A program made the translations under genes and the position numbers. From Candidatus Peribacteria bacterium (lineage in GTDB: Bacteria; Patescibacteriota; Gracilibacteria; Peribacterales; Peribacteraceae), in NCBI GenBank assembly GCA_943354555.1, contig CALRCM010000003.1, positions 1-58,789 on the forward strand: 58,789 bases of DNA, in the 5' to 3' direction. The notes under the pieces were generated by a model that was not told the DNA's origin, did not search any database, and worked only from the letters and a program-made list of their open reading frames with translations. Of this stretch, positions 1-58,789 are shown piece after piece. Every line of letters begins with the position of its first letter. Position 1 is the stretch's first letter.

Positions 1-91
1 GTTCACCGGCAATGTCGTGATGGGAATATTCCTTCTTTAGAAGGATGCTGATCTCCAGCCTTTCGGCAGAGGTGAAGTGATGATGGGCCAT
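1..91 (-). CDS. Partial transposase N-terminus (IS30-like HTH_38 domain), truncated by window edge
   Basis: Reverse-strand reading from ATG at 91: MAHHHFTSAERLEISILLKKEYSHHDIAGE..., resembling the N-terminal HTH of IS30-family transposases. Confidence 0.6.
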   Translation of the reverse strand, partial: MAHHHFTSAERLEISILLKKEYSHHDIAGE

Positions 92-176
92 AGGGAGTGA
101 GGGTAGAACCTCACCCCAAGTGATGCATTTCAAAGGTCAGCGGCGGTTCGCTCGTTTACAGGATTGGCAGTTTCTT

Positions 177-220
177 GATGCAGGCGAGGTATGTACACCC
201 GTACATAGCTCGCCTGCATC
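177..220. other. Strong hairpin (12+7 bp stem with one G-G mismatch, 4-nt loop) upstream of fae
   Basis: GATGCAGGCGAG-g-TATGTAC-accc-GTACATA-g-CTCGCCTGCATC read directly. Confidence 0.8.
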
Positions 221-345
221 ATTGTCTGGTGCAGCACTCGAGTGCCAAGGTCCTCTGCAGATGGACCGAGGCGGTACCGCCTGTGCGCATCATCGCGTCA
301 GGCTTTTGATTCCGTGTCTTTGACCCAAAGCTTAGGAGAGCTCAG

Positions 346-843
346 ATGTCCATGTACGTTGGAGAAGCCTTGTGCGGCGAAGGGAACGAAGTCGCACACA
401 TCGATCTGTTGATCGGTGACAAAGAAGGCCCCGTTGGGGTCGCGTTCGCGAATGCGTTGAGTCGGCAAAGTGCCGGCCACAGCAATCTCTTGGCTGTGCT
501 AACGGCGAACCTCGCCGTCAAGCCATCCACGGTCTTGATCACTAAGGTCACGATCAAGGGAGCGAAGCAAGCAGTGCAAATGTTCGGCCCGGCGCAGTAC
601 GCCGTCGCTAAGGCTGTCGCCGACAGCGTCGAAAAAGGCGTGATCCCCAAGGACCAAGCCGAGAAGCTCGTCATCGTGTGTGGAGTCTTCATTCATTGGC
701 AGGCAGCCGATGACAAGAAGATCTACGCTTACAACTACGAAGCGACGATGCTGGCCATCGCTCGTGCGATGAAAGACGAGCCCTCGGTTGACGAGATGCT
801 CGCCCAAAAAGACACGGCCAAGCACCCGTTCTTCGCCGGCTAG
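346..843 (+). CDS. fae: Formaldehyde-activating enzyme (5,6,7,8-tetrahydromethanopterin hydro-lyase)
   Basis: MYVGEALCGEGNEVAHIDLLIGDKEGPVGVAFANAL...VTIKGAKQAVQMFGPAQYAVAKAVADSVEKGVIPKDQAEKLVIVCGVFIH...NYEATMLAI: near-canonical Fae; AGGAG RBS. Confidence 0.95.
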   Translation: MSMYVGEALCGEGNEVAHIDLLIGDKEGPVGVAFANALSRQSAGHSNLLAVLTANLAVKPSTVLITKVTIKGAKQAVQMFGPAQYAVAKAVADSVEKGVIPKDQAEKLVIVCGVFIHWQAADDKKIYAYNYEATMLAIARAMKDEPSVDEMLAQKDTAKHPFFAG

Positions 844-870
844 TCTGCCGCAATCCTGCTACAACGAGTG

Positions 871-899
871 AAAGGCCGGCGCACAGTGCGCCGGTCTTT
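871..899 (+). terminator. Rho-independent-like terminator after fae
   Basis: aaaggCCGGCGCACaGTGCGCCGGtcttt hairpin. Confidence 0.7.
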
Positions 900-942
900 C
901 CTATGCTTTTGCATATCCAGAAATGGGGATTACCATTGAGCT

Positions 943-1365
943 ATGCACGTCCCGCATCTCAGAAAAAAATTGAAGACCCTCAGCGTGATCATCCTGCTGA
1001 TGCTCGGTGTGGGAATCTTTTCTGGGATCAAGAGGCAATCATCCGATGAACCTCACATCGAGTACTTCGATGTAGACAGTGCAACCTTCGTGTCGCAAAC
1101 AAAATACATCAAGCGCATGGAGGTCTGGATGGTGCCCACAAACGCAAAGCAGGAGAGTGACTGGAAAACCATCGGAATCATGCAGAGGTCTTCGCACTGG
1201 TTTCGTTCCGCTACGTGGATATTGCCGATCCCCGAAAAGCCCGTCGCTGCGACGCAAATCATGGTGCGCGGGTACGATGAAGCGGGCATAGAAGCGGACA
1301 GGGTTTCGCTGCCGTGGATTGGGGAGAAGACATTGAAGAAGAAGATATGGAAAATTGAGAATTGA
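943..1365 (+). CDS. Hypothetical membrane-anchored protein
   Basis: N-terminal TM helix (LSVIILLMLGVGIFSGI); C-terminus runs into a 7-mer repeat. Confidence 0.55.
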   Translation: MHVPHLRKKLKTLSVIILLMLGVGIFSGIKRQSSDEPHIEYFDVDSATFVSQTKYIKRMEVWMVPTNAKQESDWKTIGIMQRSSHWFRSATWILPIPEKPVAATQIMVRGYDEAGIEADRVSLPWIGEKTLKKKIWKIEN

Positions 1366-1386
1366 GAATGGAGAATGGAGAATTGG
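1351..1386. repeat. Tandem 7-mer arm, left of four-helix-bundle gene
   Basis: AAAATTG AGAATTG AGAATGG AGAATGG AGAATTG G. Confidence 0.85.
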
Positions 1387-1436
1387 GTGTACGATTGTAC
1401 ACTTGTATTTCTGGATACAGCATAGATATTTGATCT

Positions 1437-1799
1437 ATGCAGAAGCCAAATGTCATACGTGATAAATCCTTCCGCTTTGCGGTTCTCGCAGTAAAACTTG
1501 CGCAAGGGATTGTAGACCAGCAGCGTGAGTACGTTCTGAGCAAACAATTCATAGCATCTGCCACAAGTATTGGTGCAAATGTTGAAGAAGGACTGCAGGG
1601 ACAAAGTCGAAAAGACTTTATTTCCAAGATGTCGATTGCACTCAAAGAGGCTTATGAAACTCGTTACTGGCTTCGCTTAATGTTCGAAACAAATCTAGGT
1701 AACCGACAACGCGTCATTGAACTTGGACACGATGTATCGGAGCTAATTTTAATCCTTGCAAGCATTGTCAAAACTTCGAGAACAGGAAAACGAAAATAA
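1437..1799 (+). CDS. Four helix bundle protein (23S rRNA intervening-sequence protein / S23-Avd-like family)
   Basis: MQKPNVIRDKSFRFAVLAVKLAQGIV...LSKQFIASATSIGANVEEGLQGQSRKDFISKMSIALKEAYETRYWLRLM: hallmark of the TIGR02436/S23 family. Confidence 0.9.
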   Translation: MQKPNVIRDKSFRFAVLAVKLAQGIVDQQREYVLSKQFIASATSIGANVEEGLQGQSRKDFISKMSIALKEAYETRYWLRLMFETNLGNRQRVIELGHDVSELILILASIVKTSRTGKRK

Positions 1800-1800
1800 T

Positions 1801-1831
1801 TCTCCATTCTCAATTCTCCATTCTCAATTCC
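1801..1831. repeat. Tandem 7-mer arm, right of four-helix-bundle gene, inverted relative to 1351-1386
   Basis: TCTCCAT TCTCAAT TCTCCAT TCTCAAT. Confidence 0.85.
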
Positions 1832-3396
1832 TCCAGCGCCCTCTTCGCATCCTCCTCAAGAGGACTTGAAGCAACAGCTCTCTCATACGCCTGCATCGCC
1901 AACTCTCTCTTCCCCTGCGCGCGCAATATCTGCCCCACGTTGTACCACGTCGTCGCATCATCGCGAATCTGCAGGGCTTTACTGTATGCCTGCAATCCCT
2001 CATGTAATCTTCCTCTGCGTACTTCCTCTGTGCCGATGTTACTCCATGCAACGTACGCTCTCGGTTGCGCCTCACTCACATGCGTGAATAGTGTCAGCGT
2101 ATTTTTCCAGACAAGAGATTGTTTATAGGAAAGGACTGAGAAGACGAAGAGGACGAAAAAGACGGTGCTACTGGTAAGAACTGGGAGCTTACGGAACACA
2201 TAAAAGATCAGAAATACAACGACGATCAATAGTCCTATAGAAGGGAGATACGCATACCGGTCCGTCGTTATGTAGATATCGAGCAACTCATTATGCCCCT
2301 TCGTAATATTGGAAAACGATGGAGCGAGGAGCAGCAGGAACCATCCCCACGCGAAGAGCGGCAAACGTACTCCCCTCCTTGCTGCACACGAGAGAACAAC
2401 AACAGAGACGAAGAGGGCGAAAAGGACGGAAAGGAAAAGCTCTGGAGTGAAGAGAGAAACGGGCTTAGTAAATGGATACAGCGCGGAAAGGCCCGAAGGC
2501 CAGAAGAATTTTTGCAGCAGCAGAGTGATCGCGCGGCAACCCATCAGAAATTTTTCGTAGAGGAAGCCCGTATTCGCGATTTTCCCGCCAAGCGCGATGA
2601 TGCCGAAGATCAGAGAAAGAATAGCAAACGGCAGAGCGCGCTTAACGCTATCAGCCGCAGGCGTCCCCACCTTAGGCACAGGCGCTATATACCAATCCAT
2701 AAGCACCATCAGCACCGGCCATGTGATGACAGAAACCTTGGAGAGAAGTGCAAGGAGAAACATCAATACACTCAACCAATACATACCATTCCAAATCTGT
2801 GTCACGCTGAGTAGCGCCGCCGGCCCTGGTTCGATACGTCCTTCGCCAAGCTCAGGACTACTCACCATGACACTGCGGCGCGTATCGAAGCGCGATCGCA
2901 AATAACAGAGCACCGTCAGCAAAAAGAAAAATGCACTCAGCACATCCTTTCGCGCAGCGGCCCAGACGACGGCTTCGGTATGGAGGGGGTGGACGGCGAA
3001 AAGCAATCCGGCGATTATTGAAAATTGAAAATTGAAAATTGAAAATAATTTTCCATTTTCAATTTTCAATTTTCCATTCGGCAATCTGCCAATAATCATT
3101 GCAACCAAAACCGCATTGGATATGTGTAGCAGTAGGTTGCCGAGGTGGTACCCAAACGGCTGCAGCCCCCCGATCATGTAGTTGATCTGATAACTAAGGA
3201 ACGTCAGTGGGATATACAGCTCCGGATCGTACGACGTAAAGGCAAGCCATAGATTGTGAAATGACAGACCTCTGATGATCGGGTTTTCTGTAATAAGCAG
3301 TCCGTCATCCCATGTGACAAAGCCATTGCCTAGTGATTGTCCGTATACAATAAAAGTCAGAACAATAATGCCAAGAATAAGATTAGGGCGAACCAT
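1810..3396 (-). CDS. TMTC-like polytopic membrane protein with C-terminal TPR repeats
   Basis: FVTWDDGLLITENP...YDPELYIPLTFLSYQINYMIGG...LFAVHPLHTEAVVWAAARKDVLS; TPRs near C-term; paralogous to 42560-44509. Start placed at MVRPNL (3396). Confidence 0.8.
   Translation of the reverse strand: MVRPNLILGIIVLTFIVYGQSLGNGFVTWDDGLLITENPIIRGLSFHNLWLAFTSYDPELYIPLTFLSYQINYMIGGLQPFGYHLGNLLLHISNAVLVAMIIGRLPNGKLKIENGKLFSIFNFQFSIIAGLLFAVHPLHTEAVVWAAARKDVLSAFFFLLTVLCYLRSRFDTRRSVMVSSPELGEGRIEPGPAALLSVTQIWNGMYWLSVLMFLLALLSKVSVITWPVLMVLMDWYIAPVPKVGTPAADSVKRALPFAILSLIFGIIALGGKIANTGFLYEKFLMGCRAITLLLQKFFWPSGLSALYPFTKPVSLFTPELFLSVLFALFVSVVVLSCAARRGVRLPLFAWGWFLLLLAPSFSNITKGHNELLDIYITTDRYAYLPSIGLLIVVVFLIFYVFRKLPVLTSSTVFFVLFVFSVLSYKQSLVWKNTLTLFTHVSEAQPRAYVAWSNIGTEEVRRGRLHEGLQAYSKALQIRDDATTWYNVGQILRAQGKRELAMQAYERAVASSPLEEDAKRALEELRMEN
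2799..2888. repeat. Palindromic element inserted in frame in the TMTC-like gene
   Basis: GTGTCAcgcTGAGTAG (2799-2814) / CTACTCAccATGACAC (2858-2873); TCGATACG (2831-2838) / CGTATCGA (2881-2888). Confidence 0.7.
3017..3079. repeat. 63-nt inverted 7-mer element (9 x 7 nt) inserted in frame in the TMTC-like gene
   Basis: 4x ATTGAAA, ATAATTT, TCCATTT, 2x TCAATTT, TCCATTC; encodes NGKLKIENGKLFSIFNFQFSI. Confidence 0.85.
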
Positions 3397-3566
3397 CTTC
3401 AATACTCTAACAGGTGGCGGGGCCCCGCGCGCTACGGGGGGTGAAGGGGAAGGCCCTGCTCTGCGCCGCAGCGCTGTCGAGATGGAAACGCCGAATCCTT
3501 GTAGGCGTTTCCAGCGAGACGCAGGGCCGAGCGGAGGAGAGTTGGCGCGCGGAGAGTTTTTCTTTC

Positions 3567-3601
3567 CCCCTTTCTTTTGTCTGGCTGACAAAAGAAAGGG
3601 G
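3567..3601. other. Perfect 15-bp inverted repeat with 5-nt loop
   Basis: CCCCTTTCTTTTGTC tggct GACAAAAGAAAGGGG. Confidence 0.8.
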
Positions 3602-3633
3602 ATATTGAAAGCATAGCCAAATATGCTTCACTC

Positions 3634-3673
3634 TTGACGATACAAATTAGCACTCTATAATTCCGACTGCTAA
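3634..3673 (+). promoter_or_regulatory. groESL promoter with overlapping CIRCE (HrcA) operator
   Basis: TTGACG-N16-TATAAT (3634-3661) and TTAGCACTC-N9-GACTGCTAA (3647-3673; CIRCE with one mismatch). Confidence 0.9.
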
Positions 3674-3740
3674 CGGAGCATTTTGTTCTCCGTTCCGGCC
3701 ATTTCTTCAGCACTTCTTTACCCTTTTCTCCTTAAGCTCT

Positions 3741-4073
3741 ATGGCAAAAGACGATGTCCAACTCGCGACGAACCTTCACCCGATCGGTGACCGCGTGGTT
3801 GTGAGACCACTCGAAAAAGAACAGGTCACTGCCTCCGGCATTGTGATTCCGGACACTGCAAACGGCGAAAAGCCACAGGAAGGTGTTGTCGTTGCTCTCG
3901 GTAAAGGAGGTGTGGGAAAAGACTGTAGTAACCCCACGGACTTCCTCAAAGTTGGCGATAAAGTCCTCTTCGGCAAGTACGCCGGTGACGACGTGAAGCT
4001 CAAGGACAAATCCGGAAAGGACGTTGAAGTGAAGATCCTTCACCTCGACTCCGTCCTCGCCATCGTAAAATAA
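3741..4073 (+). CDS. groES: Co-chaperonin GroES
   Basis: NLHPIGDRVVVRPLEKEQVTASGIVIPDTA...LFGKYAGDDVKL. Confidence 0.97.
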   Translation: MAKDDVQLATNLHPIGDRVVVRPLEKEQVTASGIVIPDTANGEKPQEGVVVALGKGGVGKDCSNPTDFLKVGDKVLFGKYAGDDVKLKDKSGKDVEVKILHLDSVLAIVK

Positions 4074-4132
4074 TTTCGAATCCTTTCTGCCTTTCCTGCC
4101 TTACTTTTCTACCTTTCTAACCTCTCGTCATT

Positions 4133-5767
4133 ATGGCCAAGCAACTCATCTTCGGAAATGAAGCCCGTCAGAAAATCTTCGCAGGAGTCTCTCAGCTCGC
4201 AGCAGCAGTGCGCGCAACGATGGGCCCCAAGGGCCGCAACGTCGTCATCGAAAAGAAATACGGTGGACCGACCGTCACGAAAGATGGTGTCACCGTCGCT
4301 AAGGAAATCGAGCTCGAAAACCCGTGGGAGAACATGGGCGCTCAGCTCGTGAAGGAAGCAGCAACCAAAACCAATGATGCCGCTGGTGACGGAACGACAA
4401 CGGCTACCGTCCTCGCACATGCCATCATGGAGGAGGGCCTCAAGCACTTGAGTGCAGGCTCCAATGCTATCTCCATCAAGCGCGGTATCGACAAAGCGGT
4501 GAAGGCCGTCAGCGATCATCTGGAGAAGATCAAAAAGAATGTTTCCAAGAAAGAAGAGTACGCAGCGGTTGCAACGATCTCCGCACAAGATGAAGAGATC
4601 GGCGAAGTGATCTCGGAAGTCTTTGCCAAGTTCGGAAGCGGCGGAGTATTTACCGTGGAGGCCGGCCAGACACTCGGCATCGAAAAGGAATTTGTCGAAG
4701 GAATGCAGTTCGATCAGGGATTTATCTCTCCGTACTTCGTCACGGATACTGCGAAGATGGAAGCGTCATTTGAAAACCCATACATCCTTATTACGGATAA
4801 GAAAATCAGCTCCATTCAGGAGATTCTTCCCGTACTCGAGGCACTCGCCCAGCGCGGACGGAAAGAGCTTGTGATCATCGCGGAAAGCGTCGATGGCGAA
4901 GCGCTGGCAACACTGGTCGTGAATAAACTCCGCGGTACATTCACCACCCTTGCCATCAAGGCTCCTGCCTTCGGTGACCGCCGCAAAGAGATCCTCAAAG
5001 ATATCGCGATCCTTACAGGAGGCCGCGTGATCTCTGAGGAAGTCGGTTTGAAGCTCGAAAATGCGACCATCGATGATCTCGGAAAGTCCCGCCGCGTCAT
5101 CGCAGACAAAGACAATTGCACGGTGATCGGCGGAGCCGGAAAGAAGAAGGACATCGAGGACCGCGTAAACGAGATCAAAGTCCAGATCGAAAACACGAAA
5201 AGTGACTTCGATAAAGACAAACTCATGGAACGCCTCGCGAAGCTCTCCGGAGGTGTCGCCGTCATCAAAGTCGGTGCCGCTACGGAAGTGGAGCAGAAGG
5301 AGAAGCAGCACCGTGTGGAAGATGCGCTTGCAGCGACCCGCGCGGCCTCCGAAGAAGGCATCGTCGCCGGAGGAGGCACAGCCTACATACGGTCACTGCC
5401 AATGCTTGAAAAGCTTCACAAGGATACGAAGGACAAAGACGAGAAGCTTGGCATCGAGATCATCATGAATGCGCTCATCGCCCCCACCCACCACATCGCC
5501 CAAAACGGTGGTGTAAGCGGTGAAGTCGTCGTCACCAAGGTCAAAGACCTTACGGGAGACAACGGCTACAACGCGCTCACGGACAAGTACGAGGACCTCG
5601 TCAAAGGCATGGTCATCGACCCGAAGAAAGTCACGCGCTGCGCTCTCGAAAACGCCGCGTCAGTCGCTTCCATGTTCCTCACGCTTGAAGTCGGCATTAC
5701 GGATATCCCGAAGCCCGAACCTGCAATGCCCCAGATGCCAGGAGGCGGAATGGGCGGTGATTTCTAA
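4133..5767 (+). CDS. groEL: Chaperonin GroEL
   Basis: [34 protein letters not shown]...[16 protein letters not shown]-type tail. Confidence 0.98.
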
Positions 5768-5785
5768 GCCAAAAATGATCATAGG

Positions 5786-5813
5786 AAACAGGGGCAAAAT
5801 GCCCCTGTTTTTT
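5786..5813 (+). terminator. Rho-independent terminator of groESL
   Basis: AAACAGGGGCAaaaTGCCCCTGTTTTTT. Confidence 0.9.
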
Positions 5814-5838
5814 GTTAGGTTTAATTGATTATAGTGAA

Positions 5839-5855
5839 ACAAAATAGTATTTTGT
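5839..5855. promoter_or_regulatory. Perfect palindrome, candidate operator, 8 nt upstream of the 1439-aa ORF
   Basis: ACAAAATA-G-TATTTTGT; TATAGT-like -10 just upstream. Confidence 0.5.
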
Positions 5856-5862
5856 CACGCTT

Positions 5863-8800
5863 ATGCCTCGGGATTTACTCAGCTACAGATGGCAGGAAGA
5901 ATATGTATCCCATCCTCCAGAAGGAGAAAGATACGATGTCTGGCATTATCGGAGTCTTATACAACAAGCATGCAATCTGCCAAACAAGCCTCCTCACGAT
6001 TTGACTCCGGAAATTGCAGATGAGATCCGCTTTGTCCGCAATGACATTGCCATTGCACTACCAGAGAATTTCTCACGTCGTGATGCGTTCTCTCTTTTTC
6101 TGACACACGAAAATCCGATGGGAACGTACTACATGCTCGATGACTTGGGAGATATCGCCTATGATCAAGAAAAAGAATTAGCGGCGATCCAATCGAGTTC
6201 ATACTTGCCCGGATATTGGGACCTTGAACCCAAGGAATTGATGGACTCTTACCACCGGTCACTTGACCCTCAAAAGAAAAAACGCGAGGGATCCGTCGAC
6301 TTCCCGACAAATGACAGGGTGAGCATCCGCCTCGGTATCCGCCGAACGCAGAAGCCTGCACCTAAGCAGGTTGTCGAAGGACTCTTTTATGAGCAATTTT
6401 TTTCCGATGAATGGAATTGGGAGTACGGAGCGCCGCAGCTCTTTGCCGCAATTGAAAAAAATCTCGAGAGCAGAACAGTGACAGACGACCCGTTTGAATG
6501 GGTACAGGAACGGATTTCCATCGCTGCAGGGTACTCCATTCTCGGAGGCGGAAAAGAATGCTCACCCCCCTTCCTTGCGCAGGCCTACGAGCGCATGGCA
6601 TCAACGGTATGCAATGGCATACCAGTGGGACATGAGGAGTTTAGAGAATATGAGATCGGTGAAGAGGAGCAAAATCTTCTGATTGAATTGTATGGTCGCT
6701 ATGCATCTTCACTATCACCCGAGATGGTTGAATTCGTTATGGCGCACGCCGTCGTCCTTACACCACAAATCCTGCGTGAGAGCGAGCACATCAAAAAATT
6801 TCTGACACACCTTCCCGAAATGCTTAGTAACGGTCTGAACATCGACAGGGTATTCGAGTATGCTATAGAACCCACAAAAGAAAGTGGGACCGGATTACAG
6901 CGACTGGAATCAGCCCTTCGCATGACCATGAGCATTTACCGCGGGGAAAAACCATGGTGGTTCAAAGAAGATTTCAGCATGAGCGAATGGCTACAGGAAG
7001 ACGACGGCCATGAAACAAACGGACGCCTGCGCCTGCACAATAACCAACTTGGCCGAGCAACGCTTGAGCGCATCGCTCAGAGGGCAGGTTTTGCTTTTAC
7101 CCACGTCCTGGAGCCCTACCACGCCGTAGGGTACCGCATGGGATCCCTACCACCGTTCACGGAAGAGGATGCGATTGATTTCACCGCATTTGTCACAGAA
7201 CACTATGGTATCGGCAACCGCAGGCGTTCCATCGAAGTGATTCGAAATTGCCTCTATATCCTGGAACAGGAAGCACTCCCACTCCGTCATGAGCGCCTCA
7301 AAAACCTGCGTGAGCACCTCGATGAAGTGAAGCCGCAGACACACACGATTGGCCGACTGGAAGCGCGCGATCCGGTCTTCGAAATGCCGGGCGTCCATGT
7401 GCTTACGGCGACGATGCTGCGGAGAAGCCTTGCGGAAAGCATGGAAGTCCATGATCTACGCATCGGTTTTGACATACTCGAGGCGATCGACGAGAAATTT
7501 CAGGAACCTCTTGAGGTTCGGGCACGGACGTACGCTCCGGCACTTCCATCTCATCTTGCTAACATGCAACGAAGAGGGCTTCTCATCAACCAGTCTCCGG
7601 AAGCGCGACTGGCGCTGCCGATTCCCGAAGGCCATCTCCTTGCAAATGTTGAACGCAGGAATCCGTCACTTGGGATTTTTGATTTTTACGCGCAACTCAA
7701 ACAGGAGTGTGGACAAGTCAACCGTGACGTCGCAAAAATCTATTTCCAGCATTGTGCTGCGCGGATGCCCGACCCCTGGCACCCTCCAAAAGGTTTTTTA
7801 CGCTTCCTTGAGCTTTTCGATTTCATCAACACGCCGGGATGGCGCTTCACCGCAATGGAGCATCCCCGGGACCGGCCCAAGGTCTCCGAACAAAATCAGC
7901 GCCGCGAAGTAGCAAAGCAGATGCTCGTCTCCAACATGCTGGATGCCTGGATCATGGGGCTTCTCACCAGTGAAGAACTGGAAGCGCTCTGCAGATGGAT
8001 AACAGCGGAACTAACCGACGAAGAACGCATCGAAATCGAGAAGGATGTGCTGTGGAGCCAAAACGATGATTTGGCGAAGCTCAATCTCCCTTTACCTCCA
8101 CCGGTGGCTGAGGATGAACCGGAGGACATAGAATTATTGACACACGGCAGGATCTCATCCTATATGCGCAGACAGCTTCGCCGTCCGCTTCCTCCAAAGC
8201 CCGTGCCTACGGAGGAGGAACGCGAACAAGAGGCGATGGAGCGGTTGGAAATGAATGTGCGGTCAGAGTGCCAACAGCGTGAGCAAAGGATCCGGTCACA
8301 GAGAATGGTGGCACTCCAGGAAACGTTCACCATGCTCAGCGTGCTCAACAGCATGGCAATTGCAGGATCCTTCAGCATCGCCGAATTGCGCTCTGTGCTC
8401 CGTGAAACTGTGCTCCCTGCCGCCATCAGAGGCGCAGACCAGGGCACGGGAGAAGTACACGCCATACAGCAAGGGGCAATGCTAACAAACCTCGTTCGAA
8501 TGCAGGAACTTGGGGGCATCGATCACCAGGGGTTCCGGTCAGCAATCGAAGGAAGCGCAAGCCCGGAGGAAGCACGGAAAACAGCTTACGACTTCATCCA
8601 ACAAGTGCTTCTGCGTTGCATGGAGGAATCCCTCAACGAAGCCCTGCCAAATGCCATCAATACAGTGACAAGTGTGATGAAAGCACATGCCGGCAAGCCG
8701 GATACAGCGGAAGGAGCACTTGCACGCGCGGTAGGCCAGGCCCGCAAAGATTTGGAAACAGAGCTGCGACGCATTTGGAATGATGCACCATTTGCCGCAC

Positions 8801-10182
8801 CAGACATTGTCGAAAGGCTATTGCGGGAATTCCGCGTTCCCGAATACGTCGAGCTTTTTGGGCCATTACAGGAATTCAATGCCCGGACCTTGCCCCGTCT
8901 TTTGCCGGAAGCTTCAAGAGACCCACGCCATCGTGACCTTCAGGATTCCAACGAACATTCGGCTCGCATGTTCTACTTCATCGGAAGCAGAATGCTTCAA
9001 GAACAACATCTTCGTGATGAAGATAATGCGCTCGACACCATGCGGGAGCGGTACGGCGAATCGTCTCATGTGAATATGACAGGCGGCACCTCGTTGATGA
9101 ATAATCTTTCCTCCGGAATCGAAGATGATGGGTCGCTGGATCGACGATCTCAGCTACGAGACTTTGGCAACCGGCTACCGGATTTTCAGCAACACGTTGA
9201 CCAGTGGCGCCTCGACGATGTTCCGCTGGGTCCAATCGGGGGCCGCTGGCACTTCGGAAATCCCGTGACCAACCGTCATTTAGAGCTCTTTACGCATCTC
9301 CTCTCTCTTGGACGCACACCTTTCCGCATGATCCATAGCAATGAGTCGCTAATCATCCCAGGATTTATGAGCAAGAACGAAATGCGCATGTTCATCTTGA
9401 TGCTTGCGATGGAAGGGCTTATTGATCCAAAGCAGCCGGAACTCCAGATCGGAATTACCGGACGTCTCGCGCCTGAGCTTTGTGCCTATTTTGGGAGCTC
9501 CTGCATGCTCGGGACGGCAGATTGCGCCGCCTTCAAGCTCGATTCCTTCGTTCCAGAGTCAAAGCCAAACCATGAGCTGACCGCTGCGCGCATCGTTGCG
9601 TACGATGCATATCCGGAATCAGAGGGGAAGCGACGCAACTTCGAACTCCCTTTTATGTTCCAGGGGTCTCCGGAAATGGGAAACGTACCGGGACGCACGG
9701 ACATCCTCGGACGGTGGAACGTACGATGGAATACTTCAACCAAACCCGATCTCTTTACGATGGATGACCTCGACATCACGCATATAGTTGGATCGGCGCT
9801 CCGTCACGTGCAACATGGAGGACCACTCAAAGAAGCAGGCTTGGCGTATATGGAGCGCCACCGGGAGATCCTGGAGCGCTACGGTATCACCGATACTTTG
9901 GATGCCCCCTGGGTCTATACCCGTGTCCACGAAGCCTACGAAGACTCTTCGAAGAACCCGGAGCACTTTAACCGATGCGTGAAAGCCTGTATGGATGTTC
10001 ACTTTGCCAGCGCAGAGAGCTTTTCTCATGGAACGGGAGCAGTCTTTGAAGTACGAAAAAACATTGACACACTTATGCGTCAAGCGGAGACTATAGGCAA
10101 AGAAGTCTTGAGGGATCCGCGCTATGAAAACGATGTCCGCGCACTCCTCCAGGCAAGGACCTACGAATCCCTCCATTCTTAA
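5863..10182 (+). CDS. Very large (1439 aa) soluble protein of unknown function
   Basis: Single long ORF with no obvious signal peptide, TM helix or recognised domain. Confidence 0.85.
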   Translation: MPRDLLSYRWQEEYVSHPPEGERYDVWHYRSLIQQACNLPNKPPHDLTPEIADEIRFVRNDIAIALPENFSRRDAFSLFLTHENPMGTYYMLDDLGDIAYDQEKELAAIQSSSYLPGYWDLEPKELMDSYHRSLDPQKKKREGSVDFPTNDRVSIRLGIRRTQKPAPKQVVEGLFYEQFFSDEWNWEYGAPQLFAAIEKNLESRTVTDDPFEWVQERISIAAGYSILGGGKECSPPFLAQAYERMASTVCNGIPVGHEEFREYEIGEEEQNLLIELYGRYASSLSPEMVEFVMAHAVVLTPQILRESEHIKKFLTHLPEMLSNGLNIDRVFEYAIEPTKESGTGLQRLESALRMTMSIYRGEKPWWFKEDFSMSEWLQEDDGHETNGRLRLHNNQLGRATLERIAQRAGFAFTHVLEPYHAVGYRMGSLPPFTEEDAIDFTAFVTEHYGIGNRRRSIEVIRNCLYILEQEALPLRHERLKNLREHLDEVKPQTHTIGRLEARDPVFEMPGVHVLTATMLRRSLAESMEVHDLRIGFDILEAIDEKFQEPLEVRARTYAPALPSHLANMQRRGLLINQSPEARLALPIPEGHLLANVERRNPSLGIFDFYAQLKQECGQVNRDVAKIYFQHCAARMPDPWHPPKGFLRFLELFDFINTPGWRFTAMEHPRDRPKVSEQNQRREVAKQMLVSNMLDAWIMGLLTSEELEALCRWITAELTDEERIEIEKDVLWSQNDDLAKLNLPLPPPVAEDEPEDIELLTHGRISSYMRRQLRRPLPPKPVPTEEEREQEAMERLEMNVRSECQQREQRIRSQRMVALQETFTMLSVLNSMAIAGSFSIAELRSVLRETVLPAAIRGADQGTGEVHAIQQGAMLTNLVRMQELGGIDHQGFRSAIEGSASPEEARKTAYDFIQQVLLRCMEESLNEALPNAINTVTSVMKAHAGKPDTAEGALARAVGQARKDLETELRRIWNDAPFAAPDIVERLLREFRVPEYVELFGPLQEFNARTLPRLLPEASRDPRHRDLQDSNEHSARMFYFIGSRMLQEQHLRDEDNALDTMRERYGESSHVNMTGGTSLMNNLSSGIEDDGSLDRRSQLRDFGNRLPDFQQHVDQWRLDDVPLGPIGGRWHFGNPVTNRHLELFTHLLSLGRTPFRMIHSNESLIIPGFMSKNEMRMFILMLAMEGLIDPKQPELQIGITGRLAPELCAYFGSSCMLGTADCAAFKLDSFVPESKPNHELTAARIVAYDAYPESEGKRRNFELPFMFQGSPEMGNVPGRTDILGRWNVRWNTSTKPDLFTMDDLDITHIVGSALRHVQHGGPLKEAGLAYMERHREILERYGITDTLDAPWVYTRVHEAYEDSSKNPEHFNRCVKACMDVHFASAESFSHGTGAVFEVRKNIDTLMRQAETIGKEVLRDPRYENDVRALLQARTYESLHS

Positions 10183-10191
10183 CTCTCTACT

Positions 10192-10914
10192 ATGGGTAGC
10201 GACCACCGAGGCGTAACAGAATCCACCGGCCGTGAACGCTCCAGCACTATTGATGTCCCTCATGCGCAAAAGCACATAGAGTCTTCCGGTTCTGCTCCAC
10301 GTATCGCAGATACCCGAGACGACACGATGCAGCATTCAAGAGAAGTTGTAACCGGAACGGACGCTCGTTCAAAACCCCATGCTCCACCCTCTGCACACGT
10401 TAAGGTAGGACCGAATGATCGAAGAGAGTCGAGCAGGATTGAGACACATCCCACCAAGCCAGCTCCTGCCAGGATCGAGCCCCCCAAACCCATCACTCCC
10501 ATAGCCAAGACAGAACCACCGAAGATTGCTCCACCTACTCCGGCTGTCACCGCAGAGTCCGCTCCGCAAAAACCCATTGCGCCTTACGTCGCCCCCGCCT
10601 CTCCAAAGGCTGCTGCTCCCGCTGCACCAATCACTGTTTCCCCTAAAGCTCCATCAGCAGAAAAGAAGGAGCTTGGTGCTCCGGAGATCCAGAAGATCAG
10701 ATCAGTAATCGAAACCGGACTCAGTAATTATCGTGGGATTGCAGCTTTCAAAACACAGAATCGCAAAAACGAGCGTGAAAGAACGCTCGATGCCGTCTTC
10801 AGAGCTGCAGGAGAAACGCCGCGTGCCGGAGACCGCTTTGCAGCAGCCAAACGTCTCGCAAGGCTCGCAGGAGCAGATTATCTGAATATGGTTGAAGATC
10901 TACATAGGAATTAG
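10192..10914 (+). CDS. Pro/Ala/Lys-rich hypothetical protein with small basic C-terminal domain
   Basis: ORF 9 nt after the large ORF; low-complexity PxxP centre, then IQKIRSVIETGLSNYRGIAAFKTQNRKNERERTLDAVFRAAG. Confidence 0.7.
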   Translation: MGSDHRGVTESTGRERSSTIDVPHAQKHIESSGSAPRIADTRDDTMQHSREVVTGTDARSKPHAPPSAHVKVGPNDRRESSRIETHPTKPAPARIEPPKPITPIAKTEPPKIAPPTPAVTAESAPQKPIAPYVAPASPKAAAPAAPITVSPKAPSAEKKELGAPEIQKIRSVIETGLSNYRGIAAFKTQNRKNERERTLDAVFRAAGETPRAGDRFAAAKRLARLAGADYLNMVEDLHRN

Positions 10915-10958
10915 ACGTGTAAGAATCCCTCCTTCCGTTCGTCTACTACGTTACAGGT

Positions 10959-11000
10959 CCCCCCAACACTACTATTTTCAATAATAGTAAAGATGGGGGG
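10959..11000. terminator. Hairpin, terminator-like, between 10192-10914 and the SLH/propeller gene
   Basis: CCCCCC...ACTATTttcAATAATAGT...GGGGGG. Confidence 0.5.
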
Positions 11001-11046
11001 CTTGCTACACTTCGGTGTCTGCTCTTATTTTCTTACGCTCACTTCT

Positions 11047-13755
11047 ATGGTTCGCGCTCCTGTAAGATTATCCTCCATTGTTGCCTTAGCTCTTAGCCTC
11101 GGCATCATCGCCCCGGCATTGGCGTTCTCCGATGTCTCATCGAAGACTCCCTATAACCGCGCGATCAATGCGCTGCAGGAACAGGGTGTAGTGGAAGGAT
11201 ATGGAGACGGATCATTTAAAGCAGCAGCCCGTATCAACCGTGCAGAGTTTTTGAAGATCGTCCTCGAAAGCCGTGGTGATATCGCAGATCTGAAGAATTG
11301 TTTTCCAGATGTGAAGGATCAGTGGTTTGCAAACTATGTCTGTAGCGCAAAATCAGAGGAGATCGTCGCGGGATACCCAGACGGGACATTTAAGCCGGAG
11401 CAGGAGATCAACTTTGTCGAAGCAAGCAAAATTCTCGCTCTCGCCTACGGTCAGACCATCGAAGCAAACTCTCCGGACTGGTACGAGCCCTATGCACGCG
11501 CATTGGAATCTTCCTCGGCAATCCCACCCTCTATCAATGGTCTTGATCAACGATTGAATCGTGGAGAAATGGCCGAGATGATGTGGAGACTGAGTAGCGA
11601 CATACAGGATCAGCCGACGAAGGGCTACATCAATGTGAAGTACCCCGAGGTGCAGGTAAATCTTGCGAGCTATGTTCCGCAAATGGCGAAGTCCTGTGTC
11701 GATCTGCGCGCATTCACGGAAGAGGCAGGTCGCAGTGCAGGAGGATACGGAACAGACATGATGATGCGCGAAGGCACAATGGCTCCGGCATCCGGCGCAC
11801 CCATGAACGACAGCGGCGAGTCCAACACGAAATCCGCGGATTACTCGGAAACAAACGTTCAGGTCGAAGGTGTCGATGAAGGAGATATCGTCAAGACTGA
11901 CGGCGAATATCTCTATATCGTCCGTAATCAGGAGATCCGCATCGTGGACGCGACGCCGGCAAGTAATCTGCGCAATGTCGCAACGATTGCCGTGGATGAT
12001 GCGTCATTCTCCCCGACCGATCTCTATGTCGAAGGCGATCGCCTCGTCGTCATCGGCACCACGTGGGAAAATGGCGGCGGCAAAGTACGGATCATGGAAG
12101 ATTTAGGAACGAGGAACCAAGAACTAGCTACGAAGATGGCCTCGATGATCTGGCCTGGGCCATGGTACAACCGCTCGTACACAACCGTAAAAATCTATGA
12201 TGTGAGTGACGCTGCGAATCCAAAGCTCTCCCGCACGGTCTCCTTCGAGGGATCTTCCGTAAGCACACGCCGCATAGGTGACAAGCTCTACGTCGTTGTA
12301 AACCAATCTCCCCGCTACTGGGGTGGATTCGACAGGCTCACCACAGGTGGCCCGATGCCGATGGGTACTGCGATAAAAGAAGCAGATCTTGTGCCGACCA
12401 TCAAAGATTCTGCAAAAGGCGATACCGCAATGCCTGCAGTCGGCTGCAACGACGTCATGATTCTTCCAAGAGTCCCCTCCCCGAGTTACCTCATTGTCGG
12501 TGTTGTTCCTTTGAACAACAGCACAGGAGAAGTACAACGGACAGCAATCCTCGGCAATGGAGAGAATGTCTACGCCTCACTGGAGAATCTCTACGTCGCT
12601 GCGACAGACTGGCAGTACGCATGGAACAATGCGGTAGAAAATGCATCGCAGCAGCGCACGCGTCTCTATCGTTTTGCCTTCACGAGCGATGGCGCCAAGT
12701 TCCAGGCACAAAGCCAGGTTCCTGGGCGTATTCTCAATCAATTCTCTATGGATGAGGCTTCGACAGGGCTCAGCCTGACACCCTACTTCCGCATCGCAAC
12801 GACCATCGACGAACAGTGGATGGCCAATAACACGTCACGCGCATCCAGCAACAATCTCTACGTGCTGAATCGTGACATGGAGACAGTGGGATCACTCGAA
12901 GACCTCGCTCCGGGTGAGAAGATCTACTCGACTCGGTTCCTCGGCGACCGCGCCTATATGGTCACGTTCCGTACGATCGATCCGCTATTTGTCATCGATA
13001 CGTCTGATCCAAGAAATCCCAAGATTCTCGGCAAGCTGAAGATCCCGGGATATAGCGATTATCTGCACCCGTACGATGAGAACCACATCATCGGATTTGG
13101 GAAAGACGCTGAAGCCTCTAAGGATGGAACGTTTGCGTGGTACTTGGGCATAAAAGTCGCGCTGTTTGATGTCACCGATGTGGCAAACCCGAAGGAGCTG
13201 CACAAGATCGCAATCGGCGACCGCGGGACGGAAAGTCCACTCCTCCACAATCACAAAGCACTGCTGTTTGACCGCGAAAGAGATCTCCTCGCGTTTCCAG
13301 TAAATATCCATAAGATCAGCGACGCCCAAAAGCAAACGGGCGAACAAGCAATGGCCTACGGCGAACCCGTTTTCCAAGGTGCACAGGTCTATACACTCAC
13401 TCTCAAAGACGGCTTCAAGCTCCGAGGACAGATCACACATTACTCAGACACCGATTGGCAGAAGGCAGGAAGCTATGTGTATGGCAAAGACATTGAACGA
13501 ATTATCCGCGTTGGCGACTCGCTCTACACCACTTCGCAATGGGGCGTAGTGAGCGCCACCGAAGACACGGTAAAGAAAGAGGGATCAGTACCCTTCGATA
13601 TCCCGTCGCCTGTCTCTGGCGGATCGTGCCCGGACGAATCTGATCCCAACGTACACTACGTAAGCAAGGATCCGGACGAATGCATGCGCGTGCGATTCTC
13701 ATGCATCCCCGGTACAGAAGGATTCAGTGATATGTGCGGGTGCGGGTGTAAGTAA
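11047..13755 (+). CDS. Secreted SLH-domain protein with C-terminal beta-propeller domain
   Basis: Signal peptide at MVRAPVRLSSIVALALSLGIIAPALAFSDV; SLH repeats (INALQEQGVVEGYGDGSFKAAARINRAEFLKI...); VEGVDEGDIVKTDGEYLYIVRNQEIRIVDA propeller family (COG4880-like). Confidence 0.85.
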   Translation: MVRAPVRLSSIVALALSLGIIAPALAFSDVSSKTPYNRAINALQEQGVVEGYGDGSFKAAARINRAEFLKIVLESRGDIADLKNCFPDVKDQWFANYVCSAKSEEIVAGYPDGTFKPEQEINFVEASKILALAYGQTIEANSPDWYEPYARALESSSAIPPSINGLDQRLNRGEMAEMMWRLSSDIQDQPTKGYINVKYPEVQVNLASYVPQMAKSCVDLRAFTEEAGRSAGGYGTDMMMREGTMAPASGAPMNDSGESNTKSADYSETNVQVEGVDEGDIVKTDGEYLYIVRNQEIRIVDATPASNLRNVATIAVDDASFSPTDLYVEGDRLVVIGTTWENGGGKVRIMEDLGTRNQELATKMASMIWPGPWYNRSYTTVKIYDVSDAANPKLSRTVSFEGSSVSTRRIGDKLYVVVNQSPRYWGGFDRLTTGGPMPMGTAIKEADLVPTIKDSAKGDTAMPAVGCNDVMILPRVPSPSYLIVGVVPLNNSTGEVQRTAILGNGENVYASLENLYVAATDWQYAWNNAVENASQQRTRLYRFAFTSDGAKFQAQSQVPGRILNQFSMDEASTGLSLTPYFRIATTIDEQWMANNTSRASSNNLYVLNRDMETVGSLEDLAPGEKIYSTRFLGDRAYMVTFRTIDPLFVIDTSDPRNPKILGKLKIPGYSDYLHPYDENHIIGFGKDAEASKDGTFAWYLGIKVALFDVTDVANPKELHKIAIGDRGTESPLLHNHKALLFDRERDLLAFPVNIHKISDAQKQTGEQAMAYGEPVFQGAQVYTLTLKDGFKLRGQITHYSDTDWQKAGSYVYGKDIERIIRVGDSLYTTSQWGVVSATEDTVKKEGSVPFDIPSPVSGGSCPDESDPNVHYVSKDPDECMRVRFSCIPGTEGFSDMCGCGCK
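12105..12132. repeat. Single 7-mer arm inside the SLH/propeller CDS
   Basis: AGGAACG AGGAACC AAGAACT AGCTACG. Confidence 0.5.
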
Positions 13756-13764
13756 ACCTCCATG

Positions 13765-13836
13765 AACCGCAGGCAGAAAGCCTGCTCCCTATGTCCTGGA
13801 AACAGCATATCGGGAGCAGCTTTTCTAGCTGCGGTC
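13765..13836. repeat. 72-nt structured intergenic repeat, copy 1
   Basis: aaCCGCAGgcagaaagcCTGCTCCC...GGGAGCAGcttttctagCTGCGGtc; second copy at 23189-23260. Confidence 0.85.
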
Positions 13837-13871
13837 GTCATGCGGAATACAACCGCATTTAAAATTCCGAG

Positions 13872-16271
13872 TTAAAGCCCCAAATCCCCCCTCGTCACCT
13901 TGATGACATCCCCCCTCTTGGGCGGCTGTCTCAAAAACCGGTCCGCCAAGTGTGTCTCCAACGTGTCCTGCACTGCTCTGCGCATAGCGCGTGCACCAAA
14001 CTCCGCGCTGTAGCCTTTCTTTGCTATGGCCTCCACGGCATCAGCATCTATTTTAAGCATAATCCCCTTCTCCTTCTGCATCGCTGCAGCAAGTGTTCCG
14101 ATCATCTGCATCGCCACATGCACCGTATCGCTAAACGTAAGAGGACGGAAAACAACTACTTCATCGAAGCGGTTGAGAAATTCCGGTGAATAGGTTCCGG
14201 TTTCGATGATCGCGTCGATGAGCTGGGTATGGAATTCCTCAGCGGGCATCGCAGGATTTTTTTGCAGAATCTGATGGACAGCTTTTGATCCCGCATTGCT
14301 CGTTGCAATGATCACGGTCGAGCGGAAGTCGGTCTTTACGCCGTCACTATCGATAAGATGTCCTTCGTCGAGAATCTGCAGGAAGAGATTGAGCACGTGC
14401 GGATGTGCTTTCTCCAGCTCATCGAGAAGAACCAGTGACGCAGGTCTCTGTTGAACCTGCTTGGCCAGTACACCCTTGTCTCCGGCCCCTCCACCGATGA
14501 TTCGGTCCACCGACGTACTCTCGGAAAATTCATTCATGTCCAGTCGGATCATATTTTCGCTACCGTCGAAAAGAATGTCGCACAGCGCTTTCGCCGTTTC
14601 GGTCTTTCCCACGCCTGTAGGTCCAAGCAGTAGAAATGTTCCGATGGGACGATTGCGGCTGCCGATCTGCAGTTTCCCCCGCTTGAGGGCATTCGCGAGA
14701 GTTTTTACCGCATGATTCTGCCCGATAATCCTTTCCTGCAAACGCACTTCTGTCTCGAGGTACCGTAGCCTGTCATCCACATCAAGTGCGGAGACATCCT
14801 GATGTGCACGCACGGATATCGCCTGAAGGACCATTTCTTCGGTCACTGTAGCGAGCCGGAGGGAGTGGGCCTGCGTGACGACTTCCCGCAAAACCTCCAC
14901 CGATTTTCCGGGAAAGGCCTGCAACCCGACGTAGCGTCCTGTCGCTTCGATAATCTTACGTAAGAGCCGGTATGGGACAGTAATACGACCGGATTTCTGA
15001 AGCTGCGTACATTCCTCCATCAGGACCTCCATGGTCTGCGGTTCTTCTGGCTCCTCGATCGTTACGCGTTCAAAGAGCGCATCGACTCCTGCATACCTCA
15101 CAATCCCTGCGTGGTACTCCCCGGGATCGGCAATGGCGACCACACCGACATTGGGGCTTTCCAAAAGCTTCATCAGTACGCCCTGCAAGCGTGCATCACC
15201 GCCACTAAGTAAAAGCCCAAGATCACGAATAACAATGATGTGCCGTCCGCTGTCTCTGCCCTGAAGCGCCTTCAGAAGGTCGTGATCAGGGTGATCCGTT
15301 CCAGAGAGAAGACGTTGGGTTTTCAGGAGAAACACACGGGAGAGAGGCAGGCCCGCAGCGAGTTCTTTCATCCGCAGTGCTGCCGTGAAGTGCATCAGAA
15401 GTGTCCAGCGTCCAGAGCCTCTGCGGCCGAGAAGCAGTGCATTGTGATGGGAGCCACGCTGTAGAATTCCGGCGATCATTTGGCTCTCTTTGCTGTGCAG
15501 CAATGATCCCCTCCGTGCTGTCCGTAATGCTTCATGCGTAAGATCCTCCGTAAGCTCATCCAGAATCGTGTTGTAGCCCATCACCCAGCCTTGGCCGATG
15601 CCGCCGAAAGATGTGGCGATCGCTTGCGGTGACCATCCGGAAGTTTGTCGGGATTGCTGCAGCAGAGCATCCCATTGCACCACCGCATCGAGATCCGCTT
15701 CTGCGATATCCGCATGATTCATCGCATCATAAAAGGGACCATCCGCACTGCACAGGAGATATGCCAGAATATGCGGAGCGGCAATTCTCTTCGCCTGATA
15801 CTTGGGAAGTAGTGCGGATGCACCCTTGAGAATTCGCTGAGGATCCATCGCCTCCACTGCACTACTGCACGTGGTACAGAGATTCTTCGGATCTATACCG
15901 AGCTCCTGCAAGAGGAAAACACCACGAGGTGAGCGAAGCGATGCACGAAAAAGATGTACGGGAGAAACGCGGGCGGAGTTGCGTATTCCCCGCAGGACAT
16001 CCGCATCCACTAGCTCACGAATATCGGATGACACTTTCGTGTCTCTCTCTAACGCGTCCACAATGAACCGGTGTAGAACGACAAGCGTAAAAACGAAGAG
16101 AACTGCTCCCTCGACAAAAGCGATTTCATACTCTTCGGAGAGAATACCAAAAACAATTCCTGCAAAGAGAATTCCTTCAAGTATCAACGCAATCGGGCCA
16201 AAAAAACATCTGCGCAACGTCTCGATGCGATCCATACGCGTGCCAGCAAGGGAGAGAGATACCGGCTTCAT
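13872..16271 (-). CDS. Membrane-anchored Clp-type AAA+ ATPase (ClpA/B/C-like)
   Basis: Two N-terminal TM helices; D2 Walker A GPTGVGKT, Walker B LVLLDELEKAHP; D1 motifs degenerate. Confidence 0.9.
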   Translation of the reverse strand: MKPVSLSLAGTRMDRIETLRRCFFGPIALILEGILFAGIVFGILSEEYEIAFVEGAVLFVFTLVVLHRFIVDALERDTKVSSDIRELVDADVLRGIRNSARVSPVHLFRASLRSPRGVFLLQELGIDPKNLCTTCSSAVEAMDPQRILKGASALLPKYQAKRIAAPHILAYLLCSADGPFYDAMNHADIAEADLDAVVQWDALLQQSRQTSGWSPQAIATSFGGIGQGWVMGYNTILDELTEDLTHEALRTARRGSLLHSKESQMIAGILQRGSHHNALLLGRRGSGRWTLLMHFTAALRMKELAAGLPLSRVFLLKTQRLLSGTDHPDHDLLKALQGRDSGRHIIVIRDLGLLLSGGDARLQGVLMKLLESPNVGVVAIADPGEYHAGIVRYAGVDALFERVTIEEPEEPQTMEVLMEECTQLQKSGRITVPYRLLRKIIEATGRYVGLQAFPGKSVEVLREVVTQAHSLRLATVTEEMVLQAISVRAHQDVSALDVDDRLRYLETEVRLQERIIGQNHAVKTLANALKRGKLQIGSRNRPIGTFLLLGPTGVGKTETAKALCDILFDGSENMIRLDMNEFSESTSVDRIIGGGAGDKGVLAKQVQQRPASLVLLDELEKAHPHVLNLFLQILDEGHLIDSDGVKTDFRSTVIIATSNAGSKAVHQILQKNPAMPAEEFHTQLIDAIIETGTYSPEFLNRFDEVVVFRPLTFSDTVHVAMQMIGTLAAAMQKEKGIMLKIDADAVEAIAKKGYSAEFGARAMRRAVQDTLETHLADRFLRQPPKRGDVIKVTRGDLGL

Positions 16272-16678
16272 GCAAGGAGAACGACAGTGATGTGTGCGAT
16301 AGCGAAAAGTAGTGCAAGTGGATAGGCGATCCAGAGCAATAGATATCCAACGGTGAAGGCAAGAAGAGCGATCTGAACTACGATGGCAACAATGATCGCT
16401 CCAAGGCGGATCACCGCACCTATGCAGCGCGAAATACCGTTGAGCGCGAGCATCGGGCCGATAGTGTAGATATTCAGTTGCTTAGGCCTCTCAATTATAT
16501 TTTTCCACGGTGCAAAAATCGTACGTAGTAGAAACAGTATCGGAAGAATGGCGGTAAATGCTTTACTATAGGAGTAGCCGCGCCGCGGGATCCGAATCAT
16601 CTCTACGAGGTACCATCCGAGGAACTCCCGCATGAGGGGAATTGCGCTATCCGGACGTAGGAGACTCAGAGCACGCAT
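16268..16678 (-). CDS. Small integral membrane protein, overlaps the Clp gene start
   Basis: Several hydrophobic helices; 4-nt overlap with downstream clp-like gene. Confidence 0.7.
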   Translation of the reverse strand: MRALSLLRPDSAIPLMREFLGWYLVEMIRIPRRGYSYSKAFTAILPILFLLRTIFAPWKNIIERPKQLNIYTIGPMLALNGISRCIGAVIRLGAIIVAIVVQIALLAFTVGYLLLWIAYPLALLFAIAHITVVLLA

Positions 16679-16743
16679 AATCTCATGATTATACCAGAAA
16701 TATGGTGTTTTGAGGAGACCCGTAAAAGCGCTATTCTCGTTCT

Positions 16744-17322
16744 ATGCCTCTCATCGTCCTTGAAGGTCCCGACGGCGCCGGTACCACCCGCCACAGCAAA
16801 CTTCTTGCTGAGCAACTGATCAAAGAAGGGCATGATGTGATACTCACAGCAGAACCGACAACGGGACCGATCGGTACGAAAATTCGTGCCATGCTTCAGG
16901 GCAAAGATGCACCCGATGCCATGACGATCCAGCTCCTTTTCTGCGCCGACCGCGCAGATCACACAGCTCAGATTATTCGACCTGCACTGGATGCGGGAAA
17001 AATCGTCATCACCGATCGCTATACACTTTCGACCATCGTCTACGGCGCGGCACAGGGGCTTGATGGTGCATGGCTCAGATCCATCAATGATGCGTTTCCA
17101 AAACCCGATCAGATATTTCTGTTGTTGCCACCGTACGAAGTGTGCGCCGAGCGCGTAGGAAGGCGTGCAACGAAGGATCAGTTCGAGGTCGATGTTTTTC
17201 AGAAAAAGGTTTACGGACTCTATGAAAAAGCATGCCAGCCGAACATCATCAAGATAGATACTTCAGGGAAGGCAGAAGAAGTGGCGGAGGAAATATTCCG
17301 CTGCTACAGAAACAGTATTTGA
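16744..17322 (+). CDS. tmk: Thymidylate kinase
   Basis: LIVLEGPDGAGTTRHSKLLAEQL...EPTTGPIG...VITDRYTLSTIVYGAAQG. Confidence 0.93.
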   Translation: MPLIVLEGPDGAGTTRHSKLLAEQLIKEGHDVILTAEPTTGPIGTKIRAMLQGKDAPDAMTIQLLFCADRADHTAQIIRPALDAGKIVITDRYTLSTIVYGAAQGLDGAWLRSINDAFPKPDQIFLLLPPYEVCAERVGRRATKDQFEVDVFQKKVYGLYEKACQPNIIKIDTSGKAEEVAEEIFRCYRNSI

Positions 17323-17373
17323 CTAAACAATAAATCGGAGGACAATTTGCGGTAACTTTCTCCAAATTTTTCT

Positions 17374-18615
17374 ATGGGCAGGCTAATGACAGTATTTCTG
17401 ACATTTATGTTTATAGGCGTTGCGGGATTTTTTGCAACGCAGAAATATATTCTTGAGCCTCTGAATGGAAAAAATTTGCTTGGACAAACCCCCCCACCGG
17501 TTCCTGCCGCATGCCTTCCTCCGATTTCCAATGGCTGTGCATGCGCAACAAGCATTAACTGTGCAGTATCGGGAACCTGTCAAAGAGCATCATGCATGAA
17601 AGATTTTTACAATGGGGCTTGTGTCTATCCGACGACGCAGATCCCTTATATTGCCTGGTGTTATCACTCGATGACGCAGTGCAATAATACGGAGAAGGAC
17701 ACACAGTGTAACTGGAAAGCATGCAGGGCTCCGGCTCCAAGCAATACATGCAGCTGCGTGTTGGATTATCCGACCGGAGCAGCCTGCGCCGGAGGGGCAA
17801 CACTCGTTGGGGGAGGATTTCAGACAAAGGCTGCATGCAATACTTTTTGCTCCACGCTGCCTCCACCACCAGTGCAGTGCGGAGGAACGGGCACTTCATG
17901 CAATGGAGGATCATGCCCAATGGGTCAATCATGCAGCGGTGCTGCAGGGGTGGCTTGTGGATGTGTAAATAACACTCCGCCCCCTCCCCCACCACCAGTT
18001 TGCGGTGGACCCATTTCAGCATGCGGTGGAACATGTCCTGTCAGCGGAGAAACATGTAGGAATGTTAATGGAGCATGTGCCTGCGCAGCTCCACCAAATT
18101 GTAGAGCTGCAGGTCTTTCCTGTACCAATACAGGAGGAGCTTGCCCTCCAGGCACGAGCTGCAGAAGGCAAAGTGGCTCTTGTGGATGCCACCCGATTAC
18201 CCCTCCCCCACCGCCAGCATGCCCTGCACATACAAAAGCAGGCGAGCCCGTTGAAGTTTGTGGAGTTTCAGGGCCAGCTCTGGGCACTCCTGGCTGGAGA
18301 GTCAATAGCCCCCCTGTAGCAAACTTTATTGCAGGTTTAGTCAATGATGCTACTTCAGCTGCTGAAAGAAGATGTGAAACTGTACCTACAGCTGCATGCA
18401 ATGGGGGTTGTAAACCCGACACCGTGGGTCATCCGACGACAGGAAAAGTGCCGTCACTGTCTTCAAACGTAGGTCCATTCGACGTCAGAGACGATGGTAG
18501 TATTTTCTGCAATGGTGCCTGGATGAATGTAATGCCTGCAAAAACTAATTCTGCACAAAAAGCGAAGTATATTCGCGCAACCTGTAACGTAACCCTGTAC
18601 TGCATTCCGAACTAA
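17374..18615 (+). CDS. Secreted/anchored Cys-rich protein with polyproline linkers
   Basis: N-terminal TM; three Cys-rich modules (CGG...SCNGGSCPMGQSC...CGC) separated by PPPPP tracts. Confidence 0.75.
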   Translation: MGRLMTVFLTFMFIGVAGFFATQKYILEPLNGKNLLGQTPPPVPAACLPPISNGCACATSINCAVSGTCQRASCMKDFYNGACVYPTTQIPYIAWCYHSMTQCNNTEKDTQCNWKACRAPAPSNTCSCVLDYPTGAACAGGATLVGGGFQTKAACNTFCSTLPPPPVQCGGTGTSCNGGSCPMGQSCSGAAGVACGCVNNTPPPPPPPVCGGPISACGGTCPVSGETCRNVNGACACAAPPNCRAAGLSCTNTGGACPPGTSCRRQSGSCGCHPITPPPPPACPAHTKAGEPVEVCGVSGPALGTPGWRVNSPPVANFIAGLVNDATSAAERRCETVPTAACNGGCKPDTVGHPTTGKVPSLSSNVGPFDVRDDGSIFCNGAWMNVMPAKTNSAQKAKYIRATCNVTLYCIPN

Positions 18616-18723
18616 AGTTTTTTGTTAAAATACCGCTCGAAACTGAAAGGTGTCTGTCCGCCAGAACGCTGTCGGGCTGATGAATCGGCTGACGAGTAGG
18701 CGGAAAATCTATAAGCTATAAGC

Positions 18724-19587
18724 ATGTCCGCCCTCCTCCTCTCCGGCCGTGAAGCATCCGCAGCAATCCTCGCTGCACTCAAGCCGAAGATCGGGAAGCT
18801 CGATCCGAAGCTCGTCGTCGTACAGGTCGGCGATGATCCGGGAAGCAGCAGCTATATCAAACAAAAAATCAAAAGCGCGGCTGAAGTCGGCATGCGATCG
18901 GAGCACTGCCATCTGGCTTCTTCAATGTCTCTTGAAGAACTGCTCTCCAAAGTCGCTGAATTGAATGCCGATCCCGACGTCACGGGCTTCATCGTTCAGC
19001 TCCCTCTCCCCGATCATCTTCAGCCGCACGTTCCCGAAATCATCCGTGCGATTGATCCCAAAAAAGACGTCGACGGTTTTGGAGCGTATAACCTCGGCAA
19101 AGTTTTTCTTTCCAAAGAATTCGAACATCTTCCTCCAGCAACTCCTGCAGGGATCATCATGCTCCTCGAGTACTACAAGATTCCCGTCGCAGGAAAACAT
19201 GTCGTGATCGTCGGCCGCAGCAACATCGTTGGAAAGCCTCTCGCGGTGATGATGCTCAACCGCGACGCAACAGTAACCGTGTGCCACAGCAAGACGAAAA
19301 ATCTCTCCGCAATCACCAAGCAAGCAGACATTCTCGTCGCAGCAATCGGTAAACCGAAGTTCATCACCGGAGACATGGTGAAACCTGGAGCCATTGTCAT
19401 CGACGTCGGTACCAGTCGTGTCGATGGCAAACTCACAGGTGATGTGGACTTCGAAGTGGTTCAAGAAATTGCCTCGGCAATCACGCCGGTACCAGGAGGA
19501 GTAGGCCCGATGACTGTCTGCTCATTGATCAAAAATTGTGTTCAGGCTAAAGAGCGCCAGATGAAGGATATGCAGACAAATATCTAA
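18724..19587 (+). CDS. folD: Bifunctional methylenetetrahydrofolate dehydrogenase/cyclohydrolase FolD
   Basis: VGDDPGSSSYIKQKIKSAAEVG...VQLPLPDHL...DPKKDVDGF...VIVGRSNIVGKPLA...TPVPGGVGPMT. Confidence 0.97.
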   Translation: MSALLLSGREASAAILAALKPKIGKLDPKLVVVQVGDDPGSSSYIKQKIKSAAEVGMRSEHCHLASSMSLEELLSKVAELNADPDVTGFIVQLPLPDHLQPHVPEIIRAIDPKKDVDGFGAYNLGKVFLSKEFEHLPPATPAGIIMLLEYYKIPVAGKHVVIVGRSNIVGKPLAVMMLNRDATVTVCHSKTKNLSAITKQADILVAAIGKPKFITGDMVKPGAIVIDVGTSRVDGKLTGDVDFEVVQEIASAITPVPGGVGPMTVCSLIKNCVQAKERQMKDMQTNI

Positions 19588-19673
19588 GGATTTATCATTC
19601 CCATATTCGAGCGAAATACGTACGATTATGACGTCTCTTTCTTGTCGCTAACCACCGGAAAGGAGGTGATGAC

Positions 19674-20006
19674 ATGTACGAACTCGACGGAGACACCCGA
19701 TCCTTTGCAGAACTGCCTCTACACACGATTCTCCAGATGGATATCGGTGAATTTTTCCAAAAGGCCTCTGATACAGAGATCCAGTTGGTTGAGCTCACCT
19801 CAGATGGGACCTTCGAGCCACGCACACCGCGCTTTGTGTGGGCCGATGTCTACACATGGGGCTTTCAGGTTCTTTCTGAAAGCGACCTAGAGCGATGTCG
19901 GGCTATCCAAAGTATGGATGCGAAGATTCCCTCTGCATGGACTTTGTGTGCCGTTGCGGCTGCTGTAGCTTTGATCGGACTACTGGTCTTTGCCTTAGGG
20001 CACTAG
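19674..20006 (+). CDS. Small protein with C-terminal TM helix
   Basis: Strong SD (GGAAAGGAGGTGATGAC) immediately upstream; C-terminal hydrophobic helix; followed by terminator. Confidence 0.65.
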   Translation: MYELDGDTRSFAELPLHTILQMDIGEFFQKASDTEIQLVELTSDGTFEPRTPRFVWADVYTWGFQVLSESDLERCRAIQSMDAKIPSAWTLCAVAAAVALIGLLVFALGH

Positions 20007-20011
20007 ACTGG

Positions 20012-20043
20012 AGGATGCCTGACTCAACCCAGGCGTCCTTTTC
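20012..20043 (+). terminator. Rho-independent terminator
   Basis: AGGATGCCTGactcaacCCAGGCGTCCTTTT. Confidence 0.8.
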
Positions 20044-20172
20044 ATGTGCAAGCGAAGATGCATTCTCTTGCGATTCCACACATTTTCCGTAGAATCTCTT
20101 CATGGGAGCCCACTCCACTTCCCTTCAGACACTCACGAAAGTTTCGTGCGTGGTGTCTTTGAGTGTTCTTAT

Positions 20173-20200
20173 CCGTAACCCGTAACCCGTAACCAGCAAT
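20173..20200. repeat. Single 7-mer arm in purF leader
   Basis: CCGTAAC x3, CAGCAAT. Confidence 0.6.
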
Positions 20201-20205
20201 TATTC

Positions 20206-21717
20206 ATGTGTGGAATTATCGCCGCCTCCGGCTTCCGTAACGTCATTCAGGATCTGTATGACGGTCTCATTGTGCTCCAGCACAGAGGGCAAGACGCCGC
20301 CGGCATCGTCACGTATAACGACCAGTTTCACCTGAAGAAAAGCAACGGCATGGTACGCGATGTGTTTCATGCCAAATCCCTCCAGCGCCTGCAGGGCCCC
20401 ATGGGCATCGGTCATGTACGCTATCCGACCGCAGGATGCAGCAGTGAATTCGAGGCCCAGCCGTTCTTCATCTCCACGCCTTTCGGTATCGCCCTCGCGC
20501 ATAACGGCAACCTCACGAATACTGCGGATTTGCGACGCAAACTGATGGAGAAGGAGTACCACCACCTCAATACCAATTCCGATTCCGAAGTCCTGCTGAA
20601 TATCTTTGCAGTTGCGCTACGCCACCAGCATCCAAAAAAACTCACCCCCGAGCATGTCTTCGGTGCTGTCAAAACACTGATGGGCAAATGCAAGGGGGCC
20701 TACTCCGCCGTTGCACTCATCGGCGGGCAGGGAATTCTGGGATTCCGTGACCCGCACGGTATCCGACCACTGCAGCTCGGGAAGAGGCGCTTCGGCATGA
20801 AAGAGGAATACATGATCACCTCGGAAAACACCGTTTTTCATGCGCTCGATTACGAATTCGTACGCGATATCCGGCCGGGGGAAGCCGTCTTCATCGACCG
20901 CAAAAATAGGCTGCATAGCAGGCAAGTGGTAAAAGGCCAGCTCAACCCCTGCATGTTTGAGTGGGTCTACCTCGCAGCTCCGGACTCTACGATCGACGGC
21001 GTAAACGTCTACAAGGCACGTATCCGCATGGGTGAAGCACTCGCAAAGCAGATCAAGAAAGCAGGGATCCATATCGACTCCGTTATCCCTATTCCGGATA
21101 CCGGTCGCCCCGCAGCTGCCGGCCTCGCAGACAAGCTCAAGATCCGCTACCGTGAGGGCTTTGTAAAAAACCGCTACATCGGGCGCACCTTCATCATGCC
21201 GGGCCAGTCCGTACGCAAGCGCTCACTGAAGTTCAAGCTGCACCCGATCGAACTGGAGTTCAGAAACCAGAATGTACTCCTCATTGATGATTCAATTGTC
21301 CGCGGAAATACCAGCAAAAAGATTGTGGAGATCGCACGTGAAGCAGGAGCGAAGAAAGTCTACTTTGCATCCGCCTCACCCCCGATCATCGGACCCGATC
21401 CCTACGGGATAGATCTGCCGACAACCAGCGAATTGATCGCCGCAAACATGAGCATAGAGCAGATCCGGAAATTTATCGGAGCGGACGGACTTTTCTATAA
21501 CACCATCGACGACATCCGCTCTGCCGTGCAATACGGTAACCGCAATATCAAGAAATTCTCCGAAGGGTGCTTTACGGGTAAGTACCCTACCCCTGAAGTG
21601 AATGCTAAATTCCTCAAATCGCTCGGACAAGGGCGCAATGAAACACGCGATGCGTATGATGCAGAACAGATAGCGGAGGATAATAGCGGGGATCAAAGGA
21701 TGATGGCGTTGGTGTAA
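20206..21717 (+). CDS. purF: Amidophosphoribosyltransferase
   Basis: MCGIIAASGF...LQHRGQDAAGI...VLLIDDSIVRGNTSKKIV. Confidence 0.97.
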   Translation: MCGIIAASGFRNVIQDLYDGLIVLQHRGQDAAGIVTYNDQFHLKKSNGMVRDVFHAKSLQRLQGPMGIGHVRYPTAGCSSEFEAQPFFISTPFGIALAHNGNLTNTADLRRKLMEKEYHHLNTNSDSEVLLNIFAVALRHQHPKKLTPEHVFGAVKTLMGKCKGAYSAVALIGGQGILGFRDPHGIRPLQLGKRRFGMKEEYMITSENTVFHALDYEFVRDIRPGEAVFIDRKNRLHSRQVVKGQLNPCMFEWVYLAAPDSTIDGVNVYKARIRMGEALAKQIKKAGIHIDSVIPIPDTGRPAAAGLADKLKIRYREGFVKNRYIGRTFIMPGQSVRKRSLKFKLHPIELEFRNQNVLLIDDSIVRGNTSKKIVEIAREAGAKKVYFASASPPIIGPDPYGIDLPTTSELIAANMSIEQIRKFIGADGLFYNTIDDIRSAVQYGNRNIKKFSEGCFTGKYPTPEVNAKFLKSLGQGRNETRDAYDAEQIAEDNSGDQRMMALV

Positions 21718-21752
21718 AGGCATGGCTGCTGTCGTATGGAATACATGCATCC

Positions 21753-21780
21753 GTAGAGACGGCACGCGTGCCGTCTCTAC
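21753..21780. repeat. Perfect 28-bp palindrome between purF and purD
   Basis: GTAGAGACGGCACGCGTGCCGTCTCTAC. Confidence 0.9.
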
Positions 21781-21843
21781 CGCAAGCGATATTGGAAATT
21801 TTTTTATGAAGAAAGCAAGAACCACCTGTTACAATGGACACAC

Positions 21844-23175
21844 ATGAAAATTCTTCTTGTTTCCTCCTCCGCCCGCGGACATGCCGTCGCCGAAGCACTT
21901 GCCCGTAGCAGACACAAACCCGAGATCATTGCCGTAAGTCCCAACGATAACATCGGGATTGCACGGATTGCCGATATTCACATGGCGATGGACATCATGG
22001 ACTTTCCGGCAATCGTGGAAATCACAAAGAAGCACAAGCCCGATTTTGCATTCATCGGTCCGGACGATCCGATTGGCGGAGGGCTTGCGGATGCACTCGA
22101 AGCAGTAGGCGTGCCATGCATTGCGCCGAAGAAATCCCTTGCACGCATCGAAAGCTCAAAAGCATTTGGACGCCAGCTGATGCAGAAGAATGCCATTAAT
22201 GAATTTCCTAGATTTATGGCTTTCCATAAGGCTGATCGTAAATTGATGAATACATTTATTACTCAAGAGTGTCATGACCAGTTCGTTGTAAAATATGATG
22301 CGCTCAAAGGAGGGAAAGGAGTAAAAGTCAGTGGTGAACACTTCAAGTCCACCACTGAGGGTATTGCTTATGCAGAAGAGTGCATACAAGAATGCGGGAC
22401 TGTGGTCATCGAGGAAAAACTGATTGGAGTGGAGTTTAGTTTGATGAGTTTTGTAACAGGCACTTCTGTCGTGGATATGCCTGCTGTGCAGGATCATAAA
22501 AGAGCATATGAAGGAGACAAAGGTCCCAATACAGGCGGAATGGGTACCTACTCCTGTCCAGATCATTCACTACCCTTCCTAGAGAAATCTGATCTTGAAC
22601 AAGCAAAGAAGATTAACAGACAGATAGCCGAAGCCCTGCTGAAGGAATGCGGGGAGCCCTACCAGGGAATCCTCTATGGAGGATTTATTGCCGTAAAAGA
22701 TGGCATTCGGGTTATTGAATATAACGCACGCTTCGGTGACCCTGAGGCACTGAATGTGCTGCCGATACTGGAATCCGACTTCGTCGATCTGTGTCTGGGA
22801 ATAATTGAGGGAAATATCACCGAGGAGATGGCACGATTTTCACCGAAAGCAACGGTCTGCAAATACATCACGCCAAAGAGTTACCCTGAAGCGAAAGAGG
22901 AAAATGGAGAGAGTGTCACTCTCCCGATACAGGGCGGCAGGAAAGATTCCCACATCTATATGGGGGATATTTCGAGGAATGCAAGAGGCGATTTCCTTCT
23001 CGGTGGATCGCGTTCATTAGGTATTGTTGGAATAGGTTCAACCCTAGAAGAAGCGGAAAATGTTGCACAAAAAATTTGTTCAGAAATTCAAGGACCTGTG
23101 CGGTTTCGTTCGGATATCGGAACAGAGGCATTAGTGCTAGAACGCGTAGAAATGATGAAGAAGTTGCGGAGCTAA
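21844..23175 (+). CDS. purD: Phosphoribosylamine-glycine ligase
   Basis: MKILLVSSSARGHAVAEALARS...GLADALEAVGVPCIAP...GPNTGGMGTYSC...EYNARFGDPEALNVLP. Confidence 0.97.
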   Translation: MKILLVSSSARGHAVAEALARSRHKPEIIAVSPNDNIGIARIADIHMAMDIMDFPAIVEITKKHKPDFAFIGPDDPIGGGLADALEAVGVPCIAPKKSLARIESSKAFGRQLMQKNAINEFPRFMAFHKADRKLMNTFITQECHDQFVVKYDALKGGKGVKVSGEHFKSTTEGIAYAEECIQECGTVVIEEKLIGVEFSLMSFVTGTSVVDMPAVQDHKRAYEGDKGPNTGGMGTYSCPDHSLPFLEKSDLEQAKKINRQIAEALLKECGEPYQGILYGGFIAVKDGIRVIEYNARFGDPEALNVLPILESDFVDLCLGIIEGNITEEMARFSPKATVCKYITPKSYPEAKEENGESVTLPIQGGRKDSHIYMGDISRNARGDFLLGGSRSLGIVGIGSTLEEAENVAQKICSEIQGPVRFRSDIGTEALVLERVEMMKKLRS

Positions 23176-23188
23176 ATTATCATATTAA

Positions 23189-23260
23189 AACCGCAGGCAG
23201 AAAGCCTGCTCCGTATATGCTAATAACCGAAAATCGGGAGCAGCTTTTCTAGCTGCGGTC
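23189..23260. repeat. 72-nt structured intergenic repeat, copy 2
   Basis: Same length and conserved ends as 13765-13836, divergent centre. Confidence 0.85.
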
Positions 23261-23264
23261 CGAT

Positions 23265-23345
23265 TGCCAGTCTTTCTTAACAAGAAAGGAATGGGTCAAA
23301 CCATGTAGGACAGGAAGGTTTCTGTCCTACAAGTTTTGACTGGCA
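23265..23345. other. Predicted three-way-junction structure upstream of transporter gene
   Basis: P1 TGCCAGTC/GACTGGCA; P2 CTTTCTT/AAGAAAG; P3 GTAGGACAG/CTGTCCTAC. Confidence 0.5.
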
Positions 23346-23377
23346 CAGAGCAGAAGAATCGTCCTACCATTGGGTAG

Positions 23378-24691
23378 ATGCGTCGCACCGACCTAACTAC
23401 ATTCCTGATTCCCTTCGTCTACTTCATCGCAGGAGCAAGCAGTCTTGCTGGAGTTGCAACAACGTTTTTCTACAAAGATGATCTCGGGCTCACACTGGAG
23501 CAGTTGGGAATACTTAGTTCCATCGCAATCATCCCGTGGAGCATCAAGCCGATGTACGGCATTCTCTCGGACCGCGTTCCGGTATGGGGCCTTCGCAGAA
23601 AACCCTATCTTATCCTGAGCGGATTCCTCTCAAGCATCGGCTATCTTTCGCTTGCAACGTGGGTAACGGATTTTTGGGGAGTGCTCTTCGCAGAAGTTGT
23701 TGCATCATTGGGATTCGCACTAGCAGATGTCATTGTCGATGGCATTGTTGCCGAACGCAGTAAGTCTCACAAAGCTGCAGGAAAACTTCAGAGTATTTGC
23801 AGAGCAGCCATCATGTTCGGCGCGCTGATCGTTGCCTATAGCTCCGGCATTCTTACGGAATCCATCGGAGCACGTCGCGTTTTTCTTCTGACAGCAACTT
23901 TGCCACTGCTGACGTCGCTCATTGCTGTATTCCTTAAAGAACTTCCTGCAGAAATCACCGTATGGAACTGGCGGAAAACATGGGCAAATTTTAAAAGCGC
24001 GCTTTCACCGGCAATTCTCTGGTCTGCCCTCTTTCTCTTTATCTGGAGAGCAACACCGAGCAGTGGCGGAGCCCTTGGGTACTACATGATCGATGAGCTG
24101 CACTTCGATCCGGAGTTCTTCGGCCGCCTGAGTGTCATCAGCCGCTTCATGAGCATCGTCGGCGTATTGATCTTCCGCAAATGGCTTATTGCAGTTCCCA
24201 TGAAAAAACTTCTCTGCGGCATTGTCTTTGCGAGTGTAATACTAAGTCTGCCCACTTTGGGACTCGTATACCGGTGGTATGAAATTCTCGGTATGAGTCC
24301 GAAGTTTTTCGCCATGGCCGATACGCTGATCTCCGGCCCACTTACAGAAATAGGATTCCTTCCCCTTCTCGTTCTTGTCGCAAGAGTATGCCCGAAAGGA
24401 GTGGAGGCAACGGTCTTTGCGGTGCTCGCAAGCATTATGAATATCGGCCTTGCCATCAGTGACATCGGCGGAGCGTCACTCGTGCATTTCTTCGATATTC
24501 ATCAGGCAACGGAAACTCTTGCAGCGAATTACACAAACCTCGACAAGGTTTTATGGATAGCGATCCTCAGTAGCTTTCTGCCCTTGCCGCTTCTGCCGTT
24601 TTTGCCTGAAACACGTACAGAGGAAGAGCTCGTATCCGATATTTCTCCTTCAGCTATTTCGAACCAAATCACTGGAAAGGAGATGGTTTAA
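23378..24691 (+). CDS. MFS transporter, folate-biopterin transporter (BT1/FBT)-like
   Basis: IIPWSIKPMYGILSDRVPVWGLRRKPYLILSG and ADVIVDGIVAERS match BT1-type motifs. Confidence 0.7.
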   Translation: MRRTDLTTFLIPFVYFIAGASSLAGVATTFFYKDDLGLTLEQLGILSSIAIIPWSIKPMYGILSDRVPVWGLRRKPYLILSGFLSSIGYLSLATWVTDFWGVLFAEVVASLGFALADVIVDGIVAERSKSHKAAGKLQSICRAAIMFGALIVAYSSGILTESIGARRVFLLTATLPLLTSLIAVFLKELPAEITVWNWRKTWANFKSALSPAILWSALFLFIWRATPSSGGALGYYMIDELHFDPEFFGRLSVISRFMSIVGVLIFRKWLIAVPMKKLLCGIVFASVILSLPTLGLVYRWYEILGMSPKFFAMADTLISGPLTEIGFLPLLVLVARVCPKGVEATVFAVLASIMNIGLAISDIGGASLVHFFDIHQATETLAANYTNLDKVLWIAILSSFLPLPLLPFLPETRTEEELVSDISPSAISNQITGKEMV

Positions 24692-24816
24692 GACTTGAAA
24701 AATACTTGCTTATATTTGGATTTATTTTATAATATATTTAGCCTGAGCCCATTGTGGCTTACTCACTTGAGCTGCGTTCCTCAGGCTAGGACGCGCTCTT
24801 TGCAAATCATGGGGTC

Positions 24817-25152
24817 ATGATGTCACACATTGAAATTCTGTCCGCTGTTTCTGCTGTCGTGCTGATCATTGCAACCGTCGTTGCATGGAACAGCAAAAAA
24901 ACTCTGGAGTACCTGGGTGCAATTGGACTGGTCACTGCACTCACGCTCTGGGGCTACTTCCTATGTGAAGGGTACGACTTGTACCTCAAACATAGCAATC
25001 AGTTGCTGGGAGCTTGTCTCCTGGGAAGTATCGTGTGCGCAATGGGAATCCATTTCGGCCCCAGCCGCACATGGAAGAGAATTGCGTGCGCGGGCGGAGC
25101 ATCATGCTTCATGGTTGTTGCCTTCGCTGTAGGCTGCAACTTCTCATGGTAA
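24817..25152 (+). CDS. Small polytopic membrane protein
   Basis: Four hydrophobic segments in 111 aa; followed by terminator. Confidence 0.6.
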   Translation: MMSHIEILSAVSAVVLIIATVVAWNSKKTLEYLGAIGLVTALTLWGYFLCEGYDLYLKHSNQLLGACLLGSIVCAMGIHFGPSRTWKRIACAGGASCFMVVAFAVGCNFSW

Positions 25153-25174
25153 CGCATGAGCTCATCCATCAAGT

Positions 25175-25206
25175 CCCGGCACCTTAGCGTGCCGGGCAGT
25201 TTTTAT
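25175..25206 (+). terminator. Rho-independent terminator
   Basis: CCCGGCACcttagcGTGCCGGGcagttttt. Confidence 0.85.
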
Positions 25207-26273
25207 GTATGCATTTGTAATTTCTCCGCCGTATCGGCCTCTCGTAACGCCGCAACAATATCGCCCATGTCCCCTTCCATCACTGCAGGGATATTGCTGA
25301 AGTTCTGGTTAATACGATGATCGGTGATGCGGTCTTGGGGAAAGTTGTACGTGCGAATCTTCTCGCTTCGGTCACCTGTGCCGATCTGGTTACTGCGCAT
25401 GTCACCGCGCTCTTTGGCCTTGCGCTCCTGCTCAGCAGCGTAGAGACGGCTGCGCAAAAGAGACATCGCATTCATACGATTCTGCAGCTGTGAGCGTTCC
25501 GTCTGGCATGCAACAACAACGCCCGAAGGAAGATGCGTGATGCGGATTGCCGATTCCACTTTATTGACGTTTTGGCCTCCGGCTCCACCACTGCGGAACG
25601 TATCGATGCGCAGATCATTTGGGTTGATGACGATGTCTACTTCCTCGACTTCGGGAAGAATGGCAACGGTCACCGTGGACGTATGCACACGACCCTTCGC
25701 CTCTGTCTCGGGAATACGCTGGACGCGGTGCACACCGGACTCAAACTTGAGTGCACCGTATACACATTCTCCGGTAATGCGGGCAGTCGCGTTTTTTATA
25801 CCGCCTGCATCAGCATGGGAACTATCGACAAGTTCGGATTTCCAACCCTGATTCTCGCTGTAGCGCAGATACATCTTCAGGAGTTCCGCAGCAAAGAGTC
25901 CTGCTTCATCCCCCCCAGCTCCGGAACGCACTTCGAGAATGACGGAGCGATCATCGTCTGGGTCCTTGGGCACCATACGCTTGCGGATTTCCTCTTCAAG
26001 AACGGGTAGACGAGTCTGTGCCGCTATGGATTCTTCAAGAGCAATCGCCTTGAGCTCACTGTCACCTTCAAAATCCTCTGCAGATGCGATGGCCCGAAGA
26101 CATGCATCACGCTCGTCGAGAAGTGCCATAATCGGCAGTAAATCTTTTCTCCGCTTACTAAACGTCTTCACCTTCTGAATGTCGCCAAACACCGAAGGAT
26201 CTTCCAGTGAGCGATTCACTTCGGCAAATTCCCTGCGGAGAGCGGCAGCACGGTCGTCCATTGGGATAATCAT
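25203..26273 (-). CDS. prfA: Peptide chain release factor 1
   Basis: [18 protein letters not shown]...[40 protein letters not shown]. Confidence 0.97.
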
Positions 26274-26310
26274 AATGGGCAGCGGAGGAATGAGGAAGGA
26301 GAACGAAGAA

Positions 26311-26391
26311 AGAGAAGTAAGAGAAATAAGGGATGTACGGGAAAAAAGGGATATCCCTTTAATCCCTTATTTCCCTTATTTCTCTTCTTGC
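26311..26391. repeat. 81-nt inverted 9-mer element (9 x 9 nt) between prfA and downstream gene
   Basis: AGAGAAGTA AGAGAAATA AGGGATGTA CGGGAAAAA AGGGATATC CCTTTAATC CCTTATTTC CCTTATTTC TCTTCTTGC. Confidence 0.85.
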
Positions 26392-26393
26392 CG

Positions 26394-27476
26394 TCACGGC
26401 AAATTCATCACCGCCGCATCAAACGTAAAGCAATGCTTGCCGGACGGATGATCCCAGAATGGGGCGTACTGCTCCCGATTTTCAAAGGAAAACACCGTAC
26501 AGACGGAGAAATGCGTGCGATCCACAACAGAATAGATGTACGGATTGCCTTCACCATCGATCACCGCAACCCTCTGACGCTCACTTTGTGCAGCTATTTC
26601 ATCCAGTGACTTTGGCAATGCCTTCAGAGGTCCAGAGGAAACAGGCTTGCTCCACCGATCGGGACCGTAGACGAGATCCAGTGTTGCTTCTGCAATCGTC
26701 CGGATGTCATTCACGCGTTGCGCATCGATCTTACGGAGACGCTCTGTTCCAGGGGATCCTGCGAGAATCAATCCATAGATAAACGAAGCGAGTACGGCAA
26801 CGGTAGCAACCGAACCGTATTTCTTATTGAGAACGCTGAGAGCTGCCGGCTCTATGCGCAGAGACTGGAAGTAGTAGAGGAATGTGGATCCGGTAACCAC
26901 AAAGACCACAAGAGCCTTCAGGAAGAATCGTAGGGTCATCTCACCATTGAGAAGCGAGAAGATCAGGGCGATAACGTCGCCCATAAGCACGGAAGCGGCT
27001 ATAAAGAGTGTGAGGTAGGTCAGCCACCTGCGCACTCCCCCACTCACTTTCTCGGGGTGTGTCTTCAGCTCAGCGAGCAAAATACGGGAGATCCAGATAA
27101 AGAGCGGATAGGCGACGATGATCGCCGAAAGCGACCAGCGGATAGAGGTGCGGAACCCTTCCTCGGTTGCGTAGGGTTCAAGCGCGACGTCCGGAAGCCA
27201 GCGATTGATATAGGCATAGGCGAGAACAAGGAAGCTGATGACAACGGTGTAGAGACCGGCAAATGTGAGCAGATGATAAAACGCATCACGAGCACCTCCA
27301 GCATCGGCAGGAATAGGAACAGGCATATCGAGGCCTTGCTCAGCTGTTGCTGCGGCAATGTCTCTCTCTTTCCATCCGGCGGAAAGTAGTAGCATACGGA
27401 TCGTCTGGTGATCCATGCCTTTGGTTCTTGCGTGGGCAATAAAAGATTCGAGCGAAGAGTGGGTGGATTTGGTCAT
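26394..27476 (-). CDS. Membrane protein with DUF5671-like region
   Basis: GARDAFYHLLTFAGLYTVVISFLVLAYAYINRWLPD; several TM helices; start placed at MTKSTHSS. Confidence 0.7.
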   Translation of the reverse strand: MTKSTHSSLESFIAHARTKGMDHQTIRMLLLSAGWKERDIAAATAEQGLDMPVPIPADAGGARDAFYHLLTFAGLYTVVISFLVLAYAYINRWLPDVALEPYATEEGFRTSIRWSLSAIIVAYPLFIWISRILLAELKTHPEKVSGGVRRWLTYLTLFIAASVLMGDVIALIFSLLNGEMTLRFFLKALVVFVVTGSTFLYYFQSLRIEPAALSVLNKKYGSVATVAVLASFIYGLILAGSPGTERLRKIDAQRVNDIRTIAEATLDLVYGPDRWSKPVSSGPLKALPKSLDEIAAQSERQRVAVIDGEGNPYIYSVVDRTHFSVCTVFSFENREQYAPFWDHPSGKHCFTFDAAVMNLP

Positions 27477-27590
27477 AGTATGGTGATTGTAGGGGGATTG
27501 GGGAAGATGTACATACGAATGCACTATAGGAATGTACTCCAAGTGCAACAAATATAGGACGTACATCCAGAGTGTATCTTACAAAAAAAC

Positions 27591-27632
27591 GTCCGAGAGA
27601 GTTTGTAAGTGCGCGTCGCACCTCTCTCGGAC
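27591..27632. other. Hairpin at start of structured mnmA leader
   Basis: GTCCGAGAGAG...GTGCGcgtCGCAC...CTCTCTCGGAC. Confidence 0.7.
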
Positions 27633-27842
27633 TAAGCTCGTCATTAGGCTTTTTCAGGGTGGGTACACCCCACCTTTCGGGTTAGGTTCCGCCTCGACAC
27701 CTCAGACGAACTGATGACGCGCGATCCAAGTGGATCGGGACATATACATCACCTCCTTCCTTCAATAGAGATTGTGATGCTATTTGATAGTAAGATGATT
27801 TTGGATAGTGTCAATTTGATTGGAATACTAATATTCATGCGA

Positions 27843-28985
27843 ATGAAAATTCTCGTTGCCCTCTCCGGCGGTATAGATAGCTCTGTCGTTGCACATCTGC
27901 TCAAGCATGCGGGGCATGAACTGATCGCTGTGCGATTCCTCCTCTGGACGGATCCGCTAGCCCCTGCGCTTGCGGAAATCCTCCCCAGTAAGTGCTGCAC
28001 GACACAGAACGCGATGCGCGCGCAGAAGGTCGCAGAAACTCTGGGAATCCCCTATCACATCGTTGATCTCAGTGAGGAATTCAAGCGAACGGTCGTGGAC
28101 CCGTATCTTGAAAGTCACCGTAAGGGTCTTACGCCCAATCCCTGCATTGGCTGTAACCGCACGATCAAGTTCGGAAAGCTGATCGATCTCATGAAGGAGT
28201 ACGGATGTGAAAAACTGGCAACGGGACATTATGCGAGGATTGGGAATGAACCGTTGCACGTTGCAGGTTACAAAGAAACTCTTTGCAACCTGCAACCTGC
28301 AACTTGCAACAAATCAAACCGTTATGCTCTTCTCGAGGCCACAGATAAATCCAAAGACCAAAGCTATTACCTCTATGGACTCACGCAGGATCAGTTATCG
28401 CATTGCCTCTTTCCCCTCGGAGCAATGCAAAAATCGGAAGTGTATGCCCTCGCAAAGGAATTCTCTGTGCCGTTCGACGACACTTCCTACCGCGAAAGTC
28501 AGGATCTGTGTTTCTTTCCGGAAAAGACTCCGGAAGCATTTCTCAAGAGGCATCTTCAGGACGCGCTACATCCTGGACCAATCATGAGAAGAGATGGATC
28601 CGTCGTCGGAGCGCATGAGGGACTACCACTCTATACCTTCGGTCAGAGACGCGGACTGAAGATCGGAGGACTCAAAATTCCCCTGGAAGTCGTAGCGAAA
28701 GACGCGAAAAGCAATGCTCTTGTGGTTGCAGATCGGGGTACGGAAGTACTCCATGAAGTAAAACTGAAAGATATTGTCTGGATCGGAGAAGGGCCTGCAG
28801 AGTCAGTGGACATCCCCCTTCAGTGCCGCACTCGATCCCTCTCAAGGAAGCTAGAAGGAACACTGCGCTATACGGGTAATTCAGGAATGTTTACGTTCGC
28901 AAATCCACAACCTCCGCAAAGCCCCGGTCAATCGCTTGTGTTCTACAAAAATGAGGAAATTGTGGGAGGCGGAATTATGCAGTAA
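27843..28985 (+). CDS. mnmA: tRNA-specific 2-thiouridylase
   Basis: MKILVALSGGIDSSVVAHLLKHAGHELIAVRF...LTPNPCIGCNRTIKFGKL...LATGHYARI...KDQSYYLYGL...RESQDLCFF. Confidence 0.95.
   Translation: MKILVALSGGIDSSVVAHLLKHAGHELIAVRFLLWTDPLAPALAEILPSKCCTTQNAMRAQKVAETLGIPYHIVDLSEEFKRTVVDPYLESHRKGLTPNPCIGCNRTIKFGKLIDLMKEYGCEKLATGHYARIGNEPLHVAGYKETLCNLQPATCNKSNRYALLEATDKSKDQSYYLYGLTQDQLSHCLFPLGAMQKSEVYALAKEFSVPFDDTSYRESQDLCFFPEKTPEAFLKRHLQDALHPGPIMRRDGSVVGAHEGLPLYTFGQRRGLKIGGLKIPLEVVAKDAKSNALVVADRGTEVLHEVKLKDIVWIGEGPAESVDIPLQCRTRSLSRKLEGTLRYTGNSGMFTFANPQPPQSPGQSLVFYKNEEIVGGGIMQ
28253..28310. repeat. Inverted 7-mer element inserted in frame in mnmA
   Basis: GTTGCAC GTTGCAG GTTACAA ... TTGCAAC CTGCAAC CTGCAAC TTGCAAC. 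Confidence 0.85.
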
Positions 28986-29154
28986 ATACTGCGAAGATTG
29001 CATTTTGTCTCCGGTATTTCCCCGTTCTTACTTTATCGCATACACTAGTGCATCCTGAGGCTTTTTCCGCTATACTATCACGATACCACTCGACCCCCAC
29101 CAGCATCGCGCAGAAGTACTTCCGGACGGCAGCATCGTACTTCCGGATATAGAC

Positions 29155-30399
29155 ATGCCATGTACGGAGATAGATATATCGGAATCACCAGTGGAGGAGG
29201 CGCCTTTTATAGCTGCACCAGAAACATCTTCGGAAATGATCTGGGAGATTGTGCAGGAAGATGTTGCGGAGCAACATATATCTTCTCCCGAGAACATTCT
29301 GCCATCCGTAGAAGAACCACAGGATGATAGATGCACACAAGAACCTTGCCAAAATCGCATAGACATTGATCCCGCACATGCCATCGCACTTCTCAAGTCC
29401 GGACAGCTCGCTGCATATAGAGCAGCAATCGGCGTTCTTCAGGAAAGTGCGAACCAGTATCGCGTCAGTGCGAAGGATGTCCGCGGAGCACTCGGGCGCA
29501 GCAAAGCAGGGCTCTGCGATGCAGGAACGTCACTATGGGTTTTTCTCACGCAACCGGTATGGATCGTACGAAAGAATGCCGAGCCTCGTAAGTACAGCCG
29601 CGGTACGCTCTTTGTCCTCGACACGGTGCGCTTTGGCGGTACGTTTGCCGCACTTTTCACGGCTATTTTTCTCACGCTGAACTATCAGAGCTTCTGGGAA
29701 ATCGTGCGTAGCAATATCCGGCCTATCCACTCCGTGCAAAACGAGCAGATGCTCGTATCAACAGTCGATGAGGCTCTCCGCAACAAGCTGATGAAAAGTC
29801 CTGCTCTTGCAGTTGCCGGCCGGAGTGCCGGAGATCTTCTGAGCTTCCTCCCCGAAGTGGGACCGCCCGACAACCGCATCATCATCCCGAAGCTCAATAT
29901 CAATGTTCCACTCGTCACACCCTCCTACCAGAATCTCCTGCAGGAAAACTGGGCGGGAGTGGAGGAGGATATCCAGTCCTCACTCCAGCACGGCGTTGTC
30001 CACTACCCGGGTACCGCGCGTCCGGGGCAAGCGGGAAACTTCTTCGTCACGGGCCACAGCTCCTACTATCCGTGGGCACCGGGAAAATACAAGAATGTCT
30101 TTGCACGCCTTCACGAGATGGACGTCGGAGACGAGTACTGGGTCTACTATGGTGGCGACCGCCACCGCTACAGAGTGGTAGAAAAAAAGGAAGTCAGGCC
30201 GAGCGATGTTACCGTGCTCGACCAGCCCCTCAGTCATCGAACTGCAACCCTCATGACCTGCACTCCGGTCGGTACGACCTTACGCAGACTCATCGTCACA
30301 GCAGAGGAAATTGATCCCCTCACAGGAGTGGCTCTGGATGTAGGAGAACAGGGGGAGCGCCAAAAGCAAAAACTCAATGTGGAGCAGTTGCCGATATAG
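29155..30399 (+). CDS. Sortase family protein (class E-like) with long N-terminal region
   Basis: RIIIPKLNINVPLV...VVHYPGTARPGQAGNFFVTGHSSYYPW...VTVLDQPLSHRTATLMTCTPVGTTLRRLIVTAEEI. Confidence 0.88.
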   Translation: MPCTEIDISESPVEEAPFIAAPETSSEMIWEIVQEDVAEQHISSPENILPSVEEPQDDRCTQEPCQNRIDIDPAHAIALLKSGQLAAYRAAIGVLQESANQYRVSAKDVRGALGRSKAGLCDAGTSLWVFLTQPVWIVRKNAEPRKYSRGTLFVLDTVRFGGTFAALFTAIFLTLNYQSFWEIVRSNIRPIHSVQNEQMLVSTVDEALRNKLMKSPALAVAGRSAGDLLSFLPEVGPPDNRIIIPKLNINVPLVTPSYQNLLQENWAGVEEDIQSSLQHGVVHYPGTARPGQAGNFFVTGHSSYYPWAPGKYKNVFARLHEMDVGDEYWVYYGGDRHRYRVVEKKEVRPSDVTVLDQPLSHRTATLMTCTPVGTTLRRLIVTAEEIDPLTGVALDVGEQGERQKQKLNVEQLPI

Positions 30400-30428
30400 C
30401 AGGCAACAATAGGCTACAATACTCACGT

Positions 30429-30518
30429 GCCGCCGTGGTGAAATGGTAAACACGGGGGACTTAAAATCCCCTGCCCTCTTATAGGGGCTTGCTGGTTCAA
30501 GTCCGGCCGGCGGCACCA
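30429..30518 (+). tRNA. tRNA-Leu (TAA), CCA encoded
   Basis: Acceptor GCCGCCG/CGGCGGC, anticodon loop CTTAAAA, long variable arm, TTCAAGT, terminal CCA. Confidence 0.95.
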
Positions 30519-30663
30519 CGTAAAAACGCTCGCAGTGCGCTGCTCGCGTTCACGTGGCACCGCCACTAACTCTAAATACATATGAGCAAGCGAAAGCACG
30601 AGAAGCGTTTTTACGTGTCGCGTGGGACGTGGCGAACGTAGTGAGCTACGTCCTTTACGCGAC
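30517..30663. repeat. Nested inverted-repeat region abutting tRNA-Leu
   Basis: CACGTAAAAACGCt (30517-30530) / aGCGTTTTTACGTG (30604-30617); GTCGCGT (30617-30623) / ACGCGAC (30657-30663). Confidence 0.75.
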
Positions 30664-30721
30664 TTATGCAGCCGCTTCTCACTATTTTCTCTAGAATAGA
30701 ATTCCAATACAATCCTCCGCT

Positions 30722-30982
30722 ATGCATCACGTTTACCTTATCCAAAGCAAACCAAAAGGCATTTGGTATATCGGGTATACCTCTGACCTGAAACGCAGAC
30801 TAACTGAACACAAAGGTCACAAAAATGTTTCCACCTCAAAAGAAGCATCTTGGAAACTCATTTACTGCGAAACATATGTAAACAAGATGGATGCCCTTGG
30901 ACGGGAACGATTTTTAAAGAGTGGATCGGGGAGAAAATTCCTCAAAAAACAGTTGTTGCATTTTATTGCAGAAGAAGTATAA
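30722..30982 (+). CDS. GIY-YIG nuclease family protein
   Basis: HHVYLIQSKPKGIWYIGYTSDLKRRLTEHKGHKNVSTSKEASWKLIYCETY. Confidence 0.92.
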   Translation: MHHVYLIQSKPKGIWYIGYTSDLKRRLTEHKGHKNVSTSKEASWKLIYCETYVNKMDALGRERFLKSGSGRKFLKKQLLHFIAEEV

Positions 30983-30999
30983 AAAAATTCAAGATACTT

Positions 31000-31473
31000 T
31001 CACTCCACCATCCCAAGTCCATTCGGAAACATTTCAAGAAACTCATCACGAGCATCCTCATAACTCATATCCCCCAAATCCTCCGGAAAAAGAATAAGTT
31101 TGTCGGACAGCATCATTTCGCTATTGATCACTTCAATCTGTCCATCTGCTTTTACAAACGCAAAGCAGCCCAATGCATCGACCTCTGCACGGGTAAGCAA
31201 GACAGCCTGCGGAACCGTACCAGTATCAAGATCGACCCGCATAACCGGACACATCTGGTCACTAAAGAGATCATTAATATACGCAAACGGCAATGCATCC
31301 TGACTGATTTCACCGTGCTCCCTGCGCTCATGCAATCTTTGTTCGAGAGGATTGAGGGAAGTGAGCTCATGTATTTTTTCTCCGGTCGCAGCAGCGATCA
31401 ACTCTGTCTCATGAGCACCAGCAGGCACTGGTGGCACCTCTGACTGCTGCTGAACATCTAGAGAATCACCCAT
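31000..31473 (-). CDS. Hypothetical protein
   Basis: 157-aa ORF; antisense alternative (30850-31443) is less plausible. Confidence 0.5.
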   Translation of the reverse strand: MGDSLDVQQQSEVPPVPAGAHETELIAAATGEKIHELTSLNPLEQRLHERREHGEISQDALPFAYINDLFSDQMCPVMRVDLDTGTVPQAVLLTRAEVDALGCFAFVKADGQIEVINSEMMLSDKLILFPEDLGDMSYEDARDEFLEMFPNGLGMVE

Positions 31474-31528
31474 ATGATCATTATATCTTAATTTAACAAA
31501 TTATCAATATTATGCTATAATTATATAA

Positions 31529-32524
31529 ATGTCCACACAAACACTCAATATAGTAATCCCATGGTTCCGCACAAAAAAGAGGGGGGCATCACTCGGCTGG
31601 GGCGCTTTGGGAGTCGCTATCATTGCCAGTTCTACGTCGGTGACATTTGCCGCAGCACTTGCAGGAGCGCTGTCACCACTCTCCATGCTCTTCATCTCCG
31701 AAGCGCTTACAATGCTTTTCACCGTACTTTCCTTCGGACTGGTTCCGATTCTATCGAGGCTTGCACGCATCAAAAAGCAATTCTGGATGCCTCTGATCCT
31801 TATCGGCATAAGCAATAGCGTCATCGCGCCACTACTCGCATTTACAGGTATCCGGATGACAGGCCCCATCAATGCCGAGCTCTTTATCCGCGTCGAGGAT
31901 ATCGTCCTTCTTCTTCTTGCAATACTTGTACTCGGCGAGAAGATGAAACGGCAACACATCTTCGGAGCGGTATGCGTTCTCTTCGGCGTAACGATCGTCG
32001 TACTTCGCGGATTTTCGCAATCCATGTCGCTATCCGCAGGAGACGCCTACATCCTTATCGCAGCAGTCTTCTACGGCTGCGGAGGAATTCTCTACAAACG
32101 TTATCTTCATCATATTCCGCCAGAGATTGTCGTCTTTAGCAGGACATGCATAGGTCTATCAGCATTCTTCCTCGCATCACCCTTTCTCCACCATACACTC
32201 ATGCAGGAGCTCAAAGCATTTCCGATGGGACTCGTCGTCGCACTTGTTGGATACGGATTTGTCTCAAGATTTTTAAACCTCTTCTGCTTCTACGAAGCTA
32301 TGGACAGAATGCCCGTACGAACAGTCTCTCTCCTACTGAATCTTGGCATCATCGTTTCGATTGCCTTTGCCAATATCTACCTCGGTAGTCCCATTGAAGC
32401 ATTTCATATCGCCGGTGCAGGCTTTATTCTCATCGGATCCGTTCTTATGGAATTGGAATGTTTCTCCCGCCACAAAATCCACTTTGCGGCACACCTGAAG
32501 CATAAGCACAGGAGCCACGTGTAA
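31529..32524 (+). CDS. EamA/DMT-family transporter
   Basis: About ten TM helices; internal EamA-type duplication (INAELFIRVEDIVLLLLAILVLGEKMKRQHIFGAVCVLFGV). Confidence 0.82.
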   Translation: MSTQTLNIVIPWFRTKKRGASLGWGALGVAIIASSTSVTFAAALAGALSPLSMLFISEALTMLFTVLSFGLVPILSRLARIKKQFWMPLILIGISNSVIAPLLAFTGIRMTGPINAELFIRVEDIVLLLLAILVLGEKMKRQHIFGAVCVLFGVTIVVLRGFSQSMSLSAGDAYILIAAVFYGCGGILYKRYLHHIPPEIVVFSRTCIGLSAFFLASPFLHHTLMQELKAFPMGLVVALVGYGFVSRFLNLFCFYEAMDRMPVRTVSLLLNLGIIVSIAFANIYLGSPIEAFHIAGAGFILIGSVLMELECFSRHKIHFAAHLKHKHRSHV

Positions 32525-32529
32525 TGGGG

Positions 32530-32638
32530 TTGATTGGGCTCGTTGGGTTTATTGGGTTTATGGACAATATATTCAATGCATCTATTTCTTCGTAACCCAA
32601 AAAACCCAATAAACTTCATCAACACAACAAACCCACTA
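32530..32638. repeat. Inverted 9-mer element after the EamA gene
   Basis: TTGATTGGG CTCGTTGGG TTTATTGGG TTTATGGAC ... AACCCAAAA AACCCAATA AACTTCATC AACACAACA AACCCACTA. Confidence 0.8.
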
Positions 32639-33478
32639 TTCTCCGTACACCTCCTCCGCAAGCACGATGATCTTTGCGATTTCTGCGCGATTGATAGAAT
32701 CGTTTGGACCGAATGCACCCGTAGCGCTGCCATTCGCATCGGTATAACCGCCGACAATGTGATCCTCGTGGGCGGTGATGATAGCAGAGCGAAACTCTGA
32801 AGAGCTGTCCACGTCGCTGAAGGGACTTGCATCGGAATCACGGAATGTCACTCCATAAGCCTGCAGGACAGTGACGACAACTTCGGCTCGATTTGCGGGA
32901 CGAGTAGGTTCAACCGATCCATCGGCAAATACCGTCCAGTGCAGCGTCTCTGCACAGCGCAAGTACTCCTCAGACCATGTCCCCTTCGCCGCTGTATTGA
33001 GAATAGTTTTTGCACATGCACTACGATCAATACCAGCGGCTACGCTCACAATCTTGGCAAGTTGTTCGATCGTAACAGAATCCGCAGGACCAAACAGTCC
33101 AAGTGGCCTGCCATCTTCACTGCGGTATCCGGAAATAATTCCGCTGTCTGCTGCGGCGCGCACGTATGGTGCAAACCAACCATCACGTGGTACATCCGAG
33201 AGATCGACGGAAACACCGTCAATACGAATTTGCACAAACGGCGAATCACCTACATCCCCTGAGGTACGGTCTACCTCTACGGTCGATGCATCAACGGGCA
33301 GAAGATCTGACGAGGAGAGATCTTTGCGATCGCCTGTATCCCAATCGGCCTGCTGATCCATACGGAGCAGATCCTCGTCGAAACGATCAATATCATCTAC
33401 AAGATACTCCAGAGAGTCAGCTGCAAAGGAAAACGTAGTCGGAATACATACCAATAGGGCAATTGCAAGGAGGCGCAT
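32636..33478 (-). CDS. Secreted SLH-domain protein
   Basis: Signal peptide MRLLAIALLVCIPTTFSFAA; SLH motifs GIISGYRSEDGRPLGLFGPADSVTIEQLAKIV and HIVGGYTDANGSATGAFGPNDSINRAEIAKII. Confidence 0.85.
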   Translation of the reverse strand: MRLLAIALLVCIPTTFSFAADSLEYLVDDIDRFDEDLLRMDQQADWDTGDRKDLSSSDLLPVDASTVEVDRTSGDVGDSPFVQIRIDGVSVDLSDVPRDGWFAPYVRAAADSGIISGYRSEDGRPLGLFGPADSVTIEQLAKIVSVAAGIDRSACAKTILNTAAKGTWSEEYLRCAETLHWTVFADGSVEPTRPANRAEVVVTVLQAYGVTFRDSDASPFSDVDSSSEFRSAIITAHEDHIVGGYTDANGSATGAFGPNDSINRAEIAKIIVLAEEVYGE

Positions 33479-33504
33479 ACAGAAGTGTATGCACGAACCG
33501 AGTA

Positions 33505-33539
33505 AATTTTCCATTTTCTATTTTGCATTTTCCACTTCC
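33505..33539. repeat. Single 7-mer arm between SLH gene and carB
   Basis: AATTTTC CATTTTC TATTTTG CATTTTC CACTTCC. Confidence 0.75.
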
Positions 33540-33559
33540 TACACTAGGCTTGGCCAGAC

Positions 33560-36500
33560 ATGATCGAGCAAAAGGACGCCGGCTCCCAGGGCGCCCGTCA
33601 GGGCGGGGGGAGAGCGTTTTCCCATATCCGGACAATTCTGCTTCTGGGATCCGGCGCTCTCAAGATCGGAGAGGCAGGAGAATTTGACTACTCCGGAAGC
33701 CAAGCGATCAAAGCATATAAAGAGGAGGGGCTCAGGGTTGTCCTCATCAATCCGAATATCGCCACAAATCAGACAAGCTGGGGACTTGCCGATCGCGTCT
33801 ATTTTGAGCCAGTGACGCCCGCTTTTGTTGAGCGGATTATCGCCATCGAAAAACCTGAAGCGATTGCACTCAGCTTTGGTGGGCAAACCGCTCTCAACTG
33901 CGGCGTCGCTCTCGATGCTCAGGGCACGCTACAAAAATACGGTGTAGAAGTACTGGGAACGTCTGTCGAAAGCATCCGAAAAACGGAAGACCGTGCACTC
34001 TTCAATGCTGAGCTCAAATCTATCGGCGTAGATGTTCCGCGATCATACGCCTGCACCACACTCGATGAAGCCATGCAGGCAGGAAGGACTATCGGATGTC
34101 CGGTTATCGTCCGGGCCGCATACGCACTAGGAGGCAAGGGCAGTGGCAGAGCCATGAACGAAGAAGAACTACGGGATCTCTGCAAAATCGCGTTTGTAGA
34201 GTCTCCACAAGTTCTCGTAGAGGAAGATCTCACAGGATGGAAAGAGATCGAGTACGAAGTTGTACGGGACTCTGCAGATAACTGCATCACCGTCTGCAAC
34301 ATGGAAAACGTCGACCCACTGGGAATCCACACCGGAGAATCCATCGTTGTAGCGCCCAGCCAGACACTCGATAACGAGGATTATCAGATGCTTAGGAGCA
34401 TCGCTCTCAAGGTCATCCGTCATCTCCGTATTGTCGGTGAATGTAATATTCAATACGCGCTCGATCCGAAATCGCGGACGTATCGCGTCATCGAAGTGAA
34501 TGCACGACTCAGTAGAAGTTCTGCTCTGGCATCAAAGGCTACCGGTTATCCGCTAGCATTCGTCGCAGCGAAGCTAGGAATTGGCTACCTGCTACCCGAG
34601 ATCCGCAATGCGATTACGAAGACAACGTGTGCGGACTTCGAACCATCTCTCGATTACGTTGCGGTAAAAATGCCGCGCTGGGATCTCCAGAAATTTCGTT
34701 TTGTGTCCGATCAGGTGACGAGTGAAATGAAATCCGTCGGTGAAGTCATGGCGATAGGACGATCCTTTGAAGAGGCACTGCAAAAAGCCATTCGGATGCT
34801 CAACATAGGTGCTGACGGACTTTTCCATACCAAATTTATCTTCAAGGATCTCACGGCGGAAGTGAAGCGCCCAACTCCACGACGCATCTTCGCTGTTGCA
34901 GAGGCGCTTAGCGGCGAGTGGAATCCAGAGGAGACATCCATCGCCACTGGTATCGACCGTTGGTTTTTAGAGCGCATACATGCATGTGCAAAGCATCTGA
35001 AGCAGATGACCAAAGCCGGTGAGTCGATACCTCCTGATATGTTGCGGAAAGCCAAAATGATGGGTTTTTCAGATCGATCCATTGCGAGTTGCACCGGCAT
35101 AGATCCCGAAGCACTACGGACCAAGCGCATTGGCCTTGGCATAACACCGGTTGTAAAACAAATCGATACACTTGCGGGAGAATTCCCGGCCCAAACGAAT
35201 TACCTGTACCTGACATACCATGGAACGGAGCATGATGTGTGTTTCGATACAGACCAGTTGCGGGTTACGAGTTGCGGGTTACGAGATAAACTAGCAACGA
35301 GCAACCAGCAACCCGAAACTGTCGTTGTTCTCGGCGGCGGTCCGTATTCCATCGGATCTTCGGTAGAATTCGACTGGTGTTGTGTGCAAGCGACTCATGA
35401 ACTTCAGCGGCAAGGAAAGTTCGTCGCGATGATCAACAGCAATCCTGAAACTGTCAGTACGGATTTTGATGAATGTGACATGCTCTTCTTCGATGAGCTC
35501 ACCGACGAGCGAGTGCGTGATATTGCAGATCTTCTGCACCCTGAAGGGGTTGTGGTCTCCATGGGCGGACAGATTCCAAACTCTCTGGCTCCGAAGCTTG
35601 CATCTGCGGGAATTCCCATCCTCGGAACAGCCCCGAAAGATATCGACCGTGCTGAAGATAGACATAAGTTCTCTACCCTCCTCGATGAACTGCAGATAGA
35701 CCAACCAGCTTGGCAGGAATTTTCCGACCTGCGCTCAGCAGTGGCATTCGCGCAAAGTGTGGGTTACCCCGTCATCGTCCGACCGAGCTACGTGCTTTCT
35801 GGTGCATCCATGGCAGTCGTACATACGGATGCCGACCTAGAGGAATACATCAGTCTGTCCGCATATGTAAATAAGGAAGCCCCAATCGTCGTCTCAAAGT
35901 TTGAAGTGGGAGCGAAAGAGATCGAGCTCGATGGAGTTGCACAGAATGGAAAACTCCTGATCTACGCAGTTGCCGAGCACGTCGAGAATGCCGGCGTGCA
36001 TTCGGGCGATGCAACTATCGTCCTCCCACCTCAACGGGTAAACCTTGAGACGTTGCGACAAATCAAAACGGTAGGAAAGAATATTGCTGCAGGACTTTGC
36101 ATCTCCGGACCCTTTAACATCCAGTTCCTTGCAGTGAATAATCGGATCAAGGTTATTGAGTGCAATCTACGGGCTAGCCGCAGTTTTCCATTCGCGAGCA
36201 AGGTCACCGGAGAGAACTTTGCATCTCTTGCGACACAAGCACTCCTCGGTAAGGCTCCGACCGACCGACGCTACCAGACGCTGGATCTCGACCACGTCGG
36301 AGTAAAAGCAGCGCAGTTCAGTTTCTCCAGACTACGTGGAGCCGACCCACGTCTTGGCGTAGAGATGGCAAGCACAGGGGAAGTCGCTTGTTTCGGTCGA
36401 AATGCAGAGCAAGCCCTACTCACAGCCCTTCTTGCTGTTGGATTTACCATACCGAAGAAAAATATCCTTGTTACGGTCGGGCGCCTCGAGGATAAAGTGG

Positions 36501-36871
36501 AAATCCTCCCTGCATTGCTGTCGCTTTCCGAGCGCGGCTTTTGCTTCTTTGCTACGGCACGCACCCATGAATTTCTGGAATCCAGAGGGGTGACATCTGC
36601 CCTCCTCAACAAAGTGAGCGAACCCCGATCCCCCAACATCCGGGAATATCTCGAGATGCGCCGCATTGACCTTGTTATCAATATTCCCACGCATTCTACA
36701 ACCACCGAGCGCACGGACGGCTACTTTATCCGCCGCATGGCGACGGACCACGGCATTCCGCTTATTACCAACGTCCAACTTCTTAAACGCTTCGTTGAAG
36801 CCCTCATGCGCGAAGATCCTGAAAATCTCCCTTTGCTTGCCTGGCCGGATCTGCTGCATAGTGAAAGCTGA
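33560..36871 (+). CDS. carB: Carbamoyl-phosphate synthase large subunit
   Basis: [31 protein letters not shown]...[13 protein letters not shown]...[23 protein letters not shown]; both synthetase halves present. Confidence 0.97.
   Translation: [1103 protein letters not shown]
35257..35320. repeat. Inverted 7-mer element inserted in frame in the carB interdomain region
   Basis: GTTGCGG GTTACGA GTTGCGG GTTACGA ... AGCAACG AGCAACC AGCAACC CGAAACT. Confidence 0.85.
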
Positions 36872-36951
36872 AAGGGTACTGCTTTTACGACCAAACGGTT
36901 GCCTCGGTTAAAAACTCGCGTACAATCCCTCCGTTTTCTCCTTCTTTTTCC

Positions 36952-37554
36952 ATGCTCAACGACGACGATCTTCTCGATGATGAATCCCCTGCCCAGCAGG
37001 ACGAATCCTCTACATCCGATGGTGATGATGATATCCTCAGTGCCGGTGGAGCACCTGGAACGGCTCAGGGTGATGATGATCAGACACTCGTGACAAAGGA
37101 GGGCCTTAAGAAGCTCAAGGAAGAGCTCGACTATCTTAAAACAGTTCGTCGTGTAGAAGTATCTCAGCGCCTCAAGGAAGCAATCTCCTATGGAGATCTG
37201 TCGGAAAACTCCGAATATGAGGAAGCGAAGAACGAGCAGGCTTTTGTGGAAGGACGAGTCCTCGAGTTGGAGCTGAAAATCAAGAACGCCAAAATTATTA
37301 CAGAAAAGAAGCCTGACGCTAAACGCGGCAAGGAGATAGATATCGGCACCACCGTTACGGTCCGCAACCGCACCGATGGAGACGATCCCGAGACCTACAT
37401 CATCGTTGGCTCCACAGAGGCAGATCCTCTCGAGCACAAGATCAGCAACGAGTCTCCGATCGGTCGTGCACTTCTCGGAAAAGAGAAGGGTGATATCGTC
37501 GAAGTACCGACACCTGGGGGAAAGTTCCGCTATGAAGTACTGAAGGTCGCTTAA
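36952..37554 (+). CDS. greA: Transcription elongation factor GreA with acidic N-terminal extension
   Basis: LVTKEGLKKLKEELDYLKTVRRVEVSQRLKEAISYGDLSENSEYEEAKNEQAFVEGRV; first ~45 aa Asp/Glu/Ser-rich. Confidence 0.95.
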   Translation: MLNDDDLLDDESPAQQDESSTSDGDDDILSAGGAPGTAQGDDDQTLVTKEGLKKLKEELDYLKTVRRVEVSQRLKEAISYGDLSENSEYEEAKNEQAFVEGRVLELELKIKNAKIITEKKPDAKRGKEIDIGTTVTVRNRTDGDDPETYIIVGSTEADPLEHKISNESPIGRALLGKEKGDIVEVPTPGGKFRYEVLKVA

Positions 37555-37555
37555 T

Positions 37556-37618
37556 AGAGAACAGAGAAAAGAGAACTGAACCATCTCTTTTCTCTTTTCT
37601 CTATTCTCTATTCTCTTT
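37556..37618. repeat. 63-nt inverted 7-mer element (9 x 7 nt) after greA
   Basis: AGAGAAC AGAGAAA AGAGAAC TGAACCA TCTCTTT TCTCTTT TCTCTAT TCTCTAT TCTCTTT. Confidence 0.85.
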
Positions 37619-37629
37619 ACTCTAATGTC

Positions 37630-38031
37630 ATGAGCACACCGCCTTCCCCTCCTCAGGGAACCTCTGCAGCATTCGTCGTCCCTCCTGAAACCGAGCAGAA
37701 ATTCAGCGAGATTGTGTCGCTCATTCGAGCATCCGAGAGTATGAATGATGAAGAACGACAGTACTGGATAAACATCCTGCCAATCATGACTCCTGAACAG
37801 GTCGATAACCTGCGTAAGATTCTTACAACCGAGCGTGATCAGCTTTCCGCAATCGATCGCAAGTACAGCAAGGAAATCTCATCCCTCGGCCAGGAAGAAG
37901 TTCTGCGTCGTGCAGAAGAGCTGCGGAGGAGCAAGCGCAAAGAGCGCACCGAGCAAGAGCAAGCAAGTGAGGAGGCTGAAGATACAACCGCGGAGGATCT
38001 TCTCAGAAAGATCGAAGTGGAGGGAGCATGA
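37630..38031 (+). CDS. Hypothetical coiled-coil/charged protein
   Basis: 133-aa ORF following greA. Confidence 0.6.
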   Translation: MSTPPSPPQGTSAAFVVPPETEQKFSEIVSLIRASESMNDEERQYWINILPIMTPEQVDNLRKILTTERDQLSAIDRKYSKEISSLGQEEVLRRAEELRRSKRKERTEQEQASEEAEDTTAEDLLRKIEVEGA

Positions 38032-38054
38032 TGTACTTGCCTAAGGGGCAGACC

Positions 38055-39017
38055 TCAGACGCCGCAAAGTCTGGCTACGCAAAGATCAATGAGCGCCTCT
38101 TGCTCCTGCGGAGCATCTGCAGACATTCGTAGTGGGCCTGTCTTCAGATCTATATCCGCCTGCGCACACATCTCTACGAGCGCAAGGAGAGCTGAGCGGT
38201 CCATGCGCCTAGCTATGGGCAAGAGACTACGTACCGTGCCAAACTTTAGCCCACAGCGCTTCATGATCGCTTGTTCTGTTCTTGCACCATCATGAAATGC
38301 TGCTGCTACTTGCGTCAGCTGCGAGACTGCCCATAGCAGGGTAGGCCATAATCCTGCGGCAGATTCTCCACTGGCCAGATAGGTACGTACAAATTGCAGA
38401 GCAGCTGCGGAGTCGCCGCTGGAAAGAATATCGAGTACGTGCCAAACATTCTGCTCGGCAGAGGGAAGAACAAGGGACCTAACATCCGCTACCTCAATCG
38501 TCCGACCGTGAACGTAGATGGACAGTTTCAAAATTTCTGCGTCGAGCATTATCTGATCCTCACCGACGAGTGCATGAAGCAGGCACCGGGCCTGAGGTGT
38601 GATAGAGACCGAAAGCTGCTGACACCGCTGGGCCATCCATGCATCAAGTACTGCACCTGTAAGGGGCATAAAATTCTTCACTTCGGCAATCTCCAATAGT
38701 GCCTTCGTCCCGGATCGCCTTTTGTCCAGATCAGGACAAATGAAAAGCAAGATGACATCACTATGGGTATCCGCTGGCAAACGCATGATCTCCTCACGCT
38801 CAAAATTCGGCATGCCCTCAACAATGACAAGTCGCTTGGGCGCTGTAAACGGAAGAACGCTGACTTCATCAAGCAACCGGGAATAGGAAAGACCCGCCGC
38901 ATCAACTCTGCTAGAGTTTTCAGCACCATATTTCTCGGTAAATGATACAATCCATCTCCTCCGCTCCTCACGGAGAAGATAGGCATTGTCTCCCGTAAAT
39001 AGACAGATGGGTGCCAT
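38055..39017 (-). CDS. holA: DNA polymerase III delta subunit
   Basis: MAPICLFTGDNAYLLREERRRWIVSF...RLVIVEGMPNFER...DVILLFICPDLDKRRSGTKAL...; HolA-like layout. Confidence 0.78.
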   Translation of the reverse strand: MAPICLFTGDNAYLLREERRRWIVSFTEKYGAENSSRVDAAGLSYSRLLDEVSVLPFTAPKRLVIVEGMPNFEREEIMRLPADTHSDVILLFICPDLDKRRSGTKALLEIAEVKNFMPLTGAVLDAWMAQRCQQLSVSITPQARCLLHALVGEDQIMLDAEILKLSIYVHGRTIEVADVRSLVLPSAEQNVWHVLDILSSGDSAAALQFVRTYLASGESAAGLWPTLLWAVSQLTQVAAAFHDGARTEQAIMKRCGLKFGTVRSLLPIARRMDRSALLALVEMCAQADIDLKTGPLRMSADAPQEQEALIDLCVARLCGV

Positions 39018-39192
39018 AGATATCCCGAATAGTATGGCACATGAATGCGCGTAGTATTGATATTGCAATAATGCAAATATAGTATATTTCGTAGTAAATG
39101 CTTTGTGCCGAAATGCTACAGAATACTACTATGAATATATTTCCACTCCTGGCCATGGAGAAGTTCTGCAAAATGCCCTATACTGACGGGAT

Positions 39193-39513
39193 ATGACAAA
39201 GAAGACATCTTCCGCGGCAGTGAACTTCAAGATCCTCATGTTGGGGTCTGCAACGGTAGCGAGTGCTTTTTTCGTCGGTATTCAAACGGCCGGAGATGTC
39301 CAACCCATCTCCCTGATCGAAGCAGGTGGTGCAATCACGGGTGATATAGACAATAGCGGCATGGTCGACGAAAACGATGCCATAGCCATTCTTGAAATGG
39401 TGCAAGGATATCGTGATATCACTCCGGACGCTTTGCACAGAGACCCCAACCACGATGGCATCTTCACCATAGATGATGCCATCCGCATCCTGACTATTAT
39501 CGGGGACCAATAA
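39193..39513 (+). CDS. Membrane/secreted stand-alone dockerin protein
   Basis: N-terminal hydrophobic helix; paired EF-hand-like repeats GDIDNSGMVDENDAIAILEMV and RDPNHDGIFTIDDAIRILTII. Confidence 0.88.
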   Translation: MTKKTSSAAVNFKILMLGSATVASAFFVGIQTAGDVQPISLIEAGGAITGDIDNSGMVDENDAIAILEMVQGYRDITPDALHRDPNHDGIFTIDDAIRILTIIGDQ

Positions 39514-39518
39514 CACCT

Positions 39519-41135
39519 ATGAAATCACACACACAAACTACCATCGCTCTCCTCCTCGCCGGAATCATCCTGATAGGATCCCCGTCACAGGTATATGGGA
39601 TGGGAACGGAAACCAGCATCGTCCTTCGACCCCACTGTCTTATGGGATACACAGAAGATAATAGGATCTTGGATGAAGGAGGAGATGCAGAAGCAATCCA
39701 GTGCCCAAGCTTCTCCATCGAAGATCCTCAGACACTGAGAACACCTGAGCTCCGTGTGGGCGATATACTTGATATCGACATCGTCGTGGAGAACCCGAAC
39801 AAGGCAGAGATTACGCGCATACGTTCCTGGCTCTCCTACGATCCCGCAGTACTGAAGGGAGATGAAGTAACCATCAACGAAGCACTACCCATTGTCACCC
39901 CGGGTGAAGACGGATTTTCGGAAACAGAAGGGTACGTAAAGATCGAAGGATCTGCTGATGGTAGTGGTCCCAAGGATATTCAAGTTCTTGTTGCGCGTGT
40001 GCAGTTCACCGTGCTCAAGCCCATGCCTGCAGGAACAGTCATTACATTCTACGATGTCCAGAAAGATGGCCACACAACGGTCGTAACAGGAATAGGAGAG
40101 GAACAGGAGCACATCATCACCCGTGAACCAGGCGCACTGCACGTGATGCTCGCACAAAGTGAGACAGAGGAAGCACCTGACCCTTCGACTGCTGAGATAC
40201 CAACTGTTGAATCCAATCTCGAACCAGTCGCAGAGGATCCACCAGCCACACCCTCCTCTGCTGCAAGCTCTTCGTCGGAAGCTCCTGAAACGGTACTTCT
40301 CTCTGATGGTGAGGCCTGCATCACTAGTCCACAATGTCGATCCAGCCATTGCAATCAGGGTGTATGTCAGGCTGCAGGAGCTCTCATTCCCGATGGAGGT
40401 GCATGTGGGGAAAACACTCAATGCCATAGCGGACAATGCTTCAATAACACCTGCGTCGGCACTACGACCTCATCGTCATCCCCGCTTTCACCAATCGGCG
40501 GAGCCTGTCTCAGTAGCGCACAATGCCTCAGCGGACTGTGTGCCGATGGCTTCTGTATTCCTTCGCTGGATGCCCAGAGACAGCAGGGCCCATCTTCCGC
40601 CGCTGTCGCTTCTGCTCCAAGTGCTGCATTCGGGCTTCTCCAAGTACAGAATGTGCGAATTACAACAGAGGGAACATCCGTGTACCTCGGATGGGAGGCA
40701 CTGAAATCCTCACAACTCCAAGGATACAATATCTACTACGGAACAACGACAGGAAGATACATTCAGAGAAAAACGGTTAATGGCAATGTGCAGAGCCTTG
40801 CGATCCGGTCGCTCCCTGCAGGGACGACCTATTACTTCTCACTGCGGGCTGTGAGTCTTTCCGACCAAGAAAGTGCCTTTAGTGGAGAAGTCGCCGTGAC
40901 GGTGGGTGACCCGAAGACGGCAACTGCGCCACTGGCTGCAGGGTCGATCCCGAGTGATGACAGTCCCGGAAAAAATCCGGTGCTGGGGAGTGTCACGCAG
41001 GATGGCGGAACGGTTCCTGGTGAGACGGGCATCCCGTCTACACTCGCGCTTCTCGCACTCATCTGCGCAATGATCGGAACAGGATTTGCATCCCGTAGAC
41101 AAATGGTCGCGCTTACCACTGTTGATCAAGCATGA
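39519..41135 (+). CDS. Cohesin-like + three Cys-rich repeats + fibronectin type III protein with C-terminal TM
   Basis: Signal peptide; LRVGDILDIDIVVENPNKAEITRIRSWLSYDPAVLKGDEV (cohesin-like); GGACxxxxQCxSGxCxxxxC x3; Fn3 (VQNVRITTEGTSVYLGWEALKSSQLQGYNIYYG); C-terminal hydrophobic helix. Confidence 0.75.
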   Translation: MKSHTQTTIALLLAGIILIGSPSQVYGMGTETSIVLRPHCLMGYTEDNRILDEGGDAEAIQCPSFSIEDPQTLRTPELRVGDILDIDIVVENPNKAEITRIRSWLSYDPAVLKGDEVTINEALPIVTPGEDGFSETEGYVKIEGSADGSGPKDIQVLVARVQFTVLKPMPAGTVITFYDVQKDGHTTVVTGIGEEQEHIITREPGALHVMLAQSETEEAPDPSTAEIPTVESNLEPVAEDPPATPSSAASSSSEAPETVLLSDGEACITSPQCRSSHCNQGVCQAAGALIPDGGACGENTQCHSGQCFNNTCVGTTTSSSSPLSPIGGACLSSAQCLSGLCADGFCIPSLDAQRQQGPSSAAVASAPSAAFGLLQVQNVRITTEGTSVYLGWEALKSSQLQGYNIYYGTTTGRYIQRKTVNGNVQSLAIRSLPAGTTYYFSLRAVSLSDQESAFSGEVAVTVGDPKTATAPLAAGSIPSDDSPGKNPVLGSVTQDGGTVPGETGIPSTLALLALICAMIGTGFASRRQMVALTTVDQA

Positions 41136-41707
41136 GCACGATCCATCCCCACTGGCATTCAACGGATGACGCACCGGTACCGGTGCGAATCGTAAGCCCA
41201 AAAGCTCCCGATGCGGTGCACATCGGATCTGCACGTGTCTCCCGCAGTCCAGCAGCAATTCTCGGAATCATGCTTGCCGTAGCCATAGGTGCTGTTTCCT
41301 ACGGAACTCTCGATGACACGAAAAAAGAACTCACAGGAGACATTACAGGAAATGAAGTACCCACAAGCGCATTCGATATCCTTGCAAGACAAATCGCTGA
41401 GGAAGCACTGCAAGATTCAATAGCAAATGGTAATTCCGAAGCTGCCCCGTGGGCAGCAATGTCCAATACACAGAGTGTTCCCGAGCGTCCAGCAACGAAT
41501 AATGTTTCGGTACAATCTCCTAGTGCCATCATCCCGACCAATACCAATACCGCTGCACTCGGTGCGGAGTTCGGTAGCATACACAGCGCTGCACCCCGAC
41601 CATTTTCGCAGCCCGAGAGCGGTGCAGGAATGATCCTCGCTACTCTCACCGGAGCCTTTGCCATGCTGCTCGTCATCGCAAGAAACACACTCAAGATACA
41701 AGCGTAA
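41132..41707 (+). CDS. Bitopic membrane protein translationally coupled to the cohesin gene
   Basis: ATGA overlap with upstream stop; two hydrophobic helices flanking an extracytoplasmic-like Ser/Thr/Asn/Pro-rich region. Confidence 0.65.
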   Translation: MSTIHPHWHSTDDAPVPVRIVSPKAPDAVHIGSARVSRSPAAILGIMLAVAIGAVSYGTLDDTKKELTGDITGNEVPTSAFDILARQIAEEALQDSIANGNSEAAPWAAMSNTQSVPERPATNNVSVQSPSAIIPTNTNTAALGAEFGSIHSAAPRPFSQPESGAGMILATLTGAFAMLLVIARNTLKIQA

Positions 41708-41775
41708 CGATACACAGGAAATGTCATTGCCTCTTCGTCTCTAGGATTCTTTTGCTCTGTCGGTAGAATAGGTCC

Positions 41776-42525
41776 ATGGAAAGAACTCCGACATTCCTCA
41801 AGAACTACCGAAAGCACCGCCAATCGGAAATTCACGGTCACGCACTCGGCGATGTTATTCAGGATATCGTTTACGGAGGCAACGACGGCATTGTTACAAC
41901 ATTCGCGGTCGTGGCTGGTACGGTTGGCGCAGATCTCCCGCGCTATATCATCATCATCCTCGGACTTGGTAACCTCCTTGCAGACGGTATTTCCATGGCA
42001 ACAGGTGCGTATCTGAGTCTACGGTCCGAGCGTGACCAGTATCGCCGGATCCGTAAGGAGGAACTGGAGGAAATCAAAAGCCATCCGGAGTTTGAACGGG
42101 AAGAGATCCGTGAGTTTCTCGTAAAAATGGGATTTGCCAAGAAGGATCTCAAGCGAGCAACGGAGATCATCACCAGTGACAAAAGCGTATGGGCCGACAC
42201 GATGATGCATGCGGAGCACGGGCTCACAAAAAAGTCGACCGAGCGTCCACTCCTCCATGCATGGATGACCTTTATCAGCTTCCAAATCTTTGGAGTCATC
42301 CCTCTGCTCCCCTATCTCTTTACACTGACAGGCAGTCAACGATTTCCCGTTGCAATGGCATCGACAGCCTTGGCACTTATTTTGCTTGGACTTACTAAGA
42401 GCTGGGTAACACGGGAGGCGCTTTTCAGAGGACCGCTCGAAATCACCGGTGTAGGTGCAGCCGGAGCTTTTGTAGCCTATCTCATAGGCGTGCTACTAAA
42501 ATCGACAGTAGGAGTGGCTTTGTAA
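41776..42525 (+). CDS. VIT1/CCC1-family iron/manganese transporter
   Basis: [27 protein letters not shown]...[18 protein letters not shown]. Confidence 0.92.
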
Positions 42526-42559
42526 TGAGAGAACGTTCTCCTTCCTCTATGCTCTGTGC

Positions 42560-44509
42560 ATGCATCTGCCCCGTCCTACGAAATGCCAAGGCATCACAGC
42601 AGGGGGAATTCTCTTGGCGTTGATCGTCATTGTGTATGGACGTGTCACCGAATATCCATTCGTCCGATGGGATGATGGAATGCTCATTTATGACAATCCG
42701 GCCATACGATCAATAAATCTCCAAACGCTCAAAACTATCTTCACGACCTATGATCCTGAGCTCTATGTGCCATTTACTTTGCTCAGTTACCAGATCGATT
42801 TTCTCATCGGGGGAATACGCCCGGCAATCTATCACTTTCAGAATATCCTTTGGCATCTCTCTAATGCAGTCCTCCTTACCTGGCTTCTCTTTTGGCTTTT
42901 TGTCGCCCGTAATACGATGGAGAAGTCTCAGGTGTCTATGGGGTGGATTGCTCTTATGCTGGGCTGTCTCTTCGCTGTACACCCGATCAATGTAGAAGCC
43001 GTCGCATGGGCAAGTGCAAGAAAAGATCTGCTTTCCACGTTCTTTGCATTAGCAGCAATGCTCGGCTATCTGCCGTGGATCAGTAGCGGAAAACGCTGGT
43101 GGTACTATGCATCCCTTATCCTTTTCACTGCGGGGCTACTGAGCAAGGTGACGATTATCACACTTCCGCTGATGCTCATGGTAATCGATCTCTGGTGTAA
43201 GCGACCATGGAGCAAGGAAGTATTTCTGGAAAAGATTCCTTTCTTCCTGCTGTCACTTGTCTTCGGCACCATAGCTATCTTTGGAAAATCGTCTCAGCTT
43301 CTGAGCGTTACTTCGTGGGAGACTGTCTTGGTTATCGGAAAAGCAATCATGTTCACCCTAGGTACATGGATGGTACCGCTCCACCTTTCCGTCCTCTATC
43401 CGTACAACGCTGCTATCACTCTAGCATCGCCCGCGTTCGCCCTGCCGATCATCGGCCTCCTTGGACTCTTCGCTCTCCTCAGTATCCTAGCATATAGGAA
43501 GCATACTTTTGCGCCTCTGCTCTGCATAATGCTCTTCCTCCTTCCCCTCCTTCCCAGTCTGCTAAATTTTTCCAAGGGAGGAACGATATATATTTCTTCG
43601 GACCGTTACGCCTATCTCCCCTCTCTAGGGATCCTGCTCGGCATCGGACTTTTTATGGAGAAATTTGTTCGTACGCACGTCAGAGCAGTCCTTGTTCTAG
43701 CAGGAATTTTGATAACTACTGCAACCGGGCTTGCCATACTCCAAACAAAAACGTGGGCGGGAAGTGAGCAACTTTTTTCCCATGTCCTGAAGAACTATCC
43801 AGATGCACACGTCGCTCACAACAACCTCGCAAATTATTTGAGCGAGCGTGCACGTACCGAGGGGAATATTGCTCTGGCCATTACGGAATACGAACATGCA
43901 CTTGCCATCAACAGCGCAATGCCTGAGAGCAAAGAACGAAATAATGCACGCAGCAAGATCCTCAGTAATATGGCGTCGGCGTACCGACAAAGCGGAGACA
44001 TATCATTGGCTCGGACGCAGTACCGCGAGGCTCTGCGATGGAGCCCGGTTAACCCCTATGCTCTAGTGGGTCTGGGAATCCTGGCAGGGCTCGAAGGTGA
44101 TCTCGGTGAATCCGAACGCCTGTACACTACGACACTCACTACGGCACCGCACTTCTCGCCTGCGTACCTGAATCTCGGAAGCCTGTATGCATCCGTAGGT
44201 AAATATCCGGAGGCACTTACTGCCTTCGATGAAGCCATCGACATCGATCCATTTTTGCCGCAGGCACACTACAACCGCGGCGTAATTTTGCAGAAGGTTG
44301 GGAAAGTATCTGAGGCGCGCATAGCCTATCGCAATGCCATCGATCTCGCCCCATCGTTCGTTGTGGCACGAATTAATCTCGGCATTCTGGAGGCAAGGCG
44401 TGGAAAGTACGCAGATGCTGCCGCACAATTCACAGAAGTCCTGCGTATTGATCCTGAGAATGCAAAAGCAAAAGAAGCCTTATGGGAGATACAATTAATG
44501 AACAAATAA
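42560..44509 (+). CDS. TMTC-like polytopic membrane protein with C-terminal TPR repeats
   Basis: FVRWDDGMLIYDNPAIRS...YDPELYVPFTLLSYQIDFLIGG...LFAVHPINVEAVAWASARKDLLS; multiple TPRs. Confidence 0.85.
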   Translation: MHLPRPTKCQGITAGGILLALIVIVYGRVTEYPFVRWDDGMLIYDNPAIRSINLQTLKTIFTTYDPELYVPFTLLSYQIDFLIGGIRPAIYHFQNILWHLSNAVLLTWLLFWLFVARNTMEKSQVSMGWIALMLGCLFAVHPINVEAVAWASARKDLLSTFFALAAMLGYLPWISSGKRWWYYASLILFTAGLLSKVTIITLPLMLMVIDLWCKRPWSKEVFLEKIPFFLLSLVFGTIAIFGKSSQLLSVTSWETVLVIGKAIMFTLGTWMVPLHLSVLYPYNAAITLASPAFALPIIGLLGLFALLSILAYRKHTFAPLLCIMLFLLPLLPSLLNFSKGGTIYISSDRYAYLPSLGILLGIGLFMEKFVRTHVRAVLVLAGILITTATGLAILQTKTWAGSEQLFSHVLKNYPDAHVAHNNLANYLSERARTEGNIALAITEYEHALAINSAMPESKERNNARSKILSNMASAYRQSGDISLARTQYREALRWSPVNPYALVGLGILAGLEGDLGESERLYTTTLTTAPHFSPAYLNLGSLYASVGKYPEALTAFDEAIDIDPFLPQAHYNRGVILQKVGKVSEARIAYRNAIDLAPSFVVARINLGILEARRGKYADAAAQFTEVLRIDPENAKAKEALWEIQLMNK

Positions 44510-44648
44510 TGTATTCATATTACTATGCAAAGCTTCCATTGATTGAGAAATGGTACAGACAGCTGAACATACAAAAATTCGTTTTCAAGAAACTAGCAAC
44601 AGAAGCTGCTTGCGGGCATATCGTTCGAAGGATAATGATACGTGCTAT

Positions 44649-45248
44649 ATGCAAACCTATCGCTCATACGTTGCCGAGCTTCTCGGCACCTTTCTCCTCA
44701 CGCTTGCTGTGAGTGTTTCTATAGTTATGCCTTCGGTGATTCCGACTCCGGCCATCGCCGGTCTTACACTCATGGTTATCGTATACATCCTCGGGCCGAT
44801 CAGCGGTGCGCACGTCAACCCCGCAGTAACCGTCGGTATGTGGTGCATCGGAAAGATCTCCACAGTAGATGCGCTTTGTTACATTCTCTCGCAGATAGGA
44901 GGAGCCAGCCTTGTTGCGCCATTCCTTGCTGTCATTCAGGTGATTGCCCCACAGGGAGGATCTCTTGGAGGACTCAGTGTAGGTATTGGTGAAGCACTGG
45001 GTGCAGGCATTCTTGTACTGGGTGTAAGTGCAGTCGCAAGTGGAAAGGCATCCGGAGGACCCTCCGGGGTAACGATCGGCGGATCGCTCTTTCTCGGAGC
45101 AACAGTGGCCTCGGTGATCAGTAGCGGCATTGTGAACCCTGCAGTTGCTCTAGGCATCGGCGTAGGTGGCCTTGCTAATCTCCTAGCTCCGCTCGTCGGT
45201 GGAGTCGCTGCAGCAGAAACCTACAGATGGATGGCGAAGATGAAATAA
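44649..45248 (+). CDS. MIP/aquaporin family channel
   Basis: AELLGTFLLTLAVS...GAHVNPAVTVGMW...SSGIVNPAVALGIG. Confidence 0.92.
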   Translation: MQTYRSYVAELLGTFLLTLAVSVSIVMPSVIPTPAIAGLTLMVIVYILGPISGAHVNPAVTVGMWCIGKISTVDALCYILSQIGGASLVAPFLAVIQVIAPQGGSLGGLSVGIGEALGAGILVLGVSAVASGKASGGPSGVTIGGSLFLGATVASVISSGIVNPAVALGIGVGGLANLLAPLVGGVAAAETYRWMAKMK

Positions 45249-45259
45249 TTCTTGATACC

Positions 45260-45291
45260 AAACCCCCCTGTTGTTGGACAGGGGGGTTTTT
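45260..45291 (+). terminator. Rho-independent terminator
   Basis: AAACCCCCCTGTtgttggACAGGGGGGTTTTT. Confidence 0.92.
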
Positions 45292-45351
45292 AAAGCTAGT
45301 GCTGCCAAATATATGGCATGAGGAAGGAGGGTGCCGTATAATGCTATTCGT

Positions 45352-45438
45352 GGGTCGGTACCGAAGTAGTCAAACGGGCCAGACTGTAAATCTGGTGGCT
45401 TTACGCCTTCGTGGGTGCAAGTCCCTCCCGGCCCACCA
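45352..45438 (+). tRNA. tRNA-Tyr (GTA), CCA encoded
   Basis: Acceptor GGGTCGG/CCGGCCC, anticodon arm CAGA-CTGTAAA-TCTG, long variable arm, CCA. Confidence 0.95.
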
Positions 45439-45512
45439 TTCGACTCGTCGTCGTTACTGCTGTAACGACTCCTCGCTCATGGTAAACCATTCTCCTCTAC
45501 AAGAGTCGAATG
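45437..45512. repeat. Inverted repeat abutting tRNA-Tyr
   Basis: CATTCGACTC (45437-45446) / GAGTCGAATG (45503-45512); inner GTCGTTAC-tgct-GTAACGAC. Confidence 0.7.
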
Positions 45513-45575
45513 ACTCTGAGTAAGACCCTCATGTCGCATCGAAGGACCATATGGAAGAATATTTGTATTTGCTCG

Positions 45576-47504
45576 TTATTTTCTTGAATCAGGAAATTTA
45601 TCGGGGCTTTGCAAACACTCAAGCATTCGCTCCTCCATCTCGACTTCAAGAGAAAGTTTGATCTGATCGATGGTCATAGTATCTGGATCAAATTTTTCAA
45701 TGAAGGATGTAAGCATACTATAGCCAATATTGCCGACTTGCCTTTCTGTAGCTGTAGATTTTCCTCTGTCATCACGAAAAAGATTCTCCGCAAGCTTATA
45801 CACCCAAATCATCTGGAACCTTCTCAGCCAATCAACAAAACCGCGGTAATCATATACATTCTGTCGTCCCTGTTCCTTTGCCCAATCGACACAGCGCTTT
45901 CTACGTAAAACTTCTTGAGCAGATTTCTCCGTAATCTTGGGTTTTGAAGCTTTGCCTTGGCTCGGAGTTTGGTGTGGAATGCCGAGAGCATTCATGACAG
46001 CTTCACGGATCTTCGGTTGCGCGTAGTCTCGTATAAGATGACCGTCTCTGGAGGACACATAGGTGGTAAATGTTTCTCTGAGCACAGATAAACCTGCATT
46101 ATAGGCATCCTGCCATTTTGGATGATCAGACCCTACATGGTTGTGGACCTCTTGGCGTACATGATTACTGAAATTCAGCTCAGCAAGCTCTAAAGCCCGC
46201 TTGTAGTTAGGAATGCTTGTACCCGTAGCAAGTGCTAGCCAGGCAATGAATTGTTTTGCCTGCTCTGCAGCGGAACTTTCTGGAGCTGGTTTTTGCGCGG
46301 CAGAAGCATCACTCACCAATGCAAAGAGAGCGGTACTCTGAGGATCTTCCGTAACCGGTGCAGCAACGGGCGAATCGCTAGACTGAGGAGATATTGTGAC
46401 ACTCTTATCCTCAGCAATCACCGTTTTAGGACTGGATGCCACTAAGGAGGGAGATGCTCCATGGCTACCTTGAAATTTTTTATACTGAGCCGGCAAAAGC
46501 AGATAGTGGCGACATGTTAGTGCGATGGAACGTTTTGGAGTTTCAAGAAGTCCCTCATCAACTCTTAGAAGAAACGTACGGATCATATTGTCGGTCCATT
46601 TTTTCCAGTTACCCTTCGGTTCCTCAATAGTGAATGTAGGTGATGCAGGGAGCATTTCATCAGGTTCGACAGCGGGAGAAATTGCCTCTGGAGCAGGAAT
46701 TTGCTTTTGAGGAATTGGTGGTTCGGAAGAAGGTTGCGACGAGGCTGCCATCTTCACTGGAGGTTGAGGCGAATGTCCTGCCGGAAGTTTTTCTGCATGT
46801 AGTTTTGCCGGCTGAAGAGAGGCAGCACCCACTACTCTAGCAGGCTCCGCCGTATGCGTTGGGACTGAGGGCTGAGAGGCAGGAGGCACTGGTGAAGATA
46901 TGCTTGTCGCTCTTGCCTGCAGACGTATGTACCGTGCGAATTTTCTTACAGCTTGAATCGCATCGTGGGAATGCCCCATGTCTACTGCCTTTTGATCAGA
47001 ATACTGATCAAGCACAACCAGAATTTTTTTTGCTCTTTCTGTAGTCAATTTCACTCCTCTTCCGCAAAGAGGACCCAACTGTTCTAAAGCTCGCTCAAGA
47101 CCACTAGCGGTTCTGAGCTCACTATCATTTGGCCCCTTTATTGCCTCATCCCAACCGTCACGCTGACGATCGGACTTGGGTGCATCTGCAAATCCATCCT
47201 CCTCCTCCAGTTCAATCTGCACGCCAAGTTCTCGCAGCTCAGCGACTTTCACATGGTTTTCAATCACATTGTCTCTGGTGACCGCTGCGACCTGACTCCG
47301 AAAATCCTCTACAAGCTGAATCACCTCCCGCCCATGCTCTGCTACAGCCGCTCTTGCATCTTTCTGCACCGCATGAAGAGCATCCAGAACTCTCGCAATC
47401 GGCATCTGGCCGATATGTGTACGCCGATCGGCCTCTGACTGAATATCCGCAAGAACACGCTCCAGATCGGACATATGAGGCCTTGGAGATGGATGATGAG
47501 ACAT
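45576..47504 (-). CDS. Unknown protein with two C-terminal degenerate sigma-70-region-2-like repeats
   Basis: KWQDAYNAGLSVLRETFTTYVSSRDGHLIRDYAQPKIREAVMNALG; TERQVGNIGYSMLTSFIEKFDPDTMTIDQIKLSLEVEMEERMLE; long low-complexity linkers. Confidence 0.6.
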   Translation of the reverse strand: MSHHPSPRPHMSDLERVLADIQSEADRRTHIGQMPIARVLDALHAVQKDARAAVAEHGREVIQLVEDFRSQVAAVTRDNVIENHVKVAELRELGVQIELEEEDGFADAPKSDRQRDGWDEAIKGPNDSELRTASGLERALEQLGPLCGRGVKLTTERAKKILVVLDQYSDQKAVDMGHSHDAIQAVRKFARYIRLQARATSISSPVPPASQPSVPTHTAEPARVVGAASLQPAKLHAEKLPAGHSPQPPVKMAASSQPSSEPPIPQKQIPAPEAISPAVEPDEMLPASPTFTIEEPKGNWKKWTDNMIRTFLLRVDEGLLETPKRSIALTCRHYLLLPAQYKKFQGSHGASPSLVASSPKTVIAEDKSVTISPQSSDSPVAAPVTEDPQSTALFALVSDASAAQKPAPESSAAEQAKQFIAWLALATGTSIPNYKRALELAELNFSNHVRQEVHNHVGSDHPKWQDAYNAGLSVLRETFTTYVSSRDGHLIRDYAQPKIREAVMNALGIPHQTPSQGKASKPKITEKSAQEVLRRKRCVDWAKEQGRQNVYDYRGFVDWLRRFQMIWVYKLAENLFRDDRGKSTATERQVGNIGYSMLTSFIEKFDPDTMTIDQIKLSLEVEMEERMLECLQSPDKFPDSRK

Positions 47505-47628
47505 GGCCGAAAAGAATAGCGAAATGCCGCTGTAAAACAATCATTCCAAGTTTATTTTCCTGTAGAGACGCACGCTTTGCAGATCGTATGATGCATTGCC
47601 GAGGTATGGTGAAAGCCACATCGGGCTT

Positions 47629-49053
47629 TTACTCTGTAACAAGCTCTTTCTCGAGCATGGCGTGCAAATGTGCACGGAATAGTTTCTTGGTGGAATTCGG
47701 CGGATTAAATGATTCGATTGCACGTTGCAGAATTGCATCGGAAACTTTCTGTAGAGCAGGGGTTTTCAGAGCTTTAATGCCCGCCTTACGAAGAATAGCC
47801 ACACTGTCAGACTTTGCGATATTCGCATAGGTGTTTCTCAGATGATCCTGAGCATCGGCAAACGTATGTACAAAGGAGCCGTCTTCCTGTTTTTTCACAT
47901 AATCAATGTATCTATCTTTTCTGATGCTCTCAGCCAAAGCTGCGGCATCGATTACTTCATCATCCCCATGCGTGGTAGTAGTAACTGAAGATGCTTCAGC
48001 AGAAGTCATTTCAGCAACAGTGCCCGAGGGGGATCTTCGCGTAGCAGCATCCAATATCCGCTGCCTCTTTCTTGATACTGTCTTGGGTGGAGGATCCACA
48101 GGAACACTATCCTGATGCTGTGCACTTTCCTGAACAGGAACTATAGGATCATCGCTGACCGATACAACATCACTCTCAGAAGATTGCTCTAGAGTGGGAA
48201 TGCTCTCTGGAACTGAAGATGCATCGACCTGTACAGAAGATGTATCCAACTTAGGGGTAGGGGAAAGTGCAGCCGTTTCTCCTTGGGTGGCAAACGGTTC
48301 TTCAGCAGCAAGACTGGCAACCTGAGCATCAGCAGCCACTGCCTGCACATCTAGCTGTTGCATAGCAATCCATTCCAGATCTATTGCCGCAAACACCAAT
48401 GGGTGAGCGTACTGGGTGAATATTTCACCATGCTTATCGGGGTCGAAAGCATCGATACAACTCCTGAGAGTTCGATATGCCACTTGCTTGAGTCTTTGAT
48501 ATTCAGCCTCAACATTGGTCTTATCATGTGCGTAACCGAAAACTACAGGAAAGCTTAATTTTGCCCTTCGCGCTTTATTGAGGGCAGAATGCATAGGTGG
48601 CCTCGATACATTTTCCACTGTAAAATCCGGTTCTTGTCCTAGACCTGAAACTCTGGGCCGTCCCAGTGGTTGGTACCGTGCCCACCCGCGTTCAATACCT
48701 TGTCTCACGCATGCATCCAAGTCTCCCAATGCAGGATCGTAAAACCAAATGGCACGCGCTGCATTATTGCGGGCATTATCTCTGTACCCCTGACGAACCC
48801 GATCTGGCTCCCCATGCACATGCTCTTCCGTAAGCTCATCTGCTAGAGAAAGATATGGAAGCAAAAGTGCGGCAACGGTCTCCTCATGAGAGGCGCAGTC
48901 TATGCCCTGTGCGAACGCCCACCGATGGAGTGTTTCGATGTTTTGCTCAGATGGCAGTGGATCGCCATCCGCAATGATTCTCGTTATGCTTGCTGCAGTG
49001 TGAGGAGTAAGAGGTTTGCGAAAATGGGAAGATAGGCGACCATCCACAGGCAC
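47629..49053 (-). CDS. Unknown protein with about three degenerate sigma-70-region-2-like repeats (paralog of 45576-47504)
   Basis: NAARAIWFYDPALGDLDACVRQGIERGW; AYRTLRSCIDAFDPDKHGEIFTQYAHPLVFAAIDLEW; ILQRAIESFNPPNSTKKLFRAHLHAMLEKEL. Confidence 0.6.
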   Translation of the reverse strand: MPVDGRLSSHFRKPLTPHTAASITRIIADGDPLPSEQNIETLHRWAFAQGIDCASHEETVAALLLPYLSLADELTEEHVHGEPDRVRQGYRDNARNNAARAIWFYDPALGDLDACVRQGIERGWARYQPLGRPRVSGLGQEPDFTVENVSRPPMHSALNKARRAKLSFPVVFGYAHDKTNVEAEYQRLKQVAYRTLRSCIDAFDPDKHGEIFTQYAHPLVFAAIDLEWIAMQQLDVQAVAADAQVASLAAEEPFATQGETAALSPTPKLDTSSVQVDASSVPESIPTLEQSSESDVVSVSDDPIVPVQESAQHQDSVPVDPPPKTVSRKRQRILDAATRRSPSGTVAEMTSAEASSVTTTTHGDDEVIDAAALAESIRKDRYIDYVKKQEDGSFVHTFADAQDHLRNTYANIAKSDSVAILRKAGIKALKTPALQKVSDAILQRAIESFNPPNSTKKLFRAHLHAMLEKELVTE

Positions 49054-49264
49054 GCCACTGTTGCTATGAAGCTGCGTTACTTGGGTACGTAATTAATCGA
49101 TGAGATACGAAACGATTGGATGACCGGATCTAGTTTCAATCGATCGCAATGATCGATCTTCATCGAAAGATAAGCCGCTGGTTTCTCTGTCTCCAGCCAT
49201 GGCGCAAAAGCATAACAAGAATTGCAGTGACTACAAGACAATTGGCAATAATCTCGTCTCCCTG

Positions 49265-50479
49265 CTACTCATATCGTAGAGCCTCTATAGGGTCCAGCCG
49301 CGAAGCCTTTCGAGCGGGGTACACTCCGAAAACAAGACCCGTGACTACGGCCATCGCAAAAGCCGAAGCGATCGCCGAGAGTGAAAGCACAAAGTGAAAC
49401 TCCCCAAGCACACGATTGGCAATCTGCGAGAGCATCCAACCCGTACCGGCACCAAGAAGGATCCCGATTATCCCCCCCGTACAGGTGAGGGCGACACTTT
49501 CAGCGAGGAACTGCAGAAGGATATCTCTGGGTCTTGCACCTATTGCCTTACGAAGTCCAATCTCCCTCGTTCTCTCGGTAACAGTGACCAACATGATGTT
49601 CATGATGCCGATCCCTCCGACAAGGAGGGAAATGCACGCAATAAGAGCAAGAAAGACTGTGAGCCCCATGGTGACGGAAGAGACAATGGAGGTCACCTGC
49701 TCGGCGGAGCGTGCAATGAAATCGTCTTTATCGGGATCATTTTCAGGATTTTTGATCCTATGACGGTCACGGAGCAACTCGGTGATATCTCGCTTGGCAA
49801 TGTCCGGATCACCGACGGTTTTCAGTGTCATATAGGAAAGATGATCCTGTCCGGAAACAATGCGGGCAGTGGAAAAGGGAATGAAAACCGGCTTGTCCAT
49901 ATCGGAAAGGAGGAGAGATCCTACGCTTTGCAAAGTACCGACAACCGTAAAACTTTCCTCACCAATAGTAATCCTCTCTCCAAGTGGATTTCTGTTGCCG
50001 AAGAGATCAAGAGAAGTTTGGTAAGCAACCACTGCAGAGTGGAGGGCACCTTCTTCATCTGCACTGTCGAGAAGCCTGCCCTGATCAATCTCCAGTCCGT
50101 AGTTACCGAAGATGCTCTCGGTTGCGCCGAATACCATCGGGGTACGCTCCTCGCGTCCATAGCCCACTGGCTTACCAACGATAATGACAGGCACAACATG
50201 CTCAACAGTGGAAAGCCGCTTAACGCGCTCGTAGTCTTCAATTGTAAGACTCTCCAGATTGCCTCCAAATTTTTCAAAACCCGTCGGGATGATGTCCATC
50301 GTGTTTGTTCCAAAGGAGTCAATTTGCGAAAGAATGTACGACTCAAAACTGCGACCGATGCTGATCATAAGAACAACCGCAGCAACACCGATGATGATGC
50401 CGAGCATGGTCATGGCGGTGCGCTTCGTGTTTGTACGAATGCCGGAGAATGCCGCAGTAAGAAGATCTAGTGAATTCAT
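49265..50479 (-). CDS. MacB/FtsX-type ABC transporter permease
   Basis: MLGIIIGVAAVVLMISIGRSFE...LVGGIGIMNIMLVTVTERTREIGLRKAIGARPRDILLQFLAESV. Confidence 0.95.
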   Translation of the reverse strand: MNSLDLLTAAFSGIRTNTKRTAMTMLGIIIGVAAVVLMISIGRSFESYILSQIDSFGTNTMDIIPTGFEKFGGNLESLTIEDYERVKRLSTVEHVVPVIIVGKPVGYGREERTPMVFGATESIFGNYGLEIDQGRLLDSADEEGALHSAVVAYQTSLDLFGNRNPLGERITIGEESFTVVGTLQSVGSLLLSDMDKPVFIPFSTARIVSGQDHLSYMTLKTVGDPDIAKRDITELLRDRHRIKNPENDPDKDDFIARSAEQVTSIVSSVTMGLTVFLALIACISLLVGGIGIMNIMLVTVTERTREIGLRKAIGARPRDILLQFLAESVALTCTGGIIGILLGAGTGWMLSQIANRVLGEFHFVLSLSAIASAFAMAVVTGLVFGVYPARKASRLDPIEALRYE

Positions 50480-50534
50480 AAATATGTAATTAAGTTTCAG
50501 CCCTTATTATAAAGTATAAGATCGAATACATAAT

Positions 50535-51764
50535 TTATTCATATCGAAGAGATTCTACAGGATCAAGGGAGGAAGCTTTTCGTGCAGGGCTGATACCGAA
50601 TATCACTCCGGTGAGAGCAGCCATAAGCACAGCGGCAATCATGCTTGGAAAGGAGATAGCAAACAGATAGGTGCTTAGAAATCCTTGAATGATTTGTGCA
50701 ATAATCCACGCAAGCCCCAAGCCAAAAATAAGACCGATCATCCCTCCGGTCACCGTCAGTGCAACACTCTCGGCAAGAAACTGCAAAAGGATATCACGAG
50801 GCCGTGCACCCAAAGCTTTGCGCAAACCGATCTCGCGTGTCCGCTCCGTGACAGTCACAAGCATGATATTCATAATGCCGATACCTCCGACGAGAAGGGA
50901 AATACCGGCAACTGTCGTTATGAAGAGGGTCAACCCCAAAGAGACAGAGCTAAGGATGGCATTCGCCTGCTCGGAGGAACGTACGATGAAATCGTCTTTT
51001 TCCGGATCATTCTTAGGGTTCTCGATCTTGTGACGATAGCGCAGAAGCCCTTCGACATGGGCAAAAGCTACGTCAAAGGAATCCGTCGCAAGCATGGTGA
51101 TGTAGCTGGCGTACTTCTGGCCCGTGACTTGCCTAGCTACTGAAAGCGAGATGTAGACACGATCATCCGCATTTTGAAAGAACTGTGATCCCAATGCTTT
51201 TGTGACACCGACCACGGTGTAGCTTCTGTCTCCGACTGTAATTTCCTTACCGAGAGGATCGGACTGCCCGAAGAGCTCCTCTTTCACATCGGGCCCGAGG
51301 AGGGCAAAGCGCGCAGCACGGTCATTGTCATGAGCATCAAGGAGGCGTCCCTGCGCAGCGGACATCTTCTGATTATGAAAGAAATTCGGATGCACGCCCA
51401 TGATCTGAGCTGAGGATTCCTCCCTGCCGCGCTTCGCAGGACCCGGCATGAAGACAATGGGAGCGATCGTATCGATGGTGGTGAGCTTTTCTAGGTGCTC
51501 GATATCTTCAAAGGTGAGGCTGTCGTGACCTGCAAAGACCTGACTTGCTCCACCTTCCTGATTGCTCCCTGGAAATATCACCATGCTTTTACTTCCAAGA
51601 GATGAAATCTGGCTGAGGATGACCTTCTCCATACTTGCCCCGACAGAGCTCATAAGAACAACCGAACCGACGCCGATGACGATACCGAGCATGGTGAGTG
51701 TCGACCTCCCGATATTGCGGCGAAGTGCGGTAAATGCCGACGTCAGAATATCGGAATACTTCAT
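50535..51764 (-). CDS. MacB/FtsX-type ABC transporter permease (paralog of 49265-50479)
   Basis: MLGIVIGVGSVVLMSSVG...LVGGIGIMNIMLVTVTERTREIGLRKALGARPRDILLQFLAESV. Confidence 0.95.
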   Translation of the reverse strand: MKYSDILTSAFTALRRNIGRSTLTMLGIVIGVGSVVLMSSVGASMEKVILSQISSLGSKSMVIFPGSNQEGGASQVFAGHDSLTFEDIEHLEKLTTIDTIAPIVFMPGPAKRGREESSAQIMGVHPNFFHNQKMSAAQGRLLDAHDNDRAARFALLGPDVKEELFGQSDPLGKEITVGDRSYTVVGVTKALGSQFFQNADDRVYISLSVARQVTGQKYASYITMLATDSFDVAFAHVEGLLRYRHKIENPKNDPEKDDFIVRSSEQANAILSSVSLGLTLFITTVAGISLLVGGIGIMNIMLVTVTERTREIGLRKALGARPRDILLQFLAESVALTVTGGMIGLIFGLGLAWIIAQIIQGFLSTYLFAISFPSMIAAVLMAALTGVIFGISPARKASSLDPVESLRYE

Positions 51765-52492
51765 TTTAATTTCACATCGGCACCGGCCTTTCTCCGCTTG
51801 TGGCTGCTCGTATCGGATTCAATAAGGCCGTCTTTTATATGGACGATGCGATCGGCAAACTCCGCAGTAGTCCGCTCGTGCGTGACGAGGATGATGGTGT
51901 GACCTGCAGCATTCAGTTTTTCCAGAACTTCCATGACCTGAAGCCCTGAAGCGGAATCGAGGTTGCCCGTTGGCTCATCGGCAAAAATCAGTGCGGGCTC
52001 TGTCACAAGTGCACGGGCGATGGCTACACGCTGTTTCTGACCTCCGGAAAGCTGGCTACTGAGGAATCCAGCACGATCGGAAAGACCGACCGAAGCGATT
52101 GCCTTACGTGCATATTTCTCTCGGTCTATCGAGGCGATACCCGGATGATACAAAAGAGGCAAAAGAACATTCTCCAGTACCGTCGCTCTCGGCAGGAGGT
52201 GAAATGCCTGAAAAACAAAACTTACTTTCGTAGCGCGAATCGCGGCAAGATCATCGTCGTTTTTTCCTGCGGTATTCTCACCAAGAAATGTGTACGTTCC
52301 CGCTGTGGGGCGGTCCAGGAAACCGAGAATATGCATCAGAGTGGATTTGCCGGAGCCGGATGGCCCCATGATCGCGATGAATTCCCCTGTATCGATCTCC
52401 AGATCGATGCCGTGGAGCACAGCGGTTTCGACTTCATCGTTAAAATACGATTTATGCAGGCCGGAGAGGGAAATCAGAGATGGCATGTTCAA
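51761..52492 (-). CDS. MacB/LolD-type ABC transporter ATPase
   Basis: [23 protein letters not shown]...[33 protein letters not shown]. Confidence 0.97.
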
Positions 52493-52504
52493 AGTGGGCA
52501 GTTC

Positions 52505-54295
52505 TCACTCTTTGATAAGAACAATGACAATATCGGCTTCGTCCACGCCCTCCACTTCGACTTCTCCGTCCGAGCCTTCCATTCCCATGGTGACGGACTT
52601 TTCAAGGACTTCACCATCAACAAGTAAACGGACAACAGTTTCACCTTCGGCATTTTCGATGACCGCACGACGCGGGACAGAAAGCACATCTGTGCGTCTT
52701 CCTGTAACGATTTCACAATCACCGGTCATTCCAACACGTAATTCTTCACGAGGAGATGCAAAGTCCAGTTTGACGCGGTACTTGGGCACACCATCGCGAT
52801 CCGTTGCGGCTTCATCTATTTCACTGACGCGTAGGGCGTCAAGGACACCGGGAAATGCATCGAGCTCTATCGATCCTGACTGACTTGTCTGGATCAGCGG
52901 GATGTCCACTTCAGCAACATACAGTTCGATGCGGTAGGGGGTTGTGCCGAGCATGGTGATTGCTGCACCCGTCGGAAGAATCTCGCCCTTCTTCAGATGC
53001 ACATTCGTAATCATGCCGTCGACAGGAGCGGTAAGAACGGTTTCGCCAAATGCAGCACGCGCACGCTGAAGGCGGGCGGCATTCTCCGCAACACGTGCGC
53101 GTGCGGCGAGAATCTCTTGGGGCCTTGTGCCGGCACGCTTAAGCTGCAATTGCGCTGCGGAAATATTCACTGATGCTTCATAGGTGGCGATATCCGCACT
53201 CGAGCGATCGACCTCTCCCTGTGCAGAGGCCAATATAGACTTTTCAGCAGCAATCTGAGTTTTGAAGGATGCGGAGGCATCACGAAGATTATTGAGCGCG
53301 GCATCGACACCGCTCAACGCCGACTGGATGCTGCTGCGCTCCGTTGCAAGCAGGTCGCTGTTTGTATCACGTACGGCATACGTAAAGCTGGAAGTAATCG
53401 GAAGACTCAAAAGAAAATCATTGGCAGAGCGCAGAAGTTCTGCGACTCCCGCAACGGCAGCGCGTGCAGTGGTTAGATCGGCCAGTGCCTCCTCAAAGTC
53501 CACCGCAGTTGCAACAACCGGAAGAGCGGCATCAAGATCGGAAGCTATGCGGCTCTGGCGACTTTTCATATCACTGTATTCGGAGAGGTTGAACTTTTGT
53601 ACGACATCCTGCACGGCTATTGCATCAAAGACATCATTCATTGTCTTGAGACCCGTTCGCGCATCCGCAAGATAGGCACTGGCGGTACTCCCGGCAGCAG
53701 CTACCGTACCTGCAAGAGAAATCTTTGTTTCGCTTTCAAGTGAACGCAGTTTTTCTTTAGACAATAACAATTTGGTTTCAGCCGTAGCCAGAGAGGTTTT
53801 TGCGGTCATCAAGGATGCTTGCTTACTCTGAAGTTCGGCTTCAGCAATGGCAATATCTTCGGGTCTTGTGCCCTCTAGGAGTCCATTTAAATCTGCTTGC
53901 GCGGACTGGAGCGCAGCTCCTGCAGACGCAACATCGGCAGAAAGTGTCCCTGCACGCAGCGCCGAAAGTTTCTGACCGGCTTTGACGATGTCACCTTCTT
54001 TCACAAACACATCACCAACGATGCCGCTTGTCGGAAACTGCAGGGAAAGATCGCGCTCGGAAATCACCGTACCAACGGCTTCAACAGTACGAATGACATC
54101 ACCACGCTTCACGGTATCGGTAATGTACTCAGGAGCTTTGGGGCGCGTCAGGCCGAATGCTGCAAGGACAACGAGAGCACTTCCTCCGACAATCACGGAG
54201 CTCCAGACAGGGTGACGGCGCATGACTGCCGGCCAAGGAAAACGGGCTACTGTGCGCTTGAGACTATTCCAGAAAATGGGAAGTGGATTACGCAT
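52505..54295 (-). CDS. HlyD/RND-type membrane fusion (adaptor) protein
   Basis: N-terminal TM, lipoyl/barrel-sandwich (VEAVGTVISERDLSLQFPTSGIVGDVFVKEGDIVKAGQKLSAL), long coiled coil, YRVKLDFASPREELRVGMTGDCEIVTGRR. Confidence 0.92.
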   Translation of the reverse strand: MRNPLPIFWNSLKRTVARFPWPAVMRRHPVWSSVIVGGSALVVLAAFGLTRPKAPEYITDTVKRGDVIRTVEAVGTVISERDLSLQFPTSGIVGDVFVKEGDIVKAGQKLSALRAGTLSADVASAGAALQSAQADLNGLLEGTRPEDIAIAEAELQSKQASLMTAKTSLATAETKLLLSKEKLRSLESETKISLAGTVAAAGSTASAYLADARTGLKTMNDVFDAIAVQDVVQKFNLSEYSDMKSRQSRIASDLDAALPVVATAVDFEEALADLTTARAAVAGVAELLRSANDFLLSLPITSSFTYAVRDTNSDLLATERSSIQSALSGVDAALNNLRDASASFKTQIAAEKSILASAQGEVDRSSADIATYEASVNISAAQLQLKRAGTRPQEILAARARVAENAARLQRARAAFGETVLTAPVDGMITNVHLKKGEILPTGAAITMLGTTPYRIELYVAEVDIPLIQTSQSGSIELDAFPGVLDALRVSEIDEAATDRDGVPKYRVKLDFASPREELRVGMTGDCEIVTGRRTDVLSVPRRAVIENAEGETVVRLLVDGEVLEKSVTMGMEGSDGEVEVEGVDEADIVIVLIKE

Positions 54296-54740
54296 GGGGG
54301 GTTTGTGAGTGAAGACGAATAAGATGATCAAAAATATGAGCAAGCTGCTCCTGCTCTGAAACGGGAAGAATGCCGAAAAGGGCACGGAAAGATTCTTCAA
54401 AGTGCCTGAAGGCACGTGTGGCAAGCTGTGCCCCCTCCGGAGTCAGCGTGACACGGACAATCTTACGGTTGACGCGGTCATGGGTGCGCAGAAGTAATCC
54501 CTGCTCTTCCAGTCGCGCTATAAAGACTGTTGCCGAAGGAGAGGTGATGGAAAGCTGCTCTGCAAGCTCCTTCATCGTCATGCCCGGATGCTCACGAACA
54601 GCAAGCAATCCATGGAGCTGCAAGATACTCACACCAACACCCTTCATAGTCGCAGCGTTACGATGACGGAGAATCCTATGCACCTGCATCATCAGACTTG
54701 TGAGATCATCGAGAGCCGATACTGCAGAATCATCTTTCAT
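54288..54740 (-). CDS. MarR-family transcriptional regulator
   Basis: LLAVREHPGMTMKELAEQLSITSPSATVFIARLEEQGLLLRTHDRVNRKIVRVTLTPEG; overlaps start of hlyD-like gene. Confidence 0.93.
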   Translation of the reverse strand: MKDDSAVSALDDLTSLMMQVHRILRHRNAATMKGVGVSILQLHGLLAVREHPGMTMKELAEQLSITSPSATVFIARLEEQGLLLRTHDRVNRKIVRVTLTPEGAQLATRAFRHFEESFRALFGILPVSEQEQLAHIFDHLIRLHSQTPHA

Positions 54741-54782
54741 AATACTTAGAGAGATGAACAATACGTATGTCTAAATAATGAG

Positions 54783-55697
54783 TCAATCCTCTTTCCAAAG
54801 AAACGAGACTGTCATATAGACGATTGATTTTGTTATTTCTGTCCGGCAAGCACTACCCTTAGGAGAGGTAGCAGCCACAATCTCTCTGATGCGCTCCATA
54901 GCGGAGGGAAGGACGATTCCCTCTCTCAGAAGTTTTTCGGTGGAAAGTATGCAATTACTCCGCGCAGCTTTGGTCATGGACTCTGCAAGAGTCTGGGTCA
55001 GAAGCTCCGGATGCGGTCTGCCCTGCGCCTCCGCAAGCATGCATGCCACCTCGTAGAGCGAAACCGGTCCTGGGTTCACCATATTGAATATTCCCGTGGA
55101 TCTCCGCGCAATGAGCTCTGCGGCTGCATCGACACAATCCGGCACATACGTAATGGAATTGGGCACATCAATGACTTTTGTAAATTTCGCCACTTTACTC
55201 AGAAGATTTTTCGGATGATCCTCTGGCTCAAAAGGCATACGGATCCTGAGCATCAGGATTCCTCCCCGACCCTGAACCGGATCGGAAAACTCACGGAGCA
55301 TGGCTTCTGTCCATTGCTTGGTACGAGAATAGTAACTACCCTGAAAATTGGGTACATCCTCCTCAGAGAAGCCCTTTCCGCCGTTGTCACCGGAGTAGAT
55401 GCAGCCAGAACTGATGTGCACCATATATATCCCCCGCTTCCGGCATTCCTCAGCAAGAATCAGTGGCCCGAGAACATTGCTGCGAAAGGTCTCCTCTTTA
55501 TGATCCTCGCACCAGTCCACATTGGGCGTTCCGGTTTTGCCGACGGCATTGATAACTACATCCGGAACATTCGACTCCAATGCAGCAATAACAGCTGAAG
55601 CATCTGCAATATCGGCAGTGCTGGAAACGGCATCAGGAAACTTTCGGAGAAGATGCCCGCCGATATAGCCGCGTGGGCCAAAGAGGAGGATGCGCAC
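54783..55697 (-). CDS. NAD-dependent epimerase / RmlD-like dTDP-4-dehydrorhamnose reductase
   Basis: MRILLFGPRGYIGGHLLRKFP...DVVINAVGKTGTPNVDWCEDHKEETFRSNVLGPLILAEECRKRG...YYSRTKQWTEAML. Confidence 0.83.
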   Translation of the reverse strand: MRILLFGPRGYIGGHLLRKFPDAVSSTADIADASAVIAALESNVPDVVINAVGKTGTPNVDWCEDHKEETFRSNVLGPLILAEECRKRGIYMVHISSGCIYSGDNGGKGFSEEDVPNFQGSYYSRTKQWTEAMLREFSDPVQGRGGILMLRIRMPFEPEDHPKNLLSKVAKFTKVIDVPNSITYVPDCVDAAAELIARRSTGIFNMVNPGPVSLYEVACMLAEAQGRPHPELLTQTLAESMTKAARSNCILSTEKLLREGIVLPSAMERIREIVAATSPKGSACRTEITKSIVYMTVSFLWKED

Positions 55698-55766
55698 GAT
55701 GCATAGTGTACGCGAGAGCGTAAAAAGGATCTAGCAGGAGCCTGAAGCCCCCTCTATACTGTTCCC

Positions 55767-58067
55767 ATGGCCCGAAAACGCAGAAAGCTCCGGCGCACGA
55801 CTGCTAGAAAAAGGAAAGCGACGAGCAAGGGTCTCGACCTTGATCCTTCGACAAGGCGTGGGATTAGCGGAGCCGTACAGATTGCTTCAGGTATTCTTCT
55901 CGTCTTGGTGCTCAACGGTGAAGCCGGCATCTTTGGTGATGCTCTCGGAAAAATTCTGACATTCTTCTTCGGAAGATATTCCGGAATCTTCTCAGGGTTC
56001 CTCATTGTCTCCGGCCTTCTGCACTGGCTTACAACCGCCGAACATTTTTCCGTAAAGCGGTCTGCAGGACTTACCCTCTGTCTCGTTGCCTTCCTCGGCA
56101 TGGCACATATGACCGCCCCCATGGAGGATCTTGCGGTACACCGTGATGAACTCGCCGGAGCGATCGGATTTATGGCGAGTTTCCCCTTTGTTATGTTTGC
56201 AACTCCCGCAGTCGGCTTCACCGTCCTCGGTGCGCTGTTTCTGGTTGGTCTCTTCGTCGCTTTCGAGCCCAATATCTCGGCGATCATCTCCTTCTTTATT
56301 GTCCGTAGTGCCGAGATGCGCAATCAGGTGACAGCAAAGCCCAAAGTAAGGATTGCCAAGGAGGCGAAAGATGAGGATGACAAAGAGGAATGGAATGCAG
56401 ATGACGAGGAGGCGAAAGATGATCTTGTCGAACAGGACAGAGAGCCGCCGGAACTCAATATCGTCCGGCCGAATTTCGTACAGGCCAATGTACAGAGCGC
56501 AAAGGACATCAAAAAGTCGATGAAGATCAAAGCTGTACAAAAAGACACGATTGAAATGACGGACAAGCGGTACGAGGAATGGACATTTCCTGCATTCGAT
56601 CTCCTCGACGACAAGCGCAGCGAGGTGACAGTCAACGACGAAGAGCTGAAGACGCAAGCAAGAGGCATCGAGGAGAAGCTCCGCGAGTTCGGCATCGAGG
56701 TGACAATGCGCGATGCTCACCCCGGACCGACGGTCACACAGTTCACACTGAAGCCATCCGAGGGCGTGAAGCTGTCGAGTATCGAAACACTGAAGAACGA
56801 TCTTGCGCTTGCACTTGCTGCAGAAAGTCTGCGCATCGAGGCGCCGATTCCGGGAAAGAGTCTTGTTGGCATCGAAATGCCTAACCGCATCCGCACGACG
56901 GTTCACCTTAAGGAGATCCTTGAAAGTCCGGAGTTCTCGCAGAGTGAATCCCCTCTCACACTCCCCCTCGGGCGTGATGTTTCCGGAAAAGCCGTTGTCG
57001 CCGCATTGGAGGATATGCCCCACTTGCTCATAGCCGGCGCAACAGGCTCTGGAAAATCCGTCTGTATGAACACGTTTCTGGTCTCACTCCTTTTCCAGAA
57101 TTCTCCGGACCAGCTGAAGTTCATCCTTGTCGACCCGAAGCGCGTGGAGCTCATGCCCTACGACGGCATTCCGCATCTTCTTACACCCGTGATCACCGAA
57201 GCGGAGAAGGCTCTACAAGCACTTCGCTGGGCGGTTGCCGAAATGGGCAGACGCCTCCACCGCTTCTCCGAAGTGGGGGCGAAGAATCTTGCGGAATTCA
57301 ACGAGAAGCAAGCCGAAGACAGCACGACGCTCCCGCGCATCATCATCGTTATCGATGAGCTTGCGGACCTCATGATGCGGCAGTACCGCAAAGACACGGA
57401 AATGATGATCGCGCGCATCGCACAGATGGCCAGAGCAACGGGAATGCACCTTGTGATAGCTACCCAGCGCCCGTCTGTGGATGTCATCACCGGTCTCATC
57501 AAGGCCAATATCCCAACCCGCATCGCCTTCCGTGTCGTGAGCGCTATCGACAGCCGTACGATCATCGATAGCATCGGTGCAGACGATCTCCTTGGAAAAG
57601 GCGACATGCTCCATATGACGGCAACGACGCAAAAGCCTGTGCGTATTCAGGGCATCTACATTTCTACAAAAGAAACGGAGCGTGTGATCAATGCTGTGAA
57701 GATCGCCGGCGGTGGAAAGATTACCGAGCAGATCGGACTCGTTGATGATGAAGAAGATGCATCAGGAGATGCAGAGGACTCGGAGGAACTCGGAGCGGGC
57801 CTCAGCCAACCTTCTCCAACTGGATGGACGCAGCAAATCGATCTCAATGCAGACGATGACGGCGGAGACAGCATGTTCTTCGATGCTGTTGCGGTCGTAC
57901 AGGAAACAGGAAAAGCCAGTGCCTCTCTGCTGCAGCGTCGCCTGAGCGTGGGCTACGCGCGGGCTGCCAAGCTTCTCGATATCATGGAGAAGAAGAGGCT
58001 TATCGGCCCTGTACGGGGTGCAAAAGCCCGCGAGGTATTTCTTGACAGGGCGATTGCAGGAAATTAA
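55767..58067 (+). CDS. ftsK: DNA translocase FtsK/SpoIIIE
   Basis: N-terminal TM segments; HLLIAGATGSGKSVCMNTFLVSLLFQNSPDQLKFILVDPKRVEL...LPRIIIVIDELADLMM; C-terminal gamma winged helix. Confidence 0.96.
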   Translation: MARKRRKLRRTTARKRKATSKGLDLDPSTRRGISGAVQIASGILLVLVLNGEAGIFGDALGKILTFFFGRYSGIFSGFLIVSGLLHWLTTAEHFSVKRSAGLTLCLVAFLGMAHMTAPMEDLAVHRDELAGAIGFMASFPFVMFATPAVGFTVLGALFLVGLFVAFEPNISAIISFFIVRSAEMRNQVTAKPKVRIAKEAKDEDDKEEWNADDEEAKDDLVEQDREPPELNIVRPNFVQANVQSAKDIKKSMKIKAVQKDTIEMTDKRYEEWTFPAFDLLDDKRSEVTVNDEELKTQARGIEEKLREFGIEVTMRDAHPGPTVTQFTLKPSEGVKLSSIETLKNDLALALAAESLRIEAPIPGKSLVGIEMPNRIRTTVHLKEILESPEFSQSESPLTLPLGRDVSGKAVVAALEDMPHLLIAGATGSGKSVCMNTFLVSLLFQNSPDQLKFILVDPKRVELMPYDGIPHLLTPVITEAEKALQALRWAVAEMGRRLHRFSEVGAKNLAEFNEKQAEDSTTLPRIIIVIDELADLMMRQYRKDTEMMIARIAQMARATGMHLVIATQRPSVDVITGLIKANIPTRIAFRVVSAIDSRTIIDSIGADDLLGKGDMLHMTATTQKPVRIQGIYISTKETERVINAVKIAGGGKITEQIGLVDDEEDASGDAEDSEELGAGLSQPSPTGWTQQIDLNADDDGGDSMFFDAVAVVQETGKASASLLQRRLSVGYARAAKLLDIMEKKRLIGPVRGAKAREVFLDRAIAGN

Positions 58068-58103
58068 CCTTCGGGGCCTTTCGTATGCAAATCTTCGCCC
58101 CTT

Positions 58104-58469
58104 ATGAATCAGCCTGACAAAGCATGTGACGGCCTTATCGCAAGTCTTGATAGATACATTGCGGGCGACCGCGAATGGCTTAATGGAATTGTGCTTATTG
58201 GGCAGGTTTCAACGGAAATCCGTCCAAATCCCGATTACTATGAGGAAGTTGAAAAACGTTATATTCCCGTCATTCGCAGATATCTCCAGCGTCTTCTTCC
58301 GATTGCCAGAGGAGAAATACGGGACGGTAGTTATTACCCGAGTACTAGTGGTGCGATCAATCATCTGCAATCTGTTCTCGATACAGCGAGAGATGCGGGA
58401 GTTTCTGAACATGATGCTGCATATGTAAATATCGTAGACTGCATTTCACAACTACAGAAAATCAAATAG
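58104..58469 (+). CDS. Hypothetical protein
   Basis: 121-aa ORF between ftsK and rdgB-like gene. Confidence 0.6.
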   Translation: MNQPDKACDGLIASLDRYIAGDREWLNGIVLIGQVSTEIRPNPDYYEEVEKRYIPVIRRYLQRLLPIARGEIRDGSYYPSTSGAINHLQSVLDTARDAGVSEHDAAYVNIVDCISQLQKIK

Positions 58470-58490
58470 TGAAGCTGTTATAGTGGTTGC

Positions 58491-58789
58491 ATGGATCTTC
58501 TGATCGGAACGAAAAACAAAGGCAAGGTGATCGAGATTACGGAAGCACTTTCGGGAATAAATATCCGCTGTATCGGTGCGCACGATGCGGAAATCATGGA
58601 AGATCCCGTCGAGACGGGTTCGAGCTTTGAAGAAAATGCACTCCAGAAAGCCCGCTTCTATCATCAGCGTTCCGGACTCCCTACACTCGCCGACGACTCC
58701 GGCATCATCGTCGAAGCTCTACAAAGTGAACTGGGAATCCATACGCGACGGTGGGGAGCGGGAGCCGATGCGACTGACGAAGAATGGAT
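58491..58789 (+). CDS. rdgB: RdgB/HAM1-family non-canonical purine NTP pyrophosphatase (partial, truncated by window end)
   Basis: MDLLIGTKNKGKVIEITEALSG...ETGSSFEENALQKARFYHQRSGLPTLADDSGIIVEAL. Confidence 0.92.
   Translation, partial: MDLLIGTKNKGKVIEITEALSGINIRCIGAHDAEIMEDPVETGSSFEENALQKARFYHQRSGLPTLADDSGIIVEALQSELGIHTRRWGAGADATDEEW

Follow-up and report, generated by a model that had tools for sequence, protein, structure and literature searches.

Arrays and genes in the window

The window, the whole stretch of 58,789 nucleotides analysed here, is contig 3 of a 1.16-Mb draft genome, which belongs to the Patescibacteria (CPR) and not to the cyanobacteria. It contains a short gene enclosed by two inverted arrays of degenerate tandem units, as well as similar arrays that enclose no gene. 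The features are as follows.

1353..1384, plus strand: left end of the complete element, an inverted arm of period-7 units (AATTGAG/AATGGAG)
1437..1799, plus strand: gene for a four-helix-bundle protein of 120 aa, PF05635 (23S_rRNA_IVP) and TIGR02436 profiles
1798..1829, minus strand: right end of the complete element, an inverted arm with 94% complementarity to the left one
3017..3078, unstranded: gene-less (solo) element of period 7, ATTGAAA, which ORF 1810-3591 (minus strand) reads through in frame
20173..20194, unstranded: single period-7 array, GTTACGG, directly upstream of purF, probably a remnant
26305..26386, unstranded: solo element, period 9, upstream of prfA
28252..28310, unstranded: solo element, period 7, GTTGCAG, in frame within mnmA
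32527..32634, unstranded: solo element, period 9, TTGGGTTTA, between two convergent genes
33506..33531, unstranded: single array, period 7, GGAAAAT, probable remnant
35256..35320, unstranded: solo element, period 7, GTTGCGG/GTTACGA, in frame within carB
37553..37623, unstranded: solo element, period 7, AGAGAAC, 3' end of greA

Of the loci reported in a first-pass annotation, the arrays with inverted partners at the sites that here start at 1353/1798, 3017, 26305, 28252, 32527, 35256 and 37553 and the single arrays at 20173 and 33506 are real. The single arm that the annotation had placed at 12105-12132 escaped both TRF (score 30) and a detector of period 7, 8 or 9 arrays and falls below threshold in both. 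When an inverted partner within 200 nt was required, the detector found five closed elements in the window. In 200 order-3 Markov shuffles it found 0.015 on average and never more than 1. Shuffled sequence of the same composition does not reach the density of the window and a chance origin of the arrays is ruled out. The 1353/1798 pair, with its arms 413 nt apart, and the 35256 element, which has weaker pairing, are additional to these five. The unit sequence differs from locus to locus, and the first-pass annotation was therefore right that the arrays are not copies of one insertion sequence. It had also been claimed that some elements are exactly nine units long; the exact count is only approximate, while an arm of about four units at periods 7 and 9 holds in the larger sample described below.

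The first-pass annotation overlooked that the 1353 and 1798 arms bound a single element and that a gene lies between them. Both arms contribute to the neighboring reading frames. The stop codon of ORF 943-1365 is a TGA within the left arm, and the last codons and the stop of ORF 1810-3591 on the minus strand come from the right arm. The arms fold strongly as RNA. An Rfam scan of the window returned two tRNAs only and no rRNA. Upstream of these features, positions 346-843 (plus strand) encode a formaldehyde-activating enzyme, Fae (PF08714, E 3e-73), which is unexpected in a Patescibacteria genome.

The four-helix-bundle protein

The 120-aa product matches PF05635 (23S_rRNA_IVP/S23) with 80.6 bits, where the curated cut-off is 33.8, and TIGR02436 with 93.4 bits, where the cut-off is 24. 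Its AlphaFold2 model has four helices and a mean pLDDT of 93. The closest solved structure in a Foldseek search is 2RLD (BT_0352, 47-49% identity), followed by 2GSC (XCC0516) and then by the DGR protein Avd (8UB7 and 4DWL, TM about 0.75). Model and search agree on a four-helix bundle as in 2RLD and 2GSC. These two S23-family structures have five chains each, and the X. campestris family protein has been described as a homopentameric toroid (PMC4990558). PF05635 is present in 44 of 59 relatives, with up to 21 copies per genome, and the query protein has no match in phage records.

Inverted arms flank the gene in many bacteria

Arms were scored by the inverted match between the two flanks of a gene, and a score of at least 14 was counted. 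Among the relatives, 72 of 91 PF05635 genes lie between inverted degenerate tandem arrays, compared with 1 of 92 control genes; the remaining 19 have no arms above this threshold. The best period is 7 in 38 genes, 9 in 21 and 8 in 12. The same score was reached at 50 of 80 named loci from Patescibacteria lineages, Bacteroidota, Pseudomonadota, Bacillota, Planctomycetota, Spirochaetota and others; these loci had been selected for their resemblance to a single protein clade, and the sample is biased in this respect. At 37 of 56 named loci a TAG core is repeated with a spacing of 7 bp (2.8 with shuffled arms), and at period-7 loci typically 4-6 of the 7 unit positions are fixed within one locus.

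Cyanobacterial plasmids carry such genes as well. Ten of 12 four-helix loci score above all 40 shuffles, most of them by a wide margin, and their units (TAGGGAG, AACAGGG, AGTCAGG) are STRR-like heptamers in inverted arrays around the gene. The relevance of cyanobacterial STRR heptamers, which had been raised from the window alone, is borne out by these plasmid genes. On plasmids of Pseudanabaena and Anabaena, four-helix elements lie between cas6 and cas4 in CRISPR loci (L232, L233). The single-gene four-helix element is found in more than a dozen bacterial phyla.

The arms track the protein

On a tree of 88 proteins, period 9 requires 2 changes compared with 18.4 when shuffled, and all periods together require 15 compared with 32.4 (0 of 200 shuffles), with a clustering that crosses genera. 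Arm similarity increases with protein similarity (r=0.37, 0 of 2000 permutations). The strand composition is also consistent. In the inward reading direction, 115 of 133 upstream arms contain more G than C (C makes up 9.6%), and 19 of 21 solo elements show the same bias. Period-7 arrays have a median length of 30-31 nt and period-9 arrays one of 35-37 nt. Both correspond to about four units, and array length therefore scales with period; period-8 arms are shorter, at 3.1-3.4 units. A ring that binds one unit per subunit would account for this scaling, and it is likely that the four-helix protein recognizes the arms. Because protein clade predicts repeat period and core, a protein-DNA (or protein-RNA) recognition code that can be read from genomes is predicted.

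Solo elements and orthologous sites

Comparison of orthologous sites between relatives revealed variation in both presence and sequence. At the carB site (window 35256), G002, G003, G006, G008 and G012 carry other units in the same linker, and G004, G009 and G011 have no element. Upstream of prfA (window 26305) four congeners have other sequences, three of which are other tandem-unit palindromes. The 32527 site has no element in G004 and a different period-7 element in G002. At the 3' end of greA (window 37553) a period-8 element is found in G003 and none in G001, G002 and G004. The mnmA site (window 28252) has different palindromes in four congeners and none in G005, G006 and G008. Unit, period and presence of the gene-less copies all vary between congeners, and the condition under which the first-pass annotation would have been refuted, loci shared by all close relatives, does not apply. 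The annotation was also right that, from locus to locus, the unit varies under a conserved periodicity and symmetry. Solo elements inside genes are read through in frame, as in ORF 1810-3591, mnmA and carB.

Two of these sites have further peculiarities. At the mnmA site, G001, G002 and G004 (L053 11550-11610, L058, L059) carry a palindrome of another kind, CCTCCGTAGCGGAG...CTCCGCTACGGAGG, and the heptamer elements of the window and G003 lie exactly where this palindrome is found. The site may be a permissive loop, or one palindrome may have inserted into another. The G003 locus orthologous to 32527 (L055 14140-15572) has about 1.4 kb of extra DNA with a 459-codon ORF, which by eye resembles an AAA/STAND ATPase and has a P-loop-like motif.

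The density of solo elements was estimated from sampled stretches of genomes. Genomes with a four-helix gene have 46 closed solo elements in 533 kb sampled. In the 336 kb sampled from genomes that lack the gene there are 13, all of low complexity: 12 AT-rich matches in G046 and a single match in G026. The difference has a Mann-Whitney p of 0.0007 with the low-complexity matches included, and gene-less copies are essentially confined to sampled genomes carrying the gene. About 8 of the 46 clearly match the unit of a gene-carrying element in the same genome (e.g. G002/L106, G007/L080, G023/L020). With a subset of gene copies sampled, own-genome unit matching is borderline overall, as 260 of 5000 permutations reach the observed value.

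Slippage and template switching had been put forward as one generating process. As a purely generic cause this does not fit, since period and unit track the protein phylogeny and gene-less copies are essentially confined to gene-carrying sampled genomes; within an element, such a process may still explain unit turnover.

Filled and empty sites

Near-identical cyanobacterial plasmids provide filled and empty versions of the same site, with flanks that are 97-99% identical. Some near-identical plasmid queries matched only themselves. Site A is filled in Trichormus variabilis and Scytonema and empty in Nostoc linckia and Tolypothrix PCC 7601. GTAAT occurs once in the empty version and on each side of the insert in the filled one, a clean 5-bp duplication. 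At site F, in two plasmids of Nostoc ATCC 53789, TTCTA is duplicated (5 bp), and site G has a near-duplication, TAATG/TTATG. At sites C and D, 11-16 bp are replaced with no clean duplication. The element at site A and that at site D share 83% identity along their length, and the DNA around them is unrelated. Within each plasmid insert, the four-helix gene between its arms is the only gene annotated. The earlier suggestion that mobilization is involved is supported by these empty sites and 5-bp duplications. At site A of Nostoc C052 (L244 820-1010), a heptamer array is followed by what appears to be a decayed four-helix gene, a possible route from full to solo element.

Profile searches at E<=0.001 found neither reverse transcriptase nor Y1 transposase in G011, G017, G039 and G053, which have 7-9 four-helix genes each. 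RVT_1 is absent from G000, where no reverse transcriptase with template/variable repeats was found. These results suggest DNA movement that uses no known transposase, the families surveyed being reverse transcriptase and Y1. The reverse transcriptase matches in G044 and G055 contain 5-14 in-frame TGA codons, which suggests a recoded stop codon in parts of the class.

A probable minimal mobile element

The association of gene and arms, the coupling of period and unit to protein phylogeny, the precise presence or absence between near-identical flanks and the two clean 5-bp duplications together point to a mobile element whose only gene encodes a predicted ring-forming protein. There is good support for minimal mobile elements of this kind as a real and widespread class. 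The window probably holds members of such a family of very small elements, in which one S23/IVP four-helix gene is combined with inverted arms and the scattered palindromes are gene-less copies. Several findings count against this. No near-identical copies, as expected from recent bursts, were seen at different places of one genome; 11-16 bp are replaced at sites C and D; the match of solo units to gene-carrying units of their own genome is borderline overall; and 19 of the 91 genes have no arms above the threshold.

A complete element is about 0.4-0.5 kb long, with an S23/IVP-type gene between two inverted arrays. Each arm has about four degenerate units of 7, 8 or 9 bp with a fixed core and variable positions, the G-rich strand pointing inward. 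The solo palindromes would be non-autonomous (MITE-like) copies or remnants of the complete element. In the proposed mechanism the protein, whose solved relatives form pentameric rings, would bind the units of both arms as iterons, and the bound ring may bring the element ends together and thereby enable copying or insertion. Gene-less copies would be served in trans by the four-helix protein. The arm sequences presumably diverge by unit turnover in step with their protein; such joint turnover would give each lineage its own unit while the architecture is kept.

A more ambitious form of this proposal, which we put forward only tentatively, is that the four-helix ring acts as a transposase or integration factor of a new kind, with each subunit reading one unit of the tandem iterons on the inverted arms. 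No smaller autonomous mobile elements would then be known; they would occur across much of the bacterial tree and would be the common origin of the 23S rRNA intervening sequences (IVS), cyanobacterial STRR and other orphan heptamers.

Alternatively, the element could be selfish at the RNA level, with arms that pair into a stem cleaved by RNase III, as in the 23S rRNA IVS, and a protein that acts like Avd, and move as an RNA-protein particle by reverse transcription. The structural match to DGR Avd (8UB7, 4DWL; TM about 0.75), the strong RNA folding of the arms and the cleavage of the Coxiella IVS at its heptamers by RNase III (PMC4990558) are consistent with this, and the variable target ends (5-bp duplications, 11-16 bp replacements) would suit target-primed insertion. 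We nevertheless consider it unlikely, as many multi-copy genomes (G011, G017, G039, G053 and the single-contig G032) have no reverse transcriptase domain at E<=0.001, which leaves dependence on a reverse transcriptase or DGR unsupported.

Less probable again is that the four-helix protein is a passenger or autoregulator and that an unrelated transposase, for example of the Y1/RAYT type, moves the inverted arrays. RAYT-REP systems do mobilize small palindromes in trans, and one Y1_Tnp gene (L129 1339-2060, G035 contig 6) lies between inverted TTGGTCA heptamer arms. It is the sole one, since inverted arms flank only 1 of 22 Y1 loci. Y1_Tnp is absent from several carrier genomes and the period follows the tree of the four-helix protein, so RAYT/Y1 is rejected as a general driver.

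The weakest explanation, already disfavored and very improbable, requires no mobile element and has slippage and template switching make palindromic arrays anywhere, kept as terminators or neutral linkers; it would fit the concerted, imperfect arms, the frequent position at gene ends or in permissive loops and the different units at the same site between congeners, but not the tie of the arrays to one gene family (72/91 vs 1/92), the coupling of arms to four-helix protein phylogeny, the near absence of solo copies from genomes that lack the gene or the precise insertions with target duplications.

Comparison with known systems

The 23S rRNA IVS is a known relative of the small mobile element in the window. 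The IVS of Coxiella encodes S23p and is cut by RNase III, and three tandem GACAGAT heptamers, variable in copy number, lie directly upstream of its ORF (PMC4990558). The IVS of Coxiella and Leptospira share with the present element the protein family, a length of about 0.43 kb and an ORF in an inverted-repeat stem loop; in the window copy, too, the ORF is enclosed by inverted repeats able to form a stem. They differ in that the IVS has been described in rRNA helices, whereas the present element occurs throughout genomes and plasmids, the window copy lying between protein genes and not inside a 23S rRNA helix. The present element also has solo derivatives, periods of 7-9 and protein-specific units. 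The open-access IVS literature notes heptamers, and no generalization was found there. Likewise, no description of the general element was found in a search of open-access papers.

The DGR accessory protein Avd has the same fold (TM about 0.75) and is a nucleic-acid-binding pentamer. Avd works with a reverse transcriptase, whereas the present elements carry no such gene. MITEs, REPIN-RAYT and the Rickettsia palindromic elements are also small palindromes, some in frame within genes, and RAYT acts in trans. The present ends differ from these in being degenerate tandem iterons whose sequence is specific to each copy, and the protein is not an HUH transposase. As in MITEs, terminal inverted repeats are present, but units differ between loci in place of many near-identical copies in the genome. 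The REPIN-RAYT arrangement, a Y1/HUH transposase flanked by palindromes, was seen at 1 of 22 Y1 loci.

The cyanobacterial STRR are repeats of unknown function that possibly affect transcript stability (PMC2670836). They share period-7 tandem heptamers with the window loci and with the arms of the plasmid four-helix genes, and no link of STRR to a gene or to mobility was found in the open-access literature. In Xanthomonas (GGGAATC) and Nostoc (GGGGAYT), G-rich heptamers, mostly of four units, with 70-75 inverted pairs per Xanthomonas genome, have been read as G-quadruplex repeats and reported with no mobile-element association (PMC4692102). The four-helix family is represented in X. campestris by XCC0516. 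TAACTGA heptamer repeats have been described in Beggiatoaceae (PMC4679880). It is plausible that STRR and the Beggiatoaceae and Xanthomonas heptamers are parts of the same family, of which the cyanobacterial link is the one tested. Several previously unexplained repeat families would then be linked, and the S23/IVP 'hypothetical' proteins, the rRNA IVS, the STRR heptamers and the inverted heptamer pairs found elsewhere would have one testable explanation, which predicts a mechanism of mobility that employs neither a recognized transposase nor a reverse transcriptase.
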